DNA from: Hericium rajendrae
Lineage: Eukaryota > Basidiomycota > Agaricomycetes > Russulales > Hericiaceae
Direction of reading: 5' to 3'
NCBI GenBank assembly: GCA_033439255.1
Contig: CM065878.1
Coordinates: forward strand, 4,960,001-5,024,000
DNA: 64,000 nucleotides
Shown here: in pieces, positions 1-64,000 of the stretch
Position numbering within the stretch: position 1 is the first letter of the stretch
Layout of the letters: each line of letters opens with the position of its first letter
Position numbers and translations under genes: made by a program
The notes under the pieces: generated by a model
The model's input: the letters and a program-made list of their open reading frames with translations, nothing else
What the model was told of the DNA's origin: nothing
The model's database searches: none

Positions 1-2480
1 AGGAGTGCAGATTAGCAAGGTGAGATCAGGCGGAAAGTTCAGATGAAAAAGGCCTAGCTAATGGCAAGCAAGTCAGTGCATGCCAGATGGTTGATAAGGC
101 TTGAGACTGACGCAGACGTGCGTCATCGTCAAGTTACCTGTCGCGGCGTCGATTTTCGAGAAGAAACGTACAAGGACGACTACTGGGCGTCATCGTCAAG
201 TTATGCGGCAGCGCCCAGTGGCCTTCGACATCCTACGAAGATGGCACCGCATGCCCGAAGTTATTTAGCAAGATGTCGAGCTGGGGAGACAGATAGAGAG
301 GGCCGCATGGTACGTGATCAACCGCCATGTTCGTGAGAGCTGCGAGATGATCAAGGCGCTGCCTGCGCTGCCGTGTCCGAATCCAGTTGCTCATCGTCTC
401 ACCTGCAGAACACAGCGGCGACAGCAACGCCGCCCGACAGCGTTCTAGCGGGGCACTGCATCGATTCGTACCCGAAAAAGCTGACAATAAGCAGGCGGGG
501 TGGAGTTGGAGGCTACGAGGTAAGAAGATCTATCATTCCTTCCTCATCTACTCTAGATAACTGACATCTGACAAGGCCCCAGGCTATCGGGCGTCATCGT
601 CAAGTTCGCCCCATGCCTCGCAGGCATCGAGAGCCGTGACGAGAGCGCCCCGCGCCTCGATGAGAGGGAGATGGTACGTACCTTCGAAACACTCCTTAGA
701 TCGTTCTAATGGCCTCTATGTTCCCGTTACTATCCAGTACGGGGCGAGTGACACGAGACACCGCCGTAGGCGGGAGATCTCGTGCGCTGTCTGCATGATG
801 GATAGAACCGGGTCCAAATTGCGCTGGACAGCCGCTGGCCGCGAAGGGGACATCGTGGAATTTGGCGGGAGTGCGCCATCCTGGTTCTTCAGTGTCCGGC
901 CCTCTTGCCATAACACTGAAGCCTTGGTGCTCGACTCGCATGGTACGGCGGTAGGCGAGACTCGCCGATCGCACTACGTCGCTCAGATCGGTGCCCATCG
1001 CGACTGTCGGGCCCGTCGTGACGTGTCTATCTGGCAGACATCGGGTGGCAGACACCGCGTGCAGCAGTCCGGCGGAGTCCTCGTGCGCTGCGCTGCTCAA
1101 TGCTGTTCACGCGGACACAGCAAGGAGCTGCGAGTTGCCCGGCAGACCTTGATCGCACTGCGGTCGAAACGCAAGTGGCGGCGCGGAGATCGCGCATCTC
1201 TAGAACGCGCCAGGCGGGAGCCTGCTGAATGGCACGGCGACTGGTAATAGGCTCATGGATGGGGACTGTGGTGGGCGACTGCGTTCGTGGGGAGTTCCGG
1301 AGTTCAATTCGCCGCGATATCGCTGTAGCACGGTCGCGGGCAGCATCCTTGAGAGGCTGTGAGCGCGAGCTCGGAGAGAGATGGCGCCAACGTACGAGAT
1401 GACAGGGTGCTTGCTATGCCCACGCCGTGCTGAGCACTGCGCATTAGTCGTCGTCGTCGGCGCTGATTTTTATCGGGGGACGGGACGTCTGTTGCTGCGG
1501 TTTCACATGGATATCTCGCTGTTGATGTGCGCGTTACTGACGGCATCCTGATTGCGTTTGACGGAGATCCTGGCCAACAGAGAGACGGGTGCCTTGTTGG
1601 AATCGCTGTCTGAGCGATTACGGGTTTCCGTCACTTTAGGCGGAGGAATGCCCGTGAGTGCGGTATGGTGCTGCGCCTTATGGTCAGCGCGCCCAAATGC
1701 GGCGGCGTCTGTCTCGACATGAAGCCATAAAGCGCCCGGCGCGCGGGCGGCGTCATCGTCAAGTTAGGAAAGTTGCGGTATAGCAGCGTCCAGCAGCGCG
1801 GGATTCCTCCCTCACCATGCGCGCAGCAGCCTATCATAACGAGAAGGCGGCGGGATACGCGCACCAAGCCCGAGTCGACGCGCCCAGCCATAGCGCACCC
1901 CGTCCGCTCATCGGCGCCGAATCCAGCTCCGGCCTGGGCTCGCAAAATCGCGCCCAAAAGCCTCGCAGCGCCGCTACAAAAACAGCGTTCGGTGCGAGCC
2001 CTGGGATCGTCGCTCGGGATACTGAGCGCGCCGCCACGGCGGAGGTGCGCGGCGGGCTCCTCGGGACGCGCCAAATGGCCCCGGAACGGCGAAGCGAGGG
2101 CGTCATTCGGTGCGCCTGGGCGTGCGGACTCCGGGGATGTGTTGTGCATGGCGTCGGACCGTGGCAAATTGGCAATATCGCCGTGTTTCTGCGACGGGAT
2201 CGGCGAGCGAAAGGCGCCGTTACGCACTGCAGTGCCATAGTGAGGCCGGCAAGTGGCGCGCTGTGTCTCAGCGAGCTTAGGAACGCGTCGCTCGACGCCG
2301 TTCGCAGTGTAGAAGGGGCCGTGTTGCGAGTGGAAGGGGGCGGGGTGCGCGGATCGGGATGCGCGAGATCGCCTCGGAACGGCGAGATGAGGACGGCGTT
2401 TGGTGCGCCCCGTCACACCGAGTCGGGGAATGTGTCGTTCGGGGCGTCGGACCGCGCGCACACCCCGTAAATGCTGCATG
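1..2480. repeat. GC-rich degenerate repeat field left of AA9 copy 1
   Basis: No convincing gene. Open frames occur on both strands, as expected in GC-rich DNA, and none has a recognisable domain. The short motif GCGTCATCGTCAAGTT occurs at 120, 185, 589 and 1749, always in plus orientation. Intron-like segments are visible: GTAAGA near 514 with CTGAC and AAG, and GTACGTAC near 670 with a CAG near 735. From about 1,975 to 2,460 a unit of roughly 285 bp, containing CGGAACGGCGA and GGCGTCGGACC, is repeated imperfectly. A non-coding spliced transcript is possible but not shown. Confidence 0.5.
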
Positions 2481-3051
2481 AACGCGGGGTGAGGAGCGAG
2501 ATCGCCAAGTGAGAGAGGGCATGCGTACCTGGAACGGTTTGCGGCGCTTCGACTGCTCAGTATCATCTAAGTCGGCCCTTTCTGAATCGCACACGTTCGG
2601 CGTCGGATTTGGGGTGCTGAACGGCGGGGATGTGTCTCGAGGGCATGGTGATGTGCGGTCGCCGTGTCCGACGCGTCTCGTTTAAGTGCTGAGGATGAGA
2701 TTGCTGCATAGCGCGTGTCGCGTCGGTCTTTCGATTGCGAGCTTGTCGTCGTGTGGGAGCGCAGAGCGTGAATGCGGAATGAGCGCGACAGTGAACATAG
2801 TCGAAGTTGAAGTGCAAGCGCACGCGTCAAATTGACGCGGACGCGCCGCGGCGAACGAAACAGCCAAGTCCCATATCGCAGAACACGCGCATGTCTTCGA
2901 AATATTGAACGACAACTACTACAATAATGTTACAACTACAATAAAATACACCCCACCCCACTAAATACACCAATAAAACTACACCCCGCTCATAAATACC
3001 TCGTCAGCGTCATTATCTCGTCAGTATCGTCTAACCCGCGGTCGCCAGCGA
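2480..3051. repeat. Highly conserved 3' flank of AA9 copy 1
   Basis: This stretch is essentially identical in all four units (also 15,230-15,802, 27,497-28,068 and 40,260-40,831), although the DNA to its left differs strongly between A and B. It runs into an A/T/C-rich tract (about 2,918-3,000, with repeated TACAAC and AAATACACC words) that would form the 3' UTR of the minus-strand AA9 gene. Homogenisation with the gene is the simplest explanation. Confidence 0.6.
2823..2839. other. 17-bp perfect palindrome downstream of AA9
   Basis: CGCGTCAA-A-TTGACGCG is a perfect inverted repeat with a one-base centre. It is present at the same place in all four units (15,574, 27,840 and 40,603). It lies about 215 bp beyond the AA9 stop codon and could be a protein-binding site or an RNA hairpin. 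Its function is not known. Confidence 0.5.
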
Positions 3052-4193
3052 TCACGAGTGCCCAATGAACCCCCTCAGCGCCGTACTCCACCGCGCGCGC
3101 TGCACATGCCTTGCGTACGCGCCCGCCCCGCGCACGAGGCTGCGCTTCGCGTTCGCGGCGTCGCGCTTGCGCAGGCCGCACGTCTTGCTGCCGCTGCTCG
3201 TGCTGCCCTGCGGCGCGGCCGTGCTCGCCGGGCGTCCTGCACTGGTGGGCGAGGACGGAGTCGCGGTGGAAGGAGGGGCGGACGCGGTGACGGTCGCGCT
3301 GCCGCTGAGCGCGCCCGACGGGGCCTGGCCGCCGTCGTCGGAGGCAGAGTCGGCGGGGGCAGCGAGGTTGGAGACGGGCGGGCCGGGGAAGACGTACGTG
3401 TTGCCGGGGTTGAAGACGTCCTTGTCGAAGATGCCGGGGTCGGTGTCGCTGTACGCACCCGGGAAGCTCACGAGGTCGGCGGCGTCGGGCTGCGTGGAGC
3501 CAGAGCCGGCGACGCGGACTTGCGTGCAGGAGGGGTAGAACTCGGCGCCGCCGAGGGAGTCGGCGAGGTGCAGCGCGATGATCTCGTGCCGGATGAGATA
3601 GTCGCCGGGCGCGAGGGCGGTCGGGAGCGTCACGCTGATCGCTTGGCCCTGCTCTGTGTACGGGTGAGGAGGGAGGGGGGAGGGGGAGGGGAAGTACGCA
3701 CGGACGTCGGCTTGGAACCACTGGACGCCGTTGGAGTTGGGTTTTTGGCCGAGCTGGTCGATTTTGAACCATTGGGCGCCGGTGCCGTTGAAGGTGTCGC
3801 AGGTGCCCTGGCAGCGCGCCATGTAGGTCATGAGCGGGCCGATCTCGTGCGGCCACTGTGCGCGCGTCAGCAGCATCTCCACTGAGAAGTAAAGATACGC
3901 ACATTGGTGTTGTCGCCGTCCTTCCAGAGGAACTGGACGACGCTGCCGGGGTTGGCGGGGGCGACCTGGGACGCGAGCTGGGCGGCCTGGCCGCAGAGCA
4001 TGAAGGGGTTGTCGGCGCCCTTGACGGGGCCGATGTCGTCGATCTGGCGGATGGGGGACGGGTTGGATTTCCCGTTGGGGACGTTGCCGACGTGGGTGGT
4101 GCCGTCGATGGTCACGTTGGCGAGGTAGCCGTGGGCGAGGGCGGTCGGCGCGAGGGAGAGCGCGAGTGCGAGGAGGAGGGCGGAGCGGGACAT
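3052..4193 (-). CDS. AA9 lytic polysaccharide monooxygenase, copy 1
   Basis: Secreted copper enzyme of family AA9 (formerly GH61), which cleaves cellulose or related glycans oxidatively. Exons on the minus strand are 4193-3903, 3855-3702 and 3653-3052, giving 348 aa. A signal peptide (MSRSALLL to TALA) ends just before HGYLANV, so the mature chain starts with the copper-brace histidine. The second brace histidine is in WPHEIGPLMTYMARC at the start of exon 2. HEIIALH and GGAEFYPSC carry the conserved second-shell histidine and axial tyrosine. After the catalytic domain comes a Ser/Thr/Pro-rich linker and a basic tail starting SKTCGLRKRD; there is no CBM1. Intron 2 (48 nt) happens to keep the frame open. 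Regioselectivity cannot be read from the sequence. Confidence 0.94.
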
Positions 4194-4209
4194 GGTGGGT
4201 CGACTGGTG

Positions 4210-4985
4210 GCTCGTCAAGAGCGCGGGGTAGGATTAGAAAAGGGAGCGGGGAGCGTGGTAGGTGGGTCGGGCGATTGAAGGCCATTGTGTGCTGCATGGC
4301 TGCAGACAACGCGGAGTCGCCTCGAGGCTAGCGCTGCGTGACGCGTCGGGCAAGTGACCGCGTTACGGGCGCTTGTCTTTGTGGGCGCGAGTTCGTTCTC
4401 ACAGGGCAACTCTTCAAGTCCCTCTCGTATCCTTACTCGCCGCCGATCCACGATCTCGCCTCACCCGTGGGACAATGTACCGAGGGCAATGGTGAGACTT
4501 AGCAGTATTTCTTGTATCTAAAGACCCCAGGGAACTCAGTTGTGCAGTTCCCCTTCGCCGTTTTTCTTGTAGCTAAGGACCCCAGGGCACCCAGTTGTGT
4601 GCTCGACTTGTCGTATTTTCTGATATCTACAGGGCTCCCCTTCTCGCGCTGAGTTCTCTCATTTACTGACCCGTGTGCGCTGATTGGCTTCGCGCTTTCT
4701 AGGCTTTTTTCTGACCTTTTCTGCCCGATCTCGCCCTGCTAACTCGCCCTCCTCCCTGCTTCACGGCGTCAAATGCGGCGATACCGCAGCAAAGCGTACG
4801 GGACACCTGTCGCATCCTCGTGCAGAAAGAGCCTGCCATTTCCATTCAGAGGGCGGACATCGGACCCCCATCGAACGGCTAATTAGCCAATTCGATCCGT
4901 ATTGACCATGGCTTTGCATGGTATCGGAGGCGAGTGAAACGGGACAAGAAGGTCGCAGGAACGCGACAAACGCTGCGAAAACGAA
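4210..4985. repeat. AA9 promoter side and ~60-bp tandem repeat
   Basis: No gene seen. Upstream of the minus-strand AA9 start, the sequence is pyrimidine-rich on the coding strand, without an obvious TATA box in this copy. From about 4,499 to 4,640 a unit of roughly 60 bp is repeated three times imperfectly, with the shared words CTTGTA(T/G)CTAA(A/G)GACCCCAGGG and CAGTTGTG. The same block is present at 17,231-17,365 and 29,529-29,670. Confidence 0.55.
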
Positions 4986-4987
4986 AA

Positions 4988-5034
4988 GGCAAGTTGGTGT
5001 ATAATGTCGCACGAAACGGCAACTTCAACTTACC
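4988..5034. other. Mirror intron-like cassette
   Basis: An intron-like segment that starts with a donor (GGCAAGTT) and ends with its near reverse complement (AACTTACC), followed by CAG. In unit B1 the equivalent at 17,744-17,784 is perfect: GGTAAGTT facing AACTTACC, with a CTAAT branch-like site between them and TAG after. This fits the pattern described under findings. Confidence 0.45.
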
Positions 5035-5099
5035 ATCATCCAGACGTGCAGCAAGTCCGACATACGGATGTGAGGGCCCCGTCGCCGAGATTTCCAACC

Positions 5100-5760
5100 A
5101 TCGGAGGTAACTTGACGATGACGCCCGTCCTCCGCGATTGGCGCACGCTCGACGTCACGATCTCGAAGGCACTGGGAGGAGTTGGACGAAATCGACGGAC
5201 ACGTACGCGGTAATCGACTCCGCGCCCCGCGTCGCCGACGAGATTCATCAACCCGTCGCCCGTCACGAGTCTTCCGCGACGCGCGGCAGCGGCAGCTCGT
5301 CGACCTTGATGATGACGCCCTCGGGCTGTGATTGAGGCCGCGCGGGAATCCGGATGGTGTCTAGGGAAGCCGGGGCAAACAGCGAGCTACCCGCGCAGTG
5401 GACGCGATCGATGACGGCGATTTGCCCGTCGTGCTCGTCAGATGAGTCCAAAGCAACGCGTTCGCGCGCGTGGTACTTGACGATGACGCCCTCGTGGTGT
5501 CAATGAGGCCGCGCGGGAGTTCAGATGATGTCCATGGAAGTCAGCGGGTCTCATACTTGACGATGACGCCCTTGGGGCGCGAACGAGAGCGAGGCCGTGC
5601 AGGAGTTCGGACCGCGGTACAAGACGGCGATCGGTTTCTCGGCAGCTCTGCGGAGCGCGATTGAAGTGTGCGAGGGAGCGCGTACGTGTGCTGGAGCGGC
5701 GTATGCGACGCGTCGTACTTGACGATGACGCCCTTGGGCGTGGTCACGGAGTCCGCAAGA
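5100..5760 (-). repeat. ACTTGACGATGACGCC motif array, minus orientation
   Basis: The motif seen in plus orientation left of the AA9 gene recurs here as its reverse complement at 5109, 5475, 5555 and 5717, with a variant near 5312. Most copies are followed by a related stretch containing GAGGCCG(C/T)GC(G/A)GGA, so the unit is a degenerate repeat of about 80-165 bp. No frame is conserved across the units, and I see no gene. Confidence 0.65.
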
Positions 5761-5899
5761 TCGTGCGCGACATGGAGCGAAGGTCGAAGGCGGTGGAAAA
5801 AGGATCTGAGGAGCACAGCGCGGAGCGACGGGATGGATGACAGGTGCGCTCCTGCGTACGAGAACAGTCGGGGCGCGGCAGATTCTGACAACATGCGGA

Positions 5900-8740
5900 A
5901 AGGTAAGCACGTTTTCCTCGCAAAAGACCGTGGTACAGACGTACTTTGTCATGCAGGTCTCGCGATGGGCTGCGCCCATCGCTCGCAGACGATGACCGCG
6001 GCGGAGGCTCGCTGACAGGAACTCCGCGCGTATAACCTTCGAGCGTGCCTGCCGCTCGGCGCGGGCCTCGAAAGGTTGGAAATCTGTGCGAAAACATCTG
6101 TTTCCAGAGGCCTGGTAAGTATCTATTCATCCCAGCTCATTCCGATTGAGATTGACTTACCAAAACACGAAACGCCTCGCAGAACCCGCAGCATACACGC
6201 GTGAAGACACCCGGCGGGCTTCGCCCGCCTCCCGCCAACCACGACGTGAGCATCGCACCGACGCTCACTTCGTAGGTTTTGTCCTATTGACCAGTCGGCC
6301 GCTCAGCGCGGGCCACTGGATCCTGGGATTTCGGGGACAAAAAGCGGGATCTCTATGCGTCCAGGTGAGCATGAAAACATCTCGGCTAATCGTGACTGAA
6401 AACGGCTCACATGGACATAAAAAGCATTTCGTAGACCCCCCAGAACCCGTACCCTCCACGCGCGGACACGGTCGGCGGGCTGCGCCCGCCTCGCGTCCAG
6501 CGGGGCCGTGAGCGTCAAATCGACGCTCACGCCGTAGGCTTCATCTTGTGGACCAGTAGGCCGCTCGGCGCGGGCCACTGGATTCTGGGATTTTGGACAC
6601 AAAAGATGATCTTTCTACGCATCCAGGTGAGCATGAAAATATCTCGGCTAAACCTCACTGAAAACAACTCACAGCGATGTAAATAGGCATCTGGCAGACC
6701 CGAAAAACCCGCGCCGACCGGCGCCATTGCGTACGGCGGGCTACGCCCGCCTCACGCCGAGCCTGACGTGAGCGTCGCACCGACGCTCACTCCGCGGGCT
6801 TTGTTCTATGGACCAGTAGGCCGCTCGGCGCGGGCCACTGGATCTTGAAAATCCGGTGAAAAAAACCTGATCTTTTGGAAGCCCCGGTGAGTGTCCGTTG
6901 ACCTCGGCTAGTGACAGTGGAAAATGACTTACAGGATCCGAAAACGCAGTGTGCACGCAACCAGATACCGACTGAAGGTGTCCGTCGGGCTACGCCCGAC
7001 TCCGCATGCAAGACGCTGACGCAGGATGCGAAATGAGCACCAGCGCAGACCATAGGGCGCGGCGCTGGCTGGACTGCGCCCAGCAGCGCGCAGATATCAT
7101 CAGGGCCAGCAAGGCCCTGACATCGAAGGCTCTGCTCGAAGGACGTGGTCGCCGCTCGGCGCGGGCCACTGGACCTCAGAAAAAAGGCATCAAAAAGCGA
7201 CATTCTGAAGGCCTGGTGAGCATCCCTTTCGCTTGACTAATTCCACTGCGAAAGACTCACCAGGGTCGTCGCAGAATGTCCTTATATGACGCGGAATGAC
7301 TCCCGATGGCGCGCGGAGTCGGCGGGCTTCGCCCGCCTTCCGCACCCGCGATATCGACATCGATGAAATGTCGTTTCCGACTCCGAGTCCCTCACCTACG
7401 AGCGTGGTTGCCGCTCGGCGCGGGCCACTCGACCTCAGAAAAAAGGCTCCCGAAAACGAGTTTCTAAAGGCCTGGTGAGTACGACTTTCACTCGGCTAAT
7501 TTCACTGCGAAAGACTCACCAGGGCCGTCGCAGAATGTCCTAATATAACGCAGAATGATTCTCGATGGCGCGAGGAGTCGGTGGGCTTCGCCCGCCTCCC
7601 ACGCCCGTGATATCGACATGGGCAAACTGTCAACGCCGACGCCGAATGCCCCACCTACGAGCGTGGTTGCCGCTCGGCGCGGGCCTCTGGACCTCAGAAA
7701 AAGGTGCCCGAAAACGAGTTTCTAAAGGCCTGGTGAGTACCACTTCCACTCGGCTAATTCACTATGAAATGCTCACCATGACGGTCGTAGAATCGCTAAA
7801 TACGATGCGTGGAATAGCTCCCGATGGGGTTGGGAGTTGGCGGGCTTCGCCCGCCTCCCGCGCCCGCAATATCGACATCGACAGACTGTCGACGTTGATG
7901 CCGAATGCCCCACCTACGAGCATGGTCGTCGCTCGGCGCGGGCCTCTGAACCTCAGGGAAAAGGCGCCAAAACCTGGTTTTTTGGAAGCTCTGATGAGTG
8001 CTGATTCGACTTGGCTAATTGCGGTAAAAGGGGCTCACCGAGACGCGAGAACACGATGTGCGAACCGCGGAAGCGAGTCCCATGCCCGCCGTGCACTGCA
8101 TTGGATCCCACATACCCAACGCTGCCAGAAGACCCAGGCCGAGCTGCAGCACGGAATACGACGGATCGCACGTCCTCCACCGTGCCTATCAGTGTGCGAG
8201 TGACGTCAGGGCCGACACCACAACAACGAAGGCACTAGGCCGAGAGGATGATTGCCGCTAAGCGCGCGCGGGCCATTGAACCTCGAGACGTCGACGGGAA
8301 AGTCTAGTGTTCCGAAAGTACAGGTGAGCACTTGTGTATCACAACTAATTGCATGGAAACATGACGTACCAGATGCAGACGGCACGGCGCACACCACAAG
8401 AGCGTGCATCGCGAAAGCGTATATCGGGCTGCGCCCCAAGTACGTGAAACCGTTGATGCAAATTTCGAATATCTTGCTCCATGGGCGCGCAGACCACGGG
8501 CCCCGAAGCCTCTTCAAATTCATGCGCCAAACTCCTGCTTTTCTGCAACTACAGGTCAGCCCTAAAGAAATCTTGACCAATAGCAGCATAAGAATACTCA
8601 CCAGGGCAACATTTCAGCCTCGAGAACATATGCAACAAAGTGTCGATGGATTACAATGACGCAGACTGCGAGCCTGCCTCGGTGGTGGGCGGCAGACAAT
8701 AATACCTGCGATTCCCGAGCACTAGGTGAGTATGTATATG
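5900..8740. repeat. ~260-bp satellite with hairpins and intron-like cassettes (9 units)
   Basis: Nine imperfect units share the core CCGCTCGGCGCGGGCC, at about 6051, 6297, 6559, 6819, 7150, 7410, 7669, 7929 and 8251. The spacing is about 260 bp, with two longer steps near 325. A typical unit holds the hairpin GGCGGGCTTCGCCCGCC (for example 6213-6229), in some units the hairpin GTGAGCGTCGCACCGACGCTCAC shortened or whole (for example 6768-6790), the core, then an intron-like cassette of about 50 nt. The cassette has a GGTGAG donor, a GGCTAAT branch-like site and a CTCACC end. Short frames exist on both strands but none is kept through all units, so a spliced non-coding transcript is more likely than a protein, if it is transcribed at all. 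Confidence 0.75.
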
Positions 8741-10317
8741 AATGCGCTGATTAAAGGATAATGTACTCACCCGATTGAAGATTCTCCGTCTGTTTCAAAG
8801 AAAACACAATTGCCGGGCACAGCTATGCTTCCAGTGGTTTTCATGGGTAGGGGCAGACAGTGACAATGGATGAGGGACAATGGAAACGGGGTGAGGGGAG
8901 AAAAGGGACAGAGGTAAGTCCCGGAAGCCGCGGGTTATATTGACACGTACGGGGAACACCTGTTCCTCCGTGCATTGTGCCGGGGCCTTGGTCTCCGGCC
9001 GTGTCTTCTGTGTTTCCATTCGTTACGTGTCCGCCTCCGTCGCTGACATCTGATCCAATTGGCCAATAAGATTATTCTTGTTGTACATGCGTATGCAGCT
9101 CTGCTGCTATGTGAGCCTTAGCATAAGTCTTATCTACCGTAGACAGTTAATATGAACATATCACTCTCTCCGAAATTATATATAGTATCATTGGAACCAT
9201 TGTGAAATATCTCGGTACGATCTTATGCATCATTGTATTATGATGGACCAAAAACGGAGGGCTTGTCGGTAAAGGTGTCAATGCCGTTGCGAGCTTGCCA
9301 TGAGCTCACAAATATTATTGTTTGAGGATCCAGTTGAATTATTGAGACTGTCAGAAATCAAATGAGCAAAATATGTACTGCACGAGACTTAAAATGAAAC
9401 AGAGAGGTGACCGCCTTTCGAGAATGCAGTCCAGTTGGGTTGGGTTAGAATCTGGGGTTAGACTTTCTCAGACGCCGCATGCCGAGCTTCGCAGCGGTGC
9501 TATCTCCTGTGATCTTTGGCTGCTGCAATAGCAAGTTATCACTGTCTGATCATCCTACAATAAGAGTGAGTACTTGTTTTTGTGCAAGGAGGGACCAGAC
9601 ATGGACTCGAGCCTTGCGCACCGAGATAACATTCCGGGCATCGGTACTCTCTTTGGCCGCGTCATCAAGCTTTGCTGCGGCGGCGATCTACGGCTAGGTG
9701 TCATTCATTCTGCCGTGAAGGCTTGGCTGACATAGCTATTTACAGGACAACCTTAATTCGTGTCCCTCGAATGCTGCCCGCATTTACAGAGAGCAATTCT
9801 CTAAGGGCTTGCTTTGAACATTCTGCTTGAGTCCTACTCTCTCAGAGATTCAACCCAAATTTCAGACTGGAAATTTTCTGCGAACGAGATTCACCGCTTT
9901 AATTTCGGAACTGATCACCGGTCGTCATCGGACATAGGCAGAAATTCTGCCATCATTCGGTGGCATTGAGCCGTAACATGTGTGAGAGAATGCAGATTCT
10001 GCGTCAAGTCCTGAGTTGCCAAGACACCTTACGTTGAATTCCGGCCAGAAGGTCCCGAGTTATTTTTACGGGTAGCTAGGAAGGATTGTCCGACATTTTG
10101 AGGGCAGGGGGAGGGTGGTCCGTGTGTTCCTTCATTTTCTATTTAACATCCCCCATCCTCAGCTGCAAAATGCATGGTCATCTTTTAATCACCCATTCTA
10201 TCGAAGCTGGCGGTATATGGTACACGTTATTTACTTGGCTCACCTTTTCGGGACTTACCCTGGATTTTTGTGATCAGGTCCTCGAACTGCTGACAGGTCA
10301 GTAACATGCCCGTTATT
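8741..10317. other. AT-richer gene-free tract
   Basis: Base composition changes abruptly to AT-rich. Only short frames occur (longest about 72 aa) and none is recognisable. A mirror cassette (GGTGAGTA ... TACTCACC) lies at its left edge near 8732-8779. The equivalent in B1 (22,262-23,740) is aligned throughout but clearly diverged, as expected of non-coding DNA. It could be an old transposon remnant; I see no terminal repeats that prove it. Confidence 0.45.
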
Positions 10318-10319
10318 TA

Positions 10320-10469
10320 CTGTACCATTTCGATCGTAGGCTCATGAAAATTGGGTGTGACCAACTTTTGAAAACCCAATAAATCGAAAGAAAATTATTG
10401 GCGTCAGAAAAACCTAGGCTCATGGGTCCCTGTGACCTGTGACATGAGCCTACGATCGAAATGGTACAG
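10320..10469. mobile_element. 150-bp Tc1/mariner-type MITE (copy in A1)
   Basis: The ends are near-perfect inverted repeats of about 27 bp (CTGTACCATTTCGATCGTAG at the left, its complement at the right), flanked by TA on both sides. Unit B1 has the empty site near 23,740 (TTATTTGATGTCGAG). There is no coding capacity. TA target duplication, small size and long terminal inverted repeats fit a non-autonomous Tc1/mariner-like element. Confidence 0.9.
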
Positions 10470-10483
10470 TAATGTCGAGACCG

Positions 10484-11605
10484 TGATGCTGGCCGCCTCG
10501 GTGGGCAAGTTTGCGTAGAGTGGCAGATGGCATGATAGGATGCCCACGGCATACTGATCTTGCATCGAAGGTGAGTTTTGAACACTTCTGCAGCTAGTGC
10601 TTTACTCACCCGTATGCCAGCAGCCTCTTCACGCCCCCATGCTCTTTCAGCGCAGCACCATCGTCGTGCATCGGGCGTCATCGTCAAGTTATTGCAATGG
10701 TCCGCCCTTCCCACAGCCATCTTGTCTGCCACGTGGACTGCCATTCTGCCTGCGCTACATTGCTCCATCGACGATCACGCCCATCCACCCACTTCCAACA
10801 TGCAGACGGTGCCCGAACCCCGTCGCGCACGCTGCCGCCCCATCTCTGTGCATCCGAGCATGTGCTCGTCCAACTGCTTGAAGATGCGGATGACGCCGCC
10901 TGACGCTGCAGATCCGGAGCGCGTCTTCGTTCAAGCTGGCTGAACGGGTCGCCATAGGTGAGTTCTGCAGTCGATTCAGCAAGGCGATGGCACTTACCGG
11001 TGTTTTGTGATGGCAATGCATCGCCATGGATCCAAACCTTGAAGATGCGTATGACTCCGTCTGGCACGCAGATCGAGGTGGAATGGTGCCGCATTTGTCT
11101 GTAGTGGACTGTACATATTGTCTTGTGAGTCTCGTAGTCGATTCGCAAGGTGATGTTGCTTATTGATATGCCATGAAGGACGACACAATCCCGACGTGCT
11201 TCCCACGTTCATCTGAGAACGTCGCCATGTTTAAAAATGCTGAAGATGCGTATGACGCCATCTGGCGCAGCAAATTCAGGTGTGGGGTCAGCTGAAGGGT
11301 GTCGAGCTTGTCTGGGCCGGGCTGTTAGGTGAGTCTCGCAGTCGATATCACACGGGGATAGTACTTACTTGTGCTGTGCGCAGTGCCGTCCCCTTCCCGT
11401 TTCTCTGTGCTCGCTCTCGTTTGGCCTGGACGGTGCGCAAACGACCGAACTCGCGCGATCGGCAATCGCTCCGCGCCCACCCCACATGTCCTGGCGCTGC
11501 TGCGCTCCGACAGCTTTTCGACGGAGGGCCTATTTTCGTGTTCTGCGCGGAAATGGCAGGCTTGTCAGCATTGCCGCATTGGACGAGGCATAGCGGGAAG
11601 GGGCG
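10484..11605 (+). repeat. Exon/intron-like field with EDAYDxxW repeat
   Basis: The word TTGAAGATGCGTATGAC and close variants recur at about 10,875, 11,037 and 11,240. In one frame it reads EDADDAA, EDAYDSVW and EDAYDAIW. Each is followed by a GTGAGT(T/C)(C/T)(T/C)(G/C) donor-like segment and a CTTAC-containing end. One plus-orientation GGCGTCATCGTCAAGTT motif lies at 10,673. The frames do not join into a gene I can name; this may be a decayed coding repeat or a non-coding transcript. Confidence 0.4.
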
Positions 11606-12219
11606 CGGATTAGCGAAGTGAGATCGAACGGAAAGTTCGGATAAAAAAGGACTAGATGATGGCAAGCATGTCAGCAGGTGCGAGGCAGTTGGAAAAGTTT
11701 GAGGCCGATGAAGACGTGCGTCATCGTCAAATTATCTGTGGCAGTATTGATCTTCAAGGACGAATGTACAGAGATGACTACTGGGCGTCATCGTCAAGTT
11801 ATGTGGTGGCGCGCAGCGGCCTTCAAGATCCTATGAAGACGGCGCTGCATGCCCGAAGTCGTTCGGCAGGATGTCGAGCTGGGGAAACAGGCAGGAGGGA
11901 GGTGTGCGAACGAAAGCGCATGATATCCGATCGACCGTGTTGCTTATGAGAGCTGCGACGGGGTTATCAGTGCGCTGCCCCCGCCGTCGTGTCCGAGTCC
12001 GGTTGCTCGTCGTCGCTGTAGAACACGTCGGGCGACAGCAGCGCTGCCCGACAACATTGTGGCAGATCACTGCGTGAATTCATACCTGGAAAGGCCGACG
12101 ATAAGCAGATGGGACGGAGTTGAAGGCTGCGAGGTAAGATCTATCATTCTACATTTTCCTCATCTACTCTAGATAACTGACATGTAACAAGGGCTGCGGC
12201 TATCGAGCGTCATCGTCAA

Positions 12220-14790
12220 GTTCGACCGATGCCTCGCAGGCATCGAGAACCGTGACGAGAGCGCCACGCGCCACGATGAGAGGGAGACGGTACGTACCAT
12301 TGAATTACTCCTCAAATCGTTCTAATGGCCTCTACGTTCCCGCTATTATCCAGTGTGGGGCGGGTGAGACGAGACACCGCCGTAGGCGGGAGATCTCGTG
12401 TGCCGTTTGCGCGGTGGACAGGACCGGGTCCGAATTGCGCTGGACGGCCGCGGCAAAGGGGGCGTCATCGAATTTGGCGAGAGTGCGCCGTCTTGGTTCT
12501 TCGGGGTCGGGCCCTCTTTCCATGGCATCGAGGCTTTGGTGCTCGTCTTGCGTGGTGCGGGAGTACGCGAGACTCGCCGATCGCACTACATCGTCGAGAT
12601 TGGCGGCTGTCACGACTGTTGGGCCCGTCGCGAAGTGTCTGTCTGGCAGACGTTGGGTGGCGGACATCGCGTGCAGCAGTCTGGCGGCTTCCTCGTGCGC
12701 GGCGCTGCTCGGTGCTGTTTCCGCGGACACAGCAGGGAGCTGTGAGTTGCTCCGGGGATCTTGATCGCACTGCGGTCAAAGCGTACGCGGCGGCGCGGAG
12801 ATCGCGCGCCTCTGCAATGCGTCGGGCGGAAGCCCATCATCGTCGTCTTGGTGAAATCCTGGACGCATGGTGAATGGCGTGGCGACAGCGCGTCTGGGGA
12901 TAGGCATTGTGAGGGGCAGGTGCATGAGTACGATCCGCCGCGACAGCCGCAGGACGGTCGCGGCCGGCATCCTTGAAAGGACCTCGCTGTGAGCGCGATC
13001 TCGGGGAAAAGTAGCGCCGACGTACGAGATGACGGGGATATACCCCATGCTGAGGGTGCACGTCGGTCGCCGTCAGCGGTGAACCATGAGGGCATCACCC
13101 GAGCTGCGCCTCCATGTTCAGCACGCCACAAATGCGGCGGCGTTCGCCTTGAGATGAGGCCATAAAGCGCCCAGCGCGCGGGCGGCGTCATCGTCAAGTT
13201 AAAGACCTTGCGGCGTAGCTTGCATGGGAGGTCCAGCAGCTCCGGACTCCTCCGTCACCATGCGTGCAGCAGACTATCATATTGACAAGGCAGCGGGATA
13301 CGCGCACGACCCTCGCATCAAGGCCGCAGTCCACGCGCCCAGTCACAGCGACACTGGTTAGCATCGCCCGTTGACCAATGGCGCCGAGACAGCACTGACG
13401 CCGTATTCCAGCTCCGGCGTCAACAAGCGAAAATGCGCCCAAACATCTCGCAGCGCCACTACAAAGGCAGCGTTCGGTGCGCTTGGTCACAACGAGCCTC
13501 CGGATCGTCGCTCGGGACATCTGAGCGCGCCGCCACGGCGGAGGAAGTTCGACCCACACCTCGCAGGCATCGATAATCGTGATGAGAGCACAGCACGCCG
13601 CGATGAGACGAAGACGGTACGCACCTTCTGAATATTCTTCAAATCACTCTAATCGCCTATATGTTCCCGCTATTATCCAGTGCGGAGTGGGCGAGGCAAG
13701 ACACAGATCTCGTGCGCCATCTGCGCCGTCAACAGGGCCGGGATTGCGCCGGACGAACAGCAGCGGTGAAGGCGGCCATCGTCAAGTTTGACGGGAAGGC
13801 GGTGCGGCCCTCGTGTTGTGACACCAAGGCCTTTGTGCCTCGTCTTGATGGTGCGGCGGTACGCAAGACTCGCCGGTCGCACTACGTCGTCGAGATCGCG
13901 CCCGTCACGACCGTCGGGCCCGTTGTGACATGTCTATCTGGCAGACGTTGGGTGGCAAACACCGCGTGCAGCAGTCCGGCGAATTCCTCGTGCGCGGCGC
14001 TGCTCAGCGCTGTTCCCGCGGACACAGCAGGGAGCTGCGAGTAGCTCGGGGATCTTGATCGTGTTGCAGTCAAAGCGCATGCAACGGCGCGAAGATGGCG
14101 TCCCTCTGCAATGCATCAGGCGGAGGCCCGTCATCGTCGTCTTGGTGAAATCCTGGGCGCATGGTGAATGGCGTGGCGACAGCGCGTCTGGGGACAGGCA
14201 TTGTGAGGGGCGGGTGCATGAGTACGATCCGTCGCGACAGCCGCAGGACGGTCGCGGCCGGTATCCTTGAAAGGACCTCGCTGTGAGCGCGATCTCGGGG
14301 AAAAGTAGCGCCGACGTACGAGATGACGGGGATATACCCCATGCTGAGGGTGCACGTCGGTCGCCGTCAGCGGTGAACCATGAGCGCATCACCCGAGCTG
14401 CGCCTCCATGTTCAGCACGCCACAAATGCGGCGGCGTTCGCCTTGAGATGAGGCCGTAAAGCGCCCAACGCGCAGGCGGCGTCATCGTCAAGTTAGGACC
14501 CTTGCGACATAGCTTGCATGGGCGGCCCAGCAGCGCCAGATTCCTCCATCACCATGCACGCAGCAGGCTATCGTGACGAGAAAGCGGCGGGATACGCGTA
14601 CGAAGGCCGCAGTCAACGCGCTCAGTCCCAACAACACCGGGTCCACATCATCTGCGGTCGACGGCGCCGACTCCAGCTCTGGCCTGAACGAGCGAAAGTA
14701 CGCCCAAACGCCTCGCAGCGCCACTACAAAAGCAGCATTCGGTGCGCGAGCCTTGGGATCGTCGCTCCGGACATCTGAGCGCGCCGCCAC
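12220..14790. repeat. Internal ~1.3-kb tandem duplication in B1
   Basis: The block starting near 12,220 (TTCGACC..TGCCTCGCAGGCATCGA) recurs from about 13,550. Clear landmarks are the near-identical stretches 12,890-13,200 and 14,190-14,490. Each half ends with the plus-orientation GGCGTCATCGTCAAGTT motif (13,185 and 14,478). Unit A has only one such block. Frames on both strands are shadows without a recognised domain. Confidence 0.75.
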
Positions 14791-15802
14791 AGCAGAGGTG
14801 CGCGGCGGGCTCCTCGGGACGCGCCAAATCGCCTCGGAACGCCGAAGCGAAGACGTCCTTCGATGCATCTGGCGTGCGGACTCCGGGGATGCGTCGCGCA
14901 TGGCGTCGGACCATGCTGATACGGCGGTATCGCTGTGTTTCTGCTGCGGGGTGGGCGAGCGAAAGGTGCCGTTACGCACTGCAGCGCCATGTTGAGACCA
15001 ACAAGTGGCGCGCTGTGTCTCAGCGAGCCTGGGAACGCGTCGTTCGGTGATGGTTGCGGTGTAGAAGGGGCTGTGTCGCGAGTGGGAGGGGGCGGGGTGC
15101 GCGGATCGGGATGCGCGAGATCGCCTCGGAACGGCGAGGCGAGGGCGGGGTTCGGTGCGCGCAGTCGAAACGAGTCGGGACTGTGTTGTTCGGGACGTCG
15201 GATCGTGTGCACACCTCGTAAATGCTGCATGAACGCGGGGTGAGGAGCGAGATCGCCAAGTGAGAGAGGGCATGCGTACCTGGAACGGTTTGCGGCGCTT
15301 CGACTGCTCAGTATCATCTAAGTCGGCCCTTTCTGAATCGCACACGTTCGGCGTCGGATTTGGGGTGCTGAACGGCGGGGATGTGTCTCGAGGGCATGGT
15401 GATGTGCGGTCGCCGTGTCCGACGCGTCTCGTTTAAGTGCTGAGGATGAGATTGCTGCATAGCGCGTGTCGCGTCGGTCTTTCGATTGCGAGCTTGTCGT
15501 CGTGTGGGAGCGCAGAGCGTGAATGCGGAATGAGCGCGACAGTGAACATAGTCGAAGTTGAAGTGCAAGCGCACGCGTCAAATTGACGCGGACGCGCCGC
15601 GGCGAACGAAACAGCCAAGTCCCATATCGCAGAACACGCGCATGTCTTCGAAATATTGAACGACAACTACTACAATAATGTTACAACTACAATAAAATAC
15701 ACCCCACCCCACTAAATACACCAATAAAACTACACCCCGCTCATAAATACCTCGTCAGCGTCATTATCTCGTCAGTATCGTCTAACCCGCGGTCGCCAGC
15801 GA
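14790..15802. repeat. 3' flank of AA9 copy 2
   Basis: No gene seen. The left part is diverged from unit A. From about 15,228 onward it becomes essentially identical to 2,477-3,051, including the 17-bp palindrome at 15,574-15,590 and the A/C-rich 3'-UTR tract. Confidence 0.55.
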
Positions 15803-16928
15803 TCACGAGTGCCCAATGAACCCCCTCAGCGCCGTACTCCACCGCGCGCGCTGCACATGCCTTGCGTACGCGCCCGCCCCGCGCACGAGGCTGCGCTTCG
15901 CGTTCGCGGCGTCGCGCTTGCGCAGGCCGCACGTCTTGCTGCCACTCGTCGCGCCTTGCGGCGGCGCCGTGCTCGCCGGGCGACCTGCACTGGCGGGCGA
16001 GGACGGAGTCGCGGTAGATGGAGAGGCGGACTCGGTGATGGTCGCGCTGCCGCTGAGCGCACCCGACGGGGCCTGGCCGCCGGAGTCGGCGGGGGCGGCG
16101 AGGTTGGAGACGGGCGGGCCGGGGAAGACGTACGTGTTCCCGGGGTTGAAGATGTCCTTGTCGAAGATGCCCGGGTCATTATCGCTGTACGCGCCAGGGA
16201 AGGCGACGAGGTCGGCAGCGTCGGGCTGCGTAGAGCCCGAGCCGGCGACGCGGACCTGGGTGCAGGAGGGGTAGAACTCGGCGCCGCCGAGGGAGTCGGC
16301 GAGGTGCAGCGCGATGATCTCGTGTCGGATGAGATAGTCGCCGGGCGCGAGGGCTGTCGGGAGCGTCACGCTGATCGCTTGGCCCTGTTCTGTGTACGGT
16401 GAGTGAGGAAGGGAGGGGAAGGGGAAGTACGCACGGACGTCGCCCTGAAACCACTTGACGCCGTTGGAGTTGGGCTTCTGGCCGAGCTGGTCGATTTTGA
16501 ACCATTGGGCGCCGGTGCCGTTGAAGGTGTCGCAGGTGCCCTGGCAGCGCGCCATGTAGGTCATGAGCGGGCCGATCTCGTGCGGCCACTGTGCGTGCGT
16601 TAGTTCGGTGCGCGAGAATGGGAGAGACAGCACGCACGTTGGTGTTGTCGCCGTCCTTCCAGAGGAACTGCACGACGCTGCCGGGGTTGGCGGGCGCGAC
16701 CTGAGACGCGAGCTGGGCGGCCTGGCCGCAGAGCATGAAGGGGTTGTCGGCGCCCTTGACGGGGCCGATGTCGTCGATCTGGCGGATGGGGGACGGGTTG
16801 GTTTTCCCGTTGGGGACGTTGCCGACGTGGGTGGTGCCGTCGATGGTCACGTTGGCGAGGTAGCCGTGGGCGAGGGCGGTCGGGGCGAGGGAGAGCGCGA
16901 GGGCGAGGAGGAGGGCGGAGCGGGACAT
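15803..16928 (-). CDS. AA9 lytic polysaccharide monooxygenase, copy 2
   Basis: Exons on the minus strand are 16928-16638, 16588-16435 and 16389-15803, giving 343 aa. Signal peptide, N-terminal HGYLANV, WPHEIGPLM, HEIIALH and GGAEFYPSC are all intact, so a working enzyme is expected. It is the most diverged copy: the linker lacks five residues, and it differs in FQGDV, VAFPGAYSDND and TITESASPS. Intron 1 starts GTGCGTGC and ends GCACGCACAG, a donor mirrored at the acceptor. Loss of residues only in the linker suggests selection on the catalytic domain. Confidence 0.94.
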
Positions 16929-16944
16929 GGTGGGTCGACTGGTG

Positions 16945-17740
16945 GCTCGTCAAGAGCGCGGGGGATGATTAGAAAAGGGAGCGGGGAGCGTGGTAGGTGG
17001 GTCGGGCGATTGAAGGCCATTGTGTGCTGCATGGCTGCAGACAACGCGGAGTCGCCTCGAGGCTAGCGCTGCGTGACGCGTCGGGCAAGTGACCGCGTTA
17101 CGGGCGCTTGTCTTTGTGGGCGCGAGTTCGTTCTCACAGGGCAACTCTTCAAGTCCCTCTCGTATCCTTACTCGCCGCCGATCCACGATCTCGCCTCACC
17201 CGTGGGACAATGTACCGAGGGCAATGGTGAGACTTAGCAGTATTTCTTGTATCTAAAGACCCCAGGGAACTCAGTTGTGCAGTTCCCCTTCGCCGTGTTT
17301 CTACTAGCTAAGGACCCCGGAGGACCCAGTTGTGTGTTCGACTTGTCGTGTTTTCTAGTATCTAGTATTCCGACTCGTCGTTCTCGCTCTCCTTGAGCTG
17401 TTCCTCTCTTTCTCATTTACTGACTTGCCCGGGCTGATTTTCTCCGCACTTTGTAGGCTTTTTTCTGACCTTTTTCCTCCGATCTCGCCCTGCTGCCTCG
17501 CGCCCATTCCCGCTATGTCTCGCCAAACACGACGATACCACCGTGAAGCGTGCGGGCGCCAGTCTCATCCTCGTGGAGAGCGAGTCTGCCAATTCCATTC
17601 CGAAGGCGAAATTGACCGCCCGTCGAACGGGCTTAGCAGACAACTCGGTCCGCCCCGACGATGGCACCTCTGCGCGGTATAAGAGGCGGCTGAAATGGGA
17701 CGAGAAGGTCGCCGGAAAGCGATAAACGCTGCGAAAACGA
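16945..17740. repeat. AA9 copy 2 promoter side and ~60-bp repeat
   Basis: Counterpart of 4,210-4,985. No gene is seen. The first 300 bp are nearly identical to unit A, then the two diverge from about 17,290. No TATA box is evident upstream of the AA9 start. Confidence 0.5.
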
Positions 17741-17743
17741 AAA

Positions 17744-17784
17744 GGTAAGTTTTTGTCTAATTTCGCACGAAACGGCAACTTACC
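17744..17784. other. Perfect mirror intron-like cassette
   Basis: GGTAAGTT at the left end faces AACTTACC at the right end (8-bp perfect inverted repeat). A CTAAT branch-like site lies at about 17,757 and a TAG about 10 nt beyond the right arm. Confidence 0.5.
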
Positions 17785-17849
17785 ATCATCTAGACGTGCA
17801 GCAAGTCCGACATACGGATGCGAGGGCCCCGTCGCCGAGATTCCCAACC

Positions 17850-18480
17850 ATCGGAGGTAACTTGACGATGGCGCCCGTCCTCCGTGATTGGCGCGTGCTG
17901 GACGTCACGATTTCGAAGGCACTGGGAGGAGTTCAACGAAATCGACGGACACGTACGCGGTAATCGACTCTGCGCCCCGCGTCGCCGACGAGATCCATCA
18001 ACCCGTCGCCCGTCACGAGTCTTCAGACGGCGCGGCACCGGCGGCTCGTCATGACGCCCTCTTGGTGGGATTGAGACCGCGGGGGAGTCCGAAGGGTGTC
18101 GAGGGAAGCCTGGGCAAAGACCGAGCTACCCGTGCCGTGGACGCGGTTGGGGATGGCGGTTTGGCCGTCGTGCTCGTCAGACGAGTCCAGAGCGATGCGT
18201 TCGCGCGCGTCGTACTTGACGATGACGCCCTCGTGGTGTGATTGAGGCCGCGCGGGAGTTCAGATGGTGTCCAAGGAAGTCGGCGCGCATTGTACTTGAC
18301 GATGACGCCCTCGGGGTGTGACCGAGAGTGAGGCCGTGCCGGGGTTTGCACGGCGCTACAAGGCAGCGGCGTAGGTGTGCGGAGCGCAGCTGAATCCTGC
18401 GAGGGGGCGCGGACTTGCGTCAGAGCGGCATATACGACACGTCGTACGTGACGATGACGCCCTTGTGCGTGATTGCGGCA
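17850..18480 (-). repeat. ACTTGACGATGACGCC motif array in B1
   Basis: Minus-orientation copies lie near 17,859 (one mismatch), 18,216, 18,296 and 18,446 (one mismatch). They match the array at 5,100-5,760 in order and spacing class, with shorter gaps. No gene seen. Confidence 0.6.
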
Positions 18481-18609
18481 TCCGCGAGGATGTGTGCGAG
18501 ATGGAGAAGTGGCGGAATCGGGATGTGGGGAGTGTAGCATGGAGCAGCGGGAGGGATTATAGGCACGCTCCATGCGTATGAGAACACAGTCGGGCTGCGG
18601 CAGATTCTG

Positions 18610-21600
18610 ATAACACGCGGAAAGGTGAGCACAATTTCCTCGCATAAAAGCGTGGTACAAACGTACGTTGTCATGCAGGTCTCGCGATGGGCTGCGCCCA
18701 TTGCTCCCAGACGACGTTCGCGGCGGAGGCCCGCTGACAGGGACTCCGCATATCTGACCTTCGAGCGCGCCTGCCGCTCGGCGCGGGCCTCGAAAGTTTG
18801 GAAAACTGGGCAAAAATGTCTGTTTTCAAAGGCCTGGTAAGTACACATTCACTCCAGCTAATTTCGATTAAAATTGACTTACCAAAACGCGAAATGCATC
18901 GTAGAATCTTTGTCATACACGCGTGAAGACACCCGGCGGCTTCGCCCGCCTCCCGCCAACCGCAACGTGAGCGTCGCACCGACGCTCACTCCGTAAGCTT
19001 TGTCCTATTGACCAGTAGGCCGCTCGGCGCGGGCCACTGGATCCTGGGAATTCGGGGACAGAAAATGGTGTTTCTATGCATGCAGGTGAGCATGAAAAGA
19101 TCTCGGCTAATTGCGACTGAAAATTGCTCACAGGGACATAAAAAGGCATTCTGCAGACCCGCAGGACTCGGGCCTTCTACACACGAATGCAGTCGGCGGG
19201 CTGCGCCCGCCTCCCGCCAAGTGCGACGTGAGCGTCGCACCGACGCTTACTTCGTAGACCTTGTTCTATTGACCAGTAGGCCGCTCGGCGCGGGCCACTG
19301 GATCCTGGGATTTTTGGGACAAAACTCGATCTTTCTACGCATCCAGGTGAGCATGAAAATATCTCGGCTAAACCTCACTGAAAACAACTCACAGCGATGT
19401 AGATAGGTATCTGGCAGATCCGAAAAACCCGCGTCGACCGGCGCCATTGCGTACGGCAGGCTACGCCCGCCTCACGCCGAGCCTGACGTGAGCGTCGCAC
19501 CGACGCTCACTCCGCGGGCTTTGTTCTATGGACCAGTAGGCCGCTCGGCGCGGGCCACTGGATCTTGAAAATCCGGTGAAAAAACCTGATCTTTTGGAAG
19601 CCCCGGTGAGTGTCCGTTGACCTCGGCTAGTGACAGTGGAAAATGACTTACAGGATCCGAAAACGCAGTGTGCACGCAACCAGATACCGACTGAAGGTGT
19701 CCGTCGGGCTACGCCCGACTCCGCATGCAAGACGCTGACGCAGGACGCGAAATGAGCACCAGCGCAGACCATAGGGCTCAGCGCTGGCTGGGCTGCGCCC
19801 AGCAGCGCGCAGATATCATCAGGGCCAGCAAGGCCCTGACATCGAAGGCTCTGCTCGAAGGACGTGGTCGCCGCTCGGCGCGGGCCACTGGACCTCAGAA
19901 AAAAGGCATCAAAAAGCGATATTCTGAAGGCCTGTTGAGCATCCCTTTCGCTTGACTAATTCCACTGCGAAAGACTCACCAGGGTCGTCGCAGAATGTCC
20001 TTATATGACGCGGAATGACTCCCGATGGCGCGAGGAGTCGGCGGGCTTCGCCCGCCTCCCGCGCCCGCGATATCGATGCCGACTCGGAGTGCCTACGCTG
20101 CGAGCGTGGTTGCCGCTCGGCGCGGGCATTGGACCTCAGAAAAAAGGCCCCAAAAAGATGTTCTGAAGGCCTGGTGAGCATCACCATCCACTCGGCCAGT
20201 TTTACAGCGAAACACTCACGACGATGGTCCCAGAATTGCTGAATATGTTGTGGAATGACTCCCAATTGGTCAGCGGGCTTCGTCCGCCTCCCGCGCCCGT
20301 GATATCGACCTCGACGAACTCTTGACGCTGACTCCGAATGCATATCCTACAAGCATGGTCGCTGCTCGGCGCGGGCCACTGGATTCTGGGATTCTCCGGA
20401 CAACAAATGACCTTTGCATGCATGTAGGTGAGCATGAAAGTATCTCGGCTAAACCTCGCTGAAAACAACTCACGGCGACGCAAATGGGCATCCGGCAGAC
20501 CCGCAAAACCCGCGCCTGCCATGCGCCATTGTGTACGGCGGGCTACGCCCGCCTCCCGCCGAGCGTGACGTGAGCGTCGCACCGACGCTCACCCCGCAAG
20601 CTTTCTCCTATGGACCAGCAGGCCGCTCGGCGCGGGCCACTGGATCTTGAAAATTTGGCGAAAAGATTCTGATCTTTCGGAAGCCCCGGTGAGTGCCAAT
20701 TGACCTCGGCCAATAATAGTGGAAAACAACTTACAGGACGCGAAAAGCAGTGCCCACATTATCAGACCTCCCGACATACCGCCTGAAGGTGTCCGTCGGG
20801 CTAGGCCCGACTCCGCACGCAAAGCGCTCGCGAAGGGCACGAACCGAGCGCCAGCGTGGATAGCAACGCATCGCGCTTGCTGGACTCCACCCAGCAGCGC
20901 GCAGGTGTCGTCAGGGCCAGCAAGGCCCGGACATCGAAGGCCTTGCCCTAACGACGTGGTCGCCGCTCGGCGCGGGCCACTGGACCTCAGAAAAAAGGCG
21001 CCTAAAAACGACATTCCGAAGGCCTGGTGAGTATGACTTTCACTCGGCTAATTTCACTGCGAATGACTCACCACGAAGGTCGCAGAATCCCTGAATACGA
21101 CGCGGAATAACTCCAGATCGCACAAGGAGTCAGCGGGCTCCGCCTGCCTCTCGCGCCCGCGATATCGACGTCGACGAAACGTCGATGCCGACACCGAATG
21201 CATATCCTACGAGCTTGGTTGCCGCTCGGTGCGGGCCCCTGGACCTCAGAAAAAGGTACCCGAAAACGAGTTTCTAATGGCCTCGTGAGTACCACTTTCC
21301 ATTCGGCCAATTCTACAGCGAAACACTCACCATGATGGTTGCAGAATCGCAGAATACGACGTGGAACGACTCCCAATGGCGTAAGGAGTCGGCGGGCTTC
21401 GCCCGCCTCCTACGCTCGCGATATCGACATCGACAAACAGTCGATCCCGACTCCGAATGCCCCACCTATGAGCATGGTCGCCGCTCGGCGCGGGCCTCTG
21501 GACCTCGGAAAAAAGGCGCCCGAAACCGAGATTCTAAAGGCCTGATGAGTATCACTTCCACTCGGCTAATTTTACTACGAAATGCTCACCATGGCGGTCG

Positions 21601-22170
21601 TAGAACGATGCGCGGAATAGCTCCCAATGGCGTTGGGAGTTGGCGGGCTTCGCCCGCCTCCCGCGCCCGCAATATTGACATAGACACACTGTCGACGCTG
21701 ATGCCGAATGCCCCACCTACGAGCATGGTTGCCGCTCGGCGCGGGTATCTGGACCTCGGAAAAAGGGCACCGAGGACTGGTTTTTGGAAGCCACGGTGAG
21801 TACTAATTCAGCTCGCATAATAACAGTGAAAATGGCTCACCAGGATGCAGAAAAACGATGCGCGAATCTCCAACACAATTCACATGCCGATCGTGCTGGG
21901 CGGCATCGAATTCCCGCAAACGGAGCGCCAAGGCAGAATACAATGCACCGCATGTCCTGTACTACACCCAGTAGTGTGTAGGCGACGTCGGAGCCCCAGC
22001 AATCAAAGCCTCAGACTAAAAGGAGGGTTGCCGCTAAGCACGGGCCACTGAACATCGAAAACCCGGCCAGGAAGTCTGGCTTTCTGTGAGGACAGGTGAG
22101 AACTTCTGTATCCCAGCTAATTACATGGAAACGTGACGTACCAGATGCAAACAGCGCCACGCACACCGCA
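18610..22170. repeat. ~260-bp satellite in B1 (13 units)
   Basis: Same satellite as 5,900-8,740 but expanded. Cores related to CCGCTCGGCGCGGGCC occur near 18,771, 19,019, 19,280, 19,539, 19,871, 20,112, 20,361, 20,621, 20,961, 21,221, 21,481, 21,731 and 22,030. The block 19,250-20,000 is nearly identical to 6,530-7,280, while the extra units lie to its right. Intron-like cassettes with GGTGAG/CTCACC ends are present in nearly every unit. Confidence 0.75.
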
Positions 22171-23740
22171 AGAGCCTGCGCCATGATGGCATAGGTCGAG
22201 GAAAAAAATCGATCACCGGCACCATTCTCGATACGACAAAGCAAGCCGACATGCGGGAACATCAGTGATGTTCATGGGTATGGGCGGACAGTGACAATAG
22301 ATGAGGGACGACGGAAACAGGGGAGAGGGAGAAAAGGGACGGAGGTAAGTCCCGGAAGCCATGGGTTATATTGACACGCACGGGGAACACCTGTTCCTCC
22401 GCGCATTGTGCCGGGGCCTTGGTCTCCGGCCGCATCTTCCGTGTTTCCGTTCGTTACGTGTCCACCTCTGTCTCTGACATCTGATCCAATTGGTCAGTAG
22501 GATTATTCTTATTGTACATGGGTATGCGGCTCTGCTGCTGCATGAGTCTTAGCATATATCTTACCTACTGTAGACAATTGATACAAACCTATTTCTCTCT
22601 CCGAAATCATTTGTAGTGTCACTGGAACTGTTGCGAAACATTTCGGTACGATCTTGTGCATTATTGTATTATGGTGGACCAAAAATGGAAAGCTTGTCGG
22701 TGAAGGTGTCGACACCATTGCGAGCTTGCCATGAGCTCATAAGTGTTATTGCTTGAGGATTTCTGGTTTAATTGAGACTGTCCGAAATAATATGAACAAA
22801 ACATGTACTGCATGAGACTTAAAATAAAATGGAGAGATGACCGCCTTTCGAAGATGCGGTCAGGTTGGGTTGGGTTAGAAACTACTCTATGGTTAGACTT
22901 TCCCAGACGCCGCATGCCGAGCACAAGCACCACAACAATGCCATCTCCTCTGATCTCTGCTTACTGCAACAGCAAGTTTTCCTAAAATAAGAGTGAGTAC
23001 TTGTTTTTGTGCGAGCAGAGCACCAGACATGGACTCGAGCCTTGCACACCAAGATGACATTCCGGGCATCGGTACTCTCCTTGGCCGCGTCGTCAAGCAT
23101 CGCTGCAACGGCGATCTACGGCTAGGTGTCACTCATTCTGCCGTGAAGGCTTGGCTGATATAGCTATTTACAGAACAACCTCAAATCGTGTCCCTCAAAT
23201 GTCTGCCTGCATTTATGGAGAGCAATTCTCTAATGGCCTGCTTCGAACATTCTGCTCGAGTCCTTATACTGTCTCAGAGATTCAACCCAAACTTCACAGA
23301 ATCAGAATTCTTTGCGAGCGAGATCTATGGCTTTAATTTCGGGACTGATCACCGGTCATTGTCGGACATAGGCAGAAATTCTGCCATCATTCGGTGGCAT
23401 TAAGCTGTAATGTGTGTGAGAGAATGTGGATTCTGCGTCAAGTTCCGAGTTGCCAAGACAGTTTACGTTGACTTCTGGCCTGAGTTATTTTTGCGGGTAG
23501 CCAGGAAGGATTTTCCGACGTTTCGAGGGCAGGGGGAGGGTGGTCCGTGTGTTCCTTCATTTTCTATTTAACATCCCCCGTCCTCAGCTGCAAAATGCAC
23601 AATTGTCTTCTGATCACCCATTCTGTCGAAGCTAGCAGTACACGGTACGTGTTATTTACTTGACTCACCTTTTCGAGACTTACCCTATTTTTGTGATCAG
23701 GTCCTCAAACTGCTGACAGGTAAGTAACATGCTCGTTATT
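22170..23740. other. AT-richer gene-free tract in B1
   Basis: Counterpart of 8,741-10,317, aligned along its length with many substitutions and small gaps. Nothing recognisable is encoded. The empty MITE site lies at its right end near 23,740. Confidence 0.4.
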
Positions 23741-25017
23741 TGATGTCGAGACCGCGATGCTGGCCGCCTCGGTGGGCAAGTTTGCGTAGAGTGGCAGGTG
23801 ACACGATATGATGCCCGCGGCATACTGATCTTGCGTCGGAGGTGAGTTTCGGATGCTTCTGCAGCTGGTGTTTTACTCACCCATATGCCAGCAGCCTCTT
23901 CACGCCCCCATCCTCTTTCAGCGCAGCGCCGTCCTCATGCATCGGGCGTCATCATCAAGTTATCGCGGTGCTTCGCCCTTCCCACAGCCATCTTGCCTGC
24001 CGCGCGGACTGCCGTTCTGCCTGCGCTACACTGCTTCATCGACGATCACGCCCACCTGCCCACTTCCAACGCGCAGATGGTGCCCGATCCCCATCGCGCA
24101 TGCTGCCGCCCCATCTCTGCACATCCGAGCACGTGCTCCTCCAACTGCTTGAAGATGCGTATGACGCTATCTGATGCTGCAGATCTGGAGCGCGTCTTCG
24201 TTCAAGCTGGCTGAATGGGTCACCACAGGTGAGTTCCGCAGTCGATTCAGCAAGGCGATGGCACTTACCCGTGTTTCGTGACAGAGACGTGTCACCGTGG
24301 GCCCAAACCTTGAAGATGCGTATGACTCCGTCTGGCGCACAGATTGAGGTGAAATGGCATCGCATTTATCTGTAATGACTGTACATACCGTCTTGTGAGT
24401 CTCGCAGTCAATTCGCAAGGTGATGTTGCTTACCGATATGCCATGAAGGGCGACGTGATCCCGACGCACTTCCCACGTTCATCTGAGAACGTCGCCATGT
24501 TTAAGAACGCTGGAGACGCGTATGACGCCATCTGGCGCAGCGAATACAGGTGTGGGGTCGGCTGAAGGGTGTCAAGCTTGTCTGGGCTGGACTGTTAGGT
24601 GAGTCTCGCAGTCGATATCTCGCGGGGATGGTACTTACTTGTGCTGTACGCAATGCTTCCCCTTCCCATTTCTCTGTGCTCGCTCTCGTTTGGCCTGGAC
24701 GGTGTGCAAACAACTGAACTCGTGCGATTGGCGATCGCCTCGCACGTCCCGGCGCTGCTGTGCTCCGACAGCTTGAAGCCGTTTGATGCGAAATGAGATG
24801 TAATACTAACCTTCTTTCATGTTTCGCAGCATTCGTCGCGTTTCTGCGGTCTTCCCCTTTCCGTAGTCTTTGATACTTCGTAAGGTAACTGAAACAGCAC
24901 CATCACCAATACCGACCAAATTGACTGCTGAGCCATTTTACAGAGAGCCAGTTTTCGCGTTCTGCACGGAAATGGTGCGCTTGTCAGTATTGCAGCATTG
25001 GACGAGGCGTAGCGGGA
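23741..25017 (+). repeat. EDAYDxxW field and right end of B1
   Basis: Counterpart of 10,484-11,605. The motif frames read EDAYDAI, EDAYDSVW and (G)DAYDAIW near 24,150, 24,312 and 24,510. A plus-orientation motif with one mismatch (GGCGTCATCATCAAGTT) is at about 23,946. Near 24,776-24,945 about 170 bp are present that unit A lacks at 11,514-11,540. Confidence 0.4.
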
Positions 25018-27497
25018 AGGAGTGCAGATTAGCAAGGTGAGATCAGGCGGAAAGTTCAGATGAAAAAGGCCTAGCTAATGGCAAGCAAGTCAGTGCATGC
25101 CAGATGGTTGATAAGGCTTGAGACTGACGCAGACGTGCGTCATCGTCAAGTTACCTGTCGCGGCGTCGATTTTCGAGAAGAAACGTACAAGGACGACTAC
25201 TGGGCGTCATCGTCAAGTTATGCGGCAGCGCCCAGTGGCCTTCGACATCCTACGAAGATGGCACCGCATGCCCGAAGTTATTTAGCAAGATGTCGAGCTG
25301 GGGAGACAGATAGAGAGGGCCGCATGGTACGTGATCAACCGCCATGTTCGTGAGAGCTGCGAGATGATCAAGGCGCTGCCTGCGCTGCCGTGTCCGAATC
25401 CAGTTGCTCATCGTCTCACCTGCAGAACACAGCGGCGACAGCAACGCCGCCCGACAGCGTTCTAGCGGGGCACTGCATCGATTCGTACCCGAAAAAGCTG
25501 ACAATAAGCAGGCGGGGTGGAGTTGGAGGCTACGAGGTAAGAAGATCTATCATTCCTTCCTCATCTACTCTAGATAACTGACATCTGACAAGGCCCCAGG
25601 CTATCGGGCGTCATCGTCAAGTTCGCCCCATGCCTCGCAGGCATCGAGAGCCGTGACGAGAGCGCCCCGCGCCTCGATGAGAGGGAGATGGTACGTACCT
25701 TCGAAACACTCCTTAGATCGTTCTAATGGCCTCTATGTTCCCGTTACTATCCAGTACGGGGCGAGTGACACGAGACACCGCCGTAGGCGGGAGATCTCGT
25801 GCGCTGTCTGCATGATGGATAGAACCGGGTCCAAATTGCGCTGGACAGCCGCTGGCCGCGAAGGGGACATCGTGGAATTTGGCGGGAGTGCGCCATCCTG
25901 GTTCTTCAGTGTCCGGCCCTCTTGCCATAACACTGAAGCCTTGGTGCTCGACTCGCATGGTACGGCGGTAGGCGAGACTCGCCGATCGCACTACGTCGCT
26001 CAGATCGGTGCCCATCGCGACTGTCGGGCCCGTCGTGACGTGTCTATCTGGCAGACATCGGGTGGCAGACACCGCGTGCAGCAGTCCGGCGGAGTCCTCG
26101 TGCGCTGCGCTGCTCAATGCTGTTCACGCGGACACAGCAAGGAGCTGCGAGTTGCCCGGCAGACCTTGATCGCACTGCGGTCGAAACGCAAGTGGCGGCG
26201 CGGAGATCGCGCATCTCTAGAACGCGCCAGGCGGGAGCCTGCTGAATGGCACGGCGACTGGTAATAGGCTCATGGATGGGGACTGTGGTGGGCGACTGCG
26301 TTCGTGGGGAGTTCCGGAGTTCAATTCGCCGCGATATCGCTGTAGCACGGTCGCGGGCAGCATCCTTGAGAGGCTGTGAGCGCGAGCTCGGAGAGAGATG
26401 GCGCCAACGTACGAGATGACAGGGTGCTTGCTATGCCCACGCCGTGCTGAGCACTGCGCATTAGTCGTCGTCGTCGGCGCTGATTTTTATCGGGGGACGG
26501 GACGTCTGTTGCTGCGGTTTCACATGGATATCTCGCTGTTGATGTGCGCGTTACTGACGGCATCCTGATTGCGTTTGACGGAGATCCTGGCCAACAGAGA
26601 GACGGGTGCCTTGTTGGAATCGCTGTCTGAGCGATTACGGGTTTCCGTCACTTTAGGCGGAGGAATGCCCGTGAGTGCGGTATGGTGCTGCGCCTTATGG
26701 TCAGCGCGCCCAAATGCGGCGGCGTCTGTCTCGACATGAAGCCATAAAGCGCCCGGCGCGCGGGCGGCGTCATCGTCAAGTTAGGAAAGTTGCGGTATAG
26801 CAGCGTCCAGCAGCGCGGGATTCCTCCCTCACCATGCGCGCAGCAGCCTATCATAACGAGAAGGCGGCGGGATACGCGCACCAAGCCCGAGTCGACGCGC
26901 CCAGCCATAGCGCACCCCGTCCGCTCATCGGCGCCGAATCCAGCTCCGGCCTGGGCTCGCAAAATCGCGCCCAAAAGCCTCGCAGCGCCGCTACAAAAAC
27001 AGCGTTCGGTGCGAGCCCTGGGATCGTCGCTCGGGATACTGAGCGCGCCGCCACGGCGGAGGTGCGCGGCGGGCTCCTCGGGACGCGCCAAATGGCCCCG
27101 GAACGGCGAAGCGAGGGCGTCATTCGGTGCGCCTGGGCGTGCGGACTCCGGGGATGTGTTGTGCATGGCGTCGGACCGTGGCAAATTGGCAATATCGCCG
27201 TGTTTCTGCGACGGGATCGGCGAGCGAAAGGCGCCGTTACGCACTGCAGTGCCATAGTGAGGCCGGCAAGTGGCGCGCTGTGTCTCAGCGAGCTTAGGAA
27301 CGCGTCGCTCGACGCCGTTCGCAGTGTAGAAGGGGCCGTGTTGCGAGTGGAAGGGGGCGGGGTGCGCGGATCGGGATGCGCGAGATCGCCTCGGAACGGC
27401 GAGATGAGGACGGCGTTTGGTGCGCCCCGTCACACCGAGTCGGGGAATGTGTCGTTCGGGGCGTCGGACCGCGCGCACACCCCGTAAATGCTGCATG
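25018..27497. repeat. GC-rich repeat field left of AA9 copy 3
   Basis: Copy of 1-2,480 with no difference that I noticed. It carries plus-orientation short motifs near 25,137, 25,202, 25,606 and 26,766. No gene seen. Confidence 0.5.
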
Positions 27498-28068
27498 AAC
27501 GCGGGGTGAGGAGCGAGATCGCCAAGTGAGAGAGGGCATGCGTACCTGGAACGGTTTGCGGCGCTTCGACTGCTCAGTATCATCTAAGTCGGCCCTTTCT
27601 GAATCGCACACGTTCGGCGTCGGATTTGGGGTGCTGAACGGCGGGGATGTGTCTCGAGGGCATGGTGATGTGCGGTCGCCGTGTCCGACGCGTCTCGTTT
27701 AAGTGCTGAGGATGAGATTGCTGCATAGCGCGTGTCGCGTCGGTCTTTCGATTGCGAGCTTGTCGTCGTGTGGGAGCGCAGAGCGTGAATGCGGAATGAG
27801 CGCGACAGTGAACATAGTCGAAGTTGAAGTGCAAGCGCACGCGTCAAATTGACGCGGACGCGCCGCGGCGAACGAAACAGCCAAGTCCCATATCGCAGAA
27901 CACGCGCATGTCTTCGAAATATTGAACGACAACTACTACAATAATGTTACAACTACAATAAAATACACCCCACCCCACTAAATACACCAATAAAACTACA
28001 CCCCGCTCATAAATACCTCGTCAGCGTCATTATCTCGTCAGTATCGTCTAACCCGCGGTCGCCAGCGA

Positions 28069-29209
28069 TCACGAGTGCCCAATGAACCCCCTCAGCGCCG
28101 TACTCCACCGCGCGCGCTGCACATGCCTTGCGTACGCGCCCGCCCCGCGCACGAGGCTGCGCTTCGCGTTCGCGGCGTCGCGCTTGCGCAGGCCGCACGT
28201 CTTGCTGCCGCTGCTCGTGCTGCCCTGCGGCGCGGCCGTGCTCGCCGGGCGTCCTGCACTGGTGGGCGAGGACGGAGTCGCGGTGGAAGGAGGGGCGGAC
28301 GCGGTGACGGTCGCGCTGCCGCTGAGCGCGCCCGACGGGGCCTGGCCGCCGTCGTCGGAGGCAGAGTCGGCGGGGGCAGCGAGGTTGGAGACGGGCGGGC
28401 CGGGGAAGACGTACGTGTTGCCGGGGTTGAAGACGTCCTTGTCGAAGATGCCGGGGTCGGTGTCGCTGTACGCACCCGGGAAGCTCACGAGGTCGGCGGC
28501 GTCGGGCTGCGTGGAGCCAGAGCCGGCGACGCGGACTTGCGTGCAGGAGGGGTAGAACTCGGCGCCGCCGAGGGAGTCGGCGAGGTGCAGCGCGATGATC
28601 TCGTGCCGGATGAGATAGTCGCCGGGCGCGAGGGCGGTCGGGAGCGTCACGCTGATCGCTTGGCCCTGCTCTGTGTACGGGTGAGGAGGGAGGGGGAGGG
28701 GGAGGGGAAGTACGCACGGACGTCGGCTTGGAACCACTGGACGCCGTTGGAGTTGGGTTTTTGGCCGAGCTGGTCGATTTTGAACCATTGGGCGCCGGTG
28801 CCGTTGAAGGTGTCGCAGGTGCCCTGGCAGCGCGCCATGTAGGTCATGAGCGGGCCGATCTCGTGCGGCCACTGTGCGCGCGTCAGCAGCATCTCCACTG
28901 AGAAGTAAAGATACGCACATTGGTGTTGTCGCCGTCCTTCCAGAGGAACTGGACGACGCTGCCGGGGTTGGCGGGGGCGACCTGGGACGCGAGCTGGGCG
29001 GCCTGGCCGCAGAGCATGAAGGGGTTGTCGGCGCCCTTGACGGGGCCGATGTCGTCGATCTGGCGGATGGGGGACGGGTTGGATTTCCCGTTGGGGACGT
29101 TGCCGACGTGGGTGGTGCCGTCGATGGTCACGTTGGCGAGGTAGCCGTGGGCGAGGGCGGTCGGCGCGAGGGAGAGCGCGAGTGCGAGGAGGAGGGCGGA
29201 GCGGGACAT
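28069..29209 (-). CDS. AA9 lytic polysaccharide monooxygenase, copy 3
   Basis: Exons on the minus strand are 29209-28919, 28871-28718 and 28670-28069, giving 348 aa. The protein appears identical to copy 1. The only gene difference I see is one base fewer in the C-rich tract of intron 2 (47 instead of 48 nt), which splits the unspliced frame but not the spliced protein. Copper-brace histidines (HGYLANV, WPHEIGPLM), HEIIALH and the axial tyrosine (EFYPSC) are intact. Confidence 0.94.
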
Positions 29210-29324
29210 GGTGGGTCGACTGGTGGCTCGTCAAGAGCGCGGGGTAGGATTAGAAAAGGGAGCGGGGAGCGTGGTAGGTGGGTCGGGCGATTGAAGGCCA
29301 TTGTGTGCTGCATGGCTGCAGACA

Positions 29325-29545
29325 ACGCGGTAAGGGACACTGCGCCTCGAGGCTAGCGCTGCGTGACGCGTCGGGCAAGTGACCGCGTTACGGGCGCTTG
29401 TGCTTGTGGGCGCGAGTTCGTTCTCACAGGGCAACTCTTTAAGTCTGCCTCTCTCGTATTCTGCCTCGGCATCCGATCCACGATCTCGCGTCGCCCGTGG
29501 GACAATGTACCGAGGGCAATAGTGAGACTTAGTCGTATTTCTTGT
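29325..29545. other. Diverged patch upstream of AA9 copy 3
   Basis: Against A1 (4,310-4,515) this stretch has a small insertion (CGGTAAGGGACACTGCGCC) and many substitutions, while DNA on both sides is virtually identical. The insertion word CGGTAAGGGAC recurs next to AA9 copy 4 at about 42,096. This looks like a conversion tract from another unit. Confidence 0.6.
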
Positions 29546-30129
29546 ATCTAAAGACCCCAGGGAACTCAGTTGTGCAGTTCCCCTTCGCCGTTTTTCTTGT
29601 AGCTAAGGACCCCAGGGCACCCAGTTGTGTGCTCGACTTGTCGTATTTTCTGATATCTACAGGGCTCCCCTTCTCGCGCTGAGTTCTCTCATTTACTGAC
29701 CCGTGTGCGCTGATTGGCTTCGCGCTTTCTAGGCTTTTTTCTGACCTTTTCTGCCCGATCTCGCCCTGCTAACTCGCCCTCCTCCCTGCTTCACGGCGTC
29801 AAATGCGGCGATACCGCAGCAAAGCGTACGGGACACCTGTCGCATCCTCGTGCAGAAAGAGCCTGCCATTTCCATTCAGAGGGCGGACATCGGACCCCCA
29901 TCGAACGGCTAATTAGCCAATTCGATCCGTATTGACCATGGCTTTGCATGGTATCGGAGGCGAGTGAAACGGGACAAGAAGGTCGCAGGAACGCGACAAA
30001 CGCTGCGAAAACGAAAAGGCAAGTTGGTGTATAATGTCGCACGAAACGGCAACTTCAACTTACCATCATCCAGACGTGCAGCAAGTCCGACATACGGATG
30101 TGAGGGCCCCGTCGCCGAGATTTCCAACC

Positions 30130-30790
30130 ATCGGAGGTAACTTGACGATGACGCCCGTCCTCCGCGATTGGCGCACGCTCGACGTCACGATCTCGAAGGC
30201 ACTGGGAGGAGTTGGACGAAATCGACGGACACGTACGCGGTAATCGACTCCGCGCCCCGCGTCGCCGACGAGATTCATCAACCCGTCGCCCGTCACGAGT
30301 CTTCCGCGACGCGCGGCAGCGGCAGCTCGTCGACCTTGATGATGACGCCCTCGGGCTGTGATTGAGGCCGCGCGGGAATCCGGATGGTGTCTAGGGAAGC
30401 CGGGGCAAACAGCGAGCTACCCGCGCAGTGGACGCGATCGATGACGGCGATTTGCCCGTCGTGCTCGTCAGATGAGTCCAAAGCAACGCGTTCGCGCGCG
30501 TGGTACTTGACGATGACGCCCTCGTGGTGTCAATGAGGCCGCGCGGGAGTTCAGATGATGTCCATGGAAGTCAGCGGGTCTCATACTTGACGATGACGCC
30601 CTTGGGGCGCGAACGAGAGCGAGGCCGTGCAGGAGTTCGGACCGCGGTACAAGACGGCGATCGGTTTCTCGGCAGCTCTGCGGAGCGCGATTGAAGTGTG
30701 CGAGGGAGCGCGTACGTGTGCTGGAGCGGCGTATGCGACGCGTCGTACTTGACGATGACGCCCTTGGGCGTGGTCACGGAGTCCGCAAGA
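30130..30790 (-). repeat. ACTTGACGATGACGCC motif array in A2
   Basis: Copy of 5,100-5,760, with the motif near 30,139, 30,505, 30,585 and 30,747. No gene seen. Confidence 0.6.
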
Positions 30791-30929
30791 TCGTGCGCGA
30801 CATGGAGCGAAGGTCGAAGGCGGTGGAAAAAGGATCTGAGGAGCACAGCGCGGAGCGACGGGATGGATGACAGGTGCGCTCCTGCGTACGAGAACAGTCG
30901 GGGCGCGGCAGATTCTGACAACATGCGGA

Positions 30930-33770
30930 AAGGTAAGCACGTTTTCCTCGCAAAAGACCGTGGTACAGACGTACTTTGTCATGCAGGTCTCGCGATGGGC
31001 TGCGCCCATCGCTCGCAGACGATGACCGCGGCGGAGGCTCGCTGACAGGAACTCCGCGCGTATAACCTTCGAGCGTGCCTGCCGCTCGGCGCGGGCCTCG
31101 AAAGGTTGGAAATCTGTGCGAAAACATCTGTTTCCAGAGGCCTGGTAAGTATCTATTCATCCCAGCTCATTCCGATTGAGATTGACTTACCAAAACACGA
31201 AACGCCTCGCAGAACCCGCAGCATACACGCGTGAAGACACCCGGCGGGCTTCGCCCGCCTCCCGCCAACCACGACGTGAGCATCGCACCGACGCTCACTT
31301 CGTAGGTTTTGTCCTATTGACCAGTCGGCCGCTCAGCGCGGGCCACTGGATCCTGGGATTTCGGGGACAAAAAGCGGGATCTCTATGCGTCCAGGTGAGC
31401 ATGAAAACATCTCGGCTAATCGTGACTGAAAACGGCTCACATGGACATAAAAAGCATTTCGTAGACCCCCCAGAACCCGTACCCTCCACGCGCGGACACG
31501 GTCGGCGGGCTGCGCCCGCCTCGCGTCCAGCGGGGCCGTGAGCGTCAAATCGACGCTCACGCCGTAGGCTTCATCTTGTGGACCAGTAGGCCGCTCGGCG
31601 CGGGCCACTGGATTCTGGGATTTTGGACACAAAAGATGATCTTTCTACGCATCCAGGTGAGCATGAAAATATCTCGGCTAAACCTCACTGAAAACAACTC
31701 ACAGCGATGTAAATAGGCATCTGGCAGACCCGAAAAACCCGCGCCGACCGGCGCCATTGCGTACGGCGGGCTACGCCCGCCTCACGCCGAGCCTGACGTG
31801 AGCGTCGCACCGACGCTCACTCCGCGGGCTTTGTTCTATGGACCAGTAGGCCGCTCGGCGCGGGCCACTGGATCTTGAAAATCCGGTGAAAAAAACCTGA
31901 TCTTTTGGAAGCCCCGGTGAGTGTCCGTTGACCTCGGCTAGTGACAGTGGAAAATGACTTACAGGATCCGAAAACGCAGTGTGCACGCAACCAGATACCG
32001 ACTGAAGGTGTCCGTCGGGCTACGCCCGACTCCGCATGCAAGACGCTGACGCAGGATGCGAAATGAGCACCAGCGCAGACCATAGGGCGCGGCGCTGGCT
32101 GGACTGCGCCCAGCAGCGCGCAGATATCATCAGGGCCAGCAAGGCCCTGACATCGAAGGCTCTGCTCGAAGGACGTGGTCGCCGCTCGGCGCGGGCCACT
32201 GGACCTCAGAAAAAAGGCATCAAAAAGCGACATTCTGAAGGCCTGGTGAGCATCCCTTTCGCTTGACTAATTCCACTGCGAAAGACTCACCAGGGTCGTC
32301 GCAGAATGTCCTTATATGACGCGGAATGACTCCCGATGGCGCGCGGAGTCGGCGGGCTTCGCCCGCCTTCCGCACCCGCGATATCGACATCGATGAAATG
32401 TCGTTTCCGACTCCGAGTCCCTCACCTACGAGCGTGGTTGCCGCTCGGCGCGGGCCACTCGACCTCAGAAAAAGGCTCCCGAAAACGAGTTTCTAAAGGC
32501 CTGGTGAGTACGACTTTCACTCGGCTAATTTCACTGCGAAAGACTCACCAGGGCCGTCGCAGAATGTCCTAATATAACGCAGAATGATTCTCGATGGCGC
32601 GAGGAGTCGGTGGGCTTCGCCCGCCTCCCACGCCCGTGATATCGACATGGGCAAACTGTCAACGCCGACGCCGAATGCCCCACCTACGAGCGTGGTTGCC
32701 GCTCGGCGCGGGCCTCTGGACCTCAGAAAAAGGTGCCCGAAAACGAGTTTCTAAAGGCCTGGTGAGTACCACTTCCACTCGGCTAATTCACTATGAAATG
32801 CTCACCATGACGGTCGTAGAATCGCTAAATACGATGCGTGGAATAGCTCCCGATGGGGTTGGGAGTTGGCGGGCTTCGCCCGCCTCCCGCGCCCGCAATA
32901 TCGACATCGACAGACTGTCGACGTTGATGCCGAATGCCCCACCTACGAGCATGGTCGTCGCTCGGCGCGGGCCTCTGAACCTCAGGGAAAAGGCGCCAAA
33001 ACCTGGTTTTTGGAAGCTCTGATGAGTGCTGATTCGACTTGGCTAATTGCGGTAAAAGGGGCTCACCGAGACGCGAGAACACGATGTGCGAACCGCGGAA
33101 GCGAGTCCCATGCCCGCCGTGCACTGCATTGGATCCCACATACCCAACGCTGCCAGAAGACCCAGGCCGAGCTGCAGCACGGAATACGACGGATCGCACG
33201 TCCTCCACCGTGCCTATCAGTGTGCGAGTGACGTCAGGGCCGACACCACAACAACGAAGGCACTAGGCCGAGAGGATGATTGCCGCTAAGCGCGCGCGGG
33301 CCATTGAACCTCGAGACGTCGACGGGAAAGTCTAGTGTTCCGAAAGTACAGGTGAGCACTTGTGTATCACAACTAATTGCATGGAAACATGACGTACCAG
33401 ATGCAGACGGCACGGCGCACACCACAAGAGCGTGCATCGCGAAAGCGTATATCGGGCTGCGCCCCAAGTACGTGAAACCGTTGATGCAAATTTCGAATAT
33501 CTTGCTCCATGGGCGCGCAGACCACGGGCCCCGAAGCCTCTTCAAATTCATGCGCCAAACTCCTGCTTTTCTGCAACTACAGGTCAGCCCTAAAGAAATC
33601 TTGACCAATAGCAGCATAAGAATACTCACCAGGGCAACATTTCAGCCTCGAGAACATATGCAACAAAGTGTCGATGGATTACAATGACGCAGACTGCGAG
33701 CCTGCCTCGGTGGTGGGCGGCAGACAATAATACCTGCGATTCCCGAGCACTAGGTGAGTATGTATATGAA
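30930..33770. repeat. ~260-bp satellite in A2 (9 units)
   Basis: Copy of 5,900-8,740 with two single-base losses in homopolymers (near 32,470 and 33,005). The nine-unit order and the mirror cassettes are unchanged. Confidence 0.75.
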
Positions 33771-35347
33771 TGCGCTGATTAAAGGATAATGTACTCACCC
33801 GATTGAAGATTCTCCGTCTGTTTCAAAGAAAACACAATTGCCGGGCACAGCTATGCTTCCAGTGGTTTTCATGGGTAGGGGCAGACAGTGACAATGGATG
33901 AGGGACAATGGAAACGGGGTGAGGGGAGAAAAGGGACAGAGGTAAGTCCCGGAAGCCGCGGGTTATATTGACACGTACGGGGAACACCTGTTCCTCCGTG
34001 CATTGTGCCGGGGCCTTGGTCTCCGGCCGTGTCTTCTGTGTTTCCATTCGTTACGTGTCCGCCTCCGTCGCTGACATCTGATCCAATTGGCCAATAAGAT
34101 TATTCTTGTTGTACATGCGTATGCAGCTCTGCTGCTATGTGAGCCTTAGCATAAGTCTTATCTACCGTAGACAGTTAATATGAACATATCACTCTCTCCG
34201 AAATTATATATAGTATCATTGGAACCATTGTGAAATATCTCGGTACGATCTTATGCATCATTGTATTATGATGGACCAAAAACGGAGGGCTTGTCGGTAA
34301 AGGTGTCAATGCCGTTGCGAGCTTGCCATGAGCTCACAAATATTATTGTTTGAGGATCCAGTTGAATTATTGAGACTGTCAGAAATCAAATGAGCAAAAT
34401 ATGTACTGCACGAGACTTAAAATGAAACAGAGAGGTGACCGCCTTTCGAGAATGCAGTCCAGTTGGGTTGGGTTAGAATCTGGGGTTAGACTTTCTCAGA
34501 CGCCGCATGCCGAGCTTCGCAGCGGTGCTATCTCCTGTGATCTTTGGCTGCTGCAATAGCAAGTTATCACTGTCTGATCATCCTACAATAAGAGTGAGTA
34601 CTTGTTTTTGTGCAAGGAGGGACCAGACATGGACTCGAGCCTTGCGCACCGAGATAACATTCCGGGCATCGGTACTCTCTTTGGCCGCGTCATCAAGCTT
34701 TGCTGCGGCGGCGATCTACGGCTAGGTGTCATTCATTCTGCCGTGAAGGCTTGGCTGACATAGCTATTTACAGGACAACCTTAATTCGTGTCCCTCGAAT
34801 GCTGCCCGCATTTACAGAGAGCAATTCTCTAAGGGCTTGCTTTGAACATTCTGCTTGAGTCCTACTCTCTCAGAGATTCAACCCAAATTTCAGACTGGAA
34901 ATTTTCTGCGAACGAGATTCACCGCTTTAATTTCGGAACTGATCACCGGTCGTCATCGGACATAGGCAGAAATTCTGCCATCATTCGGTGGCATTGAGCC
35001 GTAACATGTGTGAGAGAATGCAGATTCTGCGTCAAGTCCTGAGTTGCCAAGACACCTTACGTTGAATTCCGGCCAGAAGGTCCCGAGTTATTTTTACGGG
35101 TAGCTAGGAAGGATTGTCCGACATTTTGAGGGCAGGGGGAGGGTGGTCCGTGTGTTCCTTCATTTTCTATTTAACATCCCCCATCCTCAGCTGCAAAATG
35201 CATGGTCATCTTTTAATCACCCATTCTATCGAAGCTGGCGGTATATGGTACACGTTATTTACTTGGCTCACCTTTTCGGGACTTACCCTGGATTTTTGTG
35301 ATCAGGTCCTCGAACTGCTGACAGGTCAGTAACATGCCCGTTATTTA

Positions 35348-35497
35348 CTGTACCATTTCGATCGTAGGCTCATGAAAATTGGGTGTGACCAACTTTTGAA
35401 AACCCAATAAATCGAAAGAAAATTATTGGCGTCAGAAAAACCTAGGCTCATGGGTCCCTGTGACCTGTGACATGAGCCTACGATCGAAATGGTACAG
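35348..35497. mobile_element. 150-bp Tc1/mariner-type MITE (copy in A2)
   Basis: Same element and same site as 10,320-10,469, flanked by TA. It was copied with the unit rather than inserted independently. Confidence 0.9.
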
Positions 35498-37248
35498 TAA
35501 TGTCGAGACCGTGATGCTGGCCGCCTCGGTGGGCAAGTTTGCGTAGAGTGGCAGATGGCATGATAGGATGCCCACGGCATACTGATCTTGCATCGAAGGT
35601 GAGTTTTGAACACTTCTGCAGCTAGTGCTTTACTCACCCGTATGCCAGCAGCCTCTTCACGCCCCCATGCTCTTTCAGCGCAGCACCATCGTCGTGCATC
35701 GGGCGTCATCGTCAAGTTATTGCAATGGTCCGCCCTTCCCACAGCCATCTTGTCTGCCACGTGGACTGCCATTCTGCCTGCGCTACATTGCTCCATCGAC
35801 GATCACGCCCATCCACCCACTTCCAACATGCAGACGGTGCCCGAACCCCGTCGCGCACGCTGCCGCCCCATCTCTGTGCATCCGAGCATGTGCTCGTCCA
35901 ACTGCTTGAAGATGCGGATGACGCCGCCTGACGCTGCAGATCCGGAGCGCGTCTTCGTTCAAGCTGGCTGAACGGGTCGCCATAGGTGAGTTCTGCAGTC
36001 GATTCAGCAAGGCGATGGCACTTACCGGTGTTTTGTGATGGCAATGCATCGCCATGGATCCAAACCTTGAAGATGCGTATGACTCCGTCTGGCACGCAGA
36101 TCGAGGTGGAATGGTGCCGCATTTGTCTGTAGTGGACTGTACATATTGTCTTGTGAGTCTCGTAGTCGATTCGCAAGGTGATGTTGCTTATTGATATGCC
36201 ATGAAGGACGACACAATCCCGACGTGCTTCCCACGTTCATCTGAGAACGTCGCCATGTTTAAAAATGCTGAAGATGCGTATGACGCCATCTGGCGCAGCA
36301 AATTCAGGTGTGGGGTCAGCTGAAGGGTGTCGAGCTTGTCTGGGCCGGGCTGTTAGGTGAGTCTCGCAGTCGATATCACACGGGGATAGTACTTACTTGT
36401 GCTGTGCGCAGTGCCGTCCCCTTCCCGTTTCTCTGTGCTCGCTCTCGTTTGGCCTGGACGGTGCGCAAACGACCGAACTCGCGCGATCGGCAATCGCTCC
36501 GCGCCCACCCCACATGTCCTGGCGCTGCTGCGCTCCGACAGCTTTTCGACGGAGGGCCTATTTTCGTGTTCTGCGCGGAAATGGCAGGCTTGTCAGCATT
36601 GCCGCATTGGACGAGGCATAGCGGGAAGGGGCGCGGATTAGCGAAGTGAGATCGAACGGAAAGTTCGGATAAAAAAGGACTAGATGATGGCAAGCATGTC
36701 AGCAGGTGCGAGGCAGTTGGAAAAAGTTTGAGGCCGATGAAGACGTGCGTCATCGTCAAATTATCTGTGGCAGTATTGATCTTCAAGGACGAATGTACAG
36801 AGATGACTACTGGGCGTCATCGTCAAGTTATGTGGTGGCGCGCAGCGGCCTTCAAGATCCTATGAAGACGGCGCTGCATGCCCGAAGTCGTTCGGCAGGA
36901 TGTCGAGCTGGGGAAACAGGCAGGAGGGAGGTGTGCGAACGAAAGCGCATGATATCCGATCGACCGTGTTGCTTATGAGAGCTGCGACGGGGTTATCAGT
37001 GCGCTGCCCCCGCCGTCGTGTCCGAGTCCGGTTGCTCGTCGTCGCTGTAGAACACGTCGGGCGACAGCAGCGCTGCCCGACAACATTGTGGCAGATCACT
37101 GCGTGAATTCATACCTGGAAAGGCCGACGATAAGCAGATGGGACGGAGTTGAAGGCTGCGAGGTAAGATCTATCATTCTACATTTTCCTCATCTACTCTA
37201 GATAACTGACATGTAACAAGGGCTGCGGCTATCGAGCGTCATCGTCAA

Positions 37249-40200
37249 GTTCGACCGATGCCTCGCAGGCATCGAGAACCGTGACGAGAGCGCCACGCGC
37301 CACGATGAGAGGGAGACGGTACGTACCATTGAATTACTCCTCAAATCGTTCTAATGGCCTCTACGTTCCCGCTATTATCCAGTGTGGGGCGGGTGAGACG
37401 AGACACCGCCGTAGGCGGGAGATCTCGTGTGCCGTTTGCGCGGTGGACAGGACCGGGTCCGAATTGCGCTGGACGGCCGCGGCAAAGGGGGCGTCATCGA
37501 ATTTGGCGAGAGTGCGCCGTCTTGGTTCTTCGGGGTCGGGCCCTCTTTCCATGGCATCGAGGCTTTGGTGCTCGTCTTGCGTGGTGCGGGAGTACGCGAG
37601 ACTCGCCGATCGCACTACATCGTCGAGATTGGCGGCTGTCACGACTGTTGGGCCCGTCGCGAAGTGTCTGTCTGGCAGACGTTGGGTGGCGGACATCGCG
37701 TGCAGCAGTCTGGCGGCTTCCTCGTGCGCGGCGCTGCTCGGTGCTGTTTCCGCGGACACAGCAGGGAGCTGTGAGTTGCTCCGGGGATCTTGATCGCACT
37801 GCGGTCAAAGCGTACGCGGCGGCGCGGAGATCGCGCGCCTCTGCAATGCGTCGGGCGGAAGCCCATCATCGTCGTCTTGGTGAAATCCTGGACGCATGGT
37901 GAATGGCGTGGCGACAGCGCGTCTGGGGATAGGCATTGTGAGGGGCAGGTGCATGAGTACGATCCGCCGCGACAGCCGCAGGACGGTCGCGGCCGGCATC
38001 CTTGAAAGGACCTCGCTGTGAGCGCGATCTCGGGGAAAAGTAGCGCCGACGTACGAGATGACGGGGATATACCCCATGCTGAGGGTGCACGTCGGTCGCC
38101 GTCAGCGGTGAACCATGAGGGCATCACCCGAGCTGCGCCTCCATGTTCAGCACGCCACAAATGCGGCGGCGTTCGCCTTGAGATGAGGCCATAAAGCGCC
38201 CAGCGCGCGGGCGGCGTCATCGTCAAGTTAAAGACCTTGCGGCGTAGCTTGCATGGGAGGTCCAGCAGCTCCGGACTCCTCCGTCACCATGCGTGCAGCA
38301 GACTATCATATTGACAAGGCAGCGGGATACGCGCACGACCCTCGCATCAAGGCCGCAGTCCACGCGCCCAGTCACAGCGACACTGGTTAGCATCGCCCGT
38401 TGACCAATGGCGCCGAGACAGCACTGACGCCGTATTCCAGCTCCGGCGTCAACAAGCGAAAATGCGCCCAAACATCTCGCAGCGCCACTACAAAGGCAGC
38501 GTTCGGTGCGCTTGGTCACAACGAGCCTCCGGATCGTCGCTCGGGACATCTGAGCGCGCCGCCACGGCGGAGGAAGTTCGACCCACACCTCGCAGGCATC
38601 GATAATCGTGATGAGAGCACAGCACGCCGCGATGAGACGAAGACGGTACGCACCTTCTGAATATTCTTCAAATCACTCTAATCGCCTATATGTTCCCGCT
38701 ATTATCCAGTGCGGAGTGGGCGAGGCAAGACACAGATCTCGTGCGCCATCTGCGCCGTCAACAGGGCCGGGATTGCGCCGGACGAACAGCAGCGGTGAAG
38801 GCGGCCATCGTCAAGTTTGACGGGAAGGCGGTGCGGCCCTCGTGTTGTGACACCAAGGCCTTTGTGCCTCGTCTTGATGGTGCGGCGGTACGCAAGACTC
38901 GCCGGTCGCACTACGTCGTCGAGATCGCGCCCGTCACGACCGTCGGGCCCGTTGTGACATGTCTATCTGGCAGACGTTGGGTGGCAAACACCGCGTGCAG
39001 CAGTCCGGCGAATTCCTCGTGCGCGGCGCTGCTCAGCGCTGTTCCCGCGGACACAGCAGGGAGCTGCGAGTAGCTCGGGGATCTTGATCGTGTTGCAGTC
39101 AAAGCGCATGCAACGGCGCGAAGATGGCGTCCCTCTGCAATGCATCAGGCGGAGGCCCGTCATCGTCGTCTTGGTGAAATCCTGGGCGCATGGTGAATGG
39201 CGTGGCGACAGCGCGTCTGGGGACAGGCATTGTGAGGGGCGGGTGCATGAGTACGATCCGTCGCGACAGCCGCAGGACGGTCGCGGCCGGTATCCTTGAA
39301 AGGACCTCGCTGTGAGCGCGATCTCGGGGAAAAGTAGCGCCGACGTACGAGATGACGGGGATATACCCCATGCTGAGGGTGCACGTCGGTCGCCGTCAGC
39401 GGTGAACCATGAGCGCATCACCCGAGCTGCGCCTCCATGTTCAGCACGCCACAAATGCGGCGGCGTTCGCCTTGAGATGAGGCCGTAAAGCGCCCAACGC
39501 GCAGGCGGCGTCATCGTCAAGTTAGGACCCTTGCGACATAGCTTGCATGGGCGGCCCAGCAGCGCCAGATTCCTCCATCACCATGCACGCAGCAGGCTAT
39601 CGTGACGAGAAAGCGGCGGGATACGCGTACGAAGGCCGCAGTCAACGCGCTCAGTCCCAACAACACCGGGTCCACATCATCTGCGGTCGACGGCGCCGAC
39701 TCCAGCTCTGGCCTGAACGAGCGAAAGTACGCCCAAACGCCTCGCAGCGCCACTACAAAAGCAGCATTCGGTGCGCGAGCCTTGGGATCGTCGCTCCGGA
39801 CATCTGAGCGCGCCGCCACAGCAGAGGTGCGCGGCGGGCTCCTCGGGACGCGCCAAATCGCCTCGGAACGCCGAAGCGAAGACGTCCTTCGATGCATCTG
39901 GCGTGCGGACTCCGGGGATGCGTCGCGCATGGCGTCGGACCATGCTGATACGGCGGTATCGCTGTGTTTCTGCTGCGGGGTGGGCGAGCGAAAGGTGCCG
40001 TTACGCACTGCAGCGCCATGTTGAGACCAACAAGTGGCGCGCTGTGTCTCAGCGAGCCTGGGAACGCGTCGTTCGGTGATGGTTGCGGTGTAGAAGGGGC
40101 TGTGTCGCGAGTGGGAGGGGGCGGGGTGCGCGGATCGGGATGCGCGAGATCGCCTCGGAACGGCGAGGCGAGGGCGGGGTTCGGTGCGCGCAGTCGAAAC

Positions 40201-40260
40201 GAGTCGGGACTGTGTTGTTCGGGACGTCGGATCGTGTGCACACCTCGTAAATGCTGCATG
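37249..40260. repeat. Internal ~1.3-kb tandem duplication in B2 and AA9 flank
   Basis: Copy of 12,220-15,228. Plus-orientation motif copies lie near 37,235, 38,214 and 39,507. No gene seen. Confidence 0.6.
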
Positions 40261-40831
40261 AACGCGGGGTGAGGAGCGAGATCGCCAAGTGAGAGAGGGC
40301 ATGCGTACCTGGAACGGTTTGCGGCGCTTCGACTGCTCAGTATCATCTAAGTCGGCCCTTTCTGAATCGCACACGTTCGGCGTCGGATTTGGGGTGCTGA
40401 ACGGCGGGGATGTGTCTCGAGGGCATGGTGATGTGCGGTCGCCGTGTCCGACGCGTCTCGTTTAAGTGCTGAGGATGAGATTGCTGCATAGCGCGTGTCG
40501 CGTCGGTCTTTCGATTGCGAGCTTGTCGTCGTGTGGGAGCGCAGAGCGTGAATGCGGAATGAGCGCGACAGTGAACATAGTCGAAGTTGAAGTGCAAGCG
40601 CACGCGTCAAATTGACGCGGACGCGCCGCGGCGAACGAAACAGCCAAGTCCCATATCGCAGAACACGCGCATGTCTTCGAAATATTGAACGACAACTACT
40701 ACAATAATGTTACAACTACAATAAAATACACCCCACCCCACTAAATACACCAATAAAACTACACCCCGCTCATAAATACCTCGTCAGCGTCATTATCTCG
40801 TCAGTATCGTCTAACCCGCGGTCGCCAGCGA

Positions 40832-41978
40832 TCACGAGTGCCCAATGAACCCCCTCAGCGCCGTACTCCACCGCGCGCGCTGCACATGCCTTGCGTACGC
40901 GCCCGCCCCGCGCACGAGGCTGCGCTTCGCGTTCGCGGCGTCGCGCTTGCGCAGGCCGCACGTCTTGCTGCCGCTGCTCGTGCTGCCCTGCGGCGCGGCC
41001 GTGCTCGCCGGGCGTCCTGCACTGGTGGGCGAGGACGGAGTCGCGGTGGAAGGAGGGGCGGACGCGGTGACGGTCGCGCTGCCGCTGAGCGCGCCCGACG
41101 GGGCCTGGCCGCCGTCGTCGGAGGCAGAGTCGGCGGGGGCAGCGAGGTTGGAGACGGGCGGGCCGGGGAAGACGTACGTGTTGCCGGGGTTGAAGATGTC
41201 CTTGTCGAAGATGCCGGGGTCGGTATCGCTGTACGCACCCGGGAAACTAACGAGGTCCGCGCTATCGGGCTGCGTGGAGCCAGCGCCGGCGACGCGGACC
41301 TGCGTGCAGGAGGGGTAGAACTCGGCGCCGCCGAGGGAGTCGGCGAGGTGCAGCGCGATGATCTCGTGCCGGATGAGATAGTCGCCGGGCGGGAGGGCGG
41401 GAGGGAGCGTCACGCTGATCGCTTGGCCCTGTTCTGTGTACGGGTGAGTAAGGAAGGGAGGGGAGGGGAGGGGGAGGTACGCACGGACGTCGGCCTGGAA
41501 CCACTGGACGCCGTTGGAGTTGGGTTTTTGGCCGAGCTGGTCGATTTTGAACCATTGGGCGCCGGTGCCGTTGAAGGTGTCGCAGGTGCCCTGGCAGCGC
41601 GCCATGTAGGTCATGAGCGGGCCGATCTCGTGCGGCCACTGTGCGTGCGTTAGTCCTGTGCGCGAGAAGGGGAGAGACGGCACGCACGTTGGTGTTGTCG
41701 CCGTCCTTCCAGAGGAACTGGACAACGCTGCCGGGGTTGGCTGGCGCGACCTGGGACGCGAGCTGGGCGGCCTGGCCGCAGAGCATGAAGGGGTTGTCGG
41801 CGCCCTTGACGGGGCCGATGTCGTCGATCTGGCGGATGGGGGACGGGTTGGATTTCCCGTTGGGGATGTTGCCGACGTGGGTGGTGCCGTCGATGGTCAC
41901 GTTGGCGAGGTAGCCGTGGGCGAGGGCGGTCGGGGCGAGGGAGAGCGCGAGGGCGAGGAGGAGGGCGGAGCGGGACAT
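40832..41978 (-). CDS. AA9 lytic polysaccharide monooxygenase, copy 4
   Basis: Exons on the minus strand are 41978-41688, 41638-41485 and 41433-40832, giving 348 aa. It is a mosaic. Intron 1 and the signal-peptide region resemble copy 2, while the linker (SASDDGG, TSSGSK) and C-terminus match copies 1 and 3. Private changes are PPALPPGDYL and AGAGSTQPDSADL. All active-site landmarks (HGYLANV, WPHEIGPLM, HEIIALH, EFYPSC) are intact. It is the only copy with a clear TATA box upstream (42,068-42,075) and the only one next to single-copy DNA. Confidence 0.94.
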
Positions 41979-42067
41979 GGTGGGTCGACTGGTGGCTCGT
42001 CAAGAGCGCGGGGTAGGACTAGAAAAGGGAAGGGGAGCGTGGTGGGTGGGTCGGGCGATATAAGATC

Positions 42068-42075
42068 TTTTTATA
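42068..42075 (-). promoter_or_regulatory. TATA box of AA9 copy 4
   Basis: TATAAAAA on the minus strand, about 90 bp upstream of the ATG. The three other copies have unrelated sequence (around CACACAATGGCC) at the same place. Confidence 0.6.
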
Positions 42076-42125
42076 CAACATGGCTGCAGACAACGCGGTA
42101 AGGGACTGTGCGCCTCGAGGCTAAC

Positions 42126-44400
42126 GCTATAGTCTATCAGGCACGCCACAAAGTCGCCACAACAATGAGCGCGCGTGTACAATGGACGTGACTCCGTCAC
42201 GCGCGCTATTGTTCCGCTTTATTTACGTGGCTCGAGCATCGATCTGGAAATGGCCAGAGCATAATTGGTCAATGCGGCTTGCGCATTAGTTTCGGTTCGG
42301 CGAAAGCTGAGAACAAGGAGATTGGAAAGGCGATAGAGGATCGATGTTGCAATTTAGAAAACACGCGTTGTCGCGTCGGTCACGTCACGCCGGCAACTTG
42401 AGGGCGCACACGGCGTTCTACAAGCCATCGCAACAACCTCGAGCACGCCCCTTCCCCAGGCTCGAACAAAATTAAATGTGGACCGTGCACGCCATGCTGC
42501 CATCGTTCCAAATGCTCTATCCTATCCTGCACCCATCGCTTCCTGCCGTTTCTGTGATTTCGAAGTGCGTGTGAGCGCATGCTGGTGCTATTTCGAGTCC
42601 ATCTGCTGCTCGCAGGCTATTCTCGCTGCTGGCCTAATCCTGTATAGATGGACGAAGCCTCCCGCCCGCAATCACACCCTCGCACTACGATCGTTCGAGA
42701 ATGAAATGGACACAAACGCTGCTGCGATCGTTGCAGATGTTCAGTCACGAGCCGCTTCTGGGAATGCGCATGCTTGTGATGTCCATATGCTGCTCACGTC
42801 CCCCCACCGCGACTTCATCTATAGGTCATCCCTTTGTCAGCGTTTGCCTACGGGCGACTCATGCTTTCATCTCTTCTGCCACGCATATCTCACCTTTTAC
42901 ACACGTTGGCTCATCCCATAGATATCTCCCTCGAAATTCCCACGAACGACCATACGACCTTGACCATCGAATGAGATGCCCCTCGCCATTTCTGTAGTGT
43001 CGATGTCCCGGGATAGCGTGTATGTGTGGTCTTTCATCATCATCTACTCACAATACCCGCACCAGATGCCCTCCCCGCATCCGTGTGGCACCTCCGATCT
43101 CACCTCCGTCCCCCGGCAAGACTGATCGGAGTCGAGGATTCGGTGTGCTATCGCTGTCGTCTCCCGCATCTACACACACACTCGTCTTCCACGAATGGTG
43201 AGAAGACATGGCCCTCTAAGCGAGTCGCCTGCGTCCGTCGTTGCGAATCTGGAGTTCCAGAATACGCTCGCGAGTCTTCTACAGCACTTAGCATCCTTTC
43301 ATCTTCCACTTGTCCTCGCCTTGCCGTGCGCATCCGACACGCGATCTCCTTCGCCAGCAACACTGCGATCGGCGTCGAGGATACGGTGTGCAGCTGCCAC
43401 TGGCATATTTCTTTCTCAGAATCTCGAAGTATACGTGAGTGCGAGCTTGTGATTCCAGCTTGCTTTGCTAATCACGAGCCCTTCGCGCCGCTGCTCTCGC
43501 TGGCCATCACAACCCCACGCTCCGAAATGGACGCTCGTGCCGCGGCCCACATGTCGACTCCGCTTCTGTGATCCTGGAGTCCGAGAACGTGGCTTGCGTC
43601 ATCTGCCGCTCATGATTCGTGCACTCGCAAAGGTCGATACAGGTGCGTATTCTGCCTATAGGTGGCTCATCTAGGTTTGCATTTGCACGCGCCCATGACC
43701 TCGCATTCGCATTGCTCGTCCGATCTACTCCTCCCCATCGGCAAGACCCCGATCGGAGTCGCGGAAATGGTGCATTGTCAGCCCGCATATCTGCTGTTTT
43801 ATAGCTAAGCTATCATGCAGCTGCAAACACCAGAGACCTCCCGCTCGGCTCGCCTCTGAGGACTTCTCGACATGTAGCTCGCTTCATCTTCATCGGTGCA
43901 ACAGACCGCCGTGGATCTGGCTCAGCAGCAAAGCACGCGTTGGACTGCCCACATGCGCATATCCTACGCCCTTTCAATGACGCTCCCGAGCCGCCGCCGC
44001 CTGTCATAGTCGGCATGGGCATTAAAGGCACTGTCGCACGCGCCGCGCGAGGTCCGCAGCACGCATGTCCGTTGGGTGTGCTCGGGCGTGTGTGGATGCT
44101 AGTCCACATTTTGATATGCGCACGCTGGAGGCAGCGGAACAGAGCAGACACTCAGTGCTTGGACGACGCGACGGAGCACCTGTGCGGGCGCCAGGTTGGT
44201 AAACGTGGGGCGCATGCTGTGGCAGAACAGGCCTACGTGCGTCTTTGACGCATGCATGACATTGACTACGTGCGCCTGCCTGCAGTGGACTCGGTCCGTG
44301 GACTTACGGGCTTGATAGTGCTTTTCATCTGTGATGCAATGACGAAGACAAGGCTTCCTTCTGGAGATTGCATGAAGTAAGCAACAGTTAGCAAACGCCT
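42126..44400. other. Single-copy spacer with degenerate repeats
   Basis: No convincing gene. Related words such as GATCGG(A/C)GTCG(A/C)GGA recur near 43,128, 43,370 and 43,751, and AAATGGAC(A/G)C near 42,705 and 43,525, so the stretch looks like an old, eroded repeat of several hundred bp. Frames of 100-180 aa exist but have no recognisable domain or consistent splice pattern. A weakly similar word (GGTCGGAGTCGCG) occurs near 52,583. Confidence 0.35.
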
Positions 44401-45160
44401 GTGTTTGTGAGAGCGGAAAGATTCTGAGAAAATCAGGTATTCTTATTGAAGCGCTACTTTGAAGACTCGTGCCGGCGAGCGCGATGAGGGCGGGCGAGCA
44501 GATGGTGCATTGACGGAGTGACGGTGCCGTGATCATGAGCGCTTGACTGAGCCGAGGATGGGAATTGTTTGGATCGGAGGCCGTTGCCAAACAACCGCTC
44601 CGCTTGCCAACGAGCGCCCGTTTACTTTTTCTAGAATTCTATCCAGCGCTTTCGAGCTCTTGTCTACCATGTCCTCATTTCTCTGTGTGCGGAACTGGTT
44701 TAGAATTGTCGCGTAGCAATGCCAAGGCCGACACTGCTTAGGCCCGCAATCCTTCCACGGCCACCTGGCGCTGTCCCACGTCAACAATAAGTAGTGCACG
44801 GTCCTATCCTATCTGCGGCGATCTGCAGCCTGTGCATTGATATTGCACCGGAAGACAGGTCAAAGTACTCTGCGTGGTACGATTTCCTTTTCTTCCCTAA
44901 TTGTTTGGCACTCTGTAGACTGCCGTCATCACGACGGTCTCCGACGTTCGCTCCCACTCAAGCTTATTGTTACAGATGCAGGTGACAGCTTCTCCCTACT
45001 AACTATCTGAGGCAACATTGTGGTTGCTATCGCTGACATGCGAGGTCGCTATCGCATATGCACGTACGCGTATTTGTAGCAAGCGGCACGGAGGCAACAA
45101 AAAGGTGAAGAACAATTACCTTCGATACCTGTTCCACTACTGTGCTCGGCTTAGTCTCTT
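44400..45160 (-). pseudogene. Conserved coding-like fragment W upstream of X1
   Basis: The minus frame 44,799-44,533 contains RNEDMVDKSSKALDRILEKV and GRSLASGAVVWQRPPIQTIP. The homologous stretch at 60,985-61,200 keeps nearly the same peptide with conservative replacements (ATVLNQIR, GKILEKVNGRSFASG). The reading frame is interrupted further out. A second piece at 44,930-44,985 (ETVVMTAVYR) recurs upstream of X2, X4, X5 and X6. I read this as a decayed host gene that was copied with the X/Y unit; its identity is unknown. Confidence 0.35.
45055..45060. promoter_or_regulatory. E-box-like CATATG upstream of X1
   Basis: CATATG inside a block (GTCGCTATCGCATATGCACG) that is conserved upstream of X2, X5 and X6. 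bHLH proteins bind CANNTG, and the paired Y gene encodes a bHLH-like protein. The link is inference. Confidence 0.35.
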
Positions 45161-45168
45161 CTTGCGAT

Positions 45169-45176
45169 CATAAAAG
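45169..45176 (+). promoter_or_regulatory. TATA-like box of X1
   Basis: CATAAAAG, about 55 bp before the start of the leader intron and 160 bp before the ATG. X6 has CATATAAG at the same place. Confidence 0.5.
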
Positions 45177-45332
45177 CTTGCAATGAGTGAGGGGGACCGC
45201 CCTCCACAAGTTACCTACATCGTATCTTCCGTGAGTTTTGACCACACGGGACGACCACCTTCGCTCATTGCGTTTGTTCACAGACGTCAGTTTCATACCT
45301 CCGGAGTCCATCGAAATTGTTAATTCGCAGTC

Positions 45333-45914
45333 ATGTCGTACTCTTCGAACTCCTTCACATCAAATGGTGCCTCCGGTCAATCTGGTCGTCATATCATCTC
45401 ACCGCAGGCTATTCAGTCTGCGATCTCAACGCATCGTGAGCGGACAATCTATTATGCATGCGGCGGAGTCTATTCACACCTTTTCTTGATAGAGCATAAA
45501 TCTACTCGGATTGGTGAGGGCATTCGCACATCTGCATTTCATTCATTCATTCAGAGCCTAGACAAGGTCGCCCGTGGTGACAAACTTGCTGAAGCTCATA
45601 TGGAGCTCCAAGTCGCGACAGACGCATTTACCAGAGGGCAAATGACATGGGCTGAATTTGATATCGTGCTAAGGCGCGTCAACGATTTTGGCCGTGCCCA
45701 CGACAGGCACCTCGCTGATTATCTCGCACGGGAGCAAGCTGGGAAGACGAAGCGTGGTGACTTGTACAAAGAGTTCTATGGGTACACCGATGAAGAGGCG
45801 GAGGATTACCTTCGTCAAAGAGACAGGTGGTTAGAGATCGAAAGGGCTAATGAAGCGCGTAGCCAGTCTCGCATGCTATATCGTGACCAGGGCAGGCATG
45901 GACGAGGCCACTGA
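45333..45914 (+). CDS. X1, small protein of unrecognised family
   Basis: Exons are 45,333-45,435, 45,493-45,513 (a 21-nt microexon) and 45,562-45,914, giving 158 aa. Another intron (45,231-45,283) lies in the leader. The N-terminal 35 residues are Ser/Asn/Gly-rich (MSYSSNSFTSNGAS) and end in the conserved QAIQSAISTH. The rest is charged and probably helical, with YLAREQAGKTK, LYKEFYGYTDEEAEDYL and a C-terminal ARSQSR..RHGRGH. There is no signal peptide or membrane segment. It converges on Y1 with 105 bp between stops. I do not recognise the family. Conservation of exon structure and protein over six copies shows it is a real gene. Confidence 0.8.
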   Translation: MSYSSNSFTSNGASGQSGRHIISPQAIQSAISTHRERTIYYACGGVYSHLFLIEHKSTRIGEGIRTSAFHSFIQSLDKVARGDKLAEAHMELQVATDAFTRGQMTWAEFDIVLRRVNDFGRAHDRHLADYLAREQAGKTKRGDLYKEFYGYTDEEAEDYLRQRDRWLEIERANEARSQSRMLYRDQGRHGRGH

Positions 45915-46019
45915 CCGCATCCTCCTGCCTGCAGTACAAGTTCCATTTAGCGAAGCTTGTTATTATCGAGCGAGTATGTAAGATATTGAATACATATCGG
46001 ACATTCCCGACGATACGAA

Positions 46020-47266
46020 TTACGGGTTTCGGTATTGCCAAGCCTGTCCCCTTTCAAAATCTCTGATTTTGTTGTCCTTTTCGACGAGACTGCATTCTTG
46101 ATCTTCTACTTTCTGCACCAGCGCAAAATTTTCACTTCGAAGAAGAAAATTCTGGTTCGTGAGTTGGGCAATTCGCAGTTGTGATTGCTTATTCTCCTCA
46201 GCGCAGGCAACCTGGGCGGAGTGGCTCTGACTGAGTTCATTCTCGAGCCGCCCAATGCGGGCGCTTTGCTCGTCAATATGTATGATGGCTGCGGAAGCTA
46301 TGAGCCTTGGGCATCATGCCATCCACGGACGGACGCACCTCGTCTGATATGCTTGACCGACGGGGCCTCATATACCTGCAAATGGCTAGGGAGCCTTTCA
46401 GCGAGCTCCGCGGTGGCTTCAGTCCTGTCCTTCCTGTGGCCCTTGACTCTTAACGCTTCCTTCTTCTTGAACAGTAGCGCTTCGGCATCACTTGTCGACG
46501 GAGATGATGCGCGGTCCTTGCGCTTCGCACCGACCTTAGGAGACTGCGGCACAGCTTCGGCGTGTGCGTTGCCTCCGATTGGAAGCCTCATTCTTCCCGT
46601 CATGCTGGTCATTTTCGCTTTGTGGGAAGGGGTTTCATCGCCTGGTCGACTGTGAGATGAAGTCCGCTGAGAACCTGAGGCCATCCGTGTTTTCGATGGT
46701 GGAACCTTTGCTTGAAGAGCGAGTTGACTGCTGCTTGAAGAGGCGTTGGCGGTAGCACGTGGCTGAGTGGAGTTCGAGCTGTATCTGACCGATGATTGCG
46801 CGGAGTGATCATAGTAGGCCGACGAAGACCAATCAGTAGGGGTATTTGGGAATGATATGCCGGTCTGCGGATCTGGTCTGACAGGACGTCACTTATCTCG
46901 ATAAATGAGATACACCGCCTTGTTCTCACTGGTTATTAGCCGAGTATAGACTATTAGGGTGCTGATAGTTTGACGAGGCGCCAGCCATGTCGGTATAAAG
47001 TGAGGATTCAGCTGTTTGCGTGTAGTTTGTATATCCAGCTTGCGTTGTACTTCGGAGCATCGTGAGTTACGCTGCGCCCACGGCCGAGTGGAAGGTCCAT
47101 CTACTTACTAAGGATAATATGCATTCGTTGTCGCATTCGTCGAGGATGTGCGTGCATAGTCGTACTGAATACCCTGTGCTTGTTCGGCGCCAGCGCTGAA
47201 CTGAGCAGAGCTAAGACTGATGGGAGACCACCTTCGGGACGGTCCAGGTGTAGACGAGTGATGCAT
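46020..47266 (-). CDS. Y1, bHLH/coiled-coil protein
   Basis: Probable DNA-binding regulator. Exons on the minus strand are 47266-47109, 47049-46931, 46877-46341 and 46288-46020, giving 360 aa. The N-terminal two thirds are low-complexity (Ser, Gln, Tyr, Pro), with SRRWSPISLSSAQFSAGAEQ. A basic stretch (KRKDR, FKKKEALRVKGHRKDR) leads into helix 1 (TEATAELAERLPSHL), a loop, and helix 2 (VKHIRRAIIHIDEQ), which runs into a heptad-like coiled coil to the stop. This is the layout of bHLH-zipper proteins, and the helix 1/helix 2 boundary is split by an intron in all copies. The assignment comes from motif pattern only; sequence similarity to known bHLH families is weak by eye. Confidence 0.75.
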
Positions 47267-47333
47267 GTCGGTCGTAAATCGTGCAAGTGAGACGTAAAGG
47301 AATAGTTACCAAGGTTCATTGCAGGTATTGGCT

Positions 47334-47341
47334 ACTTTATA
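47334..47341 (-). promoter_or_regulatory. TATA box of Y1
   Basis: TATAAAGT on the minus strand, 68 bp upstream of the Y1 ATG. The same box and spacing class occurs for all five Y genes. Just beyond it lies a conserved CTTGTCGA(A/G)GA(T/C)GAT element. Confidence 0.65.
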
Positions 47342-47359
47342 CGCGAGTGACATCGTCTT

Positions 47360-48374
47360 CGACAAGATGTCTGGCCGTAGATTGCACAAGCCAGCTCTGG
47401 AAACAAGGTTGTCAGCCAGTACAACGGATGATAAGACTTGACGACGGGCTGAGCAAGTACGGACCTTACAAGGACTGCCTAGAGAATCAAAATGTCAGCT
47501 AAGACAAGGATAAGAGTCCTATTCCCGACGAAGAAACTCTCGCGTCAAATAGCATACCACAGAATGAGCTGTAGCTGTAGCTTTGGGAACTAGGTAATTG
47601 GCCTGAATTGAGTATGCATTCCTGAGAGTGACAGAGCGAAAAAGTATATAAAGGCATTGTCTTTCCAGATCTGGTACAACACCGGCGCTCATATAATACG
47701 TACATCGAGCTGTACCTTGTATTCAGTTCAGTCTCCGGTGCGAGAGCTAGCTCTTCAGCTCGCCTTCTCCAGACTGAGAGTACGGTCATAGATTGTTCGT
47801 CAAGTTCGCGAAAGACCTGCTGGCGGAAAACAAGGGTTACAAACGGTCATCATACTTCGGCCTCGCCATCTATCTGGGGATGATTGCTTCCACACTCTCG
47901 GCATATCTGCTGTGAAAGGACACCAGCAGAGGACTCACGACTTAAACATCGAAAGTTCTGAGCAGTCGACTGGTTTATAAAGTTGATGTAGACGTTCGTG
48001 GCGGGGGGTTGGATCATGGAAGGCTGGACGATGACATTGCAACCAGTAGCGGAGAAGTGGAGAAGAGCTAATCTTCGAAGCTGGAGAACGAATCTGCGCG
48101 GAGCTGTACCCAGAACAAGGGCCTGATTCGACACGATTGTGGGAGTCGGAAGGAAGTGCAGAGGCGGTGAGTCACAAGAAAGGAAATTGTTAAGATCGGA
48201 GGCCGTTGCCAAACAAACGCCTGGTGGACCGAAGTTCGAATTTAAAAGTCGAAGATTCCGAGAACAAGGAGATGCCACAGTGAAACATACAAAGAAACGT
48301 CGAACACCATCTTTGCTGAAAAAGGATGGGAGTGCTGACGGTACGAGACGAAGAGATGGAATGCGATGCTACAC
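47360..48374. other. Spacer between Y1 and tRNA-Asn
   Basis: A short plus-strand coding-like block (LDDGLSKYGPYKDCLENQ, about 47,430-47,490) recurs upstream of all Y genes (YGAHKDYLENQ at 51,235; YGPNKDYLDDM at 56,775; YGHYKGFLENQ at 59,995; YGPYKDCLENQ at 63,820). It may be a leftover exon or conserved promoter DNA. The word GGAGGCCGTTGCCAAACAA (near 48,199) also occurs at 44,577 and 61,000. No intact gene seen. Confidence 0.35.
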
Positions 48375-48464
48375 TGCCCCAGAGAGACTCGAACTCTCGA
48401 CCTACCGATTTAAGGTCACGTGATAGTAACAGTCGGACGCTGTAACCAACTCAGCCATGGGGCA
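48375..48464 (-). tRNA. tRNA-Asn (GTT) with a 17-nt intron
   Basis: On the minus strand the acceptor stem TGCCCCA/TGGGGCA, D stem GCTG/CAGC, T arm GAGAG-TTCGAGT-CTCTC and anticodon arm TCCGA-CTGTTAA-TCGGT fit a 73-nt mature tRNA once 17 nt (CTATCACGTGACCTTAA) are removed after position 37. The anticodon loop CTGTTAA and the flanking CATGGCTGAGTTGGTTA are typical of eukaryotic tRNA-Asn. The top pair of the anticodon stem is a T-T mismatch. Confidence 0.88.
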
Positions 48465-49113
48465 GGTTGTCGATCTTACACAATTTTAGTTTCAGTCTAC
48501 CAGTGATCATCACTGACTTTATCCACTTTCTGTGACATTGGTTTGAGGAACAATAGCATGGACATATCCACCTCTTCTCGCGAATCCTATTTCTCCAACG
48601 GTCCTTCCACGGCGACCTGAAACTGGAGCCAGGCGGCAAGTCCCCGTAAGTCCCACGTTGACAATAAGTCTAGCAGTCTCAGGTCTCGGCGGTCTGTAGC
48701 GTTGTACGCGCTGCTATGGTCCACCATACTTTCCGTGATCTCACAGCTTTGCCATTCCCAATTGTCTTGCTCTTACAGAGCTGCTGCCATCACGACGGCC
48801 TCTAAATTTAAAGTTCGTCAGCCCTCTTATCAGCTTATTGTCATAGATTAAGTATGTCGCGTTCAAGTAATCCCATCTCTATGCGGCAACGACGTCGATT
48901 CCATTGCTGACATACCATGTCGCCATAGCATATGCACATACGCATGCTTGGCAACAAGCAATGCGGAGCAACAACAAAAAGAGAGGGACAATTAATTTTG
49001 GCGCTTTCTGACACTCGAGTGCTCTCATCGGTCTGGCCTGTAAGGATATAGGTGAGCCATGAATCGTGAACGTCCGCGTCATCTCCGATTACTTTGCTCG
49101 ACCCCGTTTTCCC
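48465..49113. other. X2 upstream region
   Basis: Contains diverged copies of the W-fragment DNA (EAVVMAAAL near 48,785 on the minus strand) and the conserved block with CATATG at 48,929-48,934. No clear TATA box is seen for X2. No intact gene. Confidence 0.35.
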
Positions 49114-49218
49114 GTGAGTTCTGTCTGTATGACACGACTAGCTTCGCTTATTACCTGCTCTTCTGACAGATATTCATCTTACGCCTTCCAAGTCGATTGA
49201 CCACACGTGCACATAATC

Positions 49219-49795
49219 ATGTCATACCCCTCGCAATCCTTGACATCGAATAGCGTCGCCTCCGGCCACTCAGATCGCCATATTGTCCCACCGCAGGCCA
49301 TTCAGTCTGCGATTACGACCCATCGTGAGCCGAAATTCTATCGGGCATGTGATGGGCTTTACTTATGCCTCCTTCGATAGAACAAAGGTCTTCTCAGATG
49401 GGTGAGAACGTTCTCATGTCGATATCGCTTTATTCATATGGGAAGTAGGCCAGGTTGCTCGTGGGGACGAGATTCTCGCGCTCAATATCCAGCTCGAAGC
49501 CGCCGGAGCTGCATTTTTCAGCGGAAAGATGAGCAAGGCCGAGTTCGATGCCATAATGAAGCACATTAATGATGCTAGCCGTGACTTCCATCGGTGCTAT
49601 GTAGACTACCGAGCACGAGAACAGGCGGGGCAGACTCGACCCGTCGACTGGTTCAAGGAGTTCTATGGATACACAGAGGAAGAGGCGGAGGAGCACCTTC
49701 GGGAAGATCTCAGAATGAGAGACATCCAAAATGCTAACCAGGCACGCGGACAATCTCGCATATTGCAACAGAGCCGACACGGACGCGGCTATTGA
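49219..49795 (+). CDS. X2, small protein of unrecognised family
   Basis: Exons are 49,219-49,324, 49,381-49,401 (21 nt) and 49,449-49,795, giving 157 aa. The leader intron is about 49,114-49,169. It has MSYPSQSLTSNSVASG, QAIQSAITTH, YRAREQAGQTR, DWFKEFYGYTEEEAEEHL and ARGQSRILQQSRHGRGY. The DWFKEFYG..(T)EEEA core and the QQSRHGRG tail are the best-conserved parts of the family. It converges on Y2, with stops 103 bp apart. Confidence 0.8.
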
Positions 49796-49898
49796 TCATA
49801 TATTCCTGGTTACAATCCAGACAAAGGCTGTACAGCTGAATTCCATTGAGCTAGCGATATATCTAGAAGTGCGAAGTCGCAAGTATATATGATACGAA

Positions 49899-51055
49899 TT
49901 ACACCTGTCGGTACTGTTTCCATATTTGCAGCTCCAGCTCTAATTCGCCAATCCTCTTATTCATTCGGGCCAACTCCTGTGCATTCCTTAGCCTCTCACT
50001 CTGCAATTCATGGATTTGGTGTTGAGACGCAATATTTTCACGCGCAGCCTGAAAGTGGGATGCTCTAAGTTGAGCGGCCTCGTTCTCAAGCTCATCAATG
50101 TGAATGATCGCTGTGCATGCAATCAGAATTGAAGTTATCTCGACCAAGGATAAGTATACTCACCTTGTCTGATATTGGCCACAGTCGGCTTGTCCTCGAA
50201 TAGTTGCAAATGCTGGGGGAGCCTCGTAGCCAGGTCGGCAACGTCGCGACTCAATTTGTCCCTGTGCTTCTTGGCTTTCTCCGCGCGATCAGACTTTTGC
50301 ACCCCCTCGGACGTCCCCGCGCCCGTCGCAGCAGGCTTTGCCTTCTTGTTTGTCGGCGCCTCAGCAGCGCTGTTCATTTCTGTCGGAGACGGCGCGCGGT
50401 CCTTGCGCTTCAGCTCACCGACTGCGAAAAGCTGAGATGGGGCCTGGGCCGGTGCATTGCTTCCGAGCCGCCACCTGCCCATCTTGCTGTTCATGTCCGG
50501 ATTGCTGTCTTTAGGACGGCGGGATGTGGACGCAATCGGCTTGGCGGGTTTGCTTCGTTTCTCGGACGATGCATGACTTATGCTAGCTGCAGATTGTCTG
50601 GTGCTTGTAGAGGCGGTGGCAGCAGCATATTGGTCGGCCGAGCTTGAGCTATAGTTGGTGGATGATTGTCCAGAAGGACCGTGGCAGGACGATTTGGGCC
50701 ATTCGGCTGGAGCGCTTTGGTACGAGGCACCGGTCTGCTGGTATGGTCTAGCGAGACGTCAGCCTCGTATATCCATCAAGGAGGTGTTTTTTTCAAACTT
50801 ACTGGACATTGGTATCGTTTGCATATCCAGCTTGCGTCGTGCTTCAAAGAGTTGTCAGTTAGTTTACACCCACGGCCAAGGACAAGATTCTGCTTACTAT
50901 GGATAGTATGCATTCGTGGTCGCAGTCGTCATGAATGTGTGTGCATAGTCGTGTTGTGAAACCCGTGATTGTTCAACGCCAGGGCCGAACATAGTAGGGT
51001 CAAGACTGGCAGGAGACCGTCTTCGAGACGGTCCAGGCGTAGATGGGTGTTGCAT
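49899..51055 (-). CDS. Y2, bHLH/coiled-coil protein
   Basis: Same layout as Y1. The start is at 51,055 (MQHPSTPGPSRRRSPASLDP). The last intron ends at about 50,116, and its donor follows ANIRQ near 50,155. The basic/helix 1 part reads AKKHRDKLSRDVADLATRLP, the loop QHLQLFEDKPT, and helix 2 VANIRQAIIHIDELENEAAQ, followed by a leucine-bearing coiled coil ending LELELQIWKQYRQV. This copy shows the bHLH pattern most clearly. TATAAAGT lies 67 bp upstream of the ATG (51,122-51,129). Confidence 0.78.
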
Positions 51056-51121
51056 GTCTGTCGTTAGTCGTAGCAATGAGACGTAAGGGAATAGTTACTG
51101 GCCCCATTGCAGGTCCTGAAT

Positions 51122-51129
51122 ACTTTATA
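51122..51129 (-). promoter_or_regulatory. TATA box of Y2
   Basis: TATAAAGT on the minus strand at the conserved distance from the Y ATG. Confidence 0.6.
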
Positions 51130-51139
51130 CGCTGGGACC

Positions 51140-52780
51140 ATCGTCTTCGACAAGACGTCTGACCATAGATAGCACAAGTCAGTTCGTAAAACAAGGGCGT
51201 CAGGACAACAGATCTTGACGACGGGCTGAGCACGTACGGAGCTCACAAGGATTACCTAGAGAATCAAATGTAAGCCCAAAAAATGCAGACACGAATCTAC
51301 TTGCTTTCGTGGCCCGGAGAACTTGTCATAGCGAAAAATAGCAATTCTTGTATCGATCTACTGAAGACAATTCCTCTGTTCTGAGGATCCATAAGTAAAT
51401 CACTAGCTATGTTATTGCCCTGAAACAGATGCACATCCTTGTGAGCACCGAAAGACGAGAACAAGAGCAGAGTCACAGTCCGATTCGAGCACAAAACGCT
51501 ACTAGTAGAGCGCTCACTGCAAGGACACATACGCAAACCTGTACCGTATGACGTACAATCGTCGCATCTCTTTGAATTTCCCTTTTCCGGATCCACAAGC
51601 TATCGTCGATTGGTTAGTTTGGTGGTGGTCGCAGTTATGAACAAGAAAGTCTCCGTCGTCTCTGAACCGAACGGCAAACGCGGCTACAGAAGGTCGGCAA
51701 TTTCCGGCACCGGCATAGCGGCCTTCCTCGGAGGCTTTGTGCTGGCAACCGCCTACTTACTCTCATGTACCAACGTCCCTTGCTCTTCCGAAGCAGCTTT
51801 TGCTATATCTCAAGCTTGAAATATACTCGTGCTGAACTCCTGTTTAGCTGTGCTCCAACTTTTTGCATATTCTTTGTCGATGGATTGCGTGCGATGAACT
51901 CGATCTCAGGATCTTTCACAGCCGTGGTCAGTCTACTCATCTTCACCACGACGGGACGTGATAGTGGATCTCTCTTCAATGCGTGAGTGGCTTGTCTTCC
52001 TGCCTTGACAGATCGTAAACTGCGCAATCAACCTCTGGACTCTATGACTTCGAGATTCATGACCACCGCGACACGTCTTTTTGGCAAATTGGATTGTGTC
52101 CTCTTCCTGCTCAAAGTTTACTTGGCTCGACCCAGCCGGGTCGCAAATCGCCGCCAAGACGTCGGGTGAAGATATAGCAATGGTGTGTTGCAAGTTTGGC
52201 TTTGACCGCGATGCGTATCTGCTTCTCCTGCTACGCGCCCGCATCCTTTGCTTAGGTCCATGGTCGCCGCATGCGCCGCGCAAAGCTACGTCATCACTGT
52301 GAAATCAGTGACTTGCCTTGCAACACGAAGACGAGATCATTTTCGTCGACATCGCGCGAAGTTGGCTGATGCTAGTCACAGCGAACTGGCTGGCCGCTTG
52401 TCCCCCTTCTCCTCACCTTGCTTGCGCGCCCCCTGCTGTTACTCTCGGAGCTCTCATCATGATCATTCTCGCATTCCTCGCTCATGTACAAGCCATAGAA
52501 GATGATCCGACAGTCCAATTGTCTTGTCCCCTCCACCTTTGGCTATCGCCTCTACGTTTCAGCGCCAGTCTTATTGTTGGATGCGGTCGGAGTCGCGTTC
52601 CACCTGTTGCTCCTGTCTGCGCACCGCAATATGGATGCTTCGATTGGTATGCCGTCATCTGCACGTACCCGTAGTCGGTTGCGACGATACGGTACGGCGA
52701 AGAAATCGAAACAATTAGCTTCGATGCTTGGTAGTCTCAGTGTGCCTTTGCCGGTCCCTTTGCCGGTCTCTCATTCGATG
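51140..52780. other. Spacer between Y2 and X3
   Basis: The left part (to about 51,545) is homologous to the DNA upstream of other Y genes (for example 56,840-57,070). The rest is specific to this interval. A 69-codon frame at 51,610-51,819 has a hydrophobic stretch (GIAAFLGGFVLATAYLLSC), but nothing supports it as a gene. No other candidate seen. Confidence 0.35.
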
Positions 52781-52788
52781 ATATAAAT
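52781..52788 (+). promoter_or_regulatory. TATA-like box of X3
   Basis: ATATAAAT, about 66 bp before the leader-intron donor at 52,847. Confidence 0.45.
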
Positions 52789-52918
52789 CAAGCATGATCC
52801 CTGAGTTTCGTCCTCAACGTTGGAGTCGCTGAAACAATATTTCTTCGTGAGTTTTTACCACATGAGACAGTTGCCTTCATTCACTAAGTGCTCTGCCTCG
52901 AAGTCGGTTGAAAGCACT

Positions 52919-53493
52919 ATGTCGTACTCCTCGAACCCCTCGACATCGAATGGCGTTGCACCAGGCCAATCAGGCCATCATGTCATCTCACCGCAGGCCA
53001 TTCAGTCTGCCATCTCAACACACCGTAAGTCGACTGTCGACCAGACGTATCGAGCTTGTACTAACACCTTCTGATAGAATACAATTCTGCTCAGATCGGT
53101 GAGACGACCTTCGTTTCGACTTCAGTTTTATTAATACAGACTTCAGAGATGATTGCTCCCGGTAATGAGCTTATTCAACTTCGGATTGATTTGGACGCGG
53201 CCTACAGTGCATACGTTGGCGGGCAAATGAGCGTAGCCGAGTATAAGGCCGTGCGAGACCGTCTTGTACAAGTTGGCCGTGACCTCAATAAGCGTCGCAC
53301 GGATTACTTCGCACGGGAGCGGGCTGGCCAGACTAAACCCATCGACTGGTTTAAAGACTATTACGGGTGCACAGAAGAAGAGGCGCAGAAACGCCTGGAC
53401 GAAGGAAATAGGTTGATAGATATCCAGAACGCGAACAGGGCTCGCAGCCAATCTCGGCTGCTGCAACAGAGCAGGCCCCCATGTGGCCATTGA
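52919..53493 (+). CDS. X3, small protein without a Y partner
   Basis: Exons are 52,919-53,024, 53,078-53,098 (21 nt) and 53,147-53,493, giving 157 aa. It has MSYSSNPSTSNGVAPGQSG, QAIQSAISTH, YFARERAGQTKPIDWFKDYY, GCTEEEAQKRL and ARSQSRLLQQSRPPCGH. The protein is intact, but the C-terminal HGRG is replaced by PPCGH. Unlike the other five, no Y gene or recognisable remnant follows. From about 53,930 the DNA already matches the upstream region of the next unit. Confidence 0.8.
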
Positions 53494-54460
53494 CCATATA
53501 CATTACAAAACTTACCTCATCTCGTAACGCAGTTCGTGGCTTTACTGGCTTGGCCGCCGGTGAACTAGTACTTGGTCATTGTATGGCGAGCTTTCTGGGC
53601 AGCGGAGAAGCAGCACTGTTCCCGTCTGACTGCATAAGAGACCCTGTATAGATTTTCGATCGTCCACTGGGTTTTGTCTCGTCTCGAGGTTGACTAGTTC
53701 GCGGTGCATTGTAGCCGTTCTGTATCAGTGAAAGGGATCACACAATGCATAGTGACAGTGGGTTGACCTGCAGTAAGACCTGGAGACGTATTGCATGCAT
53801 GGCTTTACAGTCGAAGAACTAGAGCTTGTGAATGCACATAGACGACTGCTGGATTGGTACTAATCGAGGTGTCGGGCGCCGCACGCGGCGTGCTGAGGCA
53901 AAAGGACGCTGGATGCGTGTGCAGAAACTTGAAAGCTATGAGCCAGGCGCCCAGTAGGCGCCCGCGTCTTGAGCGGTCGGCAAGTTCCGGCCTACCAGCT
54001 GAGCGACTTCTACAGGCCCTTCCTTCCAGATCTCCACGACGCATGTCCAGTATTGTAACGTCCTCTCAGCATATTTTTCGGACAAGTCGTTGATGGCATT
54101 TGCGGTGTTGTACCGCATTGTGCATACTGACAAATGACTGGTGACTCTTTTTGTGGCCTGATTGATCGTACGTCCTGTCATGCTTCTAATTGTTTTGCTC
54201 ACTTCCAGCGGCCGTCATAACGACAAGGATTCAAATTTCTCTTTGGTCAGCGCAGTTTGAAGCTTATTGTTAGACGCAGGTGAGATACGGGTGATACCCC
54301 TGCGTCTATTTGGCATAGCTGCTACCTCTGCCGCGTGCCACGTCGCCATGGCATGCACGTACACGGTACTCGGCGTTAGAGAGCGACGCGAAGACAAAAG
54401 GTGATAAACAATTGACCTCGACGCTTGCTGAGACTTGAGTTCTCTCGTCCCATCTGCGAG
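53494..54460 (-). pseudogene. Spacer with W-like coding fragment upstream of X4
   Basis: The minus frame 54,202-53,936 reads ATKRVTSHLSVCTMRYNTAN ... VEVAQLVGRNLPTAQDAGAY. The homologous stretch near 57,215-57,400 keeps VEVAKLVSREMPTVQNTGAW but is interrupted. A donor-like GTGAGC preceded by VVMTAAG (near 54,215-54,235) would be its upstream exon. It resembles part of a host gene decayed in most units; its family is unknown. The rest of the stretch holds nothing I recognise. Confidence 0.35.
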
Positions 54461-54468
54461 TATATAAG
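54461..54468 (+). promoter_or_regulatory. TATA box of X4
   Basis: TATATAAG, 64 bp before the leader-intron end of exon 0 and 180 bp before the ATG. Confidence 0.55.
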
Positions 54469-54527
54469 CTGCCGACAAGTCCTGAGTACTGTTAAGTATC
54501 AGTATCCGAATTACCCATACCGCATTT

Positions 54528-54552
54528 TCTCGTGAGTCTTGAACACACGAGA
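54528..54552 (+). promoter_or_regulatory. Hairpin over the 5' splice site of the X4 leader intron
   Basis: TCTCGTG (54,528-54,534) contains the donor of the leader intron (54,532-54,591) and pairs perfectly with CACGAGA (54,546-54,552). In X1 (45,227-45,251) and X6 (61,654-61,678) the arms are TTCCGTG and CACGGGA, so one C-G pair is replaced by T-A while pairing is kept. Confidence 0.5.
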
Positions 54553-54640
54553 CAGCTGCTTTTACTCACTGATGTTTTTTTTCGGTTCTAGAAACACATC
54601 TGACGCTTTCGAGATCGACTCCACCCACCAGGTTATAACT

Positions 54641-55222
54641 ATGTCTTATCCCTCGAACTCTTCGACATCGAGTGGCATGGCTCCAGGCCAATCAGGCCAT
54701 TACAATGTTCCACCCCACGCCATTCAATCTGCCATCTCAACGCATCGTAAGTCGACAATTTGATGCATTTATTGGAAGCTATACTGATTAGCTTGGTCTC
54801 ATAGAACACAAATCCGCCCACGTTGGTGAGTCAATCCTCGTATTTTATTACGTTTTTTTTTAATCCAGACTCCAGAGACGGTCCCTCAAGATGATGAACT
54901 TACTCGGCTTCGGATCGAATGGGACGCCATCTACGAGGCTTTTATCAACGGGCAGATGAGCGATGCTGAGCATGTTGCCGCGCAAAAACGTATCATGGAC
55001 GCCAATGCTGCCTTGACCAGGCGCCGGACGGACTACAATGCACGGCGACGAGCTGGAAAGACTAAGCCCGGCGACTTTTTCAAGGAGTTTCATGGGTGCA
55101 CAGATGAAGAGGCGCAGGAATGTATTCGTCATGTCCGGAACTTGGCTGACATTAAAAGGGCCAATGAAGCACGCAGCCGAGTTCGCGTATTACAACAGAG
55201 TAGATATGGGCGAAGCGGATGA
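54641..55222 (+). CDS. X4, small protein of unrecognised family
   Basis: Exons are 54,641-54,746, 54,805-54,825 (21 nt) and 54,876-55,222, giving 157 aa. It has MSYPSNSSTSSGMAPGQSG, HAIQSAISTH, YNARRRAGKTKPGDFFKEF, HGCTDEEAQECI and ARSRVRVLQQSRYGRSG. The core tryptophan of DWFKEF is phenylalanine here. It converges on Y3, with stops 95 bp apart. Confidence 0.8.
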
Positions 55223-55317
55223 CCGCACAATCTTGCTCATATCCTATGTAATGGCCTTGTCTGTAGTAGAGCTTTGGCGACAAAGCGAGATCATAATTGA
55301 GAGTCTGAGATTCGTTT

Positions 55318-56559
55318 CTATACACGTTGATAATACCCATATCGCCACGTCTGCAGTTCCCTCTCCAGTTCTCCAATTCTTACATTCCTTTCCTCAAGAT
55401 TGCATCCCAGCGCATGGACTTCTGCTTCTTTTTCAAAATTTAGATGTCCGATGCGTTGTATTTCCCGTTTGCAGGCACTGTAAGCTATTTTCAATTGAGC
55501 AGCCTCGTCCTTAAGCCGCGCAATCTCGCCATTCTGCTCATCGATGTAGGCTGCCGCTGGACATGCAATCAGCATTGAAGTCATCTCAATAACGGGAATA
55601 CGCACCTTGTACAATGTTCTCCTTCGATGACATGTTCCCAGGCGCTAGCAAATGGCTGGGAAGCTTCCCAGCGAGTTTCGCAATGTCACTATTCAGCTTG
55701 TCCCTAGCCTTTTGGGCTCTCACTCTTCCCGCTTCCTGTTTCTTCGCCTCCTTCTCCGGGGGCACTCCGGCGCGGATCGATTCTGGCGTCGGTGAGCGTT
55801 CCTTGCGCTTCTCGCCAATCGCGGAAGGCTTCGGCTGGTACGTTAGTGGGTCCGCAACTGGGATCGTTGACGCCATGTCTGTGTCACGGAACCTGTTCAT
55901 CTTGCTCTTCATGTCTGGAATGGCGCCTTTCCTTGGGCGCGATGTGGACGCAGTCGGCATAGAAGCCTTGGTCCGTGTCTTTGATGATGCAGGGTTGGCA
56001 CTGGCTGCATGTTGACTGCTGCTGGAAGAGGCGGCGGCCGCGGCGTGCTGGTGGGTTGAGCCCAAGCCGAGTGATGTTTGCACCGAGGGATCGTAGTAGG
56101 AAGGTTGAGACCAGTCTGTTGGAACGCTGTGATACTGTACGCCGGTCTGCTGGTATAATCTAGCGAGACATCAGTCATGTTATCAATAGATCACGTTGCT
56201 TGAAACTTACTTCGTATTATTAGAGTTTGCATTAAAGTCCTGGTAGCTTTGAGAAGATTGTGTCGCTTGGGTATAGTAAGTAGGTTCGGCCGATTGGAGA
56301 GGATATGAGTATCTGGTCTGCATTGTACTGGATGGCGCCAAGAGTTACGACGTGTCCGCAGCCAAGGACAAATTTCGACTCACGATTGGTACTGTCCGTT
56401 TGGTGTCGCCGTCGTCATAGAATTGTACGTGGGGTCATATGGCCAACCCTGTGTTTGACCAGCGCCAGCGCTGAACTGAGCAGGATCGAGAATGGTGGGA
56501 GACCTCCTCCGGGACGAAGGTCGGGATAGTCCATGGTCAGCAGGATATGAATGCTGCAT
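55318..56559 (-). CDS. Y3, bHLH/coiled-coil protein
   Basis: Exons on the minus strand are 56559-56384, 56312-56211, 56159-55606 and 55556-55318, giving 356 aa. The N terminus MQHSYPADHGLSRPSSRRR is followed by SPTILDPAQFSAGAGQTQGW. The middle is Ser/Ala/His-rich. The basic/helix 1 region is VRAQKARDKLNSDIAKLAGK-LPSHL, helix 2 is KENIVQAAAYIDEQ, then a long coiled coil (NGEIARLKDEAAQLK ... IGELERELQTW). There is no signal peptide, and KRKER and other basic clusters suit nuclear location. It is a probable transcription factor, with dimerisation through the coiled coil inferred. Confidence 0.78.
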
Positions 56560-56643
56560 GTGTCGGTCGTTAGTCGTGTAAACTTAGGAACGAGACGTAA
56601 GATGTTGAGTTGAATGGTTAGCAGAACGTACTGGGTCCTGGCG

Positions 56644-56651
56644 ACTTTATA
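56644..56651 (-). promoter_or_regulatory. TATA box of Y3
   Basis: TATAAAGT on the minus strand, 85 bp upstream of the Y3 ATG. Confidence 0.6.
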
Positions 56652-56659
56652 TGATAGCA

Positions 56660-57722
56660 ACATCATCTTCGACAAGTCGTCCAACCATAGAAGGTACAAA
56701 CTAACCTGGGAGACAAGGTCGTCGATGAGTACAATGAACAGCGGCTTGACGACAGGCTGCGCATGTACGGACCTAACAAGGATTACCTAGATGATATGAA
56801 GGTAAGCTAACAAATGCTAATTCGAATATCTGCTCACATTCGTGGTCCCAGAGGTTACCTACGACGAAGTACAGTAATTTCCATAGCCTGCGTCCAGCCA
56901 CAGAAAACATAATTGCCATCTTGGAGCTAAGTACTTGCTCGAATCAACGAGACAGCTAGCTCGTGTCGAGTTGTCTATCTTGCCCGCGCCTCTGTGAGCA
57001 GTAGAGGACAAGAACAAGGCCATCATCACAGACCCAATTCGAGTACAAAACTCTCCTATTGATAAGCACGTTTAGAGCGTACCTTATATTGATATATCAG
57101 TTCTGGCTAGACTTTTAGACTTCCATTGCATTAGCTATGATGAACGATACTGTACTTCATCGAAAGTTGTCGCTGAAATGAAACGATGCATTGGCAAAGG
57201 AACAACTTTCGGTTGGCCAGGCGCCCGTGTTCTGAACGGTCGGCATTTCCCGGCTTACCAGCTTAGCGACTTCAACAAACGAGGCCCAACTTCAAATCTC
57301 CACTTCGCACCTCCACTGGTCTTCTAACTTGGTATCGCATCTTGGTAGTGCCAGCCGTCGATGAAATGTGCGGTGGTGCGTGGCTCTGTGCACACTCCAA
57401 ATGACTGCTAGCCTTTTTTGTGGCCTAATCGATCGTACGTCCTGGCATACTTCTTATTGTTTTGCTCACTCCCAGCGGCAGCCATAACGACGGCCGTGAA
57501 GTCTGCCCTTGCATTTTGGATAACACTTATTGTTACGGACGCAGGTGAGATGCGCCGCACCTTCTGTGTGGCAATATCGTGGTTGCTACCGCTCACGCAT
57601 GCCATGTCGCCATGACATGTGCACGGTCTTTGTCAAGCGAAATGGACTCGACAAAAGGAGTGAGAAACAATTAACTACGAGTTTGTTGATACCAATCGAC
57701 CTTCGCTGTCCTCAATTATGAG
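56660..57722. other. Spacer between Y3 and X5
   Basis: It holds the plus-strand YGPNKDYLDDM block (about 56,740-56,800), the interrupted W-like fragment (57,215-57,540, minus) and CATGTG at 57,616-57,621 in the conserved X upstream block. No intact gene seen. Confidence 0.35.
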
Positions 57723-57730
57723 CATATAAC
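57723..57730 (+). promoter_or_regulatory. TATA-like box of X5
   Basis: CATATAAC, about 60 bp before the leader-intron donor at 57,786. Confidence 0.5.
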
Positions 57731-57875
57731 GCAGCCATGCGATCTGACTGCGGTGCTCAATCAATTCTCTGTATCGTACTTTCCCGTGAGTTTTGACCGC
57801 ACGAGACGTCCACCTTCATTCATCACGCCTTCTGCACACAGAACATCAAGTCATTTGGGATCTCCGCACGTCTCC

Positions 57876-58426
57876 ATGTCGTCTGCGCCGAACTCACATC
57901 GTGTTAGCTCCGGCCATTCAGGCCATTACATCGTTTCTCCCCAGACCATCCATTCTGCCATCTCAACGCATCGTAAGTCGGCATCGAATTGGCCGTGTAT
58001 ATGCAATTTTACTGATGTTTTGGTCTGGTAGAGTGGCAGCAATCCTCAGATCGGCACTGTCCATCGGTCGTCCAGACCCTAGGGGTCGCTCGCAGTAACG
58101 AGCTTGTCGAATGCCGGAATGAGATGCAAACCGCCCTCGACGCATTTCTCAATGGGCAGATAAGCAGGGCAGAATTTGACATTGTGCTCAAGCGGGTTGG
58201 GGATGCTGGCCGCGACTACGATCGGCGCATAGCGGATTACGACGCAAGGAAACAAGCTGGACAGGCCAAGCCCAGCGACTGGTTTAAGGAGTTTCACGGG
58301 CTTACAGATGAAGAGGCAAAGCAGCATCTGCATCAAGGAGGCAGATTGATGGATATTCGAACAGCCAACGAGGAACGCAGCAGTTCTCGCATTGCACAAC
58401 AGAGCAGGCATGGTCGGGGCTATTGA
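57876..58426 (+). CDS. X5, small protein with merged exons
   Basis: Exons are 57,876-57,972 and 58,032-58,426, giving 163 aa. The leader intron is 57,786-57,841. The second coding intron of the family is not spliceable here: the usual GTGAG is GCACT, and the frame reads straight through (SDRHCPSVVQTLGV), adding residues after the former microexon. Conserved parts are GQ-like SSGHSGHYIVSPQTIHSAIS, YDARKQAGQAKPSDWFKEFH, LTDEEAKQHL and QQSRHGRGY. It converges on Y4, with stops 120 bp apart. Confidence 0.78.
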
Positions 58427-58546
58427 TTGTGCAGTCTAGCTACAATGTAGAGTATCGTATTCATTCCCAGTCACTGGATATTGTTGCCATCGAGATAGCA
58501 AGGCATTATTAAGGAATGAGAGGTTCGCAGATTTACTCGGTTTAAG

Positions 58547-59774
58547 TCACGGGTTCGGATATTTCCACGACTGCCTCCCCTCTAATTCTCTAATTCTGCC
58601 GTCTTTCTCAGTGAGACGGTCTCGTTGCAGTTCGTTCTCGTTCCTCAACGCCTGGTTCCTGATTCGAAGATCAAAGATCTCCACCTCGTGACGGGCCTGT
58701 GTCGCTTTCAGCTGATCAGCCTCGGAATGGCTCCGACTGACCTCGTCCTCGAGTCTCCCGATGCGGGTGTTCTGCTCATCAATGTATATGACCGCTACAA
58801 ATGGAATCAGCCTTGACGCATCTCCATCAAAGACGTATACGTACCATTCGCAACGTTTTTGTTCGACGGCTTGTCCTTATGATACCGCAAATGAAGCGGG
58901 AGCCTGTCAGTGAGCTTAGCGACGTCCTCGCTCAACTCAGCCCTGCCGTTCCTGGATCTCTCTGCTGATCTGGCCTTTTTCTTCGTCACGAATTCGGCTT
59001 CTCTAGTCGCGTCTGGAGGAGACGACGCGCGGACCTTGCGCTTCAACTCGCCGACTGCAAAAAGCTGAGACGAGGCCTGCGCAGGTGCGTCCTTTCCGAG
59101 CCGCCATCTGCCCATCTTGCTGTCCATGTCCGGGTTGCTATCTTTTGGACGGCGGGATGTGGAAGCAGTTGGCTTAGAGGCCTTGGTTCGCTTCTTCTCT
59201 GATGATGCAGGATTTGCGCTAGGTACAGCTTGACTGGTACTTGAAGAGGCGGCGACAGCATGCTGGGGTGCCGACTCCGTGTTGTAATTGTTCGAAGGTC
59301 GCGCCAAAGGATCATAGTACAAAGATGAATTCCAGTCGGCCGTCGGAGTACTCTGATATGATGTGCCAGTCTGCTGGTATGATCTAGCGAGACATTAATA
59401 AATCTATCAGCAAAGTATGTTGCTTTGAACTTACTGCGTATTAATGAGATATGCATTATCGTTCTGGTAGTTCGTTGAGGATGTGAGCATTTGGGTATGG
59501 TATGAGGATTCAGCAGATTGCGAGTAGTACGGTTATCCATCGTGCACTGCCCTTTACGTCGCCGGGTAAGCTGCGTCTAGGATCAAATATAACATTCAGC
59601 TTACGAGCGATGATATTCATTCATTGTTGCCGTCGCTGTAGACATGTGTGGGCCGTAGGCCCAACCCTGTGGTTGAGCAGCACCAGCACTGAACTCGGCA
59701 GAGTCAAGGTTGGTAGGAGATCTCCGAGACGAAGGTCAGGATGGTCCATAAGCTGACTGGTATGGATGCTGCAT
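58547..59774 (-). CDS. Y4, bHLH/coiled-coil protein
   Basis: The start is at 59,774 (MQHPYQSAYGPS) and the stop at 58,547. The final intron lies between KNVAN (donor near 58,846) and AVIYIDEQ. The basic/helix 1 region is ERSRNGRAELSEDVAKLTDR-LPLHL, and helix 2 is NKNVANAVIYIDEQNTRIGR, followed by a coiled coil ending RELEGRQSWKYPNP. The N-terminal part keeps SPTNLDSAEFSAGAAQPQGW. The architecture is the same as Y1-Y3. TATAAAGT is at 59,869-59,876, 95 bp upstream. Confidence 0.77.
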
Positions 59775-59868
59775 GTCGGTCGTTAGTCGTAAGATTGAGA
59801 CGTAAGACGCTAGGATGAAACGTGAGATGTAAAGATGGATATTTAGCGGTACATCCTGGATTTTCGCG

Positions 59869-59876
59869 ACTTTATA
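59869..59876 (-). promoter_or_regulatory. TATA box of Y4
   Basis: TATAAAGT on the minus strand at the conserved position relative to the Y ATG. Confidence 0.6.
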
Positions 59877-59889
59877 TGATAGTACCATC

Positions 59890-60552
59890 ATCCTCGACAG
59901 GTCGTTCGTCCATAGATGGTACAAGCAAGTTGAGGAGACAAGATCATTAGCAAGTACAATGGACAACATGACTTGACGACGGGCTGAGCAGCTACGGACA
60001 CTACAAGGGTTTCCTAGAAAATCAAATTACAGTATAAGCTTGAAGACACGGATGTGTATATCTTCGTATTAGCTGTCGAAACTGCTGATGATCATAGTCA
60101 AGAAATACCGACATCACTCGCATGGCCTACCACTACGACGCATCAGTCTATTTTCCAGGTGCAATACTACCGGAGAAATGCTAAACGGTCTGCTTGCATG
60201 GGGCGAGCGTTCCTGTGACCCGGAGAACAAGGACGTTATCGTAGCCCTAATTCGAGCACAAGTCACTTCTAGAGACACGCAAGTGAAGACCGCACCTTGT
60301 CAATATCCGAAAGCATCCTGTCCAACGCGATTGTATCCTCGCTATCAAACCTGCGACATATGCCTATTGCTTCGTCTGCGCTGCAGCTCGATGTCGTGGA
60401 GGTCATTGACGAAGACAGGCGCCTGCATTTTGATCAACAAAATTCGGCAGTTTCCGAGCTCAGCGAGAGACGCTCGACTCCAGTGCGGGCAGATGGTGCA
60501 TTGACGAATTGGCGGTGCCGTGATCATGAGCGCTTGACTGAGCCGAGGATGG
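59890..60552. other. Spacer between Y4 and the hAT-like element
   Basis: It contains the LDDGLSSYGHYKGFLENQ block near 59,970-60,030 and, from about 60,470, DNA homologous to 44,490-44,560, the left edge of the X1/Y1 unit. No intact gene seen. Confidence 0.35.
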
Positions 60553-60560
60553 GAATTGTT

Positions 60561-60987
60561 CAGACTTTACGGCTTCCAGAACCGTCCACCTCTTCCCACG
60601 GTCTGGACTGTCCCGACCGTCCCAACCGTCCCAACCGTCCCGGTCGGCTTGGACAGGTTGGACAGTCTGGACAGTTGCCTTATTTGAACACCTCTTCGAG
60701 TTGTCCACCACGCAGTCCCTTTTTGCGCTCACACCGGTTGGGGTTGGGATGGGATGGGTTGGCGGTTGGGTTGGCGGTTGGGTTGGAGGTTGGGTTGGTT
60801 GGGTTGGCGGGTATATTGATGATTTTCGAGGGATGTGAGATATTGAGTTTGGGTTAGGGCTGGACAGTCGGGACTGTCCCGACCGTCCCAACCGTCCCAA
60901 CCGTCCACAATTGAATGGCTTACTTAAGCATTTCGGGACGGTTGGACGATTGGACTGTTGGGACGGTTCCAGTTCCCGAAAACCCTC
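60561..60987. mobile_element. 427-bp hAT-like non-autonomous element
   Basis: It interrupts DNA that is continuous in the homologous unit at about 44,560. GAATTGTT is duplicated exactly at both ends (60,553-60,560 and 60,988-60,995), an 8-bp target duplication typical of hAT elements. The ends are imperfect inverted repeats over about 27 bp, sharing AACCGTCC. The inside is made of GGACGGTTGG/CCAACCGTCC-type repeats in both orientations and a GGTTGGGTT minisatellite (about 60,727-60,813). No transposase is encoded. Confidence 0.75.
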
Positions 60988-60995
60988 GAATTGTT

Positions 60996-61590
60996 TGGAT
61001 TGGAGGCCGTTGCCAAACAACCGCTCCGCTTGCAAACGAGCGCCCGTTCACTTTCTCCAGAATCTTACCCAGCGCTTTCGAGCTCTTGTCTACCATGTCT
61101 TCATTTCTCTGTATGCGGATTTGGTTTAGAACTGTCGCGTAGCAATGCCAAGGTGCGATACTGCTTAGGCCCGCAATTCGTCTACGGCCACTTGGCGCTG
61201 TCCTACATCAACAATAAGTAGTGCACGCTCCTAGCCTATCTGCGGCGATCTGCAGCCTGTGCATTGCTTTTATACCGGAAGACCGGTCGAAATACTCCGC
61301 GTGGTACGATTATCTTTTCTTTCCTAATTGTTTTGCACTCTGTAGACTGCCGTCATCACGACGGTCTCCAACGTTCACTCCCACTCAAGCTTATTGTTAC
61401 AGATGCAGGTGACAGCATCTCCCTGCTCAATTATCTGCGGCAACACTATGGTTGCTACCTCTGGTATGCCACGTCGCTATAGCATATGCACGTATGCGTA
61501 TTTGTAGCAAGCGGCACGGAGGCAACAAAAAGGTGAAGAACAATTACCTTCGATGCCTGTTCCACTACTGTGCTCGGCTTAGTCTCTTCT
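60996..61590 (-). pseudogene. Conserved W fragment upstream of X6
   Basis: Homologous to 44,570-45,165. The minus strand keeps ATVLNQIRIQRNEDMVDKSS and GKILEKVNGRSFASG. CATATG at 61,483-61,488 lies in the conserved X upstream block. The fragment is separated from its former left part by the hAT-like insertion. Confidence 0.35.
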
Positions 61591-61595
61591 GCGAT

Positions 61596-61603
61596 CATAT
61601 AAG
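61596..61603 (+). promoter_or_regulatory. TATA box of X6
   Basis: CATATAAG, about 60 bp before the leader-intron donor at 61,658. Confidence 0.55.
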
Positions 61604-61759
61604 CTTGCAATGAGTGAGGGGGACCGCCCTCCACAAGTTACCTACATCGCATCTTCCGTGAGTTTTGACCACACGGGACGGCCACCTTTGCTCATTGCGT
61701 TTGTTCACAGACGTCAGTTTTCCACCTCTGGAGTCCATTGAAATCGTTAATTCGCAGTC

Positions 61760-62338
61760 ATGTCGTACTCTTTGAACTCCTTCACATCAAGTGGTGCCTC
61801 CGATCAATCTGGCCATTATATCGTCCCTGCCCAGGCTATACAGTCAGCCATCTCAACGCATCGTGAGTGGGCAATCCATGGGGCCTGGGGTGGATTTACT
61901 GATGTAACGACCTGATAGAGCAAAATTCCGCTTGGATCCGTGAGAGCATCCCCGTGTCAGCATAGCTATCTATTCACTCAGACTCTAGAAAAGGTCCCTC
62001 CCCGTGATGAGCTTGAGAACCGCGATTATGAGTGGCGTGCGGCTTCAGCTGCGTATCATAGCGGAAAGATGAGCCATGCCGAGTACAGTGCGGTGCGAAA
62101 GCGCATCCTGGACGCGGACCGCGCCTACGACAGGCGGGTAGAGGACTATCTAGTCCGAAGGGAGGCCGGGCAGACGAAGCCCGGTGAGTTCTTTCGAGAG
62201 TTCTATGGTTGTACGGATGAGGAGGCGCAGGAGTGGCATCGTGACGAAGTCAACGCGGTGAAGATACGGAATGCCAATTTTGAAGCTCACAGCCAATCTC
62301 GGGTTGCACAACAGAGCAGGCATGGGCGGGGCCACTGA
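61760..62338 (+). CDS. X6, small protein of unrecognised family
   Basis: Exons are 61,760-61,862, 61,919-61,939 (21 nt) and 61,989-62,338, giving 157 aa. The leader intron is 61,658-61,710. It has MSYSLNSFTSSGASDQSGHY, QAIQSAISTH, YLVRREAGQTKPGEFFREFY, GCTDEEAQEWH and QSRVAQQSRHGRGH. Upstream DNA is close to that of X1, so X6/Y5 and X1/Y1 are the youngest duplicates. It converges on Y5, with stops 103 bp apart. Confidence 0.8.
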
Positions 62339-62441
62339 TTCCGTCATTTTGCCTATCATGAATTAATATATAGTCTCAGATCTTGTACTATACACGATGA
62401 CCATCAAAGTTTGGGTATCAACGTCGCTAGAGCTTTTCCTC

Positions 62442-63625
62442 TCAGGGTCTTGTGTGCCTTTCATCGAGGCCATACCATTGACCTCCATTGACACGCAGCA
62501 GCTCTCGATTCTGCCGCCGAAGCACAGAATTGTCCGTCCTTAGAGAGTCTATTTCTTGGTCGGAGGCGAACTGCGCCGCTCTCGCCTGGCCAGCTTCGTC
62601 CTCGAGCCGCTGAATCCGGGCGCTCTGTTCATCGATATGGACAATCGCTGCACACGCTATGAGCTCTAGGCCTCATCTTATGGACAGGCGTGCGCACCTT
62701 GTCTGATATGCTTCACTGATGGAGCCTCATATACCTGGAGATGGTTAGGGAGTCTTTTAGCGAGCTCCGCGATAGCTTCAGTCCTGTCCTTCCTGTGGCC
62801 CTTGACTCTTAACGCTTCCTTCTTCTTGAACAGCAGCGCTTCGGCATCACTTGTCGACGGAGACGATGCGCGGTCCTTGCGCTTCGCACCGACTTTAGGA
62901 GACTGAGGCACGGCTTCGGCGCGTGCGTTGCCTCCGATTGGAAGCCTCATTCTACCTATCATACTTGTCATGTTCGCTTTGTGGGAAGAGGTGCCGTCGG
63001 CTGGTCTACTGTGAAATGAAGTGCGCTGAGAACCTGGGGCTGTCCGTGTCTTCGATGGTACAAGTTTTGCTTTTGGAGCAAGCTGACTGCTGCTTGAAGA
63101 GGCGCGGGTGGTAGCATGTGGCTGATTTGAGTTCTGGCTGTATCTGACCGACGGCTGTGCGGAGTGATCATTGTAGGCCGACAAAGGCCAGTCGGGTGGA
63201 GTACTTTGAAACGATGCGCTGATCTGTTGGTCTGGTCTGGCGGGACGTCAGTCGTGTCGATAAATGAGATAGGCCGCTGTGGACTCACTGATTATTAGCA
63301 GGGTATAGACTATGAGGATACTGATAGCTTGACGAGGTACCAGCCGTGTGGGTATAAAGTGAGGATTCAGTCGTTTGCGTGTAGTTCGTATATTCAGCTT
63401 GCGTTGTACTTCGAAGCGTCGTGAGTTACGCTGCGCCCACGGCCGAGTGAAAGGTCCAACTACTTACTAAGGATAATATGCATTTGTTGTCGCATTCGTC
63501 GAAGACGTGCGTGCATAGTCGTATTGAATGCCCTGTGCTTGTTCGGCGCCAGCGCTGAACTGAGCAGAGCTAAGACAGGTGGGAGACCATCTTCGAGACG
63601 GTCCAGGCGTAGACGAGCGGTGCAT
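62442..63625 (-). CDS. Y5, bHLH/coiled-coil protein
   Basis: Closest relative of Y1. The start is at 63,625 and the stop at 62,442. The basic/helix 1 part (FKKKEALRVKGHRKDRTEAI, AELAKRLPNHL) is nearly unchanged from Y1, and helix 2 reads VKHIRQAIVHIDEQ. The coiled coil is shorter and diverged (SARIQRLEDEAGQARAAQFA, ending GLDERHTRP). The fast-changing C terminus next to a conserved bHLH core suggests divergence in partner choice (inference). TATAAAGT lies at 63,693-63,700. Confidence 0.76.
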
Positions 63626-63692
63626 GTCGGTCGTAAGTCGTGAAAAGGCGACGTAAAGGAATAATTACCAAGGTCCATTGCATGTATTGGCT

Positions 63693-63700
63693 ACTTTATA
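63693..63700 (-). promoter_or_regulatory. TATA box of Y5
   Basis: TATAAAGT on the minus strand, 68 bp upstream of the Y5 ATG, as for Y1. Confidence 0.6.
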
Positions 63701-64000
63701 CACGAGTGATATCATCTTCGACAAGACGTCTGGCCATAGACGGTACAAGCCAGCTCTGGAAACAAGGTTGTTGTCAGCCAATACAATGGATGATAAGACT
63801 TGACGACGGGCTGAGCAAGTACGGACCTTACAAGGATTGCCTAGAGAATCAAAATGTCAGCTAAGACAAGGATAAGAGTCCTGTTCCCGACGAAGAAATC
63901 CTCGCGTCAAACAGCGTACCACAGAATGAGCTCTAGCTGTAGCTTCGGGAACTAGGTAATTGGCCTGAATTGAGTATGCATCCCTGAGAGTGACAGAGCG
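63701..64000. other. Right edge: Y upstream block
   Basis: Homologous to 47,342-47,638 to the last base of the window, including the YGPYKDCLENQ block. The duplication therefore continues beyond the window. Confidence 0.5.

Follow-up and report, generated by a model that had tools for sequence, protein, structure and literature searches.

A tandem array of convergent X/Y gene pairs in Hericium rajendrae, with a divergent centre across both genes in one pair of units

When two convergent genes recur side by side along a tandem array, it has to be asked whether their products act together or whether the pair is simply copied as one segment. This question is raised by a stretch of 64,000 nucleotides of the Hericium rajendrae genome (the window), in which gene models place six small genes, termed X, on the forward strand and five convergent genes, termed Y, on the reverse strand, from the start of X1 at 45,333 to the start of Y5 at 63,625. 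The original prediction described convergent pairs of fixed order, orientation and exon pattern, and took their persistence through duplication as a sign of joint function.

Layout and conservation of the array

The predicted order and orientation are borne out by five real pairs within these limits. The array consists of five two-gene units and one solitary X gene (X3), all in one orientation and spaced every 3.2–3.9 kb, or 1.7 kb at the unit without Y (Table 1). The distances between the stop codons of X and Y, calculated from the gene-model coordinates, are 105, 103, 95, 120, and 103 bp in order, so that the predicted range of 95–120 bp is found in all five pairs. With gaps of this size, overlap of the 3' UTRs of the two transcripts is likely. 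A transposon origin of the array was set aside by inspection only, the units being tandem and in a single orientation.

Table 1. Genes and other features of the array (positions within the window)
Feature	Unit	Position	Strand	Details
Left flank	1	44494–45435		shared with unit 6 (60485–61862, the latter with insert)
X1	1	45333–45914	+	exons 45333–45435, 45493–45513, 45562–45914; 158 aa
Divergent centre	1	45441–46335		X intron 1 to inner edge of Y exon C
Y1	1	46020–47266	-	exons 47266–47109, 47049–46930, 46877–46339, 46288–46020; 361 aa
Upstream region of Y1	1	47267–47638		93% identical to Y5 upstream region
X2	2	49219–49795	+	exons 49219–49324, 49381–49401, 49449–49795; 157 aa
Y2	2	49899–51055	-	exons 51055–50898, 50841–50803, 50747–50164, 50110–49899; 330 aa
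X3 (solitary)	3	52919–53493	+	exons 52919–53024, 53078–53098, 53147–53493; 157 aa
X4	4	54641–55222	+	exons 54641–54746, 54805–54825, 54876–55222; 157 aa
Y3	4	55318–56559	-	exons 56559–56384, 56327–56211, 56159–55606, 55556–55318; 361 aa
X5	5	57876–58426	+	exons 57876–57972, 58032–58426; intron 2 absent; 163 aa
Y4	5	58547–59774	-	exons 59774–59605, 59551–59435, 59383–58845, 58794–58547; damaged
427-bp insert	6	60561–60987		left flank; 8-bp target repeat GAATTGTT; absent from unit 1
X6	6	61760–62338	+	exons 61760–61862, 61919–61939, 61989–62338; 157 aa
Divergent centre	6	61868–62694		counterpart of 45441–46335
Y5	6	62442–63625	-	exons 63625–63468, 63408–63289, 63236–62698, 62647–62442; 340 aa

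The exon pattern is constant only in part. After splicing, each of the six X genes has an open frame, with GT-AG introns at matching positions, but in X5 the stretch matching intron 2 of the other X genes is an in-frame read-through, and the best splice model found for Y4 carries two in-frame stops in exons A and B, exons C and D being open. The first of these stops is independent of the choice of acceptor. Because of the two stops, only a shortened protein, initiated at a downstream ATG, would at most be possible for Y4. Reading frames are intact in every X gene and in every Y gene but Y4, and a tblastn search with the five Y proteins as queries detected no Y gene after X3, at 53,494–54,640. 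Both genes of a unit are carried along in any tandem duplication, and unit 3 is without Y; co-retention is therefore not in itself evidence of joint function.

The units have diverged strongly from one another, as originally noted. The proteins encoded by X exons 2–3 are 42–53% identical in all 15 pairs, the X centres being about equally distant from one another, while reading frames and purifying selection are maintained. Values of dN/dS near 1 across the six X copies, named beforehand as speaking against the prediction, were not obtained: omega is 0.15–0.39 in 14 of the 15 X pairs, the remaining pair being saturated, and 0.30–0.44 in all ten Y pairs. Purifying selection acts on both genes. 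Although most unit pairs are close to saturation at silent sites, X exon 1, the splice sites, the Y upstream region, and the reading frames have been retained; conservation of the array exceeds chance. The best-kept parts among all units are X exon 1 and the sequence upstream of Y (for the latter, 0.60–0.71 identity in the nine pairs that do not join units 1 and 6). Divergence is strong in X exons 2–3, in the gap, and in the last Y exon, where the second helix and the coiled coil of the bHLH-Zip-like layout would lie. Upstream of Y, the TATAAAGT element and other invariant blocks recur in all five units, which suggests shared control.

Families and folds of the two proteins

The expectation that X belongs to no known family was upheld. 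The six X proteins have no family match in Pfam, and searches of NCBIfam (a bacterial and archaeal library) and of PDB sequences likewise returned sub-threshold noise only. Comparison with PDB folds by Foldseek gave 139 matches with E up to 10, the best at 0.86, and none of the best 50 of the 139 has a TM-score by query length above 0.47. An X profile run against viral contigs yielded 56 pattern matches and zero relatives. The same four helices are predicted for the core of X from X2 (pLDDT 87.7) and from X6 (pLDDT 87.5).

The description of Y as bHLH-like can be kept only in a reduced form. Its layout, in a domain split by an intron, seems to follow the order basic stretch, helix, loop, helix, coiled coil, and the top match of a Y domain profile against the PDB is Myc (E 0.1), aligned in register over the whole basic-helix-loop-helix-zipper; USF2 (E 0.85) is also among the 16 matches. 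Against this resemblance, a reversed Y profile used as decoy reached E 0.039 with a DNA primase, beating Myc. Pfam contains no family match for Y and no HLH in the four whole Y proteins at E up to 1. The HLH profile (PF00010) is absent for the Y2 domain and from the 25 of 28 families listed for all five domains with an E-value ceiling of 10, a search in which most weak matches were removed by the HMMER filters. Searches of PDB sequences with the Y proteins gave sub-threshold noise only. If the Myc alignment is right, the position of the E-box glutamate is occupied by V in Y1, A in Y2, A in Y3, S in Y4, and V in Y5. A simple heptad scan peaked near 103 degrees in one of the five Y proteins. Overall, Y appears weakly bHLH-Zip-like.

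An old centre within young flanks in units 1 and 6

Units 1 and 6 share about 92% identity upstream of both genes and, judged by sequence, are recent duplicates. Their centre, which comprises X intron 1, X exons 2–3, the gap, and the last Y exon and ends at the inner edge of Y exon C, is 59% identical, compared with 91% and 89% in the flanks. The best change points, 45441 and 46335 (no interval computed), lie within 6 bp of the edges of X exon 1 (45435) and Y exon C (46339), and a model with two change points gains 167 log-likelihood units, where the largest gain in 500 block shuffles is 63.7. No two units are more alike in any segment of the flanks than these, with identities of 0.956 at the X promoter, 0.864 in X exon 1, 0.922 at the end of Y exon C, 0.908 in Y exons A–B, and 0.926 upstream of Y. 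This holds for no segment of the centre, where they rank 7/15 for X intron 1, 6/15 for the last X exon, 6/10 for the gap, and 2/10 for both the last Y exon and Y intron C. The proportion of silent differences (pS) is 0.24 and 0.26 in the flanks and 0.61 and 0.69 in the centre, and the introns in the centre have diverged as well. Because silent sites and introns are affected too, the difference is one of age and not merely of faster protein change, which makes the flanks younger than the centre. In the centre pN/pS is below 1 (0.41–0.59 for X).

Not every test separates the two parts equally. Y exon D of units 1 and 6 is somewhat closer than average (0.587 versus a mean of 0.498), sister placement of the two units is not rejected for this exon (AU p 0.22), and their grouping in the tree of X exon 1 has a bootstrap of only 48. 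In the other nine unit pairs, the centre falls below both flanks in eight, with small margins; the adjoining end of Y exon C (0.48–0.54) is as diverged as the centre, and consequently no sharp edge is seen. A pattern such as interchangeable identity tags would give is clear in only one pair of units, 1 and 6. Units 2, 4, and 5 were considered as mosaics, an idea dropped for lack of significant conflict among the Y segment trees. Distances among X centres and among Y centres are uncorrelated (Mantel r -0.08, with 66 of 120 permutations as high), giving no signal of co-evolution; the power of the test is low because the distances are nearly equal. Beyond the shared flank, the sequences of units 1 and 6 (before 44494 and before 60485) differ. 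The flank of unit 6 begins about 0.7 kb past the start of Y4 and is therefore a continuation of the array. The neighbouring AA9 region contains a 99.3% repeat over 17 kb.

Recognition pairs, conversion tracts, and other readings

The divergent centre running across both genes, which the original prediction had not seen, is a better argument for joint function than co-retention. Units 1 and 6 have young outer sides and one continuous old block over the facing ends of both genes, and the locus could tentatively be read as a tandem array of paralogous recognition pairs, a possibility that falls distinctly short of an even chance. Recombination or gene conversion in the similar flanks would then shift or preserve the centre as one cassette. 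X would be a small helical partner binding the coiled coil of Y, whose N-terminal part would carry out a downstream task shared by all units, probably a nuclear one. Because the products of one centre would match only certain partners, the centres might act as tags that distinguish self from non-self, with mating or somatic compatibility as the simplest case. A specificity-cassette function of this kind, as in mating-type loci, is suggested by the single unit pair. The further step to a locus of a new type, in which convergent pairs of an orphan four-helix X and a coiled-coil, probably nuclear Y carry one cassette that sets both specificities and is kept or swapped through recombination in similar flanks, is unlikely. 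Such a locus could be a compatibility locus.

Several known systems offer partial parallels. According to PMC8305134 and PMC12193891, HD1/HD2 mating-type pairs of Agaricomycetes are linked partner genes on opposite strands, present as several pairs per locus, with strongly diverged specificity parts and heterodimerisation attributed to the N-terminal specificity domain. X/Y resembles them in its two linked genes on opposite strands, multiple pairs, and strongly diverged parts. However, HD1/HD2 pairs are divergently transcribed and their N-termini therefore face each other, whereas X and Y are convergent in five of five pairs with their C-terminal parts facing, and no homeodomain family was found in Pfam (E up to 1) for six X and four Y proteins. 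The mat locus of Tetrahymena thermophila, as described in PMC3608545, is an array of MTA/MTB gene pairs with shared outer exons and type-specific middles, similar to the shared outer parts and divergent middles seen in units 1 and 6. The ciliate pairs, in contrast, are head-to-head, carry transmembrane exons, and are mostly incomplete in the germline, to be joined by programmed rearrangement; X/Y is tail-to-tail, complete for six of six X and four of five Y genes, and without a Pfam match. Fungal het genes also show old divergence confined to a short block and exchange among paralogues: PMC11138114 and PMC1805685 describe old polymorphism in Aspergillus fumigatus confined to several hundred bases around the coding sequence, and a paralogue family in Podospora (het-d/het-e) that exchanges repeat units and has its specificity in WD repeats. 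No WD repeats appeared in the Pfam search of X/Y, and the old divergence in het genes lies between alleles, whereas here it lies between paralogues of one genome. The part of a paper on the bHLH family of a mushroom that was available (PMC11855202) mentions nothing on tandem copies, and no convergent pair of this kind is announced in the title or abstract opening of the open-licence papers listed for the terms used, which is no proof of novelty.

If the centres are specificity cassettes, the array would add a further architecture beside the HD1/HD2 pairs and the Tetrahymena mat array, with two linked partner genes holding their matching parts adjacent, here at the 3' ends, and recombining around them. 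It would also provide a concrete two-gene candidate for self/non-self recognition; PMC8229728 calls the mechanisms of somatic incompatibility in basidiomycetes "completely unknown" as of 2021. The reading predicts testable swaps.

A neutral conversion tract would produce the same pattern of centre and flanks, which counts against the recognition reading, and a recognition cassette is no more likely than gene conversion by chance. Ordinary tandem expansion by unequal exchange, combined with chance ectopic conversion, comes fairly close to an even chance. A tract of ~0.85 kb from another diverged unit would have overwritten the centre in one of units 1 and 6, or conversion would have homogenised the flanks; the position of the tract would be meaningless, and X and Y need not act jointly. 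This fits tandem units in a single orientation, a pattern confined to one pair, purifying selection throughout, uncorrelated X and Y distances, and a missing Y in unit 3 and a damaged Y4 that resemble normal birth and death. It fits less well with the lack of a recent donor within the window, where every segment of the unit 6 centre stays at or below 0.70 identity with all other units, and with best breakpoints that fall within 6 bp of two exon edges and flank the facing gene ends, as a random tract need not. Even so, X and Y would still be orphan genes whose recombination footprint is unusually clear. Unlikely, too, is a set of dosage- or condition-specific regulators with no recognition role, in which Y would be a divergent bHLH-Zip transcription factor and X its small helical co-regulator or inhibitor. 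The order of the Y layout, the presence of Myc and USF2 among the profile matches, and the invariant upstream blocks, which suggest common control, agree with this, but a Pfam HLH match occurs in none of the five Y domains among the families listed, the reversed decoy outscores Myc, and the old centre in young flanks is left unexplained.

The remaining readings carry far less weight. A killer and antidote, or another conflict pair whose X and Y must match for neutralisation, would account for facing segments of two linked genes diverging together in units 1 and 6 and for a gene lost in unit 3 and another damaged in unit 5. It is nevertheless very improbable, given an X without Y in unit 3, a damaged Y in unit 5, and no indicative match for X and Y in Pfam or for X among PDB folds. 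Hardly credible is an assembly artefact, in which two haplotypes of a single unit, placed one after the other, would appear as units 1 and 6. The repeat in the adjoining AA9 region could have come from haplotype duplication, but the sequence to the left of the shared flank differs, the unit 6 flank continues the array, and a flank identity of 91–93% seems, in our judgement, low for alleles. If units 1 and 6 were such haplotypes, the centre would be an allelic difference, and the recognition reading would be strengthened.

Layout of the X/Y array

Gene models for the six small-protein genes on the forward strand (X1-X6) and the five convergent bHLH-like genes on the reverse strand (Y1-Y5) were assembled manually on the basis of GT-AG introns and reading frames. 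In these models, all six X genes (157-163 aa) and four of the five Y genes (330-361 aa) have open frames, and introns measure 47-59 nt. An X gene with its tail-to-tail Y forms a unit, numbered after X; the stop-to-stop gaps are 105, 103, 95, 120 and 103 bp. The paired array put forward in the original prediction is borne out by its six open X and five convergent Y genes, but not in every unit: unit 3 consists of X only, X5 lacks intron 2, and Y4 carries two in-frame stops within exons 1-2. Y4 could still be made in shortened form from an in-frame ATG downstream of both stops. The X genes probably have a 5' UTR intron, since a GTGAGT...AG stretch, found by eye, precedes their start codons.

The regions upstream of Y (e.g. 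47267-47560) contain TATAAAGT invariantly in all five units, together with blocks such as TCCGTA..TGC.CAGCC.GTCGTCAAG, TCGTCAAG and C.TGTCGA, the last of which (CTTGTCGA in four of the five) is one base short of its own inverted copy. The retention of these blocks in every unit suggests common control.

Features in and around the X/Y array (window coordinates)
Feature	Position	Strand	Remarks
Y genes		-	Y1, unit 1; Y2, unit 2; Y3, unit 4; Y4, unit 5; Y5, unit 6
tRNA-Ser gene	48373-48465	-	between units 1 and 2
Spacer	51297-52800		~1.5 kb, separates unit 2 from X3
Insert	60561-60987		unit 6 only; 427 bp; 8-bp target repeat GAATTGTT; GGTTGGGGTTG-type internal repeats
AA9 lytic polysaccharide monooxygenase genes	~3.0-4.2, 15.8-16.9, 28.0-29.1, 40.8-41.9 kb	-	four; adjoin array
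Long repeat	1-17049 and 25018-42098		99.3% identity over 17,086 columns
Tandem repeats	6212-7965, 18934-21842, 31242-32994		between AA9 genes; unit ~250-262 bp

Centre and flanks of units 1 and 6

Units 1 and 6 are recent duplicates, and their strongest divergence lies in the centre, the block from X intron 1 to the inner edge of Y exon C (Y exons are lettered A-D in transcript order, with intron C before the last exon, D). On the left side, identity is 92% over 762 sites upstream of X and 86% in X exon 1, and on the right side it is 86% in Y exon C, 77% in intron B, 88% in exon B, 92% in exon A, and 93% both in intron A and upstream of Y. The corresponding values for the centre are 63% in X intron 1, 61% in X exon 3, 41% in the intergenic gap, 58% in the last Y exon and 68% in Y intron C. 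A three-segment model has breaks at 45441 and 46335 and identities of 0.91, 0.59 and 0.89, with a log-likelihood gain of 167 against at most 63.7 in 500 shuffles of 30-column blocks. These breaks, which are point estimates without an interval, fall a few bases from the edges of X exon 1 (45435) and Y exon C (46339). The contrast holds at silent sites too, where pS in the flanks is 0.24 for X exon 1 and 0.26 for Y exons A-C, as against 0.61 for X exons 2-3 and 0.69 for Y exon D in the centre.

In all flank segments, units 1 and 6 resemble each other more than any other pair does, while in the centre they rank 7th of 15 in X intron 1, 6th of 15 in the last X exon, 6th of 10 in the gap, and 2nd of 10 in both Y exon D and Y intron C. 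Judged by these ranks, the X part of the centre dates back about as far as the divergence of all the units from one another; the Y part may be slightly younger, and the flanks are much younger. The 427-bp insert, which resembles a hAT-type MITE, probably postdates the duplication, since it is present in unit 6 alone.

Among the nine remaining pairs, eight have the centre as their least similar third, by a margin of only a few points. In these nine, the end of Y exon C has diverged as much as the centre. Clear similarity between X promoters is confined to units 1 and 6 (0.956 vs 0.52-0.59 in other pairs); an extra stretch of 69% similarity lies upstream of X4 and X5. Trees of the Y upstream region, Y exons A-B and exon C set units 1 and 6 apart from the others with bootstrap 100, and that of the short X exon 1 groups them with only 48. 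The Y exon D tree has a different split (bootstrap 85), with the sister placement of units 1 and 6 not rejected (AU p 0.22), and X exons 2-3 yield an unresolved star. X-centre and Y-centre distances are not correlated. The strong signal is thus a single event, or a single process, of which there is one instance.

Proteins X and Y

Conservation of reading frames and splice sites speaks for functional X and Y. Nei-Gojobori estimates, calculated by script with the stop codons of Y4 excluded, give omega of 0.15-0.39 in 14 of the 15 X pairs (one is saturated) and 0.30-0.44 in all ten Y pairs, ratios that are rough because dS exceeds 1 in most pairs. The dN/dS near 1 across X copies that had been set beforehand as refuting was not seen.

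The N-terminal 34 residues of X are better conserved than the remainder (mean pN 0.175 vs 0.322). Structure models of the last exon (114-115 aa) were made for X2 and X6, each with an alignment of the five remaining X. Helices span 4-23, 29-58, 64-72 and 76-109 in the X2 model and lie at almost the same positions in that of X6 (mean pLDDT 87.7 and 87.5; pTM 0.64 and 0.62, respectively). A Foldseek search of PDB with the X2 model returned 139 matches at E up to 10, the lowest at 0.86; with the predicted helices, this marks X as an orphan helical protein. The earlier view that X belongs to no known family agrees with the searches: Pfam gave nothing above noise level for the six X, as for four whole Y and the five Y domains, NCBIfam likewise for X, and the X profile had one match among PDB sequences (E 0.24).

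In Y, judged from composition and by eye, about 200 disordered-looking N-terminal residues are followed by a basic stretch and then a first helix that ends in LPxHL; after a loop comes a second helix with a coiled coil, headed by an IDE motif and with an intron at its start. A profile of the five Y domains placed Myc bHLH-Zip first in PDB (E 0.1), with the entire domain in register, and USF2 among its 16 matches. However, the Myc score proves nothing, because the reversed alignment gave 14 matches, none of them bHLH, with a best E of 0.039. The HLH family is absent from the Pfam matches listed for the five domains, and none of the five Y has E at the position that aligns with the Myc glutamate. 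For the proposed bHLH identity, this evidence reaches no further than a bHLH-Zip-like layout of Y.

Origin of the centre block and surroundings of the array

An old block set in young flanks is explained most economically by recombination or conversion between units, in which the centre was retained or transferred whole. The block takes in the ends at which the two convergent genes face each other, with almost the whole of X and the half of Y presumed to mediate dimerisation. This is where two matching recognition surfaces needing joint inheritance would be expected. The centres may then be specificity cassettes of two partner genes; we infer that X could bind Y, that the fits could be selective, and that compatibility could be governed thereby. 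Chance conversion in a tandem family accounts for the same data and is rated somewhat higher than the recognition reading, although a recent donor is absent from the window and breakpoints at exon edges are not predicted by it.

As described in PMC8305134 and PMC12193891, HD1/HD2 pairs are divergently transcribed and have N-terminal specificity domains. The Tetrahymena mat locus (PMC3608545) comprises six gene pairs in tandem with common outer exons and type-specific middles; the X/Y array shares this logic, its genes being placed tail to tail.

By blastn, the spacer before X3 resembles nothing else in the window apart from 66 columns at 56993-57058, and a 118-aa frame within it has no Pfam match. 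AA9 matches occurred in five of the ten stretches searched; together with the short introns of X and Y, the adjoining AA9 genes point to a fungal source. The long repeat would stem either from tandem duplication of 25 kb or from duplication in the assembly.
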